From assembly GCA_964017185.1 (NCBI GenBank), contig OZ024874.1:37734721-37798720 (forward strand): a DNA stretch of 64,000 nucleotides, read 5' to 3'. Every line of letters begins with the position of its first letter. Positions within the stretch are counted from its first letter, which is position 1. Shown piece after piece: positions 1 through 64,000 of this stretch. The notes under the pieces were generated by a model, which saw nothing but the letters and a program-made list of their open reading frames with translations, was not told where the DNA came from and did no database searches. A program made the translations under genes and the position numbers. Source of the stretch: Rugalucina vietnamica (taxonomy: Eukaryota; Mollusca; Bivalvia; Lucinida; Lucinidae).

Positions 1-704
1 AATAACACATTCTTACCTTGCACATTGGTGTTTGCAGCTTTGTAATCCACAGAAACTATTACAGAAACCCTTATTTGTTTATAAATGTAAATTCGCATAT
101 TTTTGTTACATACGTTACACAAATTGAGAACCATCTATGTCAACTTGATAAAATTATGTATCACACATATTGCCCTTGAAGAATCTTGCAGACAAATGGT
201 AAATTTATGGTAAAACAACCTATTGTTCAATCCCAATCAAAGAATACTGCAAATATAATAAGCTGGTAACAGTTGATATTTTTAAATGGCCGTTACACCA
301 TTACGCCCCGGTGTACAAAGTGCAAACATCTCTCATTTGAATGCAAATAACACAAACATGACATTCTTACCTTGCACATTGATGTTTGCAGATTTGTACT
401 CCACAGAAACTATTACTGAAAACCTTATTTGTTTATCAATGTAAATTCGCATATTTTTGTTACACACGTTACATATGTTATACAGATAGAGACCCATATA
501 TGTCAACTTGATAAAATTATGCATCCCACATATTTTCCTCGAAGAATCTTGCAGAAAAATGGTAGAATTATGGTAAAACAACCTATTGTTCATTCTCAAT
601 CAAAGAATACTGCAAATATAATAAGCTGGTAACAGTTGTTATTTTTAAATAGCTGTTACACCGTTACGCCCCGGCGTACAAAGTGCAAACATCTCTCATT
701 TGAA
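1..704. repeat. Tandem repeat, ~354-bp unit, 2 copies
   Basis: Two successive copies of one unit are visible. Landmarks such as tcttaccttgcacatt recur at about 11 and 365, and ctcatttgaat recurs near 331 and 693. Copy 2 ends at about 704, where the sequence turns unrelated (cagaaaagactgc). Copy 1 starts at the window edge, so the array may extend further left. The copies differ by scattered substitutions and a few small indels. No coding potential is seen. It could be a satellite fragment or the core of a transposon whose ends are not in view. Confidence 0.85.
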
Positions 705-1394
705 TCAGAAAAGACTGCTCTTTAAGATAGACTATGTCTGCAAAATTCCCTAGGGGGGGGGAGCAGGACCTTTTTCAGCCAGAAGTCTAATATTAACCCT
801 TCAGACATCATTGTCCTGAAAAATGACGTCAAAATTGCGTAATGCATTTCTGCTTGCCAGTAGAGCTTACAAAACTCCATGTTTTTGCTTAAAACTGTTT
901 ATGCACTGGCCAGAACCTATTGTTAAGATAGAAGCATACTATCCTTACAGGCAATCTGTCGTAATTATTTTGTCTATTTTTATGATGATGCGGTTGCTAT
1001 GGTTACCGTTTAACGATAGATAATGGAAAATAATGTGTATTATGGGCTAAACAAGGGCAGATAACTCCAAATATTGAAAAATAATGTGTTTTAAAACTCT
1101 ATTATTCGGTTGCCCAGTGTTCTAAGATTACAAATACAGTGTTATTTCTAAAACGTATATTACATCATTTTTCAGCATTTTGCTGCTTTCTACTAGTAAT
1201 GTCAGAATGTCCGAAGGTACATTTTGTCGCGTTTAGGTTCATTTATGTTGAATAATTGAATAACTTTGATTGAATGCCATCTGATTACTGGTTGACCGAT
1301 CAGGTGTGAGCCTGCACAGGAAAAGTGATTTCAAGTCAAACCATCCATATTCGCTTAGTTGGGTGGTTATATTTCAAGCCCTAATTTTGGCATC
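705..1394. other. Unassigned AT-rich sequence
   Basis: No gene, hairpin end or repeat is recognised here. The short open frame at 823-1023 has no family resemblance and AT-rich codon use like its surroundings. This is probably intron of the gene whose last exon starts at 2248. Confidence 0.4.
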
Positions 1395-1499
1395 CTAATT
1401 TTGGGTAAAAGTCCCATAAAATGGAGGCAACGTCCCGGCATGATCATAGCTGTTGATTGGGACGTTAAGCATCAATTCAAACAAACAAACAAACAAACG
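1395..1499 (+). mobile_element. SINE-like 3' end with (CAAA)n tail
   Basis: The segment ends in a CAAA microsatellite (about 1480-1498), preceded by a block reading gctgttgattgggacgttaa. That block ahead of a short simple-repeat tail resembles the 3' ends of tRNA-derived SINEs and their LINE partners in molluscs (from memory). A related decayed block, gctgggatgtttt followed by acaaacaaac, occurs near 5810-5850. The 5' end and any A/B boxes cannot be placed confidently. Confidence 0.5.
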
Positions 1500-2190
1500 C
1501 GTTTGATTGGAATTTAGGGTCAAAGATTTTTAACAGTACCTCTATACATACTGTTGAACCATTCACCCTACGTGATATGACTGTTGAAAGGTCATTCGAG
1601 TTGAAAATTACTCATTGAGATACAAGCACACGTTAATGAGATTAAATTTGCCACTTAAAGCTTATTCTAGTAAACCAAATGCCGAACGTTTAATAAATGA
1701 AACATGTCCGAAATGTCACAATGCGCCATCCTTAAGACGTCAATGTCATTTACGGAAAACTAAGGTTTTTAGCTTACCTGTCTTCATTCGTTGACAAATA
1801 GCGTCCAAACCAACCTGGTAGTCAAGGACTTTTATTTTACTTTTTGACTCACAGTATAAAAACGAGACTATATTTAGATTTTAAAAAAAATTCTATGGAT
1901 TAGTTCTCTTGTAAACTGGGCTCATGTGCAAAAAACGACGCGTTTATATTACTTACCCAATACATCACGTACAAATAACGGCATTTTTAGCCATTTTAGG
2001 GGAGCGATTTGCAGGAAAACCAACCTGGTAACCATGGGTTTTTATTACACGAATCGATAGATATATACATGTTTTCTCGAAAATATCAAAAAATAAAAAA
2101 AATCTATGGATCAGCATTTTTATGGTTCTTTACCTTAACTTGTAATGGTTCTCTTATTAGCTCATCAGAGCCATAAGGCTTCCCACCCAT
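1500..2190. other. Unassigned intronic sequence
   Basis: AT-rich sequence between the SINE-like tail and the element remnant before the 2248 exon. The phrase accaacctggta occurs twice (about 1808 and 2020), each time in similar surroundings (gactttta / gggtttttatt), which suggests a diverged ~210-bp tandem duplication. No coding exon could be supported. Confidence 0.4.
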
Positions 2191-2195
2191 GATCT

Positions 2196-2236
2196 CAGGT
2201 GAGCGTTCACAGGACCATTGATCTTCTGTAACTGTT
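2196..2236 (+). mobile_element. Remnant 3' end of hairpin-ended element
   Basis: ATCTCAGGTGAGCG, ttcacaggaccattgatcttctg and a T-rich tract match the 3' terminus (CTCAGGTGAGC, then the GGACCATTGGTCC stem-loop, then CTCTGG-TTT) of the repeat family that dominates 9.6-43 kb. The stem has decayed (gatcttctg in place of ggtcctctg). It lies directly before the 3' splice site at 2246-2247, so element-derived sequence may contribute to the polypyrimidine tract. Confidence 0.6.
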
Positions 2237-2247
2237 GTTTTTTGTAG

Positions 2248-2448
2248 GGTTCCGAGCCAGAAGTGACCTCATACAACCGTGGGATGTGTGCGTGTGTGGA
2301 CTACCAGTTCTACAGCTCGTCAAGCCTAGATGCAGTTGGTGTTCTACAGACAGCAGCTAAAGATAGAATCATGGAAACTGGCGGCACTCCTAACTGTTAC
2401 TTCCCATCTGATCACGTCTCACTGAAAGCTGTCTTCTCATTTAAATAG
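2248..2448 (+). CDS. Last exon of EEP-fold (CCR4/nocturnin/Angel-like) protein
   Basis: C-terminal coding exon of an endonuclease/exonuclease/phosphatase-superfamily protein. A pyrimidine-rich stretch ending in TTTTTTGTAG sets the acceptor at 2246-2247. The exon opens in phase 0 with Gly-Ser-Glu-Pro-Glu and is open for 66 codons to TAG at 2446-2448. Visible motifs are CVDYQFYSSSSLDAVGV, matching the (L/V/I)DY-I-(F/W)YS strand of CCR4, nocturnin and Angel proteins, and CYFPSDHVSLKAVFSF, the terminal PSDH(L/V)SL block. In this family that Asp-His pair belongs to the metal-dependent phosphoesterase active site, with His acting in catalysis. The domain normally ends a few residues after this block, as here. 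The family acts on RNA poly(A) tails or on nucleotide/dinucleotide phosphates; which substrate applies cannot be told from one exon. Catalytic residues upstream (Glu, Asp, Asn) lie outside the window. The upstream exon is unidentified. Nocturnin- or Angel-type are both possible. Confidence 0.8.
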   Translation, partial: GSEPEVTSYNRGMCACVDYQFYSSSSLDAVGVLQTAAKDRIMETGGTPNCYFPSDHVSLKAVFSFK

Positions 2449-2920
2449 ACCATAACATCTATGTAAGTATCACTCATACATCTCCACTTTGGAACTTTGT
2501 GATCTTCAGTGATAAAAGAAATGTATATTTCTAGACCAGCAATTACCAGGATTTCTTTACAAAATAAATCTAGTGTTTTCTGGATAGCCCTAAAAAGATT
2601 TTCCCCTATGAGGAGATAAATCCCTTTAGCTCAAGGTACTACTTTAGATTTTAGAATGATCAAAATTGTGAAGTTTGACTAGCATTCATCTTCCCTTCAA
2701 TGTTCACATTTTGTCCTTGCAGACCAGTATTTTCCACAAACATTACAAAATATGTTGAAGGCTGATTTTCTGGCATGTTCATCTTTAGGTTCAGGAGCAA
2801 TTGATCACAATGCTTGGTTTACATCTAGGTTTACATCCAAAAAAAATTATTATTCCGTCAGAAATAGACAAAAATCTACCGAAAAGGGTAGTCATGATGA
2901 CTAAATACTCCAAGGTTAGG
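2449..2920 (+). other. Probable 3' UTR and flank of the EEP gene
   Basis: Sequence after the stop codon, with no further open frame that continues the domain. An AATAAA at 2563-2568 lies 115 bases after the stop and is the first canonical polyadenylation signal, so the mature end may lie near 2580-2600. No transcript evidence is available. Confidence 0.4.
2563..2568 (+). terminator. Candidate polyadenylation signal AATAAA
   Basis: Canonical AATAAA 115 bases after the EEP stop codon, in AT-rich sequence. Plausible by position only; the hexamer is common in such sequence. Confidence 0.35.
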
Positions 2921-2927
2921 CTTGAGG

Positions 2928-2964
2928 TGAGCATTCTCATGACCAATGGTCCTCTTGTTTACAG
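2928..2964 (+). mobile_element. Second decayed 3' end of hairpin-ended element
   Basis: GAGGTGAGCATTCTCATGAC, then caatggtcctcttgttt, matches the family 3' terminus (GAGGTGAGC, GACCAATGGTCC stem, CTCTTGTTT), with several substitutions. No matching 5' hairpin is seen nearby, so this is a fragment. Confidence 0.5.
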
Positions 2965-3172
2965 ACACAACTGCATCCAAAATGTCCCAAGTCATCTTGA
3001 CTTAACAAAAATGGTGACTGTTTTGTAAAATTATCCTCATATGAAAAATAATTATTGGATTGTTGATAAATGGAAAATCACTCAAAATACGCAAAGTCAA
3101 ATAAGCATTAATGTTTAGAGAAATTAACTAAAATTGTATTAACAAAAATAATAATACACTTTATGGAGTCAG

Positions 3173-3289
3173 TCCATTTGTGATCCAGGATTTACAACAC
3201 TTGGGAGTTTAACAATCATATAAAAAAAACATGTGCCTGTGAACTCGTTTCAAACACCCTTGTGTTATAAATCCTGTATCACAAATGGA
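3173..3289. mobile_element. 117-bp hairpin MITE-like element
   Basis: The outer 28 bases (3173-3200 and 3262-3289) are inverted copies with two mismatches, built around ccatttgtgat and ggatttac/ttataaatcc. The 61-bp loop is unremarkable. No target duplication is convincing. The single-stranded form would fold into a long hairpin. Confidence 0.7.
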
Positions 3290-4164
3290 TCTACATGTTA
3301 TCTCTGTATATTCAGTCTGCAGTTGCTTGTATAGTAGCAGGAAATATATAGACAGGGTTTTGATCCTGTTGGTCTCCAATGACCCCTAAAAACTGTCCAG
3401 AAAGGGGACAATGATGTCCCCCAAAATTCTCAAATACTTCTGTTTCCTGAAGTAAATGTCCCCCAAAATCTCAACAGTATTGTCAAAATATCTCTCAGAA
3501 TCTGTCTGTAGTGGGACATTGGTCCCCTAAAAAGGGAAAGCACTGTATAAACCTGTAAATAAAAATTTTCAGTCGAATAAACTGAGCTGGTGTAGAACCG
3601 TAGAAATCAGATGTCCTAACCATGAGGCTAAAAGATCCCAACCAGTTAGACTGGTCAATACTGACCCTTTGTCTTCACTACATGGATAGTACACTTCCTC
3701 TTCTTCTTAAATCCCGAATTTCAAGCTTCTAGCCTGCTTCTTAGACTGTACAGCCTGATTTGTGTCGGTCCTGTTTGGAAACCACATTGTTGGTTATCTC
3801 ATAACACGGCTCATTTACAAACTATTACCTGTGAGGTGAAGCGGCAAAGTAAATGTGTATTAACTATACAGGCTTAGTCCTACAGCTTATACTTTTTGTT
3901 TTGCCTTTTGCAGGTGCTGTATTCATCATCATAGAAACCAGACAGCTACAGTGTTTTATTCTTCAATGTACATTATCATTTTGACATGTAAGGAGGGACC
4001 TAAAGAGTGAACTATTCCGATTCAGACAATACAATACAGATGAGAGTTCGCACATGGAAATTGAGTGTTTACCATCCTGTTTTATACTTGAAGATACTTG
4101 TATCAAAGCTTGAGGCAGCTCATTCTGGTTGGGTATAAACATATTCCACAGCAATATTGAAAAT
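3290..4164. other. Unassigned; short GTCCCC-type reiteration
   Basis: Positions 3390-3530 repeat the phrase tgtccccyaaaa four times with loose spacing, a weak degenerate tandem. The rest shows no gene. The - strand open frame at 3963-4154 has no recognisable family and no supporting splice sites, so I do not call it. Confidence 0.4.
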
Positions 4165-4836
4165 CACTTAAGCCCCTGTCACACACTCACGAGTTGGACC
4201 TACGAGTTAAGCTCAGCCCACTTTTTGGTAAACTCATAGCAACCCGTAGAGAACTCGCCCTATGTCAGTGGTTGTCGTACACAAGTCTTCCCAAATTGTA
4301 GCATGTTGTTGAAAAGCAACAAGAATTTTAAACAGTTTAAAATTCTCGTAGCAAGTCCTAGCAACTCGCCGTCTTAAAGTGGACGGGGCATGGGCAGAGC
4401 ATAACTCATACTGATCTCGTAGCTTATCGTACAGAACTCGTAGTAATGTCATGGGATGTCGTGCGTTCTCTTGTCAAACATGGCGAGTTGCCTACTAGTT
4501 ACCTAGGAGTTGCTATGACATTGAAGGCGACTTCTCACGAGTTCCTACGACATCTCACGAGTTTACTAAGACATTCCTACGAGTATCCACGAGTTCCCAC
4601 GACTTATATTGAGAGATGTCATGTAGAACTCGTAGGGCATTATAACTCTAGCAACTCGTGCGGCAAGCAGCGAGTTATGATTTGCGCTAACTCGTAGCTT
4701 CAACTCGTGTGCGACAGCTTTTAAACATTTTCAACATAACTCTTGGCAACTCGCACGACAAGCGGCGACTTGTAACACATACCAACTGGTAGCATATCAG
4801 GACTTCCAACTCGTGAGTGTGTGGCAGGCCCTTTAA
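4165..4836. mobile_element. TTAA-flanked foldback element filled with ACTCGTAG motif
   Basis: Both ends carry TTAA (about 4168-4171 and 4833-4836). Inside lie inverted ends: CTGTCACACACTCACGAGTT on the left and its complement, with one substitution, on the right. The body is almost wholly degenerate copies of a short phrase, actcgtag/cacgagtt, in both orientations, so it could fold on itself throughout. A TTAA duplication is typical of Kolobok and piggyBac transposons, so this is most likely a non-autonomous member. It encodes nothing; the open frames at 4234-4697 are by-products of the motif. Confidence 0.75.
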
Positions 4837-5640
4837 GTTGCTTAAAGAGAGCTTTAGCTTTGACAACACTTTTATTTGCTTAAAATATAGTTTCTCTTGA
4901 ATTATCATTATATATGCGACTATTTTAACATGCATTCTTATTCATTTGCATAAGTCAAATTTCTCTATCTTGTACATGTAAACTGGTCAAAATAAGTTAA
5001 GCCCCAGCTGAATTTTTCCATAGACTCCATGGTAAAATCTCCAAATTTTTGTCTTAACTTTTGACCGAATTAACAATTTTACATGCAATTTTAGCAAATA
5101 AGCTTGAATTAGTCTTCTTAAGATGGGTTGATTTTCATATATGTCAGTAAGTTTTCAATAGCTTGACTCACATTTTAGTACACATCACGAAAAGTTCCCT
5201 ATTATACTTATAGTAAAATTGGCAAAAACCTGGATACTTTTTGATAAAGAAGCACATATCAAAAGACAACCTGTATTTCAACTTGAAATTTTGTGTAGTC
5301 ATGCTAACTTGGATTTGGTATGCGTTAACTTTGACATTTTTTAAATAAACAATTAGACTTGGGCCTATGGAGAAAAATGTACACGGGGCTGAACTTATTT
5401 TGACCATTTTATATGATTAATCTGTAGTTGGTAGGTTGCTGAACCCTATAGAGCTAAGATGCACAGACATCGTTGATTTCTAGGCTAACATGGGCAAAAT
5501 TTAAGCTTTATAATACTAAGTTCTATTTCTTGGTACAGATTCATTCAAATTTAAGAAATTGGTGTCTAGAAGTAAATGCGATAAATAATGGCCAATGGAA
5601 GTTAAGATTGACAACATAGAATCTGATAATTGGAAGAGGT
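4837..5640. other. Unassigned AT-rich sequence
   Basis: No gene or recognisable element. Open frames are short and without family resemblance. Confidence 0.4.
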
Positions 5641-5644
5641 AGTT

Positions 5645-5852
5645 ACATTGTAAAATAATCAACATAAGCTCCCTTCACGGTTATAGTTTGTCCTTCGATC
5701 CCCACACAAGGGCTGTGTTGTGTCCTTAAGCAAGACACATTAACTCATCAGAGAACTAGTTAATACCCAGAAAGTGGTGGCTCCATCTCAACATGACTGA
5801 AAAATTGTTGGCTGGGATGTTTTAAAAGCCTCAATACAAACAAACATACATT
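5645..5852 (+). mobile_element. Decayed tRNA-derived SINE-like copy
   Basis: Contains tccttcgatccccacacaag, resembling a tRNA B box (GGTTCGANNCC), then tgtgtccttaagcaagacac, a phrase found in the body of several invertebrate SINEs (from memory), then gctgggatgtttt and an acaaacaaac tail. The order B box, core, simple-repeat tail fits a SINE; many substitutions suggest an old copy. The A box is not convincing. Confidence 0.5.
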
Positions 5853-8800
5853 TGGCATTTGTCTTTTACCAGTTCCAAAACTTAGAGTATATTTGTAAAT
5901 ACATGTACATTGTACTTTATGTTGAAAAGGAAAACTAAAAAAGAGTGACGAAAAAAAAATGTATATAAAGTTAGAAATAGTGAAGAATATAATGAAAATT
6001 TGTAACAAAAGGTGGTTAGGGTTGACTGTATTTACAATTTAGAACTGATCCAACAGTATCAGTTACTGTTGAAAATATATACAAATGGGGTAAAATTGTC
6101 ATATTTTGGATGCTACTGCAAATAATTTAGCTAAACCATTTTTGCAAATCAGAAGCACTGTTATTCCACTTTTTGAAATTCAGAATAATGTGCTTCTTGT
6201 TACAACAGCCCCTTTATAGGACCTTACCGGTATACAACCCAAAATATGTTTGACTATAAATTCTAGGAAATTTCTCTTATTTTAGGCAAACACTTTCAAG
6301 TGAGGCCCACTCGTACATTTCACTGATGTATTTTTACAACACTGGCATAGCTGCAGGGTCTTTGAACAAATACAGCCCCTTTCACTTGAGCTTGCTGTTT
6401 GAGCATTTGCATTACACAAGAAGACCATGTGTTCTGAAGATCTGAATTCTATATCTTTACCACATGTAATGATTTCCGAGTGACTGGCCAGGTTTACATA
6501 AAATCCAGGCAAAGTTGGGAGTGGAGTTCCTCAATACTGAACCTATTGGATTCAGGTTGTCTCGGTCCCGATTTCTTGGACGTGGCACCTCGTAGAAACA
6601 CCCGCAAAAAGAGTGGTATTTCTGTGGTCAAACTAGGGTTTTTCTTGAATTGAAAAACACCCAGTTTGTGGTTTTAAACATTTTCTTTTGAGCTGGGCAA
6701 GCTGTAAAGGTTGACTACCCCTCCAAAAGGACAATTGGCACGAACAGCAAGATAAGGGTTAAAAAGTTTACAATAAAATTACAGAACTTCCATGCGTTTG
6801 TTTTTACAAGATATCTTGATTCAAAATCATATTTGCTCAGAACTTTTTTTTTTTTCATTTTAACCAGTTTTCAGACATTTTGCGACACATTTTGTGACCA
6901 AGAGCTCAAATTTGTGACAAAATTTATTTCTTCCACTCTCAAACAATTACAAATAAATCTCTAAAATATCATTAGCAGGGACTAGAAAACTCACTTTACG
7001 TGAGAAAAACTCCCTTGTTGTTGAGCACTCCAAAACTACATGTTTGGGCCTGGTCTAAGATAATTTTATTGTGATGGTTGAATGCTGAAAACAAGCTTGT
7101 TTAAAAAAGAATCAGTCATTGCAATTTTGCTTAGTACAACTAAAATCCAATATCATCACTACATGTAAGGCTCAGAGAGGACCACATTAAATCACCATAC
7201 CTTTCCCAAACACCAGACAAAAAAAGAATCACCATTTAGCATGCTGGTTTAGATTTTAACATTTAAAATGCATTAAAAAGTTGCAGTTTGTATGGTTAAA
7301 ATGTACATAATCATATCAATGGAGTTTTAAAGATTTCAGTGATTATAAGGTAGCTATATTCATGTATATTTTAATGTATTGTTTTTTAACAAGTTTACAT
7401 GTTCATGTTGATGCTTTTAGTCAATTGTTGTTGCTTTTGCTTTTAATTAGTGGCAGGGTGGACGGTTATTGTTCTTGTGTTGTAGCTGCAGTAAAAATTA
7501 ATGATTAAAAAATTGGAGAAGAAATTGAATTTGTACAGAGATATACCTCTTTTTAACCCAACATATGATCAAAATTCTTTCAAAAATACCATCAGATTTG
7601 CCATTATAGATATAGATGACACCTCTTCCCATTGGACTAATACATTTGCAGGTATGCTCATTATTCATTAATAATGGTAAGTCTGTGACAAAGGTCTCCA
7701 GGGAAAGAGGTCAGATTATAAAATCTTCAATTTAGCAGAACTAAAATGTTGATTGTGCACCAGAATCAGTGTTATGACATTTTTTGAATAGAACTATTAC
7801 ATTGTATGTATGACAAGATACATTGCTCATTGACTCATCACATTATGATTGTAATGTATACTGAACAAGAAAAGAAAAATCAATTCACATATCGGGGTAA
7901 AATCACGTTTTAAATGACGTTTCTAATGTAATTGTCATTGATCGAAACGTTAGTGGGTCTGTAAATCATGATTGCCGCCATTGACTACTGGCTCAAATGT
8001 GTCCTGGTAATCTTGGGGTCACATGTATGCACTGGTTCCCTACGTCTCCCTGACTTTATGCGTCGACAGTACCTCCACTGTGAATGTACAGCCTTAGGTG
8101 GGTCATGAACAATTATGCAATATCAGTCAACCCAAGAACCTTCGGCATACGTGTTTCAGCCATTACAACGGTTACTATAGAAATGGTCTTTCTTGCTCAT
8201 TTTGGCATTGAAGTGGTATTATCACTGTACAACTCAGAAACTTTATCAGTGAAATTTCGATGTAATGATTTAGAGTAATAACTAATGCAGTTTACGTCTC
8301 TTCGTTGCTGAGCTTCAACGTTAGTTAAATTTTCAAAGTTTGTCATGTGGTCATCATGAAAGATCAGTGACCATTGTTTATGCATACATGTTGAAAAAAT
8401 GGTCTACTTAGACAGAAAACTGTATACCGAAAACATGTAAAGTTTCTTTTTCTTTTTTGGTTCAGTATATTTTCTTTACTTAGAATACCTGTATAAACAT
8501 AAGTCTTTATTGTGATGCAGTATCACTGTGTTGTATCGTTTCAATTTTAGAAGTAAAAAAAAAAAATCCTGGCATTCTCATTACATTCATCAAAACAGTT
8601 TGTTTGGTTGTAAATAAATTTTGAATTGAAGTCTTACAGTTGGTTAATTGCCCATGCAGTCCTATAGAGAATAATTATTTGGTTCCATATATTTACCTTA
8701 TCCCTCCCTATATATTTACAGTTGCTACTGGATGCATGTCGTGACTTCCACAAGATCAGCATACACAAAAAACACAGGAGAGACAATGCTTTAGTTTTTT

Positions 8801-9655
8801 ACACCTCACAAAATGTTAAGGTAGTATACTAACCCAAACTCCTAACGCAACAAGAAATGTGGCTGAATTTTATAGAAATAAGTTTTGCAGGCAAACCAAA
8901 CTGATAGAAGTTAGTCAAAAATGGTCAACAAATATTTTAAAACCATTAGTTATTTTTTTCTACAGATTAGGGATCACTGAGCTGTGCTCTGATTGGTCAA
9001 AACGCTATTTTCCCATTTTCAGGGTATTCTTGACGTTTTGATGACCATGGCTTTGCATCTCACAATTCTGTAACGTTTGGCCATTCTGGAAAACGTTGCA
9101 TGCGAAAACACCGCCCCAATTTCTTACAGGATTACTTTGAACTTAAAAAACTTAGCGTTTTTGTGTTTCGCTCATGAATGCCTATTCATTCAATACAAAT
9201 TCAAAATCGAAGAAAATCGCTTAAACAATGATTTCCATTCATTTTAAAGTCCGTAACTGTCAAGTTGTGTTGCCTTTAAATGTTACTAAGCTCAGCTCCC
9301 AAGATCGTACCAGTTTGGATTAAATCCTATCCAGAAAATTTAGCAAAAATCCAATTTTCGCCTACCATCAATCGATTGCATTTCATTTCCTGGTTACTGC
9401 TCAGCGATCCTTAGAATTTTAACCAAACATGCAGCGAATAACACACTTCTGCTCAGATGCGTTTGGATAACGAAGTTAACGAAGCTTCTTTTACTGGTGT
9501 ACGAATACATGTCACATGCCGAATACCGGCAAAGTCCCATGCATTTCGTTCTTTAACAGACGCACTGCCTCTGTAGAATGGATTGATTCGTGACAATTAG
9601 CGACTTGTGTTAAAAACTGAAGTTCCATGTGATGCTTGGATAACCCAGCATTTTT
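5853..9655. other. Unassigned intergenic sequence
   Basis: No gene supported. AT-rich, with several homopolymer runs (for example T at 6846-6856 and A at 8557-8567). Open frames are under 80 codons and resemble no family. No hairpin termini of the main element families occur until 9656. Confidence 0.45.
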
Positions 9656-10975
9656 AGCTCACCTGAGCCGAAGGCTCACAGGTGAGCTTATAGTATACCC
9701 ATGCTCCGGCGTCCGTCGTCGTCCGTCATCCGTCCATCGTCCACAATTTCAAAGATCTTCTTCTCTGAAACCGCTTGGCCAATCAAAGCCAAACTTCATG
9801 TGGAGCATCCTTAGGAAGGGGGAACGAAAGTTTATATAAATGGTCGAGGTCACATGACCAAGATGGCCGCCATGGCTATAAATATCTTTAAAAATCTTCT
9901 CCAGAACCAGAAGGCCTATGATCTTGAAACTTTGTGTGTAGCATCAGGGACAGGAGCTCTACAAAGTTTATATAAATCATGACCCTAGGATGACCTTGAC
10001 CTATTTTACTGCAAGGTCTACTTAGGTCGCCAATGCATTTGAATGGGAAAAAATGGTAAAATACTATTTAATAGGTAAAACTTACTGGGAATAGGCAGAT
10101 GGACAGAAGATTTATAATTATGGAAAAATTTTGCCCCCTGGGGGGTTGTCTGCCCCCGGGGCTATATACATGTAAATTTCCAAAATATTGAAACATCTTC
10201 TCCTCTGAAACCGCTTGGCCAATCGAAGCCAAACTTCATGTGGAGCGTCCTTGGGAAGAGGGAAAAAAAGTTTATATATATGGTCCAGGTCACATGACCA
10301 AGATGGCCGCCATGGCTATAAATAGAAAAAAACCTTTAAAAATCTTCTTCTCCAGAACCAGAAGGCCAATGATTTTGAAACTTGGTGTGAAGCATCAGTG
10401 ACTGGAGCTCTACAAAGTTTATATAAATCATTACCCTGGGATGACCTTGACTTATTTTACGGCAAGGTCAAGATAGGTCGCTCAAGCATTTGAATGGGGA
10501 AAAGTGTTAAAATGTCATTTGTAGGGAAAAACTTGCAGCAAATGGGCAAATGGACTTAAAATTGATGATTCTGAAAGAATTTGGACCCCAGGGGTCTGTC
10601 TGCTTCCACCCCGGGGCAATATACATGTCTATTACAGTAATATTCAAAGATCTTCTTCTCTGAAACTGCTTGGCCAATCAAATCCAAACTTTATGAGGAG
10701 CATTGTTAGGAAGTGGGAATGACAGTATATATAAATGGTCAAGGTCACATGACCAAGATGGCCGCCATGGCTATAAATAGCAAAAAACATTTATAAATCT
10801 TATTCTTAAGAATCGGAAGACCTATGACTTTGAAACTTTGCCAGAAGCATCAGTGAATGGAGCTCTACAAAGTTTGTATAATCATGACCCCCAGATGACC
10901 TTGACCTATTTTAGGGCAAGGTCAGCTAATGTCGCATATCCCAGATCTCAGGTGAGCGTTTACAGGTCCTTTGGT
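9656..10975 (+). mobile_element. Complete element 1 (family A)
   Basis: 5' end: T5 followed by AGCTCACCTGAGCC with a hairpin closing at ggctcacaggtgagct, then a cgtcc-rich microsatellite. 3' end: CCAGATCTCAGGTGAGCG followed by tttacaggtcctttggt, a stem-loop with one arm weakened. The core holds about three repeats of the ~450-bp unit (gaaaccgcttggccaatc; catgaccaagatggccgcc; atgaccttgacc). The unit contains a CCAAT phrase, a CATGTG phrase, a YY1-like AAGATGGC and extended nuclear-receptor half-sites. No protein is encoded; stops interrupt every frame and copies drift freely. Confidence 0.85.
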
Positions 10976-11175
10976 ATTTTAAGATGTATTTCGGCCAAAC
11001 TGTAAACAGGACAAGCGCAAATGAGAAAACAAACCACTGTTCAGTTAGCTCTTTGGGTTAGTATATAAAGTGAAACAGATGAACTGATGCAATTGAAAAT
11101 AAAATCCCATCCCAGGCACCAGGCGGGAAAGAGAAGACAGCACAAACATGTCAAGATTGACAACACAAATGAAGA
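10976..11175. other. Spacer between elements
   Basis: About 200 bp of single-copy-looking sequence between element 1 and the next 3' terminus. The frame at 11087-11329 runs into the neighbouring repeat and is not considered a gene. Confidence 0.4.
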
Positions 11176-12415
11176 CCAGAGGACCATTGGTCCTGAGAAC
11201 GCTCACCTGAAGCCTGATCTTGGAGTATTAAGTCATCATGAAATGACGTTGACCTTGAATACTCACACACCTTTATTGACTTCACAAGTTGTCTGCATCT
11301 GCAAAGTTTCAGGTCTCAGGCTGCAATAGTTTCCAAACCCAGTGATTTCTGAGAAAACCATAATTTTAATTTTGATATTTAAATGACCTTGGGTCCAGGT
11401 CAACAAATGACCTTGGCCTTCATTAATTACTTACCTTCATTGACTCCATTAGTTGTCTGCATCTAGCAACTTTCAGGTCTCAGGCTGCAATAGTTTCCAA
11501 TATAACCATTGTTTTCGCCTTTTCCCATGTAAAAACCTATGTATCCAAAACTGACCTTGCCGTAAAATAGATCAAGGTCATCCAAGGGTCATCATTTCAA
11601 CAAAATATGATGGGCTGGAGTCCCAAATGCTACGTACCAAGTTTCGCGTAAATCGGCCAGCCGGTTCTGGAGAAGAAGATTTTTGAGTGGTTTTTACCAT
11701 AGTTGGGCATGGCGGCCATCTTGGTCATGTGACCCGAATTTCACGATCACACTTTTGTTCCCCCTACCTATGGACGCTCCACATAAAATTTCACTTTGAT
11801 TGACCAAGCAGTTTCAGAAAAGAAGATCTTTGAAAAGTGTCTATGGATGACAGACTGGCCAAGGTCAAGAGATGACCTTGACCTAAATTAATCACATACC
11901 TTCATCTACTCCATTAGTTGTTTGCAGGTCTCAGGCTGCAACAGTTTTCAAAAAATCCATATTTTTCACTTTTCCCATGTAAAAGCCTATGTTTCCAAAA
12001 TTGAAATTGCCGTAAAATAGGTCAAGGTCATCCTAGGGTCATCATTTGATCAAACTATGATGGGCTGGAGTCCCAAATGCTACATACCAAGTTTCATGAA
12101 AATTGGCCTGCCGGTTCTGAAAGAAGATTTTTGAGTGGTTTTTACCATATATGGGTGTGGCGGCCATCTTGGTCAGTCATGTGACCTGGATTTCGCGATC
12201 AAACTTTCGTCTCCCCTACCCATGGATGCTCCACATAAAATTTCACTTTGATTGGCCGAGCAGTTTCAGAGAAGATCTTTGAAAAGTGTGTTTGGACGAC
12301 AGACAGGCCAAGGTCAAGAGATGACCTTGACCTAAATTAATCACATACCTTCATCTACTCCATTGGTTGTTTGCATCTACCACCTTTCAGGCCTCAGGCT
12401 GCAATAGTTTTCAAA
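11176..12415 (-). mobile_element. Family A copy X, 5' end missing
   Basis: Begins with the inverted 3' terminus (CCAGAGGACCATTGGTCC, then gctcacctgaa) and carries core units with ccttgccgtaaaatagg and ggcggccatcttggtcatgt. It breaks off at gttttcaaa, where copy Y starts with the same terminus. It lacks the 5' hairpin. Confidence 0.75.
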
Positions 12416-13189
12416 CCAGAGGACCATTGGTCCTGAGAACGCTCACCTGAAGCCTGATCCTGCAGTATTAAGTCATCATGAAATGACCTTGACCTTGAAT
12501 ACTCACACACCTTTATTGAATTCATAAGTTGTCTGCATCTGCAAAGTTTCAGGTCTCAGGCTGCAATAGTTTCCAAACCCAGTGATTTATGAGAAAACCA
12601 CAATTTTAATTTTGATATTTAAATGACTTTGGGTCAAGGTCAAGAAATGACCTTGGCCTTCATTAATTACTTACCTTCATTGACTCCATTGGTTGTCTGC
12701 ATCTAGCAACTTCCAGGTCTCAGACTGCAACAGTTTCCAAAATATCCATTGTTTCCACCTTTTCCCATGTCCAAAATTGACCTTGCCGTAAAATAGGTCA
12801 AGGTCATCCTATGGTCATCATTTGATCAAACTAGGATGGGCTGGAGTCCCAAATGCTACATACCAAGTTTCGCGAAAATTGGCCTGCCGATTCTGGAGAA
12901 GAAAATTTTTGAGTGGTTTTTACCATATATGGGCGTGGCGGCCATCTTGGTAATGTGACCTGGATTTCGCGATCAAACTTTCGTCTCCCCTACCCATGGA
13001 TGCTCATAAAATTTCACTTTGATTGGCCCAGCAGTTTCAGAGAAGAAGATCTTTGAAAAGTGTGTATGGACGACAGACTGGCCAAGGTCAAGAGATGACC
13101 TTGACCTACATTAACCACATACCTTCATCTACTCCATTAGTTGTTTGCATCTACCACTTTTCAGGCCTCAGGCTGCAATAGTTTTCAAA
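12416..13189 (-). mobile_element. Family A copy Y, 5' end missing
   Basis: Same 3' terminus as copy X (CCAGAGGACCATTGGTCC) followed by the same core. It is again cut at gttttcaaa, where copy Z begins. Interior sequence is nearly the same as X, suggesting a recent shared source. Confidence 0.75.
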
Positions 13190-15181
13190 CCAGAGGACCA
13201 ATGGTCCTGTAAACGCTCACCTGAGATCTGCAGCATATACCAATAAACATGTTTGAATATTATGGTATTTAATCCCAGTGCAGGGGCAGATGAAGCCCTT
13301 GGGCCATTTTCTTTTTCAGAATAATCAATATTTTGTCCATTTGCCAATTTCCTGCTGGCTTTTTCCTTCAAAAGACATTTTAACAGTTATTCCCATTCAA
13401 ATGCATTGGCAACCCATGTTGACCTTGCCATAAACTGGGTCAAGGTCATCACAGGGTCATGATTTATATATACATTGTAGTACTTGAGCCATCGATGCTT
13501 CAAGCCAAGTTTCCTTGAAATCTGTCCACTGGTTCCGGAGAAGAAGATTTTTGAGAGATTTTTACCATATATGGGCCTGGCGGCCATCTTGGTCATGTGA
13601 CCTGGATTATTTATATAAACATTGATTACCCCATCCTTTAGATGCTTCACATAAAATTTGGCTTTGATTGGCCGAGTGGTTTCAGAGGAGCACATGTTTG
13701 AATATTATGGAGATATACAAGTATATTGCCCCGGGGTGGGGGCATATGAGCCCCTGTGATCCATTTTTTGTCAGAATCATTAATAGTCAGTCCTTTAGCC
13801 CATTTCCTGCAAGACTTTCACTTTAAATGACATTTTAAAAGTTTTCCCCATTCAAATGCATTGGTGACCTATGTTGACCTTGCCATAAAATAGGTCAAGG
13901 TCATCACAGGGTCATGATTTATATATACATTGTAGTGCTTTAGCCATCGATGTTTCATGCCAAGTTTCATTGAAATTGGTCCAACGGTTCCAGAGAAAAT
14001 GATTTTTGAAGGGTTTTTACCATATTTGGGCATGGCGGCCATCTTGGTCATGTGACCTGGATTATTTATATACACATTGGTTATCCCTTCCTATTGATGC
14101 ATTACATAAAATTTGGCTTTGATTGGTCAAGTGGTTTCAGAGGAGCAGACGTTTGAATACAGTGAAGATATACATGTATATTGCCCCGGGGTGGGGGCAC
14201 ATGAGCCCCTGGGGTCCATTTTTTTTTTCAGAATCATTAATATTCACTCCTACTGCCCATTTCCTGCAAGACTTTCACTTTAAGTGTCATTTTAAAAGTT
14301 TTCCCCATTCAAATGCATTGGCAACCTATGTTGACCTTGCCGTAAAATAGGTCAAGGTCATCACAGGGTCATGATTTATATATACATTGTAGTGCTTTAG
14401 CCATCGATGCTTCATGCCAAGTTTCATTGAAATTGGTCCACCGGTTCCAGAGAAAAAGATTTTGGAAGGGTTTTTACCATATATGGGCATGGCGGCCATC
14501 TTGGTCATGTGACCTGGATTATTTATATACACATTGGTTCCCCCTTCCCATAGATGCTTCATGTAAAATTTGGCTTTGATTGGCCAAGCGGTTTCAGAGA
14601 AGAAGATGTTTGAATATTATGATAATATACATGTATATTGCCCCGGGGTGGGGGCGGATGAGCCCCTGGGGCCCAATTTTTTTCAGAATCATTAATATTC
14701 GGTCCTACTGCTCATTTTCTGCAAGATTTTTCCTTTAAATGACAATTTAACAATTTTTCCCATTCAAATGCAAAGGCGACCTATGTTGACCTTGCCGTAA
14801 AATAGGTCAAGGTCACCGCAAGGTCATGATTTATATACACATTGTAGTACTTGAGTCATCGATGCTTCATGCCAAGTTTGGTTGAAATCGGTCCACTGGT
14901 TCCGGAGAAGAAGATTTTTGAAGGGTTTTTACCATATATGGGCATGGCGGCCATCTTGGTCATGTGACCTGGATTATTTATATACACATTGGTTCCCCCT
15001 TCCCATAGATGCTTCATGTAAAATTTGGCTTTGATTGGCCAAGCGGTTTCAGAGAAGAAGATCTTTGAAAATGGTGGACGACGGACGGACGGACGACGGA
15101 CGACGGACGGACGGACGGACGGACGCCGGATCATGGCCATCCTATAAGCTCACCTTGTGAGCCTGACGGCTCAGGTGAGCT
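13190..15181 (-). mobile_element. Family A copy Z, complete
   Basis: Runs from CCAGAGGACCAATGGTCC (inverted 3' end) through four ~450-bp core units to an ACGG/ACGACGG microsatellite (about 15074-15124) and the inverted 5' hairpin ending ggctcaggtgagct at 15181, followed by A5. Both ends are intact, so this is a full-length reference copy of about 2.0 kb. The peptide-like frames here (for example 13387-13695) repeat from unit to unit because the DNA repeats; they have no start/stop logic of a gene. Confidence 0.85.
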
Positions 15182-15390
15182 AAAAAGCATAGATGAGTAG
15201 CTCTTTCTCAAGAAGGTGGAATCTATGATGGGGTTGAAGCCAAGACGAAGAAATATCTCACAAATTTTTAGATAATTCTTTGATAGTTCTCACTGCACAG
15301 TTCATAATAGCTTTTGTATAAATTGAGCAATTATTGATGTTTCATCTTATCGAAGGGCAACATCACGCAAACTCTAAATTCAATCTTTTT
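15182..15390. other. Spacer before nested complex
   Basis: About 200 bp with no recognisable repeat or gene, ending in the T5 tract that precedes the 5' hairpin of host element D. Confidence 0.4.
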
Positions 15391-16306
15391 AGCTCACCTG
15401 ATCCGAAGGCACACAAGGCTACAAGGTATAGTAGTCGAGCCGTCGTCCATGCATCCGTTAATCCGTGCTTCACACTTTCAAAAACCAGAGGACCAATGGT
15501 CCTGTAAACGCTCACCTGAAACCGGAGATATATACCAATAAACTTGTTTGACTAGAATGGTAAGATACATGTATATAACCCCAGGGCCGGGTCAGAGCAA
15601 CCCCTGGAGTCAATTTCTTTTTGAAAACATAAAACTTCAGTCCATTTGCCAATTTACTGCAAGTTTTGCCCTTCAAATGACATTTTAACAATTTCCCCCA
15701 TTAAAATGCATGGGCGACCTAAGTTGACCTTGCCGTAAAATAGGTCAAGGTCATCCAAGGGTCACAATTTATATAAACTTTGTAGAGCTCCATTGCCTGA
15801 TGCTTCATGCCATGTTTCAAAATCATAGGCCTTCTGGTTCTGGAGAAAAAGATTTTTTAAAGGTTTTTGCTATTTATAGCTATGGCAGCCATCTTGGTCA
15901 TGTAACCATGACCATTTATATACACTTCCATTCCCACTTCCTAACAATGCTCCTCATAAAGTTTGGCTTTGATTGGCCAAGCAGTTTCAGAGAAGATCTT
16001 TGAATATCACTGTAATATACATGTATATTGCCCCGGGGTGGGGGCAGACAGATTGGGGTCCAAATTTTTTCAGAATCATCAATCTTCAGTCCATTTGCCC
16101 ATTTCCTGCAAGTTTTTCCCTACAAATGACATATTAACACTTTTCCCCATTCAAATGCATGAGCAACCTATGTTGACCTTGCCATAAAATAGGTCAAGGT
16201 CATCCCAGGGTCATGATTTATATAAACTTTGTAGAGCTTTAGTCACTGATGCTTCACACCAAGTTTCAAAATCATTGGCCTTCTGGTTCTTGAGAAGAAG
16301 ATTTTT

Positions 16307-18694
16307 AGCTCACCTGAGCCGTTAGGCTCACAAGGTGAGCTTATAGGATGGCCATGATCCGGCGTCCGTCATCCGTCCGTCCGTCGTCCACCATTTTCAA
16401 AGATCTTCTTCTCTGAAACCGCTTGGCCAATCAAAGCCAAATTTTATATGAAGCATCTATAGGAAGGGGGAACCAATGTGTTTATAAATAATCCAGGTCA
16501 CATGACCAAGATGGCCGCCATGCCCATATATGGTAAAAACCCTTCAAAATTCTTCTCCTCCGGAACCACTGGACCGATTTCAACGAAACTTGGCATGAAG
16601 CATTGGGGACTAGAGCACTACAATGTATTTATAAATTATGACCTTTGGATGACCTTGACCTATTTTACGGCAAGGTCAACATAGGTCGCCCATGCATTTG
16701 AATGGGGAAAATTGTTAAAATGTCATTTGAAAGGCAAATCTTGCAGGAAATGGGCAAATGGACTGAAGGTAGGTAATTCTGAAAAAAAATTGGACCCCAG
16801 GGGCTGGTCTGCCCCCACCCCGGGGCAATATACATGTATATTACAAAAATATACAAAGATCTTCTTCTCTGAAACCACTTGGCCAATCAAAGCCAAATTT
16901 TATATGAAGCATCTTGTGGAAGGGGGAATCAATGTGTTTATAAATAATCCAGGTCACATGACCAAGATGGCCGGCATGCCCATATATGGTAAAAACCCTT
17001 CAAAATTATTCTTCTCAGGAACCACTGGACCGATTTCAACGAAACTTGGCATGAAGTACTAAAGTACTACAATGTGTTTATAATTATGACCTTTGGATGA
17101 CCTTGACCTATTTTACGGCAAGGTCAACATAGGTCGCCCATGCATTTGAATGGGGAAAATTGTTAAAATGTCATTTGAAAGGCAAATCTTGCAGGTAATG
17201 GGGAAATGGACTGAAGGTAGGTAATTCTGAAAAAAATTTGGACCCCAGGGGCTGGTCTGCCCCCACCCTGGAGCAATATACATGTATATTACAAAAATAT
17301 TCAAAGATCTTCTTCTCTGAAACCACTTGGCCAATCAAAGGCAAATTTTATATGAAGCATCTAGTGGAAGGGGGAACCAATGTGTTTATAAATAATCCAG
17401 GTCACATGACCAAGATGGCCACCATGCCCATATATGGTAAAAACCCTTCAAAATTCTTCTTCTCCGGAACCACTGGACAGATTTCAACGAAACTTGGCAT
17501 GAAGCATCGGGGACTAGAGTACTACAATGTGTTTATAAATTATGACCTTTGGATGACCTTGACCTATTTTACGGCAAGGTCAACATCGCCCATGCATTTG
17601 AATGGGGAAAATTGTTAAAATGTCATTTGAAAGGCAAATCTCACTGGAGATGGGTAAATGGACTGAAGGTAGGTAATTCTGAAAAAAAAGATTGGACCCC
17701 AGGGGTTGGTCTGCCCCCACCCCGGGGCAATATACATGTATATTACAAAAATATTCAAAGATCTTCTTCTCTGAAACCACTTGGCCAATCAAAGCCAAAT
17801 TTTATATGAAGCATCTATGGGAAGGGGGAATCAATGTGTTTATAAATAATCCAGGTCACATGACCAAGATGGCCACAAAGCCCATATATGGTAAAAACCC
17901 TTTTAAATTCTTCTTCTCCTGAACCAATGGACCGATTTCAACAAAACTTGGCATGAAGCATTTGGGACTAAAGTACTACAATGTGTTCATAAATTATGAC
18001 CTTTGGATGACCTTGACCTATTTTACGGCAAGGTCAACATAGGTCGCCAATGCATTTGAATGGGGAAAACTTTTAAAATGTCATTTAAAGTGAAGTCGTG
18101 CAGGAAATGGGCAGTAGGACTGAATATTAATGATTCTGAAAAAAATTGGACCCCAGGGGCTCATTTGCCCCAGCCCTGGGGCATTATACATGTATATTAC
18201 CATAATATTCAAACATCTTCTCCTCTGAAACTGCTTGGCCAATCAAAGCCAAATTTCATGTGAAGCATCTATAGAATGGGGGAATCAATGTGTTTATAAA
18301 TAGTCAATGTCACATGACCAAGATGGCCGCTATGCCCATATATGGTATAAACCCTTCAAAAATCTTCTCCGGAACCGGTAGACCGATTTCGAAGAAACTT
18401 GGCATGAAGCATCGATGACTCAAGTACTACAATGTATGTATAAATCATGACCCTGTGATGACCTTGACCTATTTTAAGGCAAGGTCAACATGGGTTGCCT
18501 ATGTATTTGAATGGGTGAACTGTTAAAATGTCATTTGAAGGGGAAAACTTGTATGGACAATACATGTATATTGATTATTCTGAAAAAAAAATGGCCCAAG
18601 GGCTTCATCTGCCCCTATACTGGGACTATTTTCTATAACATTCGTATATACAGCAGATCTCAGGTGAGCGTTTACAGGACCATTGGTCCTCTGG
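16307..18694 (+). mobile_element. Element A (family A), complete, inserted in M
   Basis: 5' hairpin AGCTCACCTGAGCC at 16307, TCCG microsatellite, then a core of ~452-bp units: the phrase gaccttgacctattttacgg begins near 16651, 17099, 17555, 18009 and 18460 (spacings 448, 456, 454, 451). 3' terminus CTCAGGTGAGCGTTTACAGG, then accattggtcctctgg, ends at 18694. The target was a T tract (gattttt) in M. Confidence 0.85.
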
Positions 18695-18696
18695 TT

Positions 18697-19515
18697 AGCT
18701 CACCTGAGCCGAAGGCTCACAAGGTGAGCTTATTGTACAGTAGTCGAGCCTCCGTCCGTCCGTGCGTGCATCCGTCCGTCCTTCTGTTCACATTTTCAAA
18801 CTCAAATATCTCTTAAGACAACATGGCCGATCGTGATCAAATTTTATCTAAAGCATCATTGAGGAGGGGAAAAGGTTGCATTAGGTTTTGGGCCAGGAAC
18901 TCTGGTTTCCAAGGCAACAGATAGCTCCCATAGACTAACAATGGGAAAAACATAAAAAAATCTTCTTCTCCGAAACCACAAGTCCCAGACCTTTCATATT
19001 TTGTGTGTAGCAATGTATAGTGGTCCTCTTTATAAATCCTGCCAACCGTGCCCCTGGGGTCCGTACAGGCCCCGCCCCGGGGGCGTGATGGGGCAAAACA
19101 TAAAAAAATCTTCTTCTCCGAAACCACATGGCCCAGAGCCTTCATATTTTGTATGTAGCAATGTGTAGTGGTCCTTTTTATAAATCCTGCCAATCATGCC
19201 CCTGGGGTCAAAAATGGCCCCGCCCGGGGGGTCATTAGCTCCCATAGAGTTACAATGGGAAAAACATATTAAAAACTTCTTCTCCGAAACCACAAGGCCA
19301 TGAGCTTTCATATTTTGTTTGTAGCAATATATAGTGTTCCTCTGCCAACCGTGCCCCTGGGGTCCATACGGGCCCCGCCCCAGGGGCGTCATGGGAAAAA
19401 CTAAAAAATCTTCTTCTCCGAAACCATAAGGCCCAGAGCTTTCATATTTTGTTTGTAGCAATGTATAATGGTCCTCTTTAGAAATCCTGCCTACTGTGCC
19501 CCTGGGGTCCATACG

Positions 19516-19551
<36 letters not shown>

Positions 19552-20687
19552 TGGGTCATTAAGAAAAACATAAAAAAATCTTCTCCAAGGCCCAAAGCTT
19601 TCATATTTTGTATGTAGCAATGTGTAGTGGTCCTCTATATAAATCGTGCCAATCATGCCCCTGGGTCAAAAATGGCCCCGCCCGGGGGTCATTAGCTCCC
19701 ATAGACTTACAATGGGAAAAAAAAAAAAAAAATCTTCTCTGAAACCACAAGGCCCAGAGCTTTCATATTTTGTAGGTAGCAATGTATAGTGGTCCTCTTT
19801 ATAAATCCTGCCAACCGTGCCCCTGGGGTCCATACGGGCCCCGCCCCGGGGGCGTCATGGGAAAAACATAAAAAAATCTTCTTCTCCGAAACCACAAGTC
19901 CCAGAGCTTTCATATTTTGTTTGTAGCAATGTATAGTGTTCCTCTGTATAAATCCTGCCAACCGTGCTCCTGGGGTCCATATGGGCCCTGCCCCGGGGGC
20001 GTCATTGGAAAAACTTTAAAAAATCTTCTTCTCCGAAACCACAAGGCCCAAAGCTTTCATATTTTGTTTTTAGCAATGTATACTGGTCCTCTTTATAAAT
20101 CCTGCCAACTGTGCCCCTGGGGTCCATACGGGCCCCGCCCGGGTGGCGTCATGGGAAAAACATAAAAAAATCTTCTTCTCCAAAACCATATGGCCCAGAG
20201 CTTTCATATGTAGTGTGGACCAATGTATAATCCTCTCCTTTATAAATGCTGCCAAGGGTGCCCCTGGGGTCCATACAGGCTACGCCCCAGGCATGTCATT
20301 ATCTACCATAGACTTATAATGGAAATATATGAAAAAATCTTCTCAGCAACAGCATGACACAAAGCTTGTATATTTGATATACAACATTGTCATGTGGAGC
20401 TCTACATAAATCCTGCCAATCTTTCCCCTGGGGTCAAATATGGCCCCATCCCGGTGGTCATTATAAGACCCTAACCTTGTTAGATGATTTTTTCATGTGA
20501 ACCAAAATGGCAGAAAAGAGGATACACAATCCAGACAAGAGCTCTTCTGCTGATGTAAGTAGGGTTTCAAGGTCACATGACCAAGATGGCCACCATACCC
20601 ATATATGGTAAAAACCCCAATTACTTTGTCCAGTGACTGTACTTGTTGACTCTCAGGTGAGCGATCGTTGCCCCTGGGCTACTTGTT
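18697..20687 (+). mobile_element. Element B (family B), complete, adjoining A
   Basis: Starts two T residues after the end of A with AGCTCACCTGAGCC. Its core is about nine copies of a 135-165-bp unit (ctccgaaaccacaaggccca ... tttataaatcctgcc ... cccctggggtcc). 3' end: GACTCTCAGGTGAGCGATCG, then ttgcccctgggctacttgtt at 20687. It includes a run of 35 C at 19516-19550 that explains a glycine-run open frame on the other strand. M resumes immediately (aaaggttttt). Confidence 0.85.
19516..19550. repeat. Homopolymer C35
   Basis: Thirty-five consecutive C, at a place where sister units have a short CCCCGCCCC phrase. Either true slippage expansion or an assembly/basecalling artefact. Confidence 0.9.
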
Positions 20688-20697
20688 AAAGGTTTTT

Positions 20698-22018
20698 AAC
20701 TCACCTGAGCCGAAGGCTCACAGGTGAGCTTATAGTATAGTGGTCGAGGCGGCGTCCGTGCGTCGTCCGTCGTCGTCAACATTTTCAAACAACTTCTCCT
20801 CTGAAGCTGCCAGGCCGAATCTTTTCATATTTCACATATAGCATCTACAGGTGGGGGGAACGAATATTTGTGTTTTTTATTTCGATCGGATAAGAACTCT
20901 GGTTGCTATGGCAACTTATGCTTCCCATAGACTTATAATGGAGAAAAGTGAAAATTGCCTATTTTTGCTGTCTTGTTTGAGATATTTGAATTTTGTTTTT
21001 GCAGAAATGTTTATTGAGTAGTCCTCTACGTTTCATGTGACTTTTGTCCTTATCCTTCATTTTGATTGGTTGCAGGGGCCCCATATAGGGCAAAATTTCG
21101 AAAAACATTCAAAAATCTTCTTCTCAGAAACTGTCAAGGGGATGAAGCCTATACTTTGTATACATGTTCCTGACAGTGGCCTCTACATAATTTGTGTTTT
21201 TTATTCCAGGTGGATAAGAACTCTGGTTGCTATGGCAACTTAAAGTTTCCATAGACTTATAATGGGAAAAAGTGGAAATCGGCTATTTTTCCGCTAAAAT
21301 TGCAGACACTTGAATTTTGTTTTTGTAGAAATGTTTATTGAGTAGTGTTTGACGTTTCTTGCGAGTTTTGTCCTAATCCTTTATTTTGATTGGTTGCTGG
21401 GGCCCCATAAAGGGCAAAATTTTGAAAAAAAAAACATTCAAAAATTTTCTCCTCAGAAACTGTTAGGTGGATGAATCCTGTACTTTGTATACATGTTCCT
21501 GACAGTAGCCTCTACATAATTTGTGTTTTTTATTCCAGTCGGATAAGAACTCTGGTTGCTATGGTAACTTTAAGTTTCCATAGACTTATAATGGGAAAAG
21601 TGGAAATTAGCAATTTTTTGAAAACTATTGCAGCCTGAGATCTGAAAAGTGGTAGATGCAAACAACTAATGGATTAGATGAAGGTATATGATTAATTTAG
21701 GTCAAGGTCATCTCTTGACCTTGGCCGGTCTGTTGTCCATACACACTTTTCAAAGATTTTTTCTCTGAAACCACTTGGTCAATCAAAGCCAAATTTTATA
21801 TGGAGCATCTATAGGAAGTGGGAACCAATGTGTATATAAATAATCCAGGTCACATGACCAAGATGGCCGCCATCCCCATATATGGTAAAAACCATTAAAA
21901 TATCTTCTCCAGAACTGATGAACCGATTTCAACGAGGGCCTCATGGAAGATTAGCTTTCACATATATGTATCTGTGTGTGTATATGCTAAATGTTGTAAC
22001 CCTTGTAAAATAAAGACG

Positions 22019-22070
<52 letters not shown>

Positions 22071-22634
22071 GAAACTTTGCATGAAGTATGGATGACTCAA
22101 GTACTACAATGTATATATAAAACATGACCCTGTGGTGACATTGACCTATTTTATGGCAAGGTCAACATAGGTCGTCAATACATTTGAATGGGAAAAACTT
22201 TTAAAATGTCATTTTAAGTGAAAGTCTTGCAGGAAATGGGCAGTAGGACTGAAATTTAATGATTCTGAAAAAAAATGGACCCCAGGAGCCCATCTGCTTT
22301 TAAAATGTTATTTTTTGAAAACTATTGCAGCCTGAGAACTGAAAAGTGATAGATGCAAACAACTGTTAGAGTAGATGAAGGTATGTGATTAATGTAGGTA
22401 AAGGTCGATTTTGGAAACATAGGCAAACATGGAAACATGGGAAAAAGTGACAACTAGGTCTCGGGTAAGCATTTACAGGACCAATGATCCTATGGAAACC
22501 ATTGCAGCCATAGGCCTGAAACTTGACCAAGATGACCGTCATACCCATATATGGAAAAAAAAAAACAACACTGTGTCCAGTGACTGTACTTGTTGACTCT
22601 CAGGTGAGTGATCGTTGCCCTTGGGCTACTTGTT
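20698..22634 (+). mobile_element. Element C (family B variant), inserted in M
   Basis: 5' end AACTCACCTGAGCC at 20698 (first G of AGCTC replaced by A), cgtccgtgcgtcgtccg microsatellite, a core with a ~280-bp repeat around gaactctggttgctatggcaact, and a 3' end CTCTCAGGTGAGTGATCG, then ttgcccttgggctacttgtt. It is flanked by aaaggttttt and tctatttatagcc, which join to the intact host phrase. The interior (about 21610-22500) also contains family-A sequence and a LINE-tail insertion. Confidence 0.75.
21936..22070 (+). mobile_element. 5'-truncated LINE/SINE tail with (ACTT)n
   Basis: Interrupts the phrase ccgatttcaacgaaactt. The inserted piece ends ttgtaaaataaagacgtt followed by about 13 ACTT repeats (to 22070). 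The flanking acga could be a short target duplication, though the last bases merge with the microsatellite. A polyadenylation-like AATAAA just before a short tandem tail is typical of CR1/RTE-type non-LTR retrotransposon 3' ends. Confidence 0.7.
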
Positions 22635-23845
22635 TCTATTTATAGCCATGGCGGCCATCTTGGTAATGTGACCTTGACCATTTATATAAACTTTCTTTCC
22701 CCCTTCCCAAGGATGCTCCATATGAAGTTTGGCTTTGATTGGCCAAGCGATTTCAGGGGAGATGTTTCATTATTATGGAAATATACATGTATATAGCCCC
22801 GGGGCAGGGGCAGACAACCCCCCAGGGGCTAAAATTTACCATTAACATTAATCTTCTGTTCATTTGCCTATTCCCAGTAAGTTTTACCCATTAAATAGCA
22901 TTTTACCATTTTTTCCCATTCAAATGCATTGGCGACCTAAGTTGACCTTGCCGCAAAATAGGTCAAGGTCATCCTAGGGTCATGATTTATTTAAACTATG
23001 ATGGGCCTGCATACCCGATGCTACATACCAAGTTTCATGGAAATCGGCCCACTGGTTCGGAGAAGAAGATTTTTAAAGGTTTTTGCTATTTATAGCCATG
23101 GCGGCCATCTTGGTCAAGTGACCTGGACCATTTATTAAACTTGCGTTCCCCCTTCCTAAGGATGCTCCACATGAAGTTTGGCTTTGATTGGCCAAGCGGT
23201 TTCAGAGGAGAAGATCTTTGAAATTGTGGACGACGGAAGACGACGGACGGACGCTGGAGCATGGGTGTACTATAAGCTCACCTGTGAGCCTTTGGCTCAG
23301 GTGAGCTAACAAACATCTCCGCAACTAGTCAACCAATTGCAATCAAATTTTATCTGAAGTATCATTGGGGTGGGAGAAAGCTTGCATTAGGTTTTGGACC
23401 AGGTCGGATCAGAATTCTGGTTTCCATGGCAACAGATTGCTCCCAGACTCATAAAAAAAAATAAAAAAACTCACAAATATGAAAAAATCTCCGAAACCAC
23501 AAGGCCCAGAGCTTTCATATTTTGTGTGTAGCAATGTAGAATGGTCCTCCCTATAAATCCTGCCATCATGGGAAAAACATAAAAAAAATCTCCGAAACCA
23601 CAAAGAGATCCTTTCATATTTTGTATGTAGCAATGTGTAGTGGTCCTCTTTATAAATCCTGCCAAAAATGGCCCCGCGCTCCCATAGACTTACAATGGGA
23701 AAAAAAATCTCCAAAACCACAAGGCACAGAGCTTTCCTATTTTGTGTGTAGCAATGTATAGTAGTCCTCTTTATAAATCCTGCCAACTGTGCCCCTGGGG
23801 TGCAGGCACCCACCATGCACCGGGGGATACATGGGAAAAACATAA

Positions 23846-25597
23846 CCAGAGGACCAATGGTCCTGTAAACGCTCACCTGAGATCTGGGATATGTGACCTA
23901 AGCTGACCATGCCATAAAATAGGTCAAGGTCATCCAGAGGTCATGATTATACAAACTTCACTGATGCTTCAGGCAAAGTTTCAAAATCATAGGTCTTCAC
24001 GTTCTGAAGAATAAGATTTATAAAGGTTTTTGCTATTTATAGTCATGGTGGCCATCTTGGTCATGTGACATTGATCATTTATATTAACTTTCATTCCCCT
24101 TTCCTAACGATGCTCCACATAAAATTTGGCTTTGACTGGGCAAGGGGTTTCAGAGAAGAAGTTTGAATATTATGGTCATATACATGAATATACCCCAGGG
24201 GCGGCCGCGGGGGCAGACAACCCCCTGCGGACATTTTTTCCATAAACACAAATCTTCTGTCCATTTGCATTCTCCCAGCAAGTTTCCCCCCATTTAATTA
24301 CATTTTACTAATTTTCCCCATTCAAATAAATGGGCAACCTATGTTGTCCTTGCCATAAAATAGGTAAAAGTCATCCCAAGGTCATGATTTATATAAACTT
24401 TGTAGAGCTCCTCTCCCTGATGCCAAGTTTCAAAATCATAGGCCTTCTGGTTCTGGAGAAGAAAATTTTGTAAGATTTTTGCTTTTTATAGCCATGGCGG
24501 CCATCTTGGTCATGTGACCTTGACCATTTATATAAACTTTCATTCTCCCTTCCTAAGAATGTTCCACATGACGTTTGGCTTTGATTGGCCAAACTGTTTA
24601 AGAGAAAGATCTTAGCATATTATGGTAATATACATGTAAATTGCCCTAGGGTGGGACAGACCTGCCCTGGGGTCCTTTTTTTTCAGAAACATCAATCTTC
24701 TGTCTATTTGATCATTTCCATATAAAGTTTTTCCCTTCAAATGACATTTTGACAATTTTCCCCATTCAAATGCATGGGCGACCTATGTTGACCTTGCCGT
24801 AAAATAGGTCAAGGTCATCCCAGGGTCATGATTTATATAGTCTTTGTAGAGCTCCTACCCCTGATGCTTCATGCCAAATTTCAAAGTAATAGGCCTTCTG
24901 GTTCTGAAGAAGATTTTAGAAAGGTTTTTGCTATTTATAGCCAAGGGGGCCATCTTGGTCATGTGACCTCGGCCATTTATATAAACTTTAGTTCCTCCAT
25001 CCCATGGATACTACATAATAAAATTTGGCTTTGATTGATCAAGTGGTTACTGAGAAAATTAAGTTTTACATTTAATTTGTAAATGACCTTTGGCCAAGGT
25101 CAAGAAATGACCTTGACCTTTTATACTCACAACACTTCATTAGCTCAACATGTCTACCAACTTTCAGGTCACAGGCTACAAAACTTCCTAAAAAAATTCA
25201 ATGTTTTCACTTTTTTTTTCCATTGAAAGTCTATGTAACCAAAATTGAGCTTGCCGTAAAATAGGTCAAGGTCAACCAAAGGTCATGATTTATATAAACT
25301 ATGATGGGCCAGAGTCCTCAATGCTACATACCAAGTTTCGTTGAAATCGGCCTACCTGTTCCACAGAAGATTTTTTTATGGTTTTTACCATATATGGGCA
25401 TAGCGGCAATCTCGGTCATCTGACCTGGACCATTTATATAAACTTTCGTTCCCCCTTCCTAAGGATGCTCCACATGAAGTTTGGCTTTGATTGGCCAAGC
25501 GGTTTCAGAGGAGAAGATCTTTGAAATTGTGGACGATGGACGCCGGAGCATGGCCATCCTATAAGCTCACTTTGTGAGCCTTCGGCTCAGGTGAGCT
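23846..25597 (-). mobile_element. Element K (family A), inserted in D
   Basis: From CCAGAGGACCAATGGTCC (inverted 3' end) to the inverted 5' hairpin (ctcactttgtgagccttcgg, then ctcaggtgagct) at 25597. The core has about four diverged units. D resumes directly (aaaaaaatcttctcctcgga). Confidence 0.8.
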
Positions 25598-25989
25598 AAA
25601 AAAATCTTCTCCTCGGAAACCACTAGGCCCAGAGCTTTCATATTTTGTATGTAGCAATGTGTAGTGGTCCTCTTTATAAATCATGCCAACCATGCCCCTG
25701 GGGTCAAAAATGGCCCCGCCCCTGGGTCATTAGCTCCCATAGACTTACAATGGGAAAAACAAAAAAATCCTCTCTGAAACCACAAGGCCCAGAGCTTTCA
25801 TATTTTGTGTGTAGCAATGTATAGTGATCCTATTTATAAATCCTGCCAACCATGCCCCTGGGGTCCATACAGGCACGCCCTGGGGGAGTCATGGAAAAAA
25901 CATAAAAAAAATCTCCGAAACCACAAGGCCCAGAGCTTTCATATTTTCATATATGGCCCTGCCCCGGGGGTCTTGGGAAAAACATAAAA

Positions 25990-28082
25990 CCAGAGGACCA
26001 TTGGTCCTGAGAATGCTCACCTGAAGCCTGATCTTGGAGTATTAAGTCATCATGAAATGACCTTGACCTTGAATACTCACACACCTTTACTGACTTCATA
26101 AGTTGTCTGCATCTGCAAAGTTTCAGGTCTCAGGCTGCAATAGTTTCCAAACCCAGTATTTCTGAGAATACCATAATTTTAATTTTGATATTTAAATGAC
26201 CTTGGGTCAAGGTCAAGAAATGACCTTGGCCTTCATTAATTACTTACCTTCATTGACTCCATTAGTTGTCTGCATCTAGCAACTTTCAGGTCTCAGGCTG
26301 CAACAGTTTCCAAAATATCCATTGTTTTCGCCTTTTCCCATGTAAAAGCCTATGTTTCCAAAATTGAAATTGCTGTAAAATAGGTCAAGGTCATCCTAGG
26401 GTCATCATTTGATCAAACTATGATAGGCTGGAGTCCCAAATGCTACATACCAAGTTTCGCGTAAATCAGCCAGCCGGATTTTTGAGTGGTTTTTACCATA
26501 GTCGGGCACGGTGGCCATCTTGGTCAAGTGACCCGAATTTCACTATCAAACTTTCGTTCCCCCTACCCATGGACACTCCACATAAAATTTCACTTTGATT
26601 GGCCAAGCAGTTTCAGTGAAGAATATCTTTGAAAAGTGTGTATGGATGACAGACTGGCCAAGTTCAAAAGATGACCTTGACCTAAATTAATCACATACCT
26701 TCATCTACTCCATTAGTTGTTTGCATCTACCACTTTTCAGGTCTCAGGCTGCAACTGTTTTCAAAAAAATCCATGTAAAAGCCTATGTTTCCAAAATTGA
26801 AATTGCTGTAAAATAGGTCAAGGTCATCCTAGGGTCATCATTTGATCTAACTATGATGGGCTGGAATCCCAAATGCTACATACCAAGTTTCATGAAAATC
26901 AGCCTGCCGGTTCTGGAGAAGAAATTTTTGAGTGGTTTTTACCATATATGGGCATGGCGGCCATCTTGGTCATGTGACCTGGATTTCGCGATCAAACTTT
27001 CGTCTCCCCTACCCATGGATGCTTCACATTCAATTTCACTTTAATTGGCCAAGCAGTTTCAGAGAAGAAGATCTTTGAAAAGTGTGTATGGACGACAGAC
27101 AGGCCAAGGTCAAGAGATGACCTTGACCTAAATTAATCACATACCTTCATCTACTCCATTAGTTGTTTGCATCTACCACTTTTCAGGCCTCAGGCTGCAA
27201 CAGTTTTCAAAAAATCCATAGTTTTCACTTTTTCCCATGTAAAAGCCTATGTTTCCAAAATTAGCATTGCCGTAAAATAGGTCAAGGCCATCCTATGGTC
27301 ATCATTTGATCAAACTATGATGGGCTGGAGTCCCAAATGCTACATACCAAGTTTCATGAAAATCGGCCTGCCGGTTCTGGCGAAGATTTTTGAGTGATTT
27401 TTACCATATATGGGTGTGGCGGCCATCTTGGTCATGTGACCTTGATTTTGCGATCAAACTTTCGTCTCCCCTAGCCATGGATGCTCCACATAAAATTTCA
27501 CTTTGATTGGCCAAGCAGTTTCAGAGAAGAAGATCTTTGGAAATTCTGTATGGACGACAGACTGGCCAAGGTCAAGAAATGACCTTGACCTAAATTAATC
27601 ATATACCTTCATCTACTCCATTAGTTTGTTTGCATCTACCACTTTTCAGGCCTCAGGCTGCAACAGTTTTCAAAAAATCCATAGTTTTCACTTTTTCCCA
27701 TGTATAAGCCTATGTTTCCAAATTTGACCTTGCTGTAAAATAGGTCAAGGTCATCCAAGGATCATCATTTTATCAAACTATGATGGGCTGAAGTCCCCGA
27801 TGCTACATACCAAGTTTCGTGGAAATCGGCCCACCGGTTCTGGAGTAGAAGATTTTTGAAGTGTTTTTACCATATATGGGCGTGGCGGCCATCTTGGTCA
27901 TGTGACCAAGATATTGCGAACAAAATTACAATGCCACTACCCAAGGAGGCTCCACATAAAATTTCAACTAGATCGGCCAAGCGGTTTCAGAGAAGAAGAC
28001 CTTTGAAAGTGTGGACGATGACGGAAGACGGATCATGGCCATCCTATAAGCTCACCTTGTGAGCCTTCGGCTCAGGTGAGCT
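25990..28082 (-). mobile_element. Element J (family A), inserted in D
   Basis: From CCAGAGGACCATTGGTCC to the inverted 5' hairpin at 28082. The core resembles copies X and Y more than A, with units spaced about 448-459 bp (gacgacagac-ggcc near 26646, 27094, 27553). Both ends are intact. Confidence 0.8.
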
Positions 28083-28085
28083 AAG

Positions 28086-29903
28086 AACTAGAAAATGTGT
28101 TTATGAATGAAACACTATGCCCACAACTGGTAAGTCACTTTCAAGATGTAAAAATGTCCAAATAATGACTAAGTTCAAATTGTAAAAAAAGTGACAAAAA
28201 TTAATCTGAGGAGTACGAGGGTGGGTCAGAAAGTTCTGTCATAGGTGTTATAACTTTGTTAATAGACATGATAGGTTGCTGTATTATACCTTGATTGAAA
28301 GGGCTACATTTCTACTTTATAATGATGCCAAAAGAATGCATGAAAGAAATAAATACTTCAAACTAGACGCCTTGAAAGACACCTGGGGTAAAACCAATAG
28401 CACTTTTTCTTCAATTTGTGAATATCTTTTAAGAAAAACGACTTCGAAAAAATATAACCCCTGCAATGTATTTTTCAATCATAGATAAATATATCTTGCA
28501 AAAATCAAAATTTTTCAATAAAAATTAATTGAGTTATTGCAAAATGAAATAGTGAAATTTGCTTGTTGTACATACATTAAAATTACAGTTCAAATTCAAA
28601 GGGCATTTATTGACATCTACACGTTGACCAGGGACCTTAAATACATTTTACCATTTTATTGTTTCATCCTAGTGTGTCCTGTCGTAAACTCGTAAAAATG
28701 CGAGCTAATATAATGGTTCAGCGGTGCCAGAAATGCTATAGGGGTACGTATTTTAATGACGCCATATATATCGCTTTATAATAAAGTCAACATAGCATCG
28801 ATACAAGTAATTTTTGTCACATTGCTTTTCTAAATATACTATTATTTATCACTGTAAAGTTGGAGAAAATCTGATCGGTAGTTATGACGATATGACGCAT
28901 GAAACGCACACAATAATATTCACAAATTCTAGAAAACGTGCCATTGGTTTTACCCCAGTTGTCTTTCAAGGTGTCTGTTTCTAGGTATTTATTTCTTACG
29001 GGTATTATTTTGACATCATTATAAAGAAGAAATGTAGCCCTTTTAGTCAAGGTATAATACAGCAACCTATCATGTTTATTAACAAAGTTATAATACCTTT
29101 GACAGAACTTTCTGACCCACCCTCGTATATCCAAAGCACATGCATATCTTCAAAGCATCATCAAGACATCTGTAAAGTTTCAAAAGAATCTGAATTAAAA
29201 ACTGAAGGAGGAGTTGCGCACACAAGGCACCCACTGTCCATTCACTTTCATTGTCAAAATACCGAAAAACGACTATGTTCAATTTGCAAAGAAAGTGTCA
29301 AAAACTAATCTGAGGATTATATCCAAACCACATGCACATCTTCAAAGTATGATGAAGACATCTGTAAAGTTTCAAAATAATCGGAATAAAACTGTAGGAG
29401 GAGTTGCGCACACAAGGTACCCTTTGTCTATTCACTTTCATTATCAAAATGCCCGAAAAATGACTAAGTTCAAATTGCAAAAAAAGTGTCAAAAATTAAT
29501 CTGAGGATTATATCCAAACCACATGCACATCTTCAAAGCATGATGAAGACATCTGTAAAGTTTCAAAAGAATTGGAATAAAACTGTAGGAGGAGTTGCGC
29601 ACACAAGGTACCCACTGTCTATTCACTTTCATTATCAAAATGCCCGAAAAATGACTAAGTTCAAATTGCGAAAAAAGAGTCCAAAATTAATCTGAGGATT
29701 ATATCCAAACCACATGCACATCTTCAAAGCATGATGAAGACATCTGTAAAGTTTCAAAAGAATCGGAATAAAACTGTAGGAGGAGTTGTGCACACAAGGT
29801 ACATACTCCTATAGGGGGACGGAAGGACGGACGGACGGAAGGAAGGACGGAAAGCCAAAAATTATGTCCTTCCGCTTTTCTTCGAAAAGGCGGGGGACAA
29901 TAA
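28086..29903 (-). mobile_element. Element E (family E), hairpin-ended with 191-bp repeats
   Basis: In - orientation the 5' end is ttattgtcccccgcctttt with a hairpin (cgcctttt/aaaagcg) followed by a TCC/GTCC microsatellite (about 29819-29852). The 3' end has a stem GTGTTT...AAACAC, then attttctagtt. The core repeats every 191 bp (catgcacatcttcaaag at about 29331, 29522, 29713). The same plan as families A and B, with unrelated sequence. A mariner-like foldback element is inserted at 28216-29125. Confidence 0.7.
28216..29125. mobile_element. Mariner-like foldback element, TA duplication
   Basis: Ends CGAGGGTGGGTCAGAAAGTT and its inverse; the outer ~280 bp are inverted copies. TA lies on both sides (28214-28215, 29126-29127). 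The related copy near 33520 has the uninterrupted site ctgaggagtatatcc, which proves the insertion. The TIR style fits the mariner group. Both arms contain a similar short open frame (28276-28488 + and within 28817-29134 -), sharing RATFLLYND and WGKTN; it has no transposase motifs and is probably a relic of the internal region duplicated into the arms. Confidence 0.85.
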
Positions 29904-31489
29904 GCATTTTGCAAGAATATCTTAACATGAGCGTTTCAGTGTTGCAAGACTTAGTATTTTATATCACAGTCATTACACTGAAATTTTTTTCTTTCATTTC
30001 AATGTCTCATGTAAATTCAGTTTAAAATGGCCGTGAACATTTATTTCTTCTTACATTTTCTTATGTCTTACTTAAGGGTAAACACTACTATTGTTTATGA
30101 GCACACTGTTTGCGCAACGTTGGCGTTTAGTATCTGCATGTTACGTGTAGTTTTTAATGTTGTTTTGTTTTGATTTCCCATTGACGTTGCAAGCTGTAGA
30201 ATCTAATTCTGTTTGTTTCTACATAATTAAGTCCTAAAGTGGGTATACATATTGTTCATTTTTATTTTAAAAGAAGTTCTGTGGCAATTGAAATACCCAA
30301 ATTCATGTATAAGATGAATTATTTGTGAAAACGTTTATTTCGCCGTTGATGACGTCGCATAAATATACGCGACGTCAGCGTAACGTTTGTGGTCAAAATG
30401 AAAAAGGCGGGAATATTGAACGTTTTTTCTCTATATCTTCCAACGCAATCCGGAGACCCTCACTTTTTATTTGAACTTTTAAATGTGTACCATGTTTCCT
30501 ATCTCTTGGTGTAATTTAATCAAAATCATATGCGTAGTTTAGGAGATATCGCACAAATACTTACTTTTTCCAGGTTTGAAAAGATGGCGGGAAAGTTACT
30601 TTTGCATGTAATCTCCTCAATTTAAGAACAAATAGCATCAAAATGTAAGAAAATAACACTCATCGTGTGTTTAAGTTGTTTTTGCAGTAAAAACATATAT
30701 ATAAAAACACATGTCCGTTACGAGTGCGCTTTTCTGAAATGCATGAGATACATCCAAAAAGTTCTGATACCATGGAAACGAGGCCGGTGACTCCCCACTT
30801 TTATTTCGATTTCAGTCCAAGGATACAATTATCTTGTAGCATAGGAAGTATGCGGGAATCAAATAGTAATGTTTCCCTTTAATAAGCTGCATTTTATTCT
30901 GAAAAATTGTCACAGAGTTAGTGCCTCAATATAGATTATCAGCATATTTACATGTATTTATGGATGTATCTTATCTTGCCTTATTTGGCTTTAGATTTGG
31001 ACTCATTTGTGCATGTTCATCACACTAACATATGTATATGCATGTTATCTGTCCTGAATTTGTAAATATATTACATTGTGCATCTCTTAAAATTCTTTAC
31101 AGCAAAATGGTCATGGGAAAGAGTTAATTTGTAGGATCACAAGATGTTTTATTTTTCTCTTACCCCTTAATGGCAAATGGTCAACAGGGGAGTGGGGCAA
31201 CTGTGTATATGAGGTATATGAGATATAGCCCGGATGTACAGTCAAGTATATTAATGTGCTGTTTTTCAAAGACCAGGTATATGACTGGGGTAGGTTTTTA
31301 AATAATGCACCACACACCGTTACCAAAATTACACCAGTTAAATTTGCCTTCTTGCTGATATTTGTGCATCATTATGTGTTTCTATGTTATTAAAAAGTCA
31401 TTTTTAGGCCGATAATTTCCTGTTTATCTCCTATACTATTGACATGAATTTCCTATTTTTTGAGGCCCAAAATACATATTTTGTACCAA
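29904..31489. other. Unassigned sequence inside nested complex
   Basis: No gene and no terminal hairpin of the known families. It contains a twin TGACGTCGC/GCGACGTCA hairpin at 30350-30377 and GC-box-like phrases (aaggcgggaa, gatggcgggaa). Possibly another insertion into D whose ends I could not define. Confidence 0.4.
30350..30377. promoter_or_regulatory. Inverted CRE-like pair
   Basis: TGACGTCGC and GCGACGTCA are perfect inverses separated by 10 bp. Each resembles a cAMP-response-element half (TGACG). Function is speculative; no gene start is known nearby. Confidence 0.35.
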
Positions 31490-31731
31490 AATGCACTGGG
31501 CAGCCTGTGCAGCCCGTGATGTCAGAAATGGCTCCTCCCTGGGGATCATTAGCTCCCATAGACTTACAATGGAACAAACATAAAAAATCTTCTTCTTTGA
31601 AACCACAAGGCCCAGAACTTCCATATTTTGTGTGTAGCAATGTATAGTGGTCCTCTTTATAAATCCTGCCAACCATGCCCCTGGTATCCATACAGGCCCT
31701 GCCCTGGGGGCATCATCATCTGCCACAGTTT

Positions 31732-32474
31732 TACTGCGGCTGGTGTTGTGCCGTGTGGCGGCCCTAAAAAGTCTCCCCGTACATCATCCATAGTGCAGAT
31801 TATATTTTCCTTTTGGTCCTTTGAGATCAGCGAGGGTATTCTGAGAAGTCAGAAAATTATTATCGATTTAGATTCTTTTTCTAACCAACATTTAATATAT
31901 TTGGCCCCATTTGGATAATACTAGTTGTTGTATCGTCTACCCTTTTGAAAGAAGCAAAATTAAAGTAATTTTCTTTGGCTCCATGTTGCCAAATCTTTAG
32001 GGTCACTGAAGAGGCTTAAGTAGCCAAAACCGCGGTATGGCCCATCCCCTTTCTCATTAATATGCACTGCTCTTAAAGGATCTCTTTTTTACTTTTATTT
32101 GCTATTACTGCAACTGGTGTTGTGGTGGCCCTAAAAAGTCTCCCCATACATCATCCATAGTGCAGATTATATTTTCCTTTTGGTCCTTTGAGATCAGCAA
32201 GGGTATTCTGAGAAGTCAGAAAATTATTATCGGTTTAGATCATTTTTCTAACCAATGTTTAATATATTTGGCCACATTTGGATAATACTAGTCTTTGTAT
32301 CAACTACCCTTTTGAAAGAAGCAAAATTAATTAAAGTAATTTTCTTTGGCTCCATGTTGCCAAATCTTTAGGGTCACTGAAGAGGCTCAAGTAGCCGAAA
32401 CCACGGTATGGCCCATCCCCTTTCTCATTAATATGTTCACTGCTCTTAAAGGATCTCTTTTTTATTTTTATTTA
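31732..32474. repeat. ~367-bp tandem duplication, 2 copies, inserted in D
   Basis: Copy 1 and copy 2 share aaaaagtctcccc (31766 and 32133), ccttttggtcctttgagatc and cactgctcttaaaggatctc, offset by 367 bp with few differences, so the duplication is recent. D sequence is found on both sides (gccctgccctggggg before; ataatgggaaat after). Confidence 0.8.
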
Positions 32475-33397
32475 TTATAATGGGAAATACATGTAAAAAT
32501 CTTCTTCTCTGAAACTACAAGAGCCAAAGCTTCTATATTTGGTCTGCAGCATTAATATTTGGAGCTTTACATAAATCCTGGGAATAATGCCTCTGGGGTC
32601 AAAAATGGCTCCCATAGACTTCCCGTACAAAAAATACTACAGCTAAACTTTTGCTATACTTCAACAAGATTCTTGCTAAAATTCAATTTTATAGCAATAC
32701 TACTACAATACTAATATATTGCAATACTTTGAGCGAAAATATTGTAATAATTTGAATAAAAGTATAGCAATAATTTGGGAGAAAAACTACCACTGAAAAT
32801 ATCGTCATAAAACAGAGTAAAAGTGCTGAATAATAACTTTCTGTGTTGCATCATAGTTTTGGAGGTTAACCTGAGTTTAACACACAGTAACTACACATGC
32901 TGTTTCAATCTGTCTAAGGACTGCCAAAATGTGCTCCGATTTAAAAACATTTTTTCTATCATCTGATGAAATAGTAAACAACATTTTGCATGGAATGGAT
33001 ATTATAAAGGTTAGTGTGTTTTATGCATGTTTTAAAAAAGCAATTTCAATTAACAATTTCAAGTTTTATATTAATTTAATGTTTAAAATACCCCACCCAC
33101 CGACCCTGGCAAACAAATTTGCAATTTCAGAGCGTTTGGAGTTGGGCACCAATTTTATTAAACAAATTGGTTAGGACTGGTCATCTTCAGTTAAGATGTT
33201 GCTTTGGACACTTATCTGCCCTAAATTAGCATGCTTCATGTTCTTTTACATCTCTTCTTCTATATGCTATGTACTGTGTTGAAAATTTGAAATTAAAAAA
33301 TTTAAATTAAATGTCAAGGTCTTTGTGTGAATATCAATATATGTATATGAGCAAATTATTGCAATATTTTTTGTAAAAATATTGCTATACTTTTTGA

Positions 33398-35292
33398 AAA
33401 CTAGGAAACGTGTTTATGAAACACTATGCCCCCAACTGGTATTAGTCACTTTCAAGATGTAAAAATGTCCAAAAAATGACTAAGTTCAAATTGTAAAAAA
33501 AAAGTGACAAAAATTAATCTGAGGAGTATATCCCAACCACATGCATATCTTCAAAGCATGGTCACAATATAACCCAGGGCAGGGTCAGAGCAACCACTGG
33601 AGTCAATTTCTTTTTTAAATCATAAAGATTCAGTCCATTTGCCAATTTACTGCAAGTTTTGCCCTTCAAATGACATTGTAACAATTTTCCCCCATTCAAA
33701 TGTGTGGGCAACCTAAGTTGACCTTGCCGTAAAAAAAGGTCAAGGTCATCCCAGGGTCATGATTTATATAAACTTTGTAGAGCTCCATTGCCTGATGCTT
33801 CATGCCAAGTTTCAAAATCATAGGCCTTCTGGTTCTGAGGAAGAAGATTTTTAAAGGTTTTTGCTATTTATAGCCATTGGCAGCCATCTTGGTCATGTGA
33901 CCTTGACCATTTAATATACAAACTTTCATTCACTGTTCCTAAGAATGCTTCACATAAAATTTGGCTTTGATTTTGGCCATGCGGTTTCAGAGATGAAGAT
34001 GTTTGAATATTATGGTCATACACATGTATATAGCCCCGGGCCAGGGGCAGACAACCCTCTGGGCCCAAAATATTTTCATAATCATAAATCTTCTGTCCAT
34101 TTACTCATTCCTAGCAAGTTTTTTGCCATTAAATGAACTTTTCCTATTTTTTCCCATTCAAATGCATGGGCGGCCTAAGTTGACCTTGCTGTAAAAAAAA
34201 GGTCAAGGTCATCCCAGGGTCATGATTTATATATACTTTGTAGAGCTCCATTGCCTGATGCTTCATGCCAATTTTCAAAATCATAGGCCTTCTGGTTCTG
34301 GAGAAGAAGATTTTTAAAGGTTTTTGCTATTTATAGCCATGGCGGCCATCTTGGTCAAGTGACCTTGACCATTTATACAAATTTTCATTCACTGTTCCTA
34401 AGAATGCTCCACATAAAGTTTGGCTTTGATTGGCCTAGCGGTTTCAGAGAAGATGTTTGAATACTATGGTCATACACATGTATATAGCCCCGGGACAGGG
34501 GCAGACAACCCTCTGGGCCCAAAATATTTTCATAAACATGAATATTCTGTCAATTTGCTCATTCCTAGCAAGTTTTTTGCCATTAAATGACATTTTCCTA
34601 TTTTTTCCCATTCAAATGCATGGGCGGCCTAAGTTGACCTTGCCGTAAAAAAGGTCAAGGTCATCCCAGGGTCATGATTTATATAAACTTTGTAGAGCTC
34701 CATTGCCTGATGCTTCATGCCAAGTTTCAAAATCATAAGCCTTCTAGTTCTGGAGAAGAAGATTTTTAAAGTTTTTTTATATTTATAGCCATGGCGGCCA
34801 TCTTGGTCAAGTGACCTGGACCATTTATACAAACTTTCGTTCCCCCTTCCTAAGGATGCTCCATATGAACTTTGGCTTTGATTGGCCTAGCGGTTTCAGA
34901 GAAGAAGATCTTTGAAATTGTGGACAGACGACGGACGGACGACGGATGCCGGAGCATGGGTATACTATAAGCTCACCTGTGAGCCTTCGGCTCAGGTGAG
35001 CTAAAATGCCCGAAAAAATGACTAAGTTCAAATTGTATAAAATGACAAAAAATAATCCAAGGATTATATCCAAACCACATGCATATCTTCAGACCATGCC
35101 CATAACACATGTAAAGTTTTAAACGAATTGGCATGAAACTGTAGGAGGAGTTGTGCACACAAGGTACCCACTGCCCATTCACTTTCATTATCAAAATGCC
35201 CGAAAAATGGCTAAGTTCAAATTGCGAAAAAAGTGACAAAAATTAATGTGAGGATTATATCCAAACCATATGCATATCTTCAAGATGGGGCA
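33398..35292 (-). mobile_element. Second family-E copy inside F, interrupted
   Basis: Starts with aactaggaaac and the perfect stem GTGTTTATGAAACAC, the family-E 3' end. Its core resumes after an inserted family-A segment at about 35004 (aaatgcccgaaaaaatgact). No 5' hairpin is seen before F resumes (aaaatattgctaaactt). Confidence 0.6.
33561..35003 (-). mobile_element. Family-A copy Q, 3' end truncated
   Basis: Begins inside a core unit (aatataacccagggcagggt) with no CCAGAGGACC terminus. It contains three core segments spaced about 450 bp (tagagctccattgcctgatg recurs) and ends with an ACGG microsatellite and the inverted 5' hairpin (gagccttcggctcaggtgag). Confidence 0.7.
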
Positions 35293-35593
35293 TAAAAATA
35301 TTGCTAAACTTGTTGAAAAATATTGCAATAATTTGAGCACTAATTATGGCCAAAATTTTCCATATAATTTATAGCAAGAATCCTGGCAATATTTCAGCTA
35401 GAATTATTGCAATACTTTTTAACAAGATTCTTACTAATTTAAATATTTTACCTAAGATTATAGCTGAAGTATTGTTGTCATTATAGCTTGAAAAAGACAA
35501 TTTCCTACCAAGAATCTTGCTTTACTTTACAGCTAAAGTATTGCTGTAGTATTGCTGTACATTTTCGTACAGGTTACAATTGGAAAACATAAA

Positions 35594-37124
35594 CCAGAGG
35601 ACCAATGGTCCTGTAAACGCTCACCTGAAACCCGAGATATATACCAATAAACTTGTTTGACTAGAATGGTAATATCCATTTATATAACCCCAGGGCTTGG
35701 TCAGAGCAACCCCTGGAGTCAATTATTTTTTGAAAACATAAAACTGCAGTCCATTTGCCAATTTACTGCAAGTTTTGCCCTTCAAATGGCATTTTAACAA
35801 TTTTCCCCATTCAAATGCATGGGCGACCTAAGTTGACCTTGCCGTAAAATAGGTCAAGGTCATCAAAGGGTCATGATTTATATAAACTTTGTAGAGCTCC
35901 ATTGCCTGATGCTTCATGCCAAGTTTCAAAATCATAGGCCTTCTGGTTCTGGAAGAAAAGATTTTTAAAGGTTTTTGTTATTTATAGCCATGGCAGCCAT
36001 CTTGGTCATGTGACCATGACCATTTATATAAACTTTCATTCCCACTTCCTAACAATGCTCCTCATAAAGTTTGGCTTTGATTGGCCAGGCAGTTTCAGAG
36101 AAGAAGATCTTTGAATATCACTGTAATATACATGTATATTGCCCTAGGGTGGGGGCTGACATACCCCTGGGGTCCAAATTTTTTCAGAATCATCAATCTT
36201 AAGTCCATTTGCCCATTTCCTGCAAGTTTTTCCCTACAAATGACATTTTAACACTTTTCCCCATTCAAATGCATGAGCGATCTATGTTGACCTTGCCGTA
36301 AAATAGGTCAAGGTCATCCCAGGGTCATGATTTATATAAACTTTGTAGAGCTTCAGTCACTGATGCTTCACACCAAGTTTCAAAATCATTGGCCTTCTGG
36401 TTCTGGAGAAGAAGATTTTTTAAAGGTTTTTTCTATTTATAGCCAAGACGGCCATCTTGGTCATGTGACCTTGACCATTTATATAAGCTTTCTTTCCCCC
36501 TTCCCAAGGATGCTCCATATGAAGTTTGGCTTTGATTGGCCATGCGGTTTCAGGGGAGAAGATGTTTCATTATTATGGAAATATACATGTATATAGCCCC
36601 GGGGCAGGGGCAGACAACCCCCCAGGGGCTAAAATTTTCCATTAACATTAATCTTCTGTCCATTTGCCTATTCCCAGTAAGTTTTACCCATTAAATAGCA
36701 ATTTACCATTTTTTCCCATTCAAATGCATTGGCGACCTAAGTTGACCTTGCCGTAAAATAGGTCAAGGTCATCCCAAGGTCATGATTTATATAAACTATG
36801 ATGGGCCCTCGTCCCGGATGCTACATACCAAGTTTCATGGAAATCAGCCCACTGGTTCTGGAGAAGAAGATTTTTAAAGGTTTTTGCTATTTATAGCCAT
36901 GGCGGCCATCTTGGTCATGTGACCTAGACCATTTATATAAACTTTCGTTCCCCCTTCCTATAGATGCTCCACATGAAGTTTGGCTTTGATTGGCCAAGCG
37001 GTTTCAGAGGAGAAGATCTTTGAAAATGTGAACGACGGACGGACGACGGACGACAGACGACGGACGGACGACGGAGCAAGGGTATACTATAAGCTCTCCT
37101 GTGAGCCTTCGGCTCAGGTGAGCT
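35594..37124 (-). mobile_element. Element L (family A), inserted in D
   Basis: CCAGAGGACCAATGGTCC at the left; inverted 5' hairpin preceded by a GACGACGGACGG microsatellite at the right (to 37124). The core has three ~450-bp units. D resumes at aaaaatcttcttctccgaaa. Confidence 0.8.
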
Positions 37125-37289
37125 AAAAAATCTTCTTCTCCGAAACCACATGGCCAAGAGCTTTCATATTTTGCGTGGAGCAATGTATAGTACTCCTCTT
37201 TTATAAATCCTGCTAACGGTGCCTCTGGGGTCCATACACGCCCAAAGCATGTCATTATCTATCATAGACTTATGATGAAAATACATGAA

Positions 37290-39134
37290 CCAGAGGACCA
37301 ATGGTCCTGTAAACGCTCACCTGAGACCTGAGATATATACCAATAAACTTGTTTGACTAGAATGGTAATATACATGTTTATAACCCCAGGGCAGGGTCAG
37401 TGCAAACTCTGGAGTCAATTTCTTCTTTAAATCATAAAGATTCAGTCGATTTGCCAATTACTGCAAGTTTTACCCTTCAAATGACATTGTAAGAATTTTC
37501 CCCATTCAAATGTGTGGGCAAACCTAAGTTGACCTTGCCGTAAAAAGGTCAAGGTCATTCCAGGGTCGGGATTTATACAAACTTTGTTGATGCTTCATGC
37601 CAAGTTTCAAAATCATAGGCCTTCTGGTTCTGGAGAAGATTTTTAAAGGTTTTTGCTATTTATAGCCATGGTGGCCATCTTGGTCATGTGACCTTGACCA
37701 GTTATACAAACTTTCATTCACTCTTCCTAAGAATGCTCCACATAAAGTTTGGCTTTGATTGGCCAAGCGGTTTCAGAGAAGATCTTTGAATATCACTGTA
37801 ATATACATGTATATTGCCCCGGGGTGGGGGCAGACAGACCCCTGGGGTCCAAATTTTTTCAGAATCATCAATCTTAAGTCCACTTGCCCATATCCTGCAA
37901 GTTTTTCCCTACAAATGACATTTTAACACTTTTCCCCATTCAAATGCATGAGCGGCCTATGTTGACCTTGCCGTAAAATAGGTCATGGTCATCCCAGGGT
38001 CATGATTTATATAAACTTTGTAGAGCTCCAGTCACTGATGCTTCACACCAAGTTTCAAAATCATTGGCCTTCTGGTTCTGGAGAAGAAGATTTTTAAAGT
38101 TTTTTTCTATTTATAGCCATGGCAGCCATCTTGGTCATGTGACCTTGACCATTTATATAAACTTTCTTTCCCCCTTCCCAAGGATGCTCCATATGAAGTT
38201 TGGCTTTGATTGGCCAAGCAGTTTCAGGGGAGAAGATGTTTCATTATTATGGAAATATACATGTATATAGCCCCGGGGCAGGGGCAGACAAGCCCCACGG
38301 GCTAAAATTTTCCATTAACATTAATCTTCTGTCCATTTGCTGTAAGTTTTACCCATTAAATAGCATTTTACCATTTTTTCCCATTCAAATGCATTGGCAA
38401 CCCAAGTTGACCTTGCTGTCAAAAAGATCAAGGTCATCGCAGGGTCATGATTTATATAAACTATGATGGGCCCACGTCCCCGATGCTACATACCAAGTTT
38501 CGTGGAAATCGGCCCACTGGTTCTGGAGAAGAAGATTTTTAAAGGTTTTTGCTATTTATAGCCATGGCGGCCATCTTGTTATGTGACCTTGACCATTTAT
38601 ATAAACTTTCTTTCCACCTTCCCAAGGATGCTCCATATGACGTTTGGCTTTGATTGGCCAAGCAGTTTCAGGGGAGATGTTTCATTATTATGGAAATATA
38701 CATGTATATAGCCCCGGGGCAGGGGCAGACAACCCCCCGGGCTAAAATTTTCCATTAACATTAAATTGACCTTACCGTTAAAAAGGTCAAGGTCATCCTA
38801 GGGTCATGATTTATATAAACTATGATTGGCCCACATCCCCAATGCTACATACCAAGTTTCGTGGAAATTGGCCCACTGGTTCTGGAGAAGAAGATTTTTA
38901 AAGGTTTTTGCTATTCATAGCCATGGCAGCCATCTTGGTCATGTGACCTGGACCATTTATATAAACTTTCATTCCCCCTTCCTAAGGATGCTCCACATGA
39001 AGTTTGGCTTTGATTGGCCAAGCGGTTTCAGAGGAGAAGATCTTTGAAATTGTGAACGACAGACAGACGACGGACGGACGCCGGAGCATGGGCATACTAT
39101 AAGCTCACCTGTGAGCCTTCGGCTCAGGTGAGCC
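37290..39134 (-). mobile_element. Element N (family A), inserted in D
   Basis: CCAGAGGACCAATGGTCC at the left; inverted hairpin ending ctcaggtgagcc at the right, with one terminal substitution (T to C). About four core units; the last ones carry a deletion between ggctaaaattttcc and gttaaaaaggtcaagg. Confidence 0.8.
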
Positions 39135-39170
39135 AAAAAATCTGTGCAACCGCATGACACAAAGCTTGTA

Positions 39171-39357
39171 CAGGCCAACCTCATTATAACGCTATCTTTG
39201 GGGTCCATAGAAACAGACCGTGTTATAAGTGAACCGTGTTATAATGAGGTTATTTACTATAGACATATAGCAAAATATTCAACTTGGGAGCCATGACATG
39301 GCCGTGTTATATTGAAAACCGCATTATAATGAGGCGCGTTATAATGAGGTCGAAGTG
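39171..39357. mobile_element. 187-bp TA-flanked MITE (pogo/Tigger-like ends)
   Basis: Ends CAGGCCAACCTCATTATAAC and the inverse of CACTTCGACCTCATTATAAC. TA lies on both sides (39169-39170, 39358-39359). It splits the D phrase gcttg-TA-tatt, intact near 20367. The inner sequence is further copies of ccgtgttataa / ttataatgagg. CAG-type ends with ACCTC-ATTATAACG are typical of pogo/Tigger relatives (from memory). Confidence 0.8.
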
Positions 39358-39605
39358 TATATTTATATGCAACAATGTCATGTGGAGCTCTACATAAATC
39401 CTGCCAATCATGCCCCTGGGGTCAAATATGGACCGACGCCGGGGGGTTGTTATAGGACCCTGACCTTGTATGATGATTTTCAAGTGATCCAAAATGGCGG
39501 ACAAGAGGATACACAATCCAGACAAGATCTGTTTTGCTGATGTAAGTAGGGTTTCAAGGTCACATGGCCAAGATGGTCACCATACCCATTGTCACCATAC
39601 CCATA

Positions 39606-42600
39606 CCAGAGAAACCAATGACCCTGTAAACGCTCACCTGAGATCTGCTACAAATACCAATAAACATGTTTGAATATTATGGTATTTAGCCCACATGCAG
39701 GGGCAGACAAAGCCCTTGGGCCATTTGTTTTCAGAATAATCAATATTCTGTCCATTTGCCAATTTCCCTTCAAAAGACATGTTTACAGTTTTCCCCATTC
39801 AAATGCATAGGGACCCATGATGGTCATGATTTATATACAGATTGCAGTACTTGAGTCATCGATGCTCATGCCAAGTTTCTTTGAAATCGGTAAACCAGTT
39901 CCAGAGAAGAAGATTTTTGAAGGGTTTTACCATTATATGGGCATGGCCGCCATCTTGGTCACGTGACCTTTCCTATAGATACTTCTCTTTGATTGGCCAA
40001 GCGGTTTCAGAGAAGATGTTTGAATATTATGGAAATATACATGTATACTACCCCGGGGTGGGGGCATATGAGCTCCTGGGGACCAATTTTTTTCAGAATC
40101 ATTAATATTCAGTCATACTGAGCATTTCCAGCAAGACTCACTTTAAATGACATTTTAAAAGTTTTCCCAATTCAAATGCATTGGCGACCTATGTTGACCT
40201 TGCCATAAAATAGGTCAAGGCCATCACAGATTCGTGATTTAAATAAACATTGTAGTACTTGAGTTACTTCATGCCAAGTTTCATTGAAATCGGTCCAGCA
40301 GTTCTGGAGAAGAAGATTTTTGAAGGGTTTTTACCATATATGGGCGTGGCGGCCGTCTTGGTAATGTGACCTGGATTATTTATAAACGCATTGGTTCCCT
40401 AGGTCAAAGTCATCAATAGGTCAGTCATCCCAAGGTCATAATTTATATATACATTGTGGACATTGAGTTCCTTATGCTACATGCCAACTTTCAAGGGTTC
40501 TGGAGAAGAAGATTTTTAAAGGTTTTTACCACATATGGGCGTGGCGGCCATCTTGGTCATGTGACCTGGATTATTTATATCTCGAAGGAAGATCACCGGA
40601 GATGAATGTAGGTCACGTGATTGCCAATTCGCGGACGATACGAGATTTGGGTGAGAGTTCATTTGATTCTGCCATTTGTATACGAACAGTTAAGCTAAAA
40701 TCTTGTTGAATTTTATCACATGGAGTCGGATTATAAAACTTATTATTTTTTTTATAAAAAAATAAAAGAAAAAGTGTTAATTATATAGATGATTTGCTTT
40801 TAAAGGTATATTCAATGCATTATCTAGTGTAATTTTTGGTCAATGATGAAGGGCTTCTTCGCGGTCCATGGGACTGTTTTTCCAAAATGGCGGAAAGGTC
40901 GGATTTCATGCCCCAATTGTGCACCGATCTTGGGCTAAACGAAGCGTCTTAAGTCTTTGGTACTCTCAAATATTTGAAGCTTGTATGTTATAGAAGTTTG
41001 GAAACTATTTGATTTATCGGCATACCGCGCAAGTTTATAAAAATAGGCAAAATGGCGGAAAATCGCCTTTTTTGATTATTTTTGCATAGCCAAATTGCGT
41101 CAGGTAAAGCTTTCGAAACATGACGCATGCGCTTAATTTCACACTTTAATCATAAAGTACAGATATTTTTCCACACAAGTAAGTATGTTTCAAATTAGAA
41201 AGTCGAAAATGAGATGCTGTCCCAGTGCCACAAATATCGTGATTTTTTGGGATTTTCAGTACTTGTACACTTCATGATATGGAAATGATAAGAGATACAT
41301 TTTTATTCAATTTTCATACCTTTTTTGATTAACAGCTCAATTTGGTGTCAAAATGGGTACTTGTCATTGACTAATTATCAACGTTTGACACTGCAGTTAA
41401 GTGACAACAAACAAGGGATTAAAGCAATCAACAACTGTGGAGGTCATGATCATAAATTTTGCCAAATTCGTTTCTGCAGAACAGAAACGAAAAGTCTTGT
41501 AACTTCCTAAGTTTTTGTCCGATTTTGAAGAACTTTTTACCAAAAAAAGGGGCACAGAATGTAGATTAAGAAAAAGGGCATGGCGCTTTAGAAAAGGCGC
41601 ATGGTGCGGCGCCATAGTGAAAGTGGCTAGGGGAAACGCTACAATGTTTCATCATCCCAATCAAGAAAACCATCTTTTCCGTACGACATTATGACACAAA
41701 AGGAAATGCGTACGCGACTACATGTACTTTTGTACATTTGTTTATTTTGGCCTTTCTGTTTCATCATGATTAAAGGGAGTTTTTTAGGATTAACGAACTA
41801 TTTAAGGTAATTAAGTGAATTAATTGGTGACATTTAAATGTTCGTTGTTGCGGCGATGTCAATTCCTAATTAAGACCAATTTAGACATTCAAAGTGTTAT
41901 GCACCACTGGAAAAATATTCAATCAAAACATGAATGATGTACATTCTGTCGCATTTAGTCTGCTTAATCTTTATAATGATTATTATAATGTTTGCCAAGA
42001 GAAGAAATGAAACCCATACATGTTTGAAGTAATCAAACTGAATTAATGTAAAAGTAAACTGAGGTATAAACGCGAGAATTAGCGCAGCGGTTTCTTACCT
42101 TTTTTAGCAACCCTATCGTGTTTGGTATCAAATTGTAGCAAAAAAAATGACTGCGATGATCTGTGATGCAATTTGAATGTTTATTTCAATTTTCCACAAT
42201 CGTCTGACGATTTTAAAAATGAAGGAAAATGTTGCAAAAAAACAGGCTTATCAATTTTTTTCTTATAGCGACCATTATTATCTGAATCATTGCTTCATTT
42301 ACCTGGATTTTGACTCGACAACGCACAGGTAATTTTTCCGATAATGGTATTGTAGTTACGTCTCCGGTACATATTGCTTCGAGTTTATATATACATTGGT
42401 TCCCCCTTCCTATAGATGCTTCATATAAAATTTGGCTTTGATTGGCCAAGCAGTTTCAGAGAAGAAGATGATTGAATATTATGGAAATATACATGTATAC
42501 TGCCCCAAGGTGAGGGCATATGAGCACCTGGGGACCTTTTTTTTCAGAATCATTAATATTCAGTCCTACTGCGCATCTCCAGCAAGACTCACTTTAAATG

Positions 42601-43437
42601 ACATTTTAAAAGTTTTCCCCATTGGCAACCTAAGTTGACCTTGCCATAAAACAGGTCAAGGTCATCTCAGGCTCATGATTTATATATACATTGTAGTACT
42701 TGAGTCATCGATACTTCATGCCAAGTTTTGTTGAAATTGGTCCAGCAGTTCCGGAGAAGAAGATTTTTGAAGGGTATTTACCATATATGGGCGTGGTGGC
42801 CATCTTGGTAATGTGACCTGGATTATTTTTAAACGCATTGGTTCCCTATTGCCATAGATGCTTGATATAAATTTTGGCTTTGATTGGCCAAGTGGTTTCA
42901 GGGAAGAAGATCTTTGAATATTATGGTAATATACATCTATATTGCCCTGGGGTGGGGGCATATGAGCCCCTGGGGTCCTTTTTTTTCAGAATCATTAATA
43001 TTCAGTCCTACTGCCTATTTCCTGCAAGACTTTCACTTTAAATGACATCTTAAAAGTTTTCCCCATTCAAAAGCATTGGCAACCTATGTTGACCTTTCCG
43101 TATAATAGGTCAAAGTCATCCCAAGGTCATAATTTATATATACATTGTTCACCTTGAGTCCCTTATGCTACATGCCAAGTTTCAAGATCCTAGGCGTTTG
43201 GGTTCTGGAGAAGAAGATTTTTAAAGGTTTTTACCATATATGGGCATGGCGGCCATCTTGGTGATGTGACCTGGATTATATACATTGGTTCCCCCTTCAT
43301 ATAAAATTTGGCTTTGATTGGCCAAGTGCTTTCAGAGGGGAAGATCTTTGAAATTGTGGACGGACGACGGAGGGACGAATGCCGGATCATGGCCATCCTA
43401 TAAGCCCAACTTGTGAGCCTAACGGCTCAGGTGAGCT
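39606..43437 (-). mobile_element. Element O (family A), interrupted by P
   Basis: Left: decayed inverted 3' end (CCAGAGAAACCAATGACCC). Right: ACGGACGACGG microsatellite and inverted hairpin to 43437. The core is diverged. It contains a perfect GGTCACGTGACC palindrome at 39957-39968 where sister copies read GGTCATGTGACC. Element P (40581-42383) interrupts it. Confidence 0.75.
40581..42383. mobile_element. 1.8-kb TIR element P with 7-bp target duplication
   Basis: TTTATAT occurs at 40574-40580 and 42384-42390. Removing one copy plus the insert restores the family-A phrase ggattatttatat-acattgg. Ends are imperfect inverted repeats: CTCGAAGGAAGATCACCGGA on the left and the inverse of CTCGAAGCAATATGTACCGG on the right. 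No transposase frame; the longest open frames (41325-41510, 41397-41615) resemble nothing. A 7-bp duplication is compatible with P-like or hAT-related elements, but the superfamily is undetermined. Confidence 0.75.
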
Positions 43438-43514
43438 AAAAACCAAACTACTTTGTCCAGTGACTGTAATTGTTGACTCTCAGGTAAGCAATCGTTGCCC
43501 TTGGGCTACTTGTT

Positions 43515-43896
43515 AACAATATTGAGAACCAGAGTTTAGGCATTTGCTGTCTAAAATTTATATGCTATCCTAAACATGGCATTTTGACAAGCAGTCTAAA
43601 GGACAAGAATTTCTCACCCGAGAACCTAGGAGCTGCTGCAGGACATAGCTCGCCCAAATCATGCTTTGACTCTAAAGCTATTTGAGTTCCTAAAACATTA
43701 ACCAAAAACATCAATATAAAATTTCGAAGTCCATGACCTTGACCTCAAGGTCACTTCACTGGGGCATCCATTCCTGGTAAAGCATGGTAATATCAACCAG
43801 ACCTACCCAGACGTTTTCTAAAAACTAAAATGTAAACATTTGAATATAATCTTGAATCAAAGGTCACTCAAGTGGGTAAGGATAAGCAATACCAAA
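43515..43896. mobile_element. Fragments of family G
   Basis: Contains gagctgctgcaggacatagc at about 43631, a decayed relative of the family-G hairpin end, and a palindrome TGACCTTGACCTCAAGGTCA at 43734-43753. No clean ends. Confidence 0.5.
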
Positions 43897-43897
43897 T

Positions 43898-44868
43898 AAG
43901 AGCTGTCGCAGGACAGCGTAGCTCGCCTGACTTGTGCTTTGCCACTAAACTTATCAAATTCTTACCCATGACCTTGACCCCAAGGTCGCTCAGGTGGGTT
44001 GTAATGGTACAGCATAAAATTTCAGACCAATATCCACAAACATGCAAAGTTTCAACTTGATCCATCAACACAGAGATATATAGACTTCAAAAATTTTTAA
44101 CCCAAAACTTTAACATGACCTTGACCTCAAGTTCACCCAGGGTGGGTCATAATGGTACAGCATAAAACTTCAGACCAATATCTACCAACATGCGAAGTAT
44201 CAACTTGATCCATCTACATGTTCAAGAGATATAGACTTCTAAAAACTTTAACCGAAAACTTTAACAAAAAAATTATAAGTCTGTGACCTTGACCTCAAGA
44301 TATAGACTTCTAAAAACTTTAATGAAAAAGTCACTACAGCACGAAATATAGGTAAATGTTACTAGATCAATGTGGGTGCAAAGTCGGGACATCGAGGAGA
44401 AGCCATATGCAAGGTTTGATGGTTGTAGGGTTTATAGTTGATGAGATATTAAGGGTTGGCTTAAAAAATGACAAAGTCACTGGAGCATGAAATATAGGTC
44501 AAGGTCAGTAGGTCAATGTGGGTGCCGAGTCGGGACATCGAGGAGAAGCCTTATGTAAGGTTTGACAGTTCTAGGCTTTACAGTTGATGAGAAACTAACA
44601 CAGCATCTGAGCATTGTACAAAGGTGTTCTAGATATTGATCTCTAGCCCCGCCCCCAGGCACGACCCCACGGGTCCCTTCACACTAAATCACAGAGGACC
44701 CTCATATGCAGCAATGTTCCAAATATGAATGATTTCTGGTCAGTGACTATCAAGATATAACAATTTTAAAAACTTTAATCGAAAGTGTGACACGGACACG
44801 GACGCACACGTAAATGCGGACGACCGAGGTGACAACAATAGCTCTGTGCACTTCGTGCAGGCGAGCTA
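43898..44868 (-). mobile_element. Element G (family G), complete
   Basis: Left end AAGAGCTGTCGCAGGACAGC, a hairpin (GCTGTC/GACAGC), then TAGCTCGCCTG. Right end tgcacttcgtgcaggcgagc, a hairpin whose outer part inverts the left AGCTCGCCTG. The core repeats phrases such as tggtacagcataaaa and tgatccatc, with TGACCTTGACC sites. In - orientation this is the same plan as family A: 5' hairpin, tandem core, subterminal inverted motif, 3' stem-loop. No gene. Confidence 0.75.
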
Positions 44869-45017
44869 ACAATAGACTATATCAACTTGATCAATCCACA
44901 TTTCAGAGATAGACTTGATTTTTAAAGTATTAGGCTTATTGTTTTAAATTTTGAGCTTGACTTCAAGGTCATTCAAGTGGGAAGGGATGGTACAGCATAA
45001 AACATCAGACTAATATA
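44869..45017. other. Further family-G core sequence
   Basis: tatcaacttgatcaatccac and tggtacagcataaaac match the core of G. The piece is cut by the MITE at 45018 and seems to resume after 45862 (ccacatgttcaagatat). Confidence 0.5.
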
Positions 45018-45860
45018 TACTTATTCGCAAAAGAAACGCGAAAAAAAAATAATTTTTTTTTTTTCTTTCAATAACATCAAACTTTATTTTAGTGATATGA
45101 ATTTCTATAGTCCCATTAATTCTCCATCCCACAATTTGAAAATCAAGACGTTAAGACTTACTCTTGTCGCGTTACCACGAAAAAAAATCGTTACCCCACT
45201 TTTCCATAGCAAAAGGGTTAAGATACCCTTAATTATCTTTCAAAAAGTTTCCAAACTGACAACGGTATTCGAAGGTGATGGAGGAGACAAAATCAAATCA
45301 GAAAAAAATTATGCCTCCTTCGACGCTTATTTCTTGTACGTGAAGTCTTTTTTATTTTTGATGTAAATAGCCGTTTTCTATCACATGAATAGACTAACCC
45401 AAAATCTTTTAGTGCCATAAGATAGCTGTTGACATACTGAACTGACATCTGAAGAATCGTGATATGAAAGACCATAATGTGTCTGTAGTGGACAATAATG
45501 ACGATTTGAAAACAATAGGCTGACGTCAACAGATAAACGCGACCACTGGGAGCATTGACAAGCGGTATTTTTCAAATATTTTTTTACGATTTCTTTAGTT
45601 TATACATCCGGCCACTACATCATACCATCTGTTTTCAAATCGCATGAATCATTAATGTTTTAGATGCAATTTTGTTATACACCAGCTCGTACACAAACGT
45701 CATTACAACGTCATAATGAAATATGCTACAAAATTCTAATTTTGGTCGATTGTTCCTTACTGTGATTACTCATTAGCCATGTCACTTAAAACTCCATCAA
45801 AATGATCATTTTCAAGAAAATGGGTTTCAATTTTTTTCGCGTATATTTTGCGGATAAGTA
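45018..45860. mobile_element. Tc1/mariner-like MITE, TA-flanked
   Basis: Ends TACTTATTCGCAAAAGAAAC and the inverse of TACTTATCCGCAAAATATAC; TA on each side (45016-45017, 45861-45862). AT-rich with no transposase; the 45097-45366 frame is not recognisable. The gcaaaagaaacgcg subterminal phrase recalls Tc1/mariner ends in aquatic invertebrates (memory, not search). Confidence 0.7.
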
Positions 45861-45862
45861 TA

Positions 45863-46886
45863 TAATAACAGGCATAGTGATCCATAGTATTCCACATGTT
45901 CAAGATATATAATTTACATGATCCAGATCCCCAGTCTTAACAAAAAGTGCCGGTCTGTTGGTCAAAAACAACAAAATTTCATTCTGACTGACAAAATACT
46001 TTATTATATCAAGACAAATGTCCGGCAAAAATTACCAAAATTACAATGATAACATATAGAACTATTGGGTTTTGTACAGCGAAAAACTTGCATTCTGCCA
46101 GACAGCTGTCCTGCAGCTGAAAAAAGATTTCATGTAGGTTGGAACCCATGAACAAGCTGGCCACCATGGTCAAAACTTATCTCCAAAACAAGAAGACCTA
46201 CTGTTTGTTTGATATGTTGCTTTTCATCTCAATCAAAAGCTATGGGCATGCCTGAAAATTGTCTCCATTTTATGGGACTACTACCTAACACTCAGATGTC
46301 CCGATACGCAAAATCAATAATCCGACCAAAGCAGTTTATCAATAATCGAGTGGTCAGCCAGTTATAAGCTTTGCCTGGAGGCACCAGCAGCCCATCTTTT
46401 TCTCACAGCCCCAATGGCCGCGCCCCAGACGGCCTAAGATCTTGAAAACTTTGCACATATAGCAGTTGAGACTCAAGCTCTACTGTAGCAATATTCATAT
46501 ATCATTTTAATCATGACCTTGGTATGACCTTGATCTACTTTATGAGAAAGTCAGATTTAGCCCCCTTTGCATTTAAAACAACAACAAAAAAAATGGTGGA
46601 TGCCAGATCATGGGTATCGTATATAGTCACCTGGTGAGCCGGCAGCTCAGGTGAGACCCAGATCAGGTGAGTGTTTTCTGAACCAATGTCCTCTGGTTTG
46701 ATATGCAGACATATCCAGCTGATGACTGCTACTATGCATCTTTTATCAAAAAGGTTCCGAACCAAATATTGCAGTAACTTCTCTAACCACCCTAATAGGA
46801 TGTCAACTATACCTTACTGGAATGCATCAAATTCTCAAAAATCTGCAGGGTATTATTTGTATGTAAAATAAATTGGCAAATGGAGT
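45863..46886. other. LRR gene 3' flank with decayed family-A copy
   Basis: From about 46140 to 46697 there is a heavily decayed hairpin-ended element: ccaccatggtcaaaac, atgaccttggtatgacc, a weakened hairpin at about 46624-46656 (gtgagccggcagctcagg) and GATCAGGTGAGTG followed by ccaatgtcctctggttt. The rest shows nothing. No canonical AATAAA was found on the - strand just after the LRR stop codon. Confidence 0.5.
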
Positions 46887-47118
46887 CTACATATTAGCAA
46901 TATGATCAGCCATATTGTGTCCATGGTAATCAGCTATTAGAATATGTGTGAGATATTGAAATTGTGATCTGATTTCTGTATGTAGTCTTCCACCAGGGAT
47001 ATGTTCATCTAAAATCATTCCACTGATATTTAGTTTTCTGAGACCTGGCTGTGTCATTGCAGGCTTGCTCAGTGACTTTGCAGCAGTCAACAGATCCCTC
47101 CCATGTATATTGCACGAA
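46887..47118 (-). CDS. LRR gene, last exon
   Basis: Acceptor TTTGTATTTCAG ends at 47119. One base (T) completes the AG left by the previous exon to give Ser. Reads SCNIHGRDLL ... LRKLNISGMILDEHIPG and stays open to TAG at 46887-46889. The last ~35 residues (including LTHILIADYHG) still look LRR-like. An alternative donor inside (CCTG-GTGGAA) is weak, so I take this as the terminal exon. Confidence 0.65.
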
Positions 47119-50100
47119 CTGAAATACAAACAAACCTCTTTCATCTTGCAGGAGATAGAAAATAGAAAAAGCCAGAAATGTTTATACCATAAATACGCAA
47201 AGCAGAACACAGGAGGCTGCAAACACTGGTTAAGATCAATGAACCAGTGCAGAAATTCGGATTCATTTGGTTTTGTATCCTGAACCCTTTATATCCAGAA
47301 GTCAAACCACTTCCAAGTGATCCAGCTTACGTTTGATCACTGAAACAAAACATGGGTGATTGCTATTCTTGCATTTTCACACAAAATCAATTAAAATCTC
47401 TTGAAAATAACATTAACAACGTAAAATCTCACTGAAAACCACAGAGCTTCTTCAATGTCAGCCATTTTGTTTCTACATAATACAATGATGTCGCATTGAT
47501 AAATGACATTGACAGATTAAAGCCAAACCCCATGTTCAAACAAAACGTGAATTTGAACATGGGTTTTGCTGTTTGAACACGACTATCTGCCTAATTAAAA
47601 ACAGCTTCAAACAGCTATATAGGGATCAAACATTATTTTCCATTCATTAACATTCACCAGGTCCTGAGGGGAGTGTTGAAAACCGAAGGCGTTGCACGAA
47701 GTTTTCAACACTCCCCAAAGGGACTTAGCGAATGTTAATGAATGACAAAATCAATTATGATCGCTGTTATTCCATAAATTCTGCATGATGGTGCACTTTA
47801 TTTTACGGCCTTGTCACATTTTCATACCCTTAAAAGCATTCATACTTATGCTTGTTCCAGGCGGAGCTCAATAACTAACTCATTATTAGCACATGCTTTG
47901 GGTGGTGTAAATGCGGTGTATGCACACATGCGAACTGCCTCGTTAATACACAACTTTTTTCTTCATTAATATACACCTGCTAATATCATGTGACACAGGT
48001 ATTTATGCAATAATGGTCCTTAGAATGCTCACCTGAGATTTAGTCTTTGCTAAATGACCTTTGGCTAAGGTCATGTTGGTCAAGGTAAAAAATACCCTTG
48101 ATGCTTCATACAAACTTTCATTGAAATCAGTCCACAAGTCCAGAGAAAAAGACTTTTTCAGGGTTTTTATATTGGTATATTAGCATGGCAGCCACCTTGG
48201 TCATGTGACCTTGACCATTTATATTACTTTGATTACCCTTTACAAGGATACTCCAATGATTGGCTGGGTGGTTTTAGAGTAGAAGGATGTTTTAATTTTT
48301 ATTGTAAACGACAATTGGCCAAGGTCAAGAAAATACCATTACCTTGAAAACTCGCATAACTTTATTTATTAACTCATTAGGTAGTCTGTATCTACCTACT
48401 TTCAATTCATAGGCTATAAAACTTTCTGGAAAATCCAATGTTTTTTTTCCACATTAAAAAGCCTGTGTGACCATATTTGACCTTGCACTAAAATAGGTCA
48501 AGGTCATAATTTATACAAGCTATGATGGACCAGAGTCCCTGATGCTACATACCAAGTTTCATAGAAATCGGCCCACCCATTCTAGAGAAAATTTTCTAAG
48601 GTTTTAACCACATAAGGGCATAGCTGTCATCTAGCTCATGTGGCCTGGATCATTTATATAACATTTGGATCTCCCTTCCTAAGGATACTACATATAAAAT
48701 TTGGCTTTGATTAGTCAAGTGGTATCAGAGAAAATTAATATGTAAATAACCTTTGGCCAAGGTGAAGAAATAACCTTCACCCTGAATAATCACATAACTT
48801 CATTAACTCAGTTGTCTGTATCTACCTACTTTCAGGTCATAGGCTACAAAACTTCCTGAAAAAATCTATTTTCACTTTTCTTAAACGCCTACGTGACAAA
48901 TTTTGACCTTGCCTTAAAATAAGTCTAGGTCAACCCAAGGTTGATACAAACGTTGATGGGCCAGAGTCTTCGATGCTACAAAGCAAGTTTCGCTGAAATT
49001 TGTTCACTGGTTCTGAAGAAGGTTTTTGAAATTTTTTGCTATTTATAGCAAGGGCGGCCATCTTGGTCATGTGATCTAGGCCATTTATACAATGGTTATG
49101 CTTTCTCTAGGATGCTTCACATGAAGTTAGGCTTTGATTGGCCAAGTGGTTTCAGAGGGGATGTTTGGACTACAACAACAACAACAATGGACACAAGAGC
49201 ATGCCTCTACTATAAGATCACCTATAAGCTCAGGTGTGCTAACACGATATGTGTTGTTGGCAGAAAAAAAATATTTAAGACTGAATGTGCATCATATAAT
49301 ATGAATCACCCTGTACCTTAGGTCAAGCTCCTGCAATCTCCTACATCTGTTTGTAACCAATAAACTTGACAAAAACTGGGCACCACTGGGACCTGGAAAG
49401 TAATGTAGTTTTACGTAATAAATGTTGTATATACATGTAATACTGAACAATGGTGAAAATGCTACACATATACAGCCAATGCAACTCTTCAATAAAATTT
49501 GAATAACTTTTTGTAGTTGATTCACTGGAAATTTTGCATATATGTAGCCCAGCCACTTTCAAAGACGACCTGTGAAAAACAGCTGTCAGACTTCTTTCGT
49601 TTGCCTACAACTGCGCAAAAACTAAGGAAGAGGGCATTGTGAAAAATGAAGAAAATCAGCAATTTTGATGAATTTTGTCACTAAATTGCGCATATCAACC
49701 TTTTCTTTAGCAGCAAACACAGTGAAAAACAAATTGTACTCCTTGGCAGGTTTCTGTCTTAATGAATGAAATCATTCCACAAGTATGGGGTCACAAAAAT
49801 GACCATGTCAATTCCGTATTGTCTGTGCTCATTGAAATAAGCATATGACATTGGTGTGTAACGCCCCCCTCCCCCCCCCGCCCCAAATGCTGATAATAAT
49901 AATTATGACTTCATTAGCTCACCTGAGCCGAAGGCTCACAGATGAGCTTATAGGATAGGTAGGCACCCGGCACCTGTCCTTCCTTGTCATCCACCATTTT
50001 TAAAGATCTTCTCTGAAACAACTTGGCCAATCAAAGCCAAATTTTACATGAAGCATCTATAGGAAGGGGAAACCAATGTGTTAATCCAGATCCAAGTCAC

Positions 50101-53100
50101 ATGACCAAGATGGCTGCCTTGCCCATATAACTTGTGGACAGATTTCAATGAAACTTGGCTTGTAGCATCAAAGCCTAAAGTACTACAATGTGTTAATAAA
50201 TTATGATGTGATGACCTTGACCTATTTTATGGCAAGGTCAACATAGGTCGCCCATGCATTAAAATGGGAAAAATTATTTCAATGTCATTTAAAGGGCAAA
50301 ACTTGCAGGAAATTGGCATATGGACACAAGATTTAAGATTCTGAAAAATGTTGGACCCCACCCTGGGGCAATAAACATGTATATAACCATAATATTCAAA
50401 GATATTCTTCTCTGAAACTGCTTGGCCAATCAAAGTCAAATTTTATAGGAAGCATCTATATGGAAGGGGAACCAATGTGTTTATAGAAAATCCAGGTCAC
50501 ATGACCAAGAAGGCTGCCATGTCCATATATGGTAAAAGCCCTTTAAAAATCCTCTTCTTCAGAACTGCTGATTCTATTGCAACGAAACTTGACATGTAAT
50601 AAGTGCTGTCGCAGGACAGCATGCTCGACTGCTTCTAACCTTTGTCAAACATAGGGTCAAACTCGACCTGTAACCGAAAGCATTATGCTCATACATCTTT
50701 TTGCCTTGATGCTATACAGAACAAAATCACTGAACCATGACAGTTAACTATAACTTATAACTACTGAAGGTTTAAACGTCTCAATCATATTGTGCATGAA
50801 GTATCTTCATACACCAACTGAGTGCCGAGATACAAGACAAAATCAATGAACTGTGAAATAAGCTCACACTGACATATAAGTACTTTAGGGTCAAAGTTCT
50901 TATCATACTTACTCATAATATTAAAGACATATGAAAATATACCAAATGAGTGTCAAGATATAAGGCAAAATAACTGAAGCATGAAATTAGGTCACAGTGA
51001 CCCAGGAATACTTTAGGGTCAAAGGTCTTGTCATACGCAAACATAATGTGAAAGAAATATGTTTATATACCAAAAGAAAACCGAGATAAAAGGCAAAATC
51101 ACTGAACCATGTAATCAGGTCACAATTACCTAGGACTACTTTAGTGTCAAAGGTCTTGTCATACACAAACATAGTGTGAAAGAAGTATGTTCATCAACCA
51201 ATTGAGTCGAAAGATATAAGGCAAAATCACTGAACCATGAAATTAGGTCACAGTGACCTATAAGTATATTGTGGTCAAAGGTCTGGTCATACTCACTCAT
51301 AATCTGAAGGAAGCATGAAAATATAATAATTGAGTGTCAAGATGTAAGGCAAAATCACTGAAGCATGGAAAGTAGGTCAGACTGACCTATAAGTATACTG
51401 GGGTCAAAGGTCTAGTCATACTAACTCATAATCTGAAAGAAGTACGAAAATATACTAATTGAGTGTCAAGATATAAGGCGAAATCACTGAAGCATGGAAA
51501 GTAGGTCAGACTGACCTATAAGTATATTGGGGTCAAAGCTCTGGTCATACTCACTCATAATCTGAAAGAAGTATGAAAATATACTAATTGAGTGTCAAAA
51601 TATAAGGCAAAATCACTGAACTGTGAAATTAGGTCACAGTGACCTATAAGTTTATTGGGGTTAAAGGTCTGGTCATACACACTCATAATCTGAAAAAAGT
51701 ATGAAAATATACTAATTGAGTGTCAAGATATAAGGCAAAATCACTGAACCGTGAAATTAGGTCACAGTGACCTATAAGTATATTGAGGTCAAAGCTCTGG
51801 TCATACTCACTCATAATCTGAAAGAAGTATGAAAATACACTAATTGAGTGTCAAGATATAAGGCAAAATCACTGGACCATGGAAAGTAGGTCAACCAACA
51901 GTAACTGTCATGACACTAAGTTAGTGTCACTAAGTTAAAAGATGAATGACCAAGCATCTTCCTAAGTTGTTTCTATTTAGAAATAAAAAGAAAAAAATAT
52001 TTTCAGAGAGTTCTAGATTTTGATCTTTAGCCCAACCCCCCTGACTCGGACCCAAAGGTCCGATGTCAAGGAACCTAAAGTGTATGAAGTATGAATGCTT
52101 TATATATATGATAAATTGTTGTCAAGATATAGACTCTTTGCAAATGTTACACAGCAGTACATCCATTTTTTACAGTGTTCTAGTTTTTAACCACTAGCCC
52201 CACCCCTAGGCATGGACCTAGGGATCCGATGCCATGAAATGAAACTCAACCCTACAGGGTACCTAGTAGGGTCCAAGTACGAAAGCCCTCAGATAAAAGG
52301 TTTTCAAGATATAGACTTCTAGAATACTATACCAAAGAAAAGCCATTATTAATAATGATCTAGATTTTAACCTCTAGACCTACCTCCTGGCATGAACCCA
52401 GGGATCTGATGCAATGGAATGAAAGCCAACCCTCCAAGGTACCTATGGTCCAAGTTTGAACTCTCTTTGATAAGTAGTTGCCAAGATCTGGACTGCTAGA
52501 AAACTTTGACGCAGTACAGACAATTTTTTACAGTGTTCTAGATTTTAACCTCTAGCCCCACCCCAGGCATGGACCCAGGGGTCCGATAACATGTAATGAA
52601 AGCCAACCCTCCAAGGTACCTATGGTCCAAGTTTGAACCCTCTATCATTAGTAGTTGCCAAGCTGTGCACTTCTAGAAAACTTTGACGCAGTGTGACGGG
52701 AACGGGAAGGTGGACGACCGAGGTGACTACAATAGCTCTTTGCACTTCGTGCAGTCGAGCTAAAAATTCGGACTAGAGTTCAACAATGTGTAGATAAATC
52801 ATGACCCTGTGATGACCTTGACAGATTTTACAGCAAGGTTAACTGAGGTCACATATGCAGAAAACTGTTAAAAATGTCGTCATTGAAGGGAAAAACGTTC
52901 AAGACGGAAGAATGACAGAATATTTATGATTTTGAGAACGAAACTAACCCCAGGGGTCATTCTGACCCTGCCCTGGGGCTTTATTCATGTATATGACCAT
53001 TATAGGCAAACAAGTTTATTGGTATATATCTCAGGTGAGTGTTTACAGGGCCATAGAACCCTCTGGTTTAAAGAGGAGGCTTAGTCGAACAAGTCTGATC

Positions 53101-56100
53101 TTCCCTGAGATCATTCAAATATTTTAATATATACATGTATATAAAAAGATAAATACACGCTGTACTGAAATGTATATGATAACAACATTTTTAAATTCTC
53201 TTAAAAAACTACATGAGAGAGTTCATACTAAGACTTACTGGCTGCTAAGGGTGTTGACAATCAAGTCAGCCTAACATATCTAACAATTATACGAGCGGAA
53301 TGAGCAACCTTATGGTAAGCAGAACAAGATTCTCAAGACATACACATCAAGATGATGTTTGCCCCCTTGAAACTGTACACAAAACCTTTGTCAACCACCT
53401 ACAATAGTTTCACTTGTGAACGACAGTTTACATTGATTTTTCCTCTACAAACATCTGCACAATGTCAGTTTGGTTTCTTTAATTTTGACCGCTCAAAAGG
53501 TGTAGCGTTTTCACTTTTGTTAAGTATACATTAAGAAGCTTACCAAGTTGGTTTGAACTGAGAGAAAGGACTGTAAGGCTCGGGTGATTCTGTATCACTT
53601 CAATTAAGTCTCTCTTCATCACTAAAATGAGCAAAGCACAAGATCCTAAAGCAATTTTAAATATACCGTAAAAATTCTATTAAACGCCCGAGTGTTTATT
53701 CAAAACAGTACCTTTACAATAGAAGGGGATGGGCATTTATTGAAGGTTACATTGTAGGACAACATTCAAGAACTGAATTTATTGGTGGATCTCGATCTGA
53801 CCCAGACAAGACTTTTGTTCCAAGTAGGGGAAAATAAATTTGTGTGTTATGAGATAAAGCAGCAATATTAGAAATTTACCGCTTAAAATATAGTATTTTT
53901 CCCAACCTTTTAAAGTGGGCGTTAATAGAGGTTCATGGAATTCTGAAACTCGCAGATAAAATTGTCAGTTTTGGCATTCAAATAGGGAGAGTGTGGGCAT
54001 TTAATAGAATTTTTACGGTATGTGCACCGAGTTATAAATGGCGTTAAATTTCCAATTATTATCTCATTTAAACAGTCATAGATTTACAAAGTGAGCTTAT
54101 GAATTGAAGAGTCACTTGCATCATATGTTCATCTCTGATACTATACTACCTGGCAAAATCTTGGTTACATGACAGAAAGATAGCAACCATGCTCACTTGA
54201 AACTATTCTCCTCCAAAACCAGTGGGTGATTCCTTCAACGCCTGGTATATAGCATAAGGTACTTTGGCAAATAATGATCCTATGATATTCCTGAGTTTTT
54301 CTTAAACATAAACACCATGTTCAGATACCACTGAAACTCTGCTTTGAAACTGTGATATGAAAAACAACTCCTCAGAAAAGCTTTGATTTTGAAAATACAT
54401 TGTAATTACCCCAAAAAGGCAAAAGAAAATTTTTCTTTGTACTGTGTATACATACCCAGTTCTCCTGGAATGCAACAATCCACCAATTTGAGGGTATTTA
54501 GAGTTTTCACATTGTTGAGAAAATCAACCAGTGTTCTTGAAAGAGCCTCCACACTACTCTTTGTCAACAGTTTACACATACTGAAGGACTTGAGCACTTT
54601 GTTTTCCATGAGGCTTTCAAAAACAGAAATCCACAAGTCTGGCCACTGTTCCAAAACGCTATCATTGGTGCAAGTACTGTTCCAGTCGATATACACCAGC
54701 CTTATATTTGTGAGGCATGTGTTTAATCTGAGAACAGTTCTGACAGCTGTAAAACCAAGCTGATCCAAGTTGATTCTGCTTAAACACAGATCTTTAACGG
54801 CACAGATTTGATCTGCAAGAGATGGATGAATATATGATAATCAAGTACAAAAACAGTTAATTAAATAAATGACCGTCAGGTCCTGTCAGCTGACAAATAT
54901 TTAAACCTGTAGCTGCTCAATATTTGGAAAAAAACACACCTTTTTAAAATTGCAAATTCAACATTTAAAACTCCAGAATCTTTTTTATTTATTTATTAAT
55001 TAATTAATTCACAGGGTAACCTATTTGTCATCTATCAGCTAAAGCTTCAAGCTATTATATATACTTTCCAAGATAAATTGCTCATAATGTTTTGTTTCCT
55101 TGTTTCCAAAGCGGCATGAATTCAATGGGGAGGATAATGGGGTAAAAAAAGTGTCAGAAGAACCCATATACGAAGTTCAGAATCATAACTATATGAACTA
55201 AAACATGGGTACACAAGCCGAAACCAAAATACCCCAAAGATTACTGTCCTGCTCAACTTCAAGACAGAAACATCTTGTTATAAGGCTATATAGACTACCT
55301 GCTATAATTTCTACGGCCTCTAGAAAAAAGTTTTGATGGCATTTTTTGTTAATGCTCGGCATCCATGCTAGAAATGTTCTTTGGGGTATGACAAAGAAAC
55401 CCCCAGGACAATCGTTCATTGGGACCCCCGAAATGCAAAGCATTTTTTCCTGAGTCATTGATAAACACATTTGCACTATGAAAAATGCATGATTTCCATG
55501 ACAACCATTAACGTGACTCATAAGCATGGGGGTATACCTACGAAATTTATCATATCTCTGCTATTACTAGCCCTAGACCATTGAATGAATCTGGTCTCAG
55601 GTTAAAACTGAGGCATAGTCCTTTGATCATTTGGTAAGTAATAGACATTTCTTGCCTAACCAGAGATGTACTCTGAGATGTTAATACACCATACACTGTC
55701 AAAAAGTCAGGGATTATCTCAAGATATTTCATTGCATTGACGCACTGTTAGAACACTTTCGTTTATCCAACTATTCATTTGTAAATTAAATGTTTGTCTG
55801 TGCTCATGGTTCGTTTGTTTGTTTGTTTGCTTTCTTGCCTTACGACCACGGCGTACAGCCAAATTCACGTCATACCTGTCAGTTATCCTTACCCTGAAAT
55901 CCTGTCACACCAGGGCGGCGCTATCACGGCGTTCTAGAAAAATCCAGAACGCCGAGGTGAGCGTGGTACGAACGGCACCAACGCCGTAGCACACGACCTT
56001 GCATAGCCAGCTAATGCCGTGGGAAATCCTAGAACGCCAAGGCTCGGCGTTTCGTTTGGACATACTCAAAACAAATGCCGCCGCTTTATTTTATAATAAG

Positions 56101-59100
56101 GGCGCCGAATGAACGCCCTTAGGACGCCATGACAACGCGGTGAGAACTTCATCAACGCGCATTGAGCTCCGCGGGCACGCAGTGATATCTTTGTGCAAAC
56201 GCCGTGGTAGCCTATGGCGTTTGCACAGAGATGGTACGGCGCCCAATACAATGTCAATGCGTCTACACCGCGCCGATTCGGCGCTTTCACGGCGTGTTAT
56301 TTACTTAACTGATTTCAATGTGACGTTTGCTATATGCGCTGTCACGGCGTTCGTGTGGCGCTGTCACGGCGTTTATTGCGCTTGCGTGGAGCTTTCACTT
56401 ATTGCGTTCAATGGTGTTTTTCTGATGAAAATAGATGAAAAAAGATATGCAAATTTAAAAAAAAAATGACAAAAGCTAACAAAACACTATTTAAATCAGA
56501 TGCACATACATGTTCAATTAAGGATTTCTTTCATAATGTCAGTTGGTTTATTACTTGTATATATATATATGTAGGCGCAGCAGATAATAGTTGCTGTTTA
56601 TGTTGCCAGCATAGTTCTGTAAAGACACAGAGCAGGGGGTAAAGAATGTTTTGGGTCTGGGTATGGTAGGAGACAGCCAGAAGTTTTCAGATAGTCATTT
56701 TGACAGACTGATGCCAGAGCTAAGAATGAGCAAAACGTACAAATGACAGAGAAGTCTATAAGCCATCAGCGCAGTGCCAGAACGCCGTGAAAGTGCCGCG
56801 CAAGCACAGTGAAAATTTTAAGGTCGTGCAAGCGTTTTGAATCACCGGCTAGAACTCCGAGGAAAGACGCGGTAAAACGCAGTATAGCAACGCAATGAGG
56901 ACGCGATGAGGACGTCATGGCTTGCATTTTCATAAATTAAGTCGTTTTCCCTTGGCGTTCTCGCGGCTCTCTAGCGCTGACCAATGCCCTACGCGCACTG
57001 AGTACGTTCTTCGCCCGTTTAACGTACACTGCTGTATAAGTTCCGAGTACGCTGCTCGTACGTTGGCAATGCGTTATGCACACGCTTCTCATACGCTAAA
57101 AAGATCCAGGAGGACTTTGGTGTATTAGTTACTAACACGTTACGTTAATGAGCTTATATTTACATTTTTCTAAAACCTCCTTAGATGAACCATTAGATGT
57201 TCATCTGTGGTCATACATCAATGAACAACATTGTGTCACGCGACGTCACTTCGGGGTTCATTCACTTTGCACGCGACCCACTGCAGTTCATAGCTCTATG
57301 AACACCAGAAAAATGAATTTCATTTCTTAAGTACAAAACAAATTTATTGCGGACGCCTAACTTATGAGTAACGTGTTATCAGTACGTCGGCATACTTTCG
57401 AAATTTTGTGCAAGCACAAAATTCTGGGCGTACACAACGTATGACAACGTATGCTAGCGTATTGTAGCATACCCGTGAGTTATGCAAAACTTTTGCCGAA
57501 CTTATGCAACGTACACCAACGTATGGAAAAAAATATCTCATAAGTCGGCATACGTTAGCGCCATACGCTGTTGTGGGAGTATCCCTTTAAAGGGCCAAGG
57601 GAATGCTAGAATAAAATGAATGTTGCCTTTCCACCGTGCGTGCGTTTAAAACACTCCAAAAGTGTTCAGCTCGGCAATTATCCGCGTCCAGTGTAATAAT
57701 TTTCTGTTCTCTCGACCGTTCAAGCTACCGCGACCGATTTTGGAGTTAAATGATTTAAAACTACAAAACCGAGCGGTTGCGAGATTGGCCGAGTGTCTGG
57801 CTCGTGTTGAGGCAAGCCTGAGAGTGATGACCACGTTGAGCACATTTCTTTCATGAAACATGTATTCTTAAGGACATTTCTACGTAACAGATATTCTCCG
57901 TCATCCGCTGATTTTTTTTGTTTCTGTCAGCGGTTTGTATTCTGGTTTAAAATCCCTCTAAACTGTTTTGTCATGCCGGAACAGAACCACCGCTTCCTGG
58001 GTATTAATCTGGGCATTAATCTATGGTGAAAGAAATGTGCACAGAGCACCGGTTGGTTCCGGAAGGCTTGCCCGAGAACAGTGCGGCTAACTTACATGGC
58101 ATAGCTGTTGCCCGTGTACGTCTTAAAAGCACTAATGCAACCTGACAAAAGAAAGTTTTCTTGCATCGCGGCAAATTATAAGAATACTATGTATAAAACT
58201 GTACGAATAAACAAGAAATGTCATGAGATAACCAGCTTTTTTGACAGTGCACAGATCAGCATTGGTGTGATCACTTAGCCTATTAGCGCAGATTCTTGTT
58301 GACTGTGCAGCTCCTGGTTAGCGTCGGCCTGATCAACTAGAAGATAAGAATTTTATTTTGAGACATCCCCATTAAAACACGTTAGTATTTCAGTGTATGG
58401 TGTGCAAATCTATCTCGCGTTAGGCAAGAAATGTCTAATGCAAAATTATCTAATTTGTATATTCATGAATTTTAAGGAAACATTACAATGGCTTAGAATT
58501 GTTATAAACCCATGAATAAACCAATTATATGCACAAACTATGATTATGACACTTTGTTATTGCACCAGTAATACAAAATGACAAATGTGTTGATGTCATG
58601 GGAATATATGATAATCATCTCATTTGCATTTTCATGAATATTGATTAAAATGTTGAATATCAGGGGAAACAATAGGAAAACTATTGCCATTTAAGGGTTT
58701 GGGGTAGGTTATATAAAATCATTTTTGCACTTTAGGACAAAGTCTTATGGCTGACAGTTTGGTCAGAGGGACCTCCTAAATGCCATAGAATATTGTCCTC
58801 AACAATGTACACATTAGCATGATGTAAAATTACATAGTTTCCACGCCCACCTCCTATAACGTGATTCTAAAGTATGGGATGAACTTACAAACACACCCAT
58901 ATCCTACCAGTAACATGCTCTCAGATATTTTGATTGGTCTAATAATAAAGCATGGACATAGCAACTTAACTAAAACATATATCTTGCTTTCTGATAGACA
59001 TAAGAGGCTGTAATTGGAATCAAATGATTACTTGGACAATGTTCTATACTCATGTAATCAGATATATAAATTATTAGATATTTTTGTCGTATGGATATGA

Positions 59101-61346
59101 ATGGGAACTTTATAAATTAGAAAAAGAAAATCACCAACAAAATAATATATATCTGGGCTGCCAATACCCTTAAAGCCCTGAAAATAGTACCAATAGAATA
59201 CTTGTACAATGCAATATTGCCATATTGTCTTGGGTTGTCTTATAGATAAAGTAAAAACTCGAAAAATCATGAAAATAACAGAAAATTGAAGGTTGTGTTC
59301 CAACAAAATTGCCAATCTTGGTTACCAATATTTATGTTTTAAACATATCTGAACAAAGGCAATAACACATTCTCCTAGCAATTATTTGATGCCAGTTTGA
59401 GTTTTCTAGGGCTAGTGGCAGTCGAGATATATGCGGTTTTAATGGCATAGCCCGTTATTATTCAGTGATTGTTCTTTAAAAATAAATTTCTAATATTCAT
59501 ACCACAAAAATATCAAAATATTTATATATCTAGATTATTTAGATTATTATTTAGATAACAAAAATTATAGAACATTGTCCTAGCAATTAGTTGATACCAT
59601 TTTCAGCACTTTAAGGCTTTTGGTTGTCGAGATACAAGTCGTTTTGTAGGATTAGCCATTTAATTTTTTCATTTTTATTTCCTATTTCTTAAGTTTTCAT
59701 TAATATTCATGAGATTGAAGATAAGATTGTTCTTGCATCAGACTTGTGTTTTCCCTAGCATTCATTTTATACCACTTATAGCATCAAATGTTTATCTTCA
59801 GCCCTGGTACAAGTGATTTTTGTACGTATATCCCCTATTTTTTTTCTATGATTTTTCTCCAATTTCTTATTTTTTATTATTAATTTATGAATAAGCAAGT
59901 TCAATGGTTTGAATATTAGGTATTTATGTAAAATTGCAATGTCCACGCATTACTGTCAGACCAGACCAATCATAGTATATTAGCACACTATTTTGGAATA
60001 TGAGTATTTTTGTAAGAACAGCCAATTCTTTTTAGTAACATTAGGGGTGGGCGTGAAAACTGTGTTATTTTACACCATGTCAATGTGTTCATTGTTGGAC
60101 AATGTGGGCATTTATGACAAGGTTTATTACACATGCAGGACTTATATTTCCCAAATAATACCAGAAATGCATTGAAAAATACATAGCAACTATTTAGGAT
60201 CAGGTTACATCAAGTTTAGTTGTAGCATTTTATTTTGTATTGACACAGTGTGATTTTAGTTCAAACCTGGGGTGCTTTATTAGCACAAATACGGTATATT
60301 TACTACTTTAAACAAACGTAAATGGCAATCCTCAGCGCTCTGCATAACACTTTGTCTATTTACAATTGTTACCTTCACAATTAAATGAACAAATTGAGTT
60401 AAAGAAAGGAAGTGGATATGTGTAAGCATTTTCAGCATATTTGCACCAGTTTGACCTCTGACCTTTCTGTGTATAAACCTATGTGTCAATTTAATACTTG
60501 TGACAAGCTTCTGTGCCATTCTATATGAACTATCAGTTGTTTTGTAACATTTTCGTGACAAAAAAGTACAAATATTATGAAATTTTGTTGATTTTTCTTA
60601 CAAAATGCACTATGTTGACCTTTGACCTCACTGTGACCTTAAAACGCAAATTCACGCTTGGCATCCGGCCCTATGTTGTTTGCAGTAACCTAAGGAATAC
60701 TTCTAGCCTGGATGCCGAGCATTAACAAAAAATGCCATCATGAGTTATCGTAGGAATTAAGCATGGCCGACTAATAGAGCTGCTCTGAAATTTCAGACTT
60801 ACTTTCAAATTTCTGGAATTGTTCGAGGCTCAACTCATGATCTATAATTGCAGCTTTATGGCATTTTCCAATGCTTCCTTGGCTTTCTTTAGTATGCACA
60901 AGTGATAACAGCTCCATTGGTTGTACCTTTAAAGCATCTTTCCTATAAAACACACTCACACCAGTTACAATATACCGCATTTGTTCTAATTGGCTCACAT
61001 GCTCCAATAAGCGCACACACCCTGGTCATCTCCAAAACACATGTGCATAAGCGCAGTGCTCGACAATCATATTGGCGTTTTACACCAATTTTACATATAA
61101 ATACAATATAAACCACATTAAAACCTAAAAGCATCAAACACTATGTTGCATTGATTGGAACACATGAATGACATCATCATGGATATATTTGACATTTTAT
61201 TTCAGCACTTTTTGTGTTGTTTTCGTAGTGTCATAACTTTAAGTTATTTTGAAAAGATAAGCGCACCGTGCCCTAATTAGAACAAGTAGCCCAAGGGCAA
61301 TGATCGCTCACCTGAGAGTCAACAAGTACAGTCACTGGACAAATTG

Positions 61347-61380
<34 letters not shown>

Positions 61381-64000
61381 CTGATCAAAATTGATGACGC
61401 TTGAGTGGCCACAAGACTAAAAATTGATTTTTCAAACATTCAAGGGCAGCTAACTCCGCAGTCCAGGGTCGAATTTGGCTCAAAATCGAACTCATTCAAG
61501 ATGTTATGGTTATCCTTGTTATTTCCAAGAATGAAGAAGATCCGATCAAAATTGAAGGCGCCAGAGTGGCCACAATACAAAATATTGATTTTTCAAACAC
61601 TAATGGGCAGCTAACTCCACAGTCAGAGGTCGGATCTGGCCAAAATTTTAACTCATCCGAGATACTGTAGTTATCATTGTTACCTGCAAGAATGAAGAAG
61701 ATCCACTGAAAAACAAAGATGCTAGAGTGGCCACAACACAAAATATTGATTTTTCAAACACTCAAGGGCAGTTAACTATGCAGTCAGATGTCCGATCTGA
61801 TCGAAATTCGAACTCATCCGAGATATTGTAGTTATCCTTGTAACCTGCAAGAATGAAGAAGATCCACTGAAAAACAAAGATGCTAGAGTGGCCACAACAC
61901 AAAATATTAATTTTTCAAACACTCAAGGGCAGATAATTCCGCAGTCAGAGGTCGGATCTGGTCGAAATTCGAACTCATCCGAGATGTTATGGATGTCTTT
62001 GTTACTTCCAAGAAAAAAGAAGATCCAAATAAAAATGAAGGCGCTAGAGTGGCCACATCACTAAATATTGATTTTTCACAGTCAAGGCAGATAACTCTTC
62101 AGTCAAGGGTCGGATCTGGCTGAAATTCGAACTCATCCGAGATGTTATGGCTATCCTTGTTACTTCCAAGTATGAAGAAGATCCGATCAAAATTTAAGGC
62201 GCTAGAGTGGCCACAACACAAAATAATGATTTTTCAAACACTCAAGGGCAGCTAACTCCACAGTCAGAGGTCAGATCTGGCTGAAATTCGAACCCATCCG
62301 AGATATTATAGTTTTTCTTGTTACCTGCAAGAATGAAGAAGATCCAATGAAAAATAAAGGTGCTAGAGTGGCCACAACATTTTTCCCATTATAAGTCTAT
62401 GGGGATTTTTCCAGACGCTCAAGGGCAGCTAACTCCGCAACCTGAGGTCGAACCTGGCTGAAATTCAAACTCATCTGAGATATTATGATTGTCCTTCTTA
62501 TTCCCAAGAATGAAGAAGATCCAATCAAAAATGAAGTTGCTAGAGTGGCCACAACATTTTCCCCATTATAACTCAATGGGAGCTATCTGTTGCCATGGAA
62601 ACCAGAGTTCTGATCAGACATGGCCCAAAACCTAATGCAACCTTTCCCCCTCCTCAATGATGCTTCAGATAAAATTTGATTGCGATTGGTCTTGTTGTCT
62701 TAGAGATATTCAAGATTGAAAGTGTGAATGGACAGATGGATGCACGGACGCACCCACGGACGACGGCTCAACTACCATACTATAAGCTCACCTTGTGAGC
62801 CGAACAAGCCTTCGGCTCAGGTGAGCTAACAAATACGGTAATATAGAAGAATATACGTGCAAGGGTAACATGAAACCAATACCAAAATAAACCTCATTGA
62901 GTGAAATAGTGTGGTTTAGGTTAGCCATCGGGTCAATAGGTTTCTGTTTAGAATGAAATTTTCTGACTTGAAACATTGGTTTGTTTTGTTGTTCACGGGG
63001 ACTCAACTCTTAAATATGTTTATTGATGTACTTATATGCCCTATGCAAGAATACAATATACTAAATGTAATAGTTCATAGATAACAGGAAAAGTCCAATC
63101 ATGTAGTTTACCTGTAATATTCACACAGAATATAGAATAGGTGAGGTACAATGTCTACTTTCATATCAGCCAGTCTCAAGTGGGTAAACCTGTGGCAGCC
63201 AACTCTCAATAGTATCTCCTCAATAAGATCTACAATTACAAAGTTATGTATCTGCTTATAAACAAAGAGTGTCTTATACTTTTGTTTTGTGGCCCATAGG
63301 ACACAACTTGGTGGCAGTTAGGTTCAAACTTGCATGCTCTCAAACAGGAGTCTACCACTAGGCCACTATGCTCACCTTTATACAAGGAACTCTGCAGATC
63401 AAGAACTTAGGTGTGATTAAAGAGTAAACGTATGTCATTGACAGTAACTATGTAGAGTAACTATCAAGGACATTAACTATTATCTTGAAACTTAGTATGC
63501 AACATTGGGGACTAAAGCTCTGTAAAGTAGAGTTTAATGACACTGGAATGACCTTGACCTGTTTAACAGCAAGGTCAACTTTGGTTGTCTACCTTCAGAA
63601 GTAGAAGACTGTTACAAAGTCTTTAAATGGGGAAAACTAGCAGAAAATGGGCAAATGGTTTTGTGTTTTTGAAAATATTTTCAATCAAGGTTTGTTTGGC
63701 CCTTCCCATGGCAACATAAGGCCATATAATTTGGCATAAATACCAAATTTCAGGTGAGCATTTATAGGACCATTAGTTCTCTGGTTTGTTACATGTTGTA
63801 AAAATATTGTATCTTGTAGTTACCTGATGGAGGCGCACTATCAAAATCGTCTCCCTCTAAATTAAGGCGCTGTAATGAGTTCCACTTAGGCAAGTATTGG
63901 GCTATACCAGCAAAATACTCTGGATGTCTAAATGACAATGATATCACTGAACTGCTCTCTTCTGTTGTCTCATGTAGGTTATCCATTAAAATATTCCTAC
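46887..64000 (-). CDS. LRR (ribonuclease-inhibitor-type) gene, 5' part outside window
   Basis: Gene-level entry for seven exons joined here by splice sites and phase: 64000-63824, 63229-63112, 60942-60803, 54812-54456, 53621-53544, 49392-49317 and 47118-46887. Phases at the six introns are 1, 2, 1, 1, 1, 2 and match every time; no stop occurs until TAG at 46887-46889. The product is about 350 residues in this window, with repeated LxxLxL segments (LQRLNLEGDDF, FTHLRLADM, VKDLCLSRINL, LNTLKLVDCCI, LTVLSLSSNQL, LQELDLSSCNI, LRKLNISGMIL) spaced as in RNase-inhibitor/NLR-type LRRs. Such repeats bind proteins or ligands. Because no NACHT, CARD, death or TIR domain is visible, NLR is possible but unproven. 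Introns of 0.5-6 kb are filled with transposons. Additional exons could be missed where the phase would also allow it. Confidence 0.7.
47119..48010. other. Intron with two strong hairpins
   Basis: Intron of the LRR gene. It contains a hairpin near 47525-47568 (catgttcaaa/tttgaacatg) and a cruciform at 47641-47744 (separate entry). Nothing else recognised. Confidence 0.5.
47641..47744. repeat. 104-bp near-perfect cruciform
   Basis: Outer arms 47641-47655 and 47730-47744 (cattcattaacattc and its inverse) are perfect over 15 bp. Inner arms 47668-47683 and 47701-47716 (ggggagtgttgaaaac and its inverse) are perfect over 16 bp. Likely a tiny MITE or the ends of one. No clear target duplication. 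Confidence 0.75.
48012..49240 (-). mobile_element. Decayed family-A copy in LRR intron
   Basis: Left: aatggtccttagaatgctca, then cctgagat (decayed inverted 3' end). Right: ataagatcacctataagctc, then aggtgtgcta (decayed 5' hairpin). The core has two to three units with ggcggccatcttggtcatgt and aaaataggtcaagg. More substitutions than the copies at 13-43 kb, so an older insertion. Confidence 0.65.
49317..49392 (-). CDS. LRR gene exon (LQELDL)
   Basis: 76 nt. Acceptor TTTCCAG before 49392; donor AAG-GTACAG after 49317. Adds GT to the G left upstream (Gly) and reads GAQFLSSLLVTNRCRRLQEL, then DL, leaving AG. The GxxxLxxxLxxxxxLxxLxLS pattern is a textbook RNase-inhibitor LRR. The donor GTACAG is less usual than GTAAGT; the phase match to both neighbours supports it. 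Confidence 0.7.
49393..49915. other. LRR intron, no recognised repeat
   Basis: Single-copy-looking sequence with a C-rich stretch at 49863-49883. Nothing further supported. Confidence 0.4.
50700..51890. repeat. 129-bp tandem array, about 9 copies
   Basis: The phrase ataaggcaaaatcactga recurs at near-constant 129-bp spacing (about 51340, 51469, 51598, 51727 and 51856), with earlier, more diverged copies at about 50826, 50953, 51081 and 51211. Each unit has a fixed order: gcaaaatcactgaa, the AGGTCANNNTGACCT palindrome, ataagtatattggggtcaaa, ctggtcatactcactcataa, gaaaatatactaattgagtg. The central copies are the most uniform. Confidence 0.9.
50989..51773. promoter_or_regulatory. Five perfect ERE-type palindromes in register
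   Basis: AGGTCANNNTGACCT (inverted AGGTCA half-sites, 3-bp spacer) occurs perfectly at 51245-51259, 51374-51388, 51503-51517, 51631-51645 and 51759-51773, and with a single end mismatch at 50989-51003. Spacers are CAG or GAC. AGGTCACAGTGACCT is the consensus estrogen-response element as in Xenopus vitellogenin A2. Whether any receptor binds here is unknown. Confidence 0.85.
53067..53543. other. LRR intron between element I and exon
   Basis: AT-rich, no recognised element. The + frame at 53352-53534 has no family resemblance. Confidence 0.4.
53544..53621 (-). CDS. LRR gene exon (LTVLSLSSNQL)
   Basis: 78 nt. Acceptor CATTTTAG before 53621; donor CTTG-GTAAGC after 53544. The incoming TG completes G to Val. 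Reads MKRDLIEVIQNHPSLTVLSL, then SSNQL, leaving G. A full LRR consensus (LxxLxLSxNxL). Flanking phases are 1 and 1. Confidence 0.8.
53666..54018. mobile_element. 353-bp TA-flanked MITE in LRR intron
   Basis: Ends CCGTAAAAATTCTATTAAAC and the inverse of CCGTAAAAATTCTATTAAAT; TA at 53664-53665 and 54019-54020. Further inner inverted homology (cgcccgagtgttta / gagtgtgggcattta). Non-coding. Superfamily undetermined. Confidence 0.8.
54456..54812 (-). CDS. LRR gene exon (largest)
   Basis: 357 nt. Acceptor TCTCTTGCAG before 54812; donor CTGG-GTATGT after 54456. AT joins the upstream A (Asn). Encodes about 118 residues with four LRR-like turns: VKDLCLSRINLDQLGF, CLTNIRLVYIDW, VLKSFSMCKLLTKSSVEAL and LNTLKLVDCCIPGEL. 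Tryptophan-rich insert DWNSTCTNDSVLEQWPDLW between turns. The longest clean coding stretch of the window. Confidence 0.8.
54813..55333. other. LRR intron, unassigned
   Basis: No element recognised. The - frame at 55198-55527 overlaps the inverted-repeat block and has no family resemblance. Confidence 0.4.
55895..56410. repeat. Motif block of ACGCCGTG / GGCGTT
   Basis: GC-rich island made of degenerate copies of acgccgtg and tcacggcgt in both orientations, opening with cctgtcacaccagggcggcg. The opening resembles the TIR of the 4165-4836 element (cctgtcacac), suggesting a related foldback transposon with a different filler motif. Open frames at 56066-56469 arise from the motif. Confidence 0.65.
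56411..56754. other. AT-rich spacer between motif blocks
   Basis: Contains a short AT dinucleotide run (56560-56572). Nothing else recognised. Confidence 0.4.
56755..57590. repeat. Motif blocks of ACGCCGTG and CGTATG/GTACGCTG
   Basis: 56760-56930 continues the acgccgtg motif. 56995-57130 and 57350-57570 are built from acgtatg, gtacgctg and cttatgc phrases, also in both orientations, ending gtatccctttaaagggcc with a central TTTAAA. A + strand piece at 57140-57330 between them has atgaaccattagatgttcat-type reiteration. Probably two or three related foldback elements, partly nested. Confidence 0.55.
59330..59830. repeat. Diverged tandem units (~180 bp)
   Basis: The order cctagca-att-ttgat-cca, ttctagggctagtgg, gtcgagatatatgc recurs near 59373, 59578 and 59752 with many changes. 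Old tandem repeats in the right arm of the inverted-repeat block. Confidence 0.5.
60803..60942 (-). CDS. LRR gene exon (linker)
   Basis: 140 nt. Acceptor TTTTATAG before 60942; donor GAAA-GTAAGT after 60803 (perfect consensus). The first G completes AG to Arg. Reads KDALKVQPMELLSLVHTKES ... HELSLEQFQKFE, leaving A. LRR character is weak here, so it may be a linker or a degenerate repeat; the splice sites and phase are its main support. Confidence 0.65.
61281..62827 (-). mobile_element. Element R (family B), complete, in LRR intron
   Basis: Left: inverted 3' end aacaagtagcccaagggcaa, then tgatcgctcacctgagagtc. Right: inverted 5' end tataagctcaccttgtgagc, then cttcggctcaggtgagct, with an 8-bp gaacaagc interrupting the hairpin loop. 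Core: eight copies of a 161-bp unit. 62575-62760 matches the 5' region of elements B and D (gttgccatggaaaccagagt), which assigns R to family B. Contains T29 at 61347-61375. Confidence 0.85.
61403..62560. repeat. 161-bp tandem array, 8 copies
   Basis: The phrase gagtggccaca starts at 61403, 61564, 61725, 61886, 62047, 62205, 62366 and 62543 (spacings 161, 161, 161, 161, 158, 161, 177). Each unit also has gggcagctaactccgcagtc and aactcatccgagat. It forms the core of element R. Confidence 0.9.
62828..63111. other. LRR intron, no recognised repeat
   Basis: Short intron stretch between element R and the next exon; nothing recognised. Confidence 0.4.
63112..63229 (-). CDS. LRR gene exon (FTHLRLADM)
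   Basis: 118 nt. Acceptor ATTGTAG before 63229; donor ACAG-GTAAAC after 63112. AT joins the upstream G (Asp). Reads LIEEILLRVGCHRFTHLRLA, then DMKVDIVPHLFYILCEYY, leaving AG. LxxLxL pattern with helix-type flanks. Phases 1 in, 2 out. Confidence 0.75.
63465..63786 (+). mobile_element. Old family-A fragment in LRR intron
   Basis: Decayed core (atgaccttgacctgtttaac, ggggaaaactagcagaaaat) and a recognisable 3' end TTCAGGTGAGCATTTATAGG, then accattagttctctggttt. The 5' end is absent. It sits 37 bp from the donor of the 63824 exon. Confidence 0.65.
63824..64000 (-). CDS. LRR gene exon, continues past window
   Basis: Open from the window edge to the donor TCAG-GTAACT. Reads NILMDNLHETTEESSSVISL, then PKWNSLQRLNLEGDDFDSAP, leaving G. 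LQRLNLEGDDF is an LRR strand. The Met within it is not taken as the start because the frame stays open to the edge. Confidence 0.7.

Follow-up and report, generated by a model that had tools for sequence, protein, structure and literature searches.

Elements and their ends in the window

The window, meaning the whole 64-kb stretch of DNA analysed here (G000:C6:37734721-37798720), belongs to its own 1.09-Gb genome assembly of 47 contigs, and it holds repeated elements of the types A, B, G, and E with tandem cores of ~455, 446-462, 147, 324, 161, 191, 146, 128, and 177 bp. Several of these units are nested or composite and do not represent separate copies. At its left side, an A-type element (9656..10974, plus strand) has a 5' end, a CGTC microsatellite, a ~455-bp core (D), and a decayed 3' end, and is followed by a composite on the minus strand (11176..15181) with a 5' end at 15181 and three A-type 3' ends at 13190, 12416, and 11176. 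The 5' part of an outermost element with the A 5' end lies at 15391..15484 (plus), with an F-like core that seems to pick up again past 23307. The stretch between (15485..23307, minus) is an A-type element with core D, split by later T-tract insertions at 16307-18694, 18697-20687, and 20698-22634, all on the plus strand. The first of these, an A element, has inserted at GAAGATTTTT^AAAGG within a core unit; the second, head-to-tail with it, is a B element with a ~147-bp F core, the first 690 bases of which align at 75% to the coding parent described below; and the third, nested at GGTTTTT^TC as judged by eye, is a B element whose B 3' end is preceded by a decayed A-type 3' end inside the element (22462-22495). 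At 21940-22070, a D core unit contains a short insert that carries a (TTAC)13 tail and resembles a LINE/SINE 3' end. Further to the right, A elements on the minus strand occupy 23846..25597, nested in a T tract of the F core with empty sites in sister units, and 25990..28082, with a C core of 446-462 bp. E copy 1 (28086..29903, minus) starts with TTATTGTCCCCCG, followed by a GTCC microsatellite, a 191-bp core, and a 3' CTAGTT of another lineage's type, and within it lies a ~0.9-kb stretch (28211-29125) with long inverted ends (TACGAGGGTGGGTCAGAAAGTTCTG...) that by eye has the look of a mariner-type MITE. E copy 2 (33399..35294, minus), with its 5' TATGCCCC at ~35294 and its 3' CTAGTT at 33404, is interrupted by an A element that has a 5' end at 35002 and lacks a 3' end. 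Minus-strand A elements continue at 35594..37124 (nested in an F-core T tract), 37290..39134 (nested at ATATATGAAAAAATC, with the 5' base decayed), and 39606..43437 (core D), the last split, as judged by eye, by ~1.8 kb of other DNA at 40580-42384, which has inverted ends (CTCGAAG...CTTCGAG) and is possibly another DNA transposon. A B-type 3' end (43493..43514, plus) adjoins the 5' end at 43437. G element 1 lies at 43895..44867 (minus), and G element 2 (50596..52761, minus), with cores of 128 bp and 177 bp, is nested in an A element (49916..53066, plus). The B element at 61281..62827 (minus) has a 161-bp core, and its 300-base flanks are unrepeated within the window.

Chance is excluded for the A/B repeats, as the window has 50 matches to the 12-mer AGCTCACCTGAG at up to 2 mismatches where 2.7 are expected, and the 16-mer TTAGCTCACCTGAGCC has 31,715 exact copies in the genome compared to 1 for the reversed pattern. 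Both types start with AGCTCACCTGAGCCGAAGGCTCAC.AGGTGAGCTTAT; the 3' end of A is TCAGGTGAGC followed by 25 bp that include a palindrome and finish in CTGG, and that of B is TCAGGTGAGCGATCGTTGCCCYTGGGCTACTTG, with 1,410 exact copies of the 34-bp B end genome-wide. Among the 17 A/B-type 5' ends listed, 13 are at least 95% identical to the first 45 bases of the coding parent over the aligned span, 16 are preceded by at least two Ts, and in 12 a run of the CGTC/GTCC type, at least 9 bases long by the pattern set in the analysis, comes next, in line with the microsatellite that the initial annotation had placed behind the 5' hairpin. In A and B alike, TCAGGTGAGC lies ~25 bp inward of the 3' end and is followed by the palindrome, which reads GGACCAWTGGTCC in A-type ends and GCCCYTGGGC in those of B. 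CTGG is kept in 13 of the 17 A-type 3' ends listed and the exact palindrome in nine, the remainder being decayed, and GCCCYTGGGC is present in all four B 3' ends. Folds of the ends showed the 5' inverted repeat and the 3' palindrome, and in some 3' ends the fold predicted with RNA parameters pairs the subterminal inverted repeat (subTIR) and not the palindrome.

The initial annotation had seen four families built to one plan of 5' hairpin, tandem core, subterminal inverted motif, and 3' stem-loop. The order of parts held for A, B, and G, but the division into four separate families did not, as A and B have the 11-bp subterminal repeat GCTCACCTGAG in common at both ends. Under the rule for subterminal repeats given in the excerpted text of PMC4067079, 11 identical bases define one family, and A and B thus class, on their letters, as one family with two 3' subfamilies. 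G1 carries TAGCTCGCCTG at both ends together with the palindrome CTGTCCTGCGACAG, so that a subTIR of at least 11 bp is found in A, B, and G1, and the return of the inverted 5' motif shortly before a 3' stem-loop, ~25 bp inside the end in the case of TCAGGTGAGC, is as originally described for A, B, and G. Nor is E supported as a single family with matched ends. The E 5' motif occurs once in the window compared to 1.31 expected with two mismatches allowed, i.e. not above chance, and the one line of evidence that it is a real repeat is its 26-base 5' hairpin, which has 719 exact copies in the genome. In E copy 1, the 5' end TTATTGTCCCCCG at 29903 has the motif TTGTCCCCCG and the 3' end at 28091 has the inverse of TATGCCC.CAACT; as first paired, the two ends thus have different subterminal motifs and no 11-bp subTIR. 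E copy 2, which starts with TATGCCCC and was pieced together across the A element interrupting it, has the inverse of TATGCCCCCAACT as its 3' motif, and its two ends agree over 8 bases only. Copy 1 has a 5' end similar to the 3' motif AAAAAGGGGGGAGACA of a Rep gene lineage (c39/c41, see below) and a 3' end of the other motif type, and this single copy may therefore be a hybrid.

Searches with the end patterns found none in a viral contig collection and a single bacterial 20-mer, taken as chance, in other genome contigs, and the matches to the motif letters in literature full text concerned other subjects, as judged by title and the start of the abstract.

Coding Helentrons bounded by the same ends

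No Rep or helicase domain was found in the 20 window open reading frames scanned, which gave four sub-threshold matches to Pfam. A search of the genome for the Rep domain PF14214 gave 409 candidates, 150 of which were scored, many of them in open frames of at least 2500 aa. We read 30 loci from this search, twelve copies being followed over longer stretches. With 188 bits, the strongest match to PF14214 (L032, G000:C10:56656966) formed its own lineage at the clustering thresholds used. Two related copies, c59 (15,301 bp; C1:65717356-65732656, minus) and c16_32 (15,173 bp; C16), are 98.7% identical in the block that holds the gene end, 97.1% in the tail, and, in the four upstream blocks that match best, 93.5-95.9%. 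Their homology begins at AGCTCACCTGAGCCGAAGGCTCACAGGTGAGC with a CGTC microsatellite (TTTTT, then AGCTCACCTGAGCCGAAGGCTCACAGGTGAGCTTATAGGAT...CGTCGTCC) and ends at CTCAGGTGAGCTACAGGACCAA.GGTCCTCTAG followed by T (in full, CTCAGGTGAGC-TACAGGACCAA.GGTCCTCTAG, then T); no match was found between them beyond the 3' end, and beyond the 5' end there is a single 65-bp match (77%) at least 1.4 kb outside. This shows that the A/B 5' end and the A-type 3' end bound a coding RepHel Helentron in two copies.

The gene of c59 is one open reading frame of 2738 aa, which was scanned for Pfam domains in three pieces. It matches Herpes_teg_N, an OTU-like peptidase model (E = 5e-9), DUF6570 (3e-22), Helitron_like_N (the Rep domain, 1e-27), and PIF1 (5e-18), and at its C-terminus there are weak matches below the Pfam cut-offs to Exo_endo_phos (0.0037) and Exo_endo_phos_2 (0.0016). 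In the published Helentron layout, Rep comes first, then helicase, then endonuclease (PMC4067079). The Herpes_teg_N match, in the first piece (L064), lies ~790 residues ahead of the Rep match.

Ends of the window's types were also found on other Rep copies. A third copy, c58, is 86% identical to c59 in DNA around Rep and ends in CTCAGGTGAGCGTTTGCAGGACCATTGGTCCTCTGG followed by TTTTT, which differs from the window's A end by one base (97.5% over 40 bases); the 2.2 kb read contained no HINE 5' end and matched the window only at this 3' end. The c49/c48 lineage has the subTIR TATGCCCCCAACT/AGTTGGGGGCA, TTTTT followed by TATGCCCCCAACTTTGAAAAAGTTGG at the 5' break of homology, and, after it, a 316-317-bp unit repeated 3.2 and 3.3 times; c49 ends in AGTTGGGGGCACAGTGTTTTACAAACACATATTTCTAG followed by TT, the E type of 3' end, which was read in this one copy. 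For G, a Rep copy on C9 has a G-type 3' end 9.0 kb downstream (G000:C9:50503071-50512069), where 424 bp match the window G at 91.7%, and no G 5' motif was found in the 2.3 kb read before that end. The C9 copy may thus be the coding partner of G, the stretch read around the G-type end being separated from the Rep match by ~6.1 kb. No coding element with the B 3' end was found among the Rep copies read, and no known end in the stretches read of the lineages c44/c43 and c35. The c39/c41 lineage (L082/L077, L083) has the 3' end AAAAAGGGGGGAGACATCTG(T)nCCTAGAAAAACAAATTCTAG followed by TTT, with a motif that resembles the E 5' end. The search for Rep-helicase genes with the same termini, which had been proposed as a check, was thus successful for the A/B 5' end with the A-type 3' end and, in one copy, for the E type of 3' end; it was suggestive for G, and came up empty for B.

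Target sites and terminal Ts

For a paralogous comparison of filled and empty sites, we joined the flanks of 11 window sites, including the double insertion 16307/18697 as a whole and in both its parts. Clear empty sister units were found at four of the 11 sites and two weak ones at one, and at the other six there were none, or other junctions only, one of which (20698) was then compared by eye. At site 25597, the filled tract is T7+2 and the empty tract T7 in seven of 14 rows (T4-T15 in the others); at 37124, it is T6+3 compared to mostly 6-7; at 39134, T6+2 compared to 6 in the best empty row; at the double insertion, T5+2+2 compared to 5 in most empty rows; and at 20698, T5+3 compared to 6 in the unit at 36431. 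Each element therefore comes with a gain of ~2 Ts, blurred where units vary. The genome offers a larger sample in a T tract of the C core, the intact form of which occurs 8,543 times, mostly as T6 in the 100 places listed, along with 378 left and 169 right junctions to an A element. When the first 40 of the right junctions were compared with 100 listed left junctions, 24 had a same-strand partner no more than 6.6 kb away. Of these pairs, 22 were T5 + T3; insert sizes cluster, so that the pairs do not each stand for a separate event. The target rule of these elements can be measured from thousands of filled and empty sites.

The flanks of the exact ends are nearly fixed as TT before the element and a single T after it. 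Before 33,377 5' ends, TT was found 31,715 times, a T preceded by another base 524 times, and a base other than T 1,138 times; the third base upstream was T in 19 of 30 loci and another base in 11. After 14,222 exact A 3' ends, the next base was T in 14,045, with TT in 11,169 and T followed by another base in 2,876, and was not T in 177. Because of these flanks and the gain of two Ts, the data are best read, in the simplest way, as one T carried at each end, with joining behind a target T and a T on the far side preferred but not required. Two other partitions of the Ts were tried and rejected, namely that TT is part of the 3' end, as the second T is present in only 11,169 of 14,045, and that the 5' end includes both Ts and the target is strictly T^T, as the third upstream base is not T in 11 of 30. 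Empty sites and genome flank counts agree with the insertion into T tracts that had been noted at the outset, and neither revealed a fixed target duplication.

The two-T gain could also mean that insertion duplicates a 2-bp TT target, and the window sites, which hold ~2 more Ts than the commonest empty form, and the C-core tract, mostly T6 when empty and T5 + T3 in 22 of 24 paired filled sites, would fit this. A fixed copy, however, cannot give both TT in 95% of left flanks and T followed by another base after 20% of exact 3' ends, and individual elements break the rule as well, with TTTTT on the left and TG on the right of the coding copy c59, and TTTTT and TA around the window element at 43437. 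A fixed TT duplication was rejected from these 3' flank counts set against the 5' flank counts, and we regard the idea as improbable overall. The same counts bear on a DDE-transposon origin. MITEs of DDE transposons have terminal inverted repeats and a fixed target duplication. If a DDE transposase had mobilised the elements as MITEs or foldback elements, their inverted motifs would be eroded terminal inverted repeats, and the motifs and hairpins at both ends and the high copy number could be accommodated. But only one copy of the inverted repeat is terminal, the other lying ~25 bp inside its end with a separate 3' palindrome behind it, the same ends bound a Rep-PIF1 gene, and the right flank is T followed by another base in 2,876 of 14,222 cases compared to TT in 95% of left flanks, with no fixed duplication. 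The search for a DDE transposase likewise found none in the 20 window open reading frames or in the c59 gene scanned, and we consider this origin very improbable.

Class, cores, and composites

We interpret the A, B, and G units, and in a mixed way E, as HINEs (non-autonomous Helentrons) that are moved in trans by the Rep-helicase-endonuclease proteins of related Helentrons in this genome, a reading to which we give a probability of about 0.93. The initial assignment to non-autonomous elements derived from Helitron2/Helentron was upheld by the A-type termini that bound a RepHel element in two copies, and further by the A end with one base changed on c58 and the E-type 3' end on c49. Canonical Helitrons have a 5' TC and a 3' CTRR and insert between A and T. 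Here, the 5' end is (T)AGCTC with T flanks on both sides, and the 3' terminal letters CTGG, CTTG, CTAG, and CTCTT are all present among the families; CTGG and CTAG fit CTRR, as had been pointed out, but CTTG and CTCTT do not, so CTRR is no rule. The HINE plan has been published in PMC4067079 and PMC7492417. In PMC4067079 (Thomas et al. 2014), HINE/DINE-1 elements (Helentron-associated interspersed elements) are described with subTIRs, a 5' inverted repeat, a microsatellite, optional central tandem repeats, a 3' palindrome, a T-rich target without duplication, and a larger partner with Rep, helicase, and endonuclease (OTU-like in some), all of which the elements of this genome resemble, the endonuclease being seen in weak matches. 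The sequences differ, and the terminal Ts, the distribution of which was left open in that text, can be counted here at genome scale. The bivalve Cg_HINE/Pearl-type elements (CvA/CvE/CvG, MgE, and DTC84; excerpts of PMC7492417 and PMC11136912) are alike in plan, sharing the order of modules, GTCC/GTCY-type microsatellites, satellite-like cores in one direction, and varied cores behind related ends. Helitrons are reported to make up ~9-13% of oyster genomes, many with satellite-like repeats (excerpts of PMC11136912). In the oyster study, as excerpted, none of 10 coding Helentrons could be related to Cg_HINEs, and the origin of the repeats was left open (PMC7492417); in this genome, in contrast, coding elements match the HINEs in their ends and in one core. 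The available portions of PMC11136912, PMC8268682, and PMC10294476 report no link between HINEs and a coding partner. The link is made here by a gene-carrying parent with ends of the same kind and one shared core from elsewhere in this genome, and such partners, with long open frames, like ends, and a common core, make the questions of the partner and of the repeat origin directly testable.

HINEs would, under this interpretation, be shortened derivatives, with cores amplified from or exchanged with coding Helentrons. Rep would nick the element where the 5' subterminal hairpin marks its end, replication or strand transfer would proceed to the 3' subterminal repeat and palindrome acting as terminator, and a single-stranded intermediate would join behind a T in a T tract without duplication, carrying one T per end. 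If the terminator were missed, the copy would continue to the next downstream 3' end and yield a composite in which a single 5' end is combined with several 3' ends.

The cores were compared with c59, bases 1-721 of which align at 75% to window 18697-19386, from the hairpin through the microsatellite and into the F core. An F-type array of 165-bp units lies upstream of the gene, with 11.1 copies in c59 and 5.2 + 1.9 in c16_32, and the 3' tail of c59 holds about half a D unit (230 bp, 73%) and F-like pieces, with no tandem array found by TRF. The C core shares only short stretches with c59, the 324-bp core has 60-70 bp in common with its F region, and the 161-bp core has no match, so not every core derives from a c59-type parent. 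BLAST of c59 against the window gave 201 matches, of which 130 run in the direction of the host HINE and five, all poly-T, against it, with 66 outside the element list and unscored. Core identity between parent and window is only ~67-88% among the matches listed, and c59 is therefore a relative and not the direct source of the window copies. Since the similarity to c59 runs from base 1 into the array, the F end and core appear to be inherited together, travelling as one in coding and non-coding elements. Leader arrays are present with 165-bp units in the c59 lineage and 316-bp units in another, and the number of units differs between close c59-lineage copies. We tentatively propose, at slightly under even odds, that coding Helentrons make satellite DNA by rolling-circle expansion in the leader and that derivatives export these arrays, with one T carried at each end. 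If this is true, shortened derivatives spread leader arrays to tens of thousands of sites.

In the composite at 15181-11176, a single 5' end goes with three A-type 3' ends, all on the same strand, and the 200-odd bases flanking the composite on each side are non-core DNA without a second window match. Similar runs are present at 20698-22634 (a decayed A 3' end and a B 3' end) and at G000:C1:57742313-57744022 (A, A, and B 3' ends, the 5' side being unread). The structure fits bypass of the 3' terminator, since a start at the inner 5' end, a missed inner 3' end, and a stop at the outer 3' end would give exactly this arrangement. Experiments have shown such bypass in Helraiser (PMC4778049), a canonical Helitron which along with Helibat is alike in having a 3' hairpin as a bypassable terminator that yields new 3' ends; unlike these, the window elements sit behind T, without a 5' TC or an A^T target, and the coding parent has endonuclease-like and OTU-like parts.

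Host DNA could account for the cores in a different way, with HINEs and coding elements each capturing them independently from host satellites. Unrelated cores behind an identical 5' end speak for this, as does the filler-DNA model cited for insect Helitrons in the excerpted text of PMC7492417, but the F-core similarity to c59 starts at element base 1 and passes through hairpin and microsatellite into the array, and we find independent capture the unlikelier account. Composites, for their part, may have arisen by nested insertion followed by deletion of the 5' half of the outer element. A elements do nest in C elements, as the inner junction type GGTCCTCTGGTTTGAAAACTATTGCAGCC, with 169 genome occurrences, often has a matching left junction. 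A C-core/A 5' junction accompanied 24 of the 40 listed A 3'/C-core junctions (same strand, up to 6.6 kb), which makes simple nesting a common event at this T tract, and the clustered insert sizes indicate that some composites have been amplified; the 16 unpaired junctions are candidates only, as the exact left pattern misses mutated junctions. However, the non-core, window-unrepeated DNA on both sides of 15181-11176 is what transposition from an inner 5' end to an outer 3' end would leave, and a similar run of A, A, and B 3' ends recurs at G000:C1:57742313-57744022, which makes nesting with deletion a somewhat doubtful explanation here. A separate arrangement was seen at 46600-46700, where an inverted A-type 5' end lies directly within an A-type 3' end, head-to-head, with both ends decayed.
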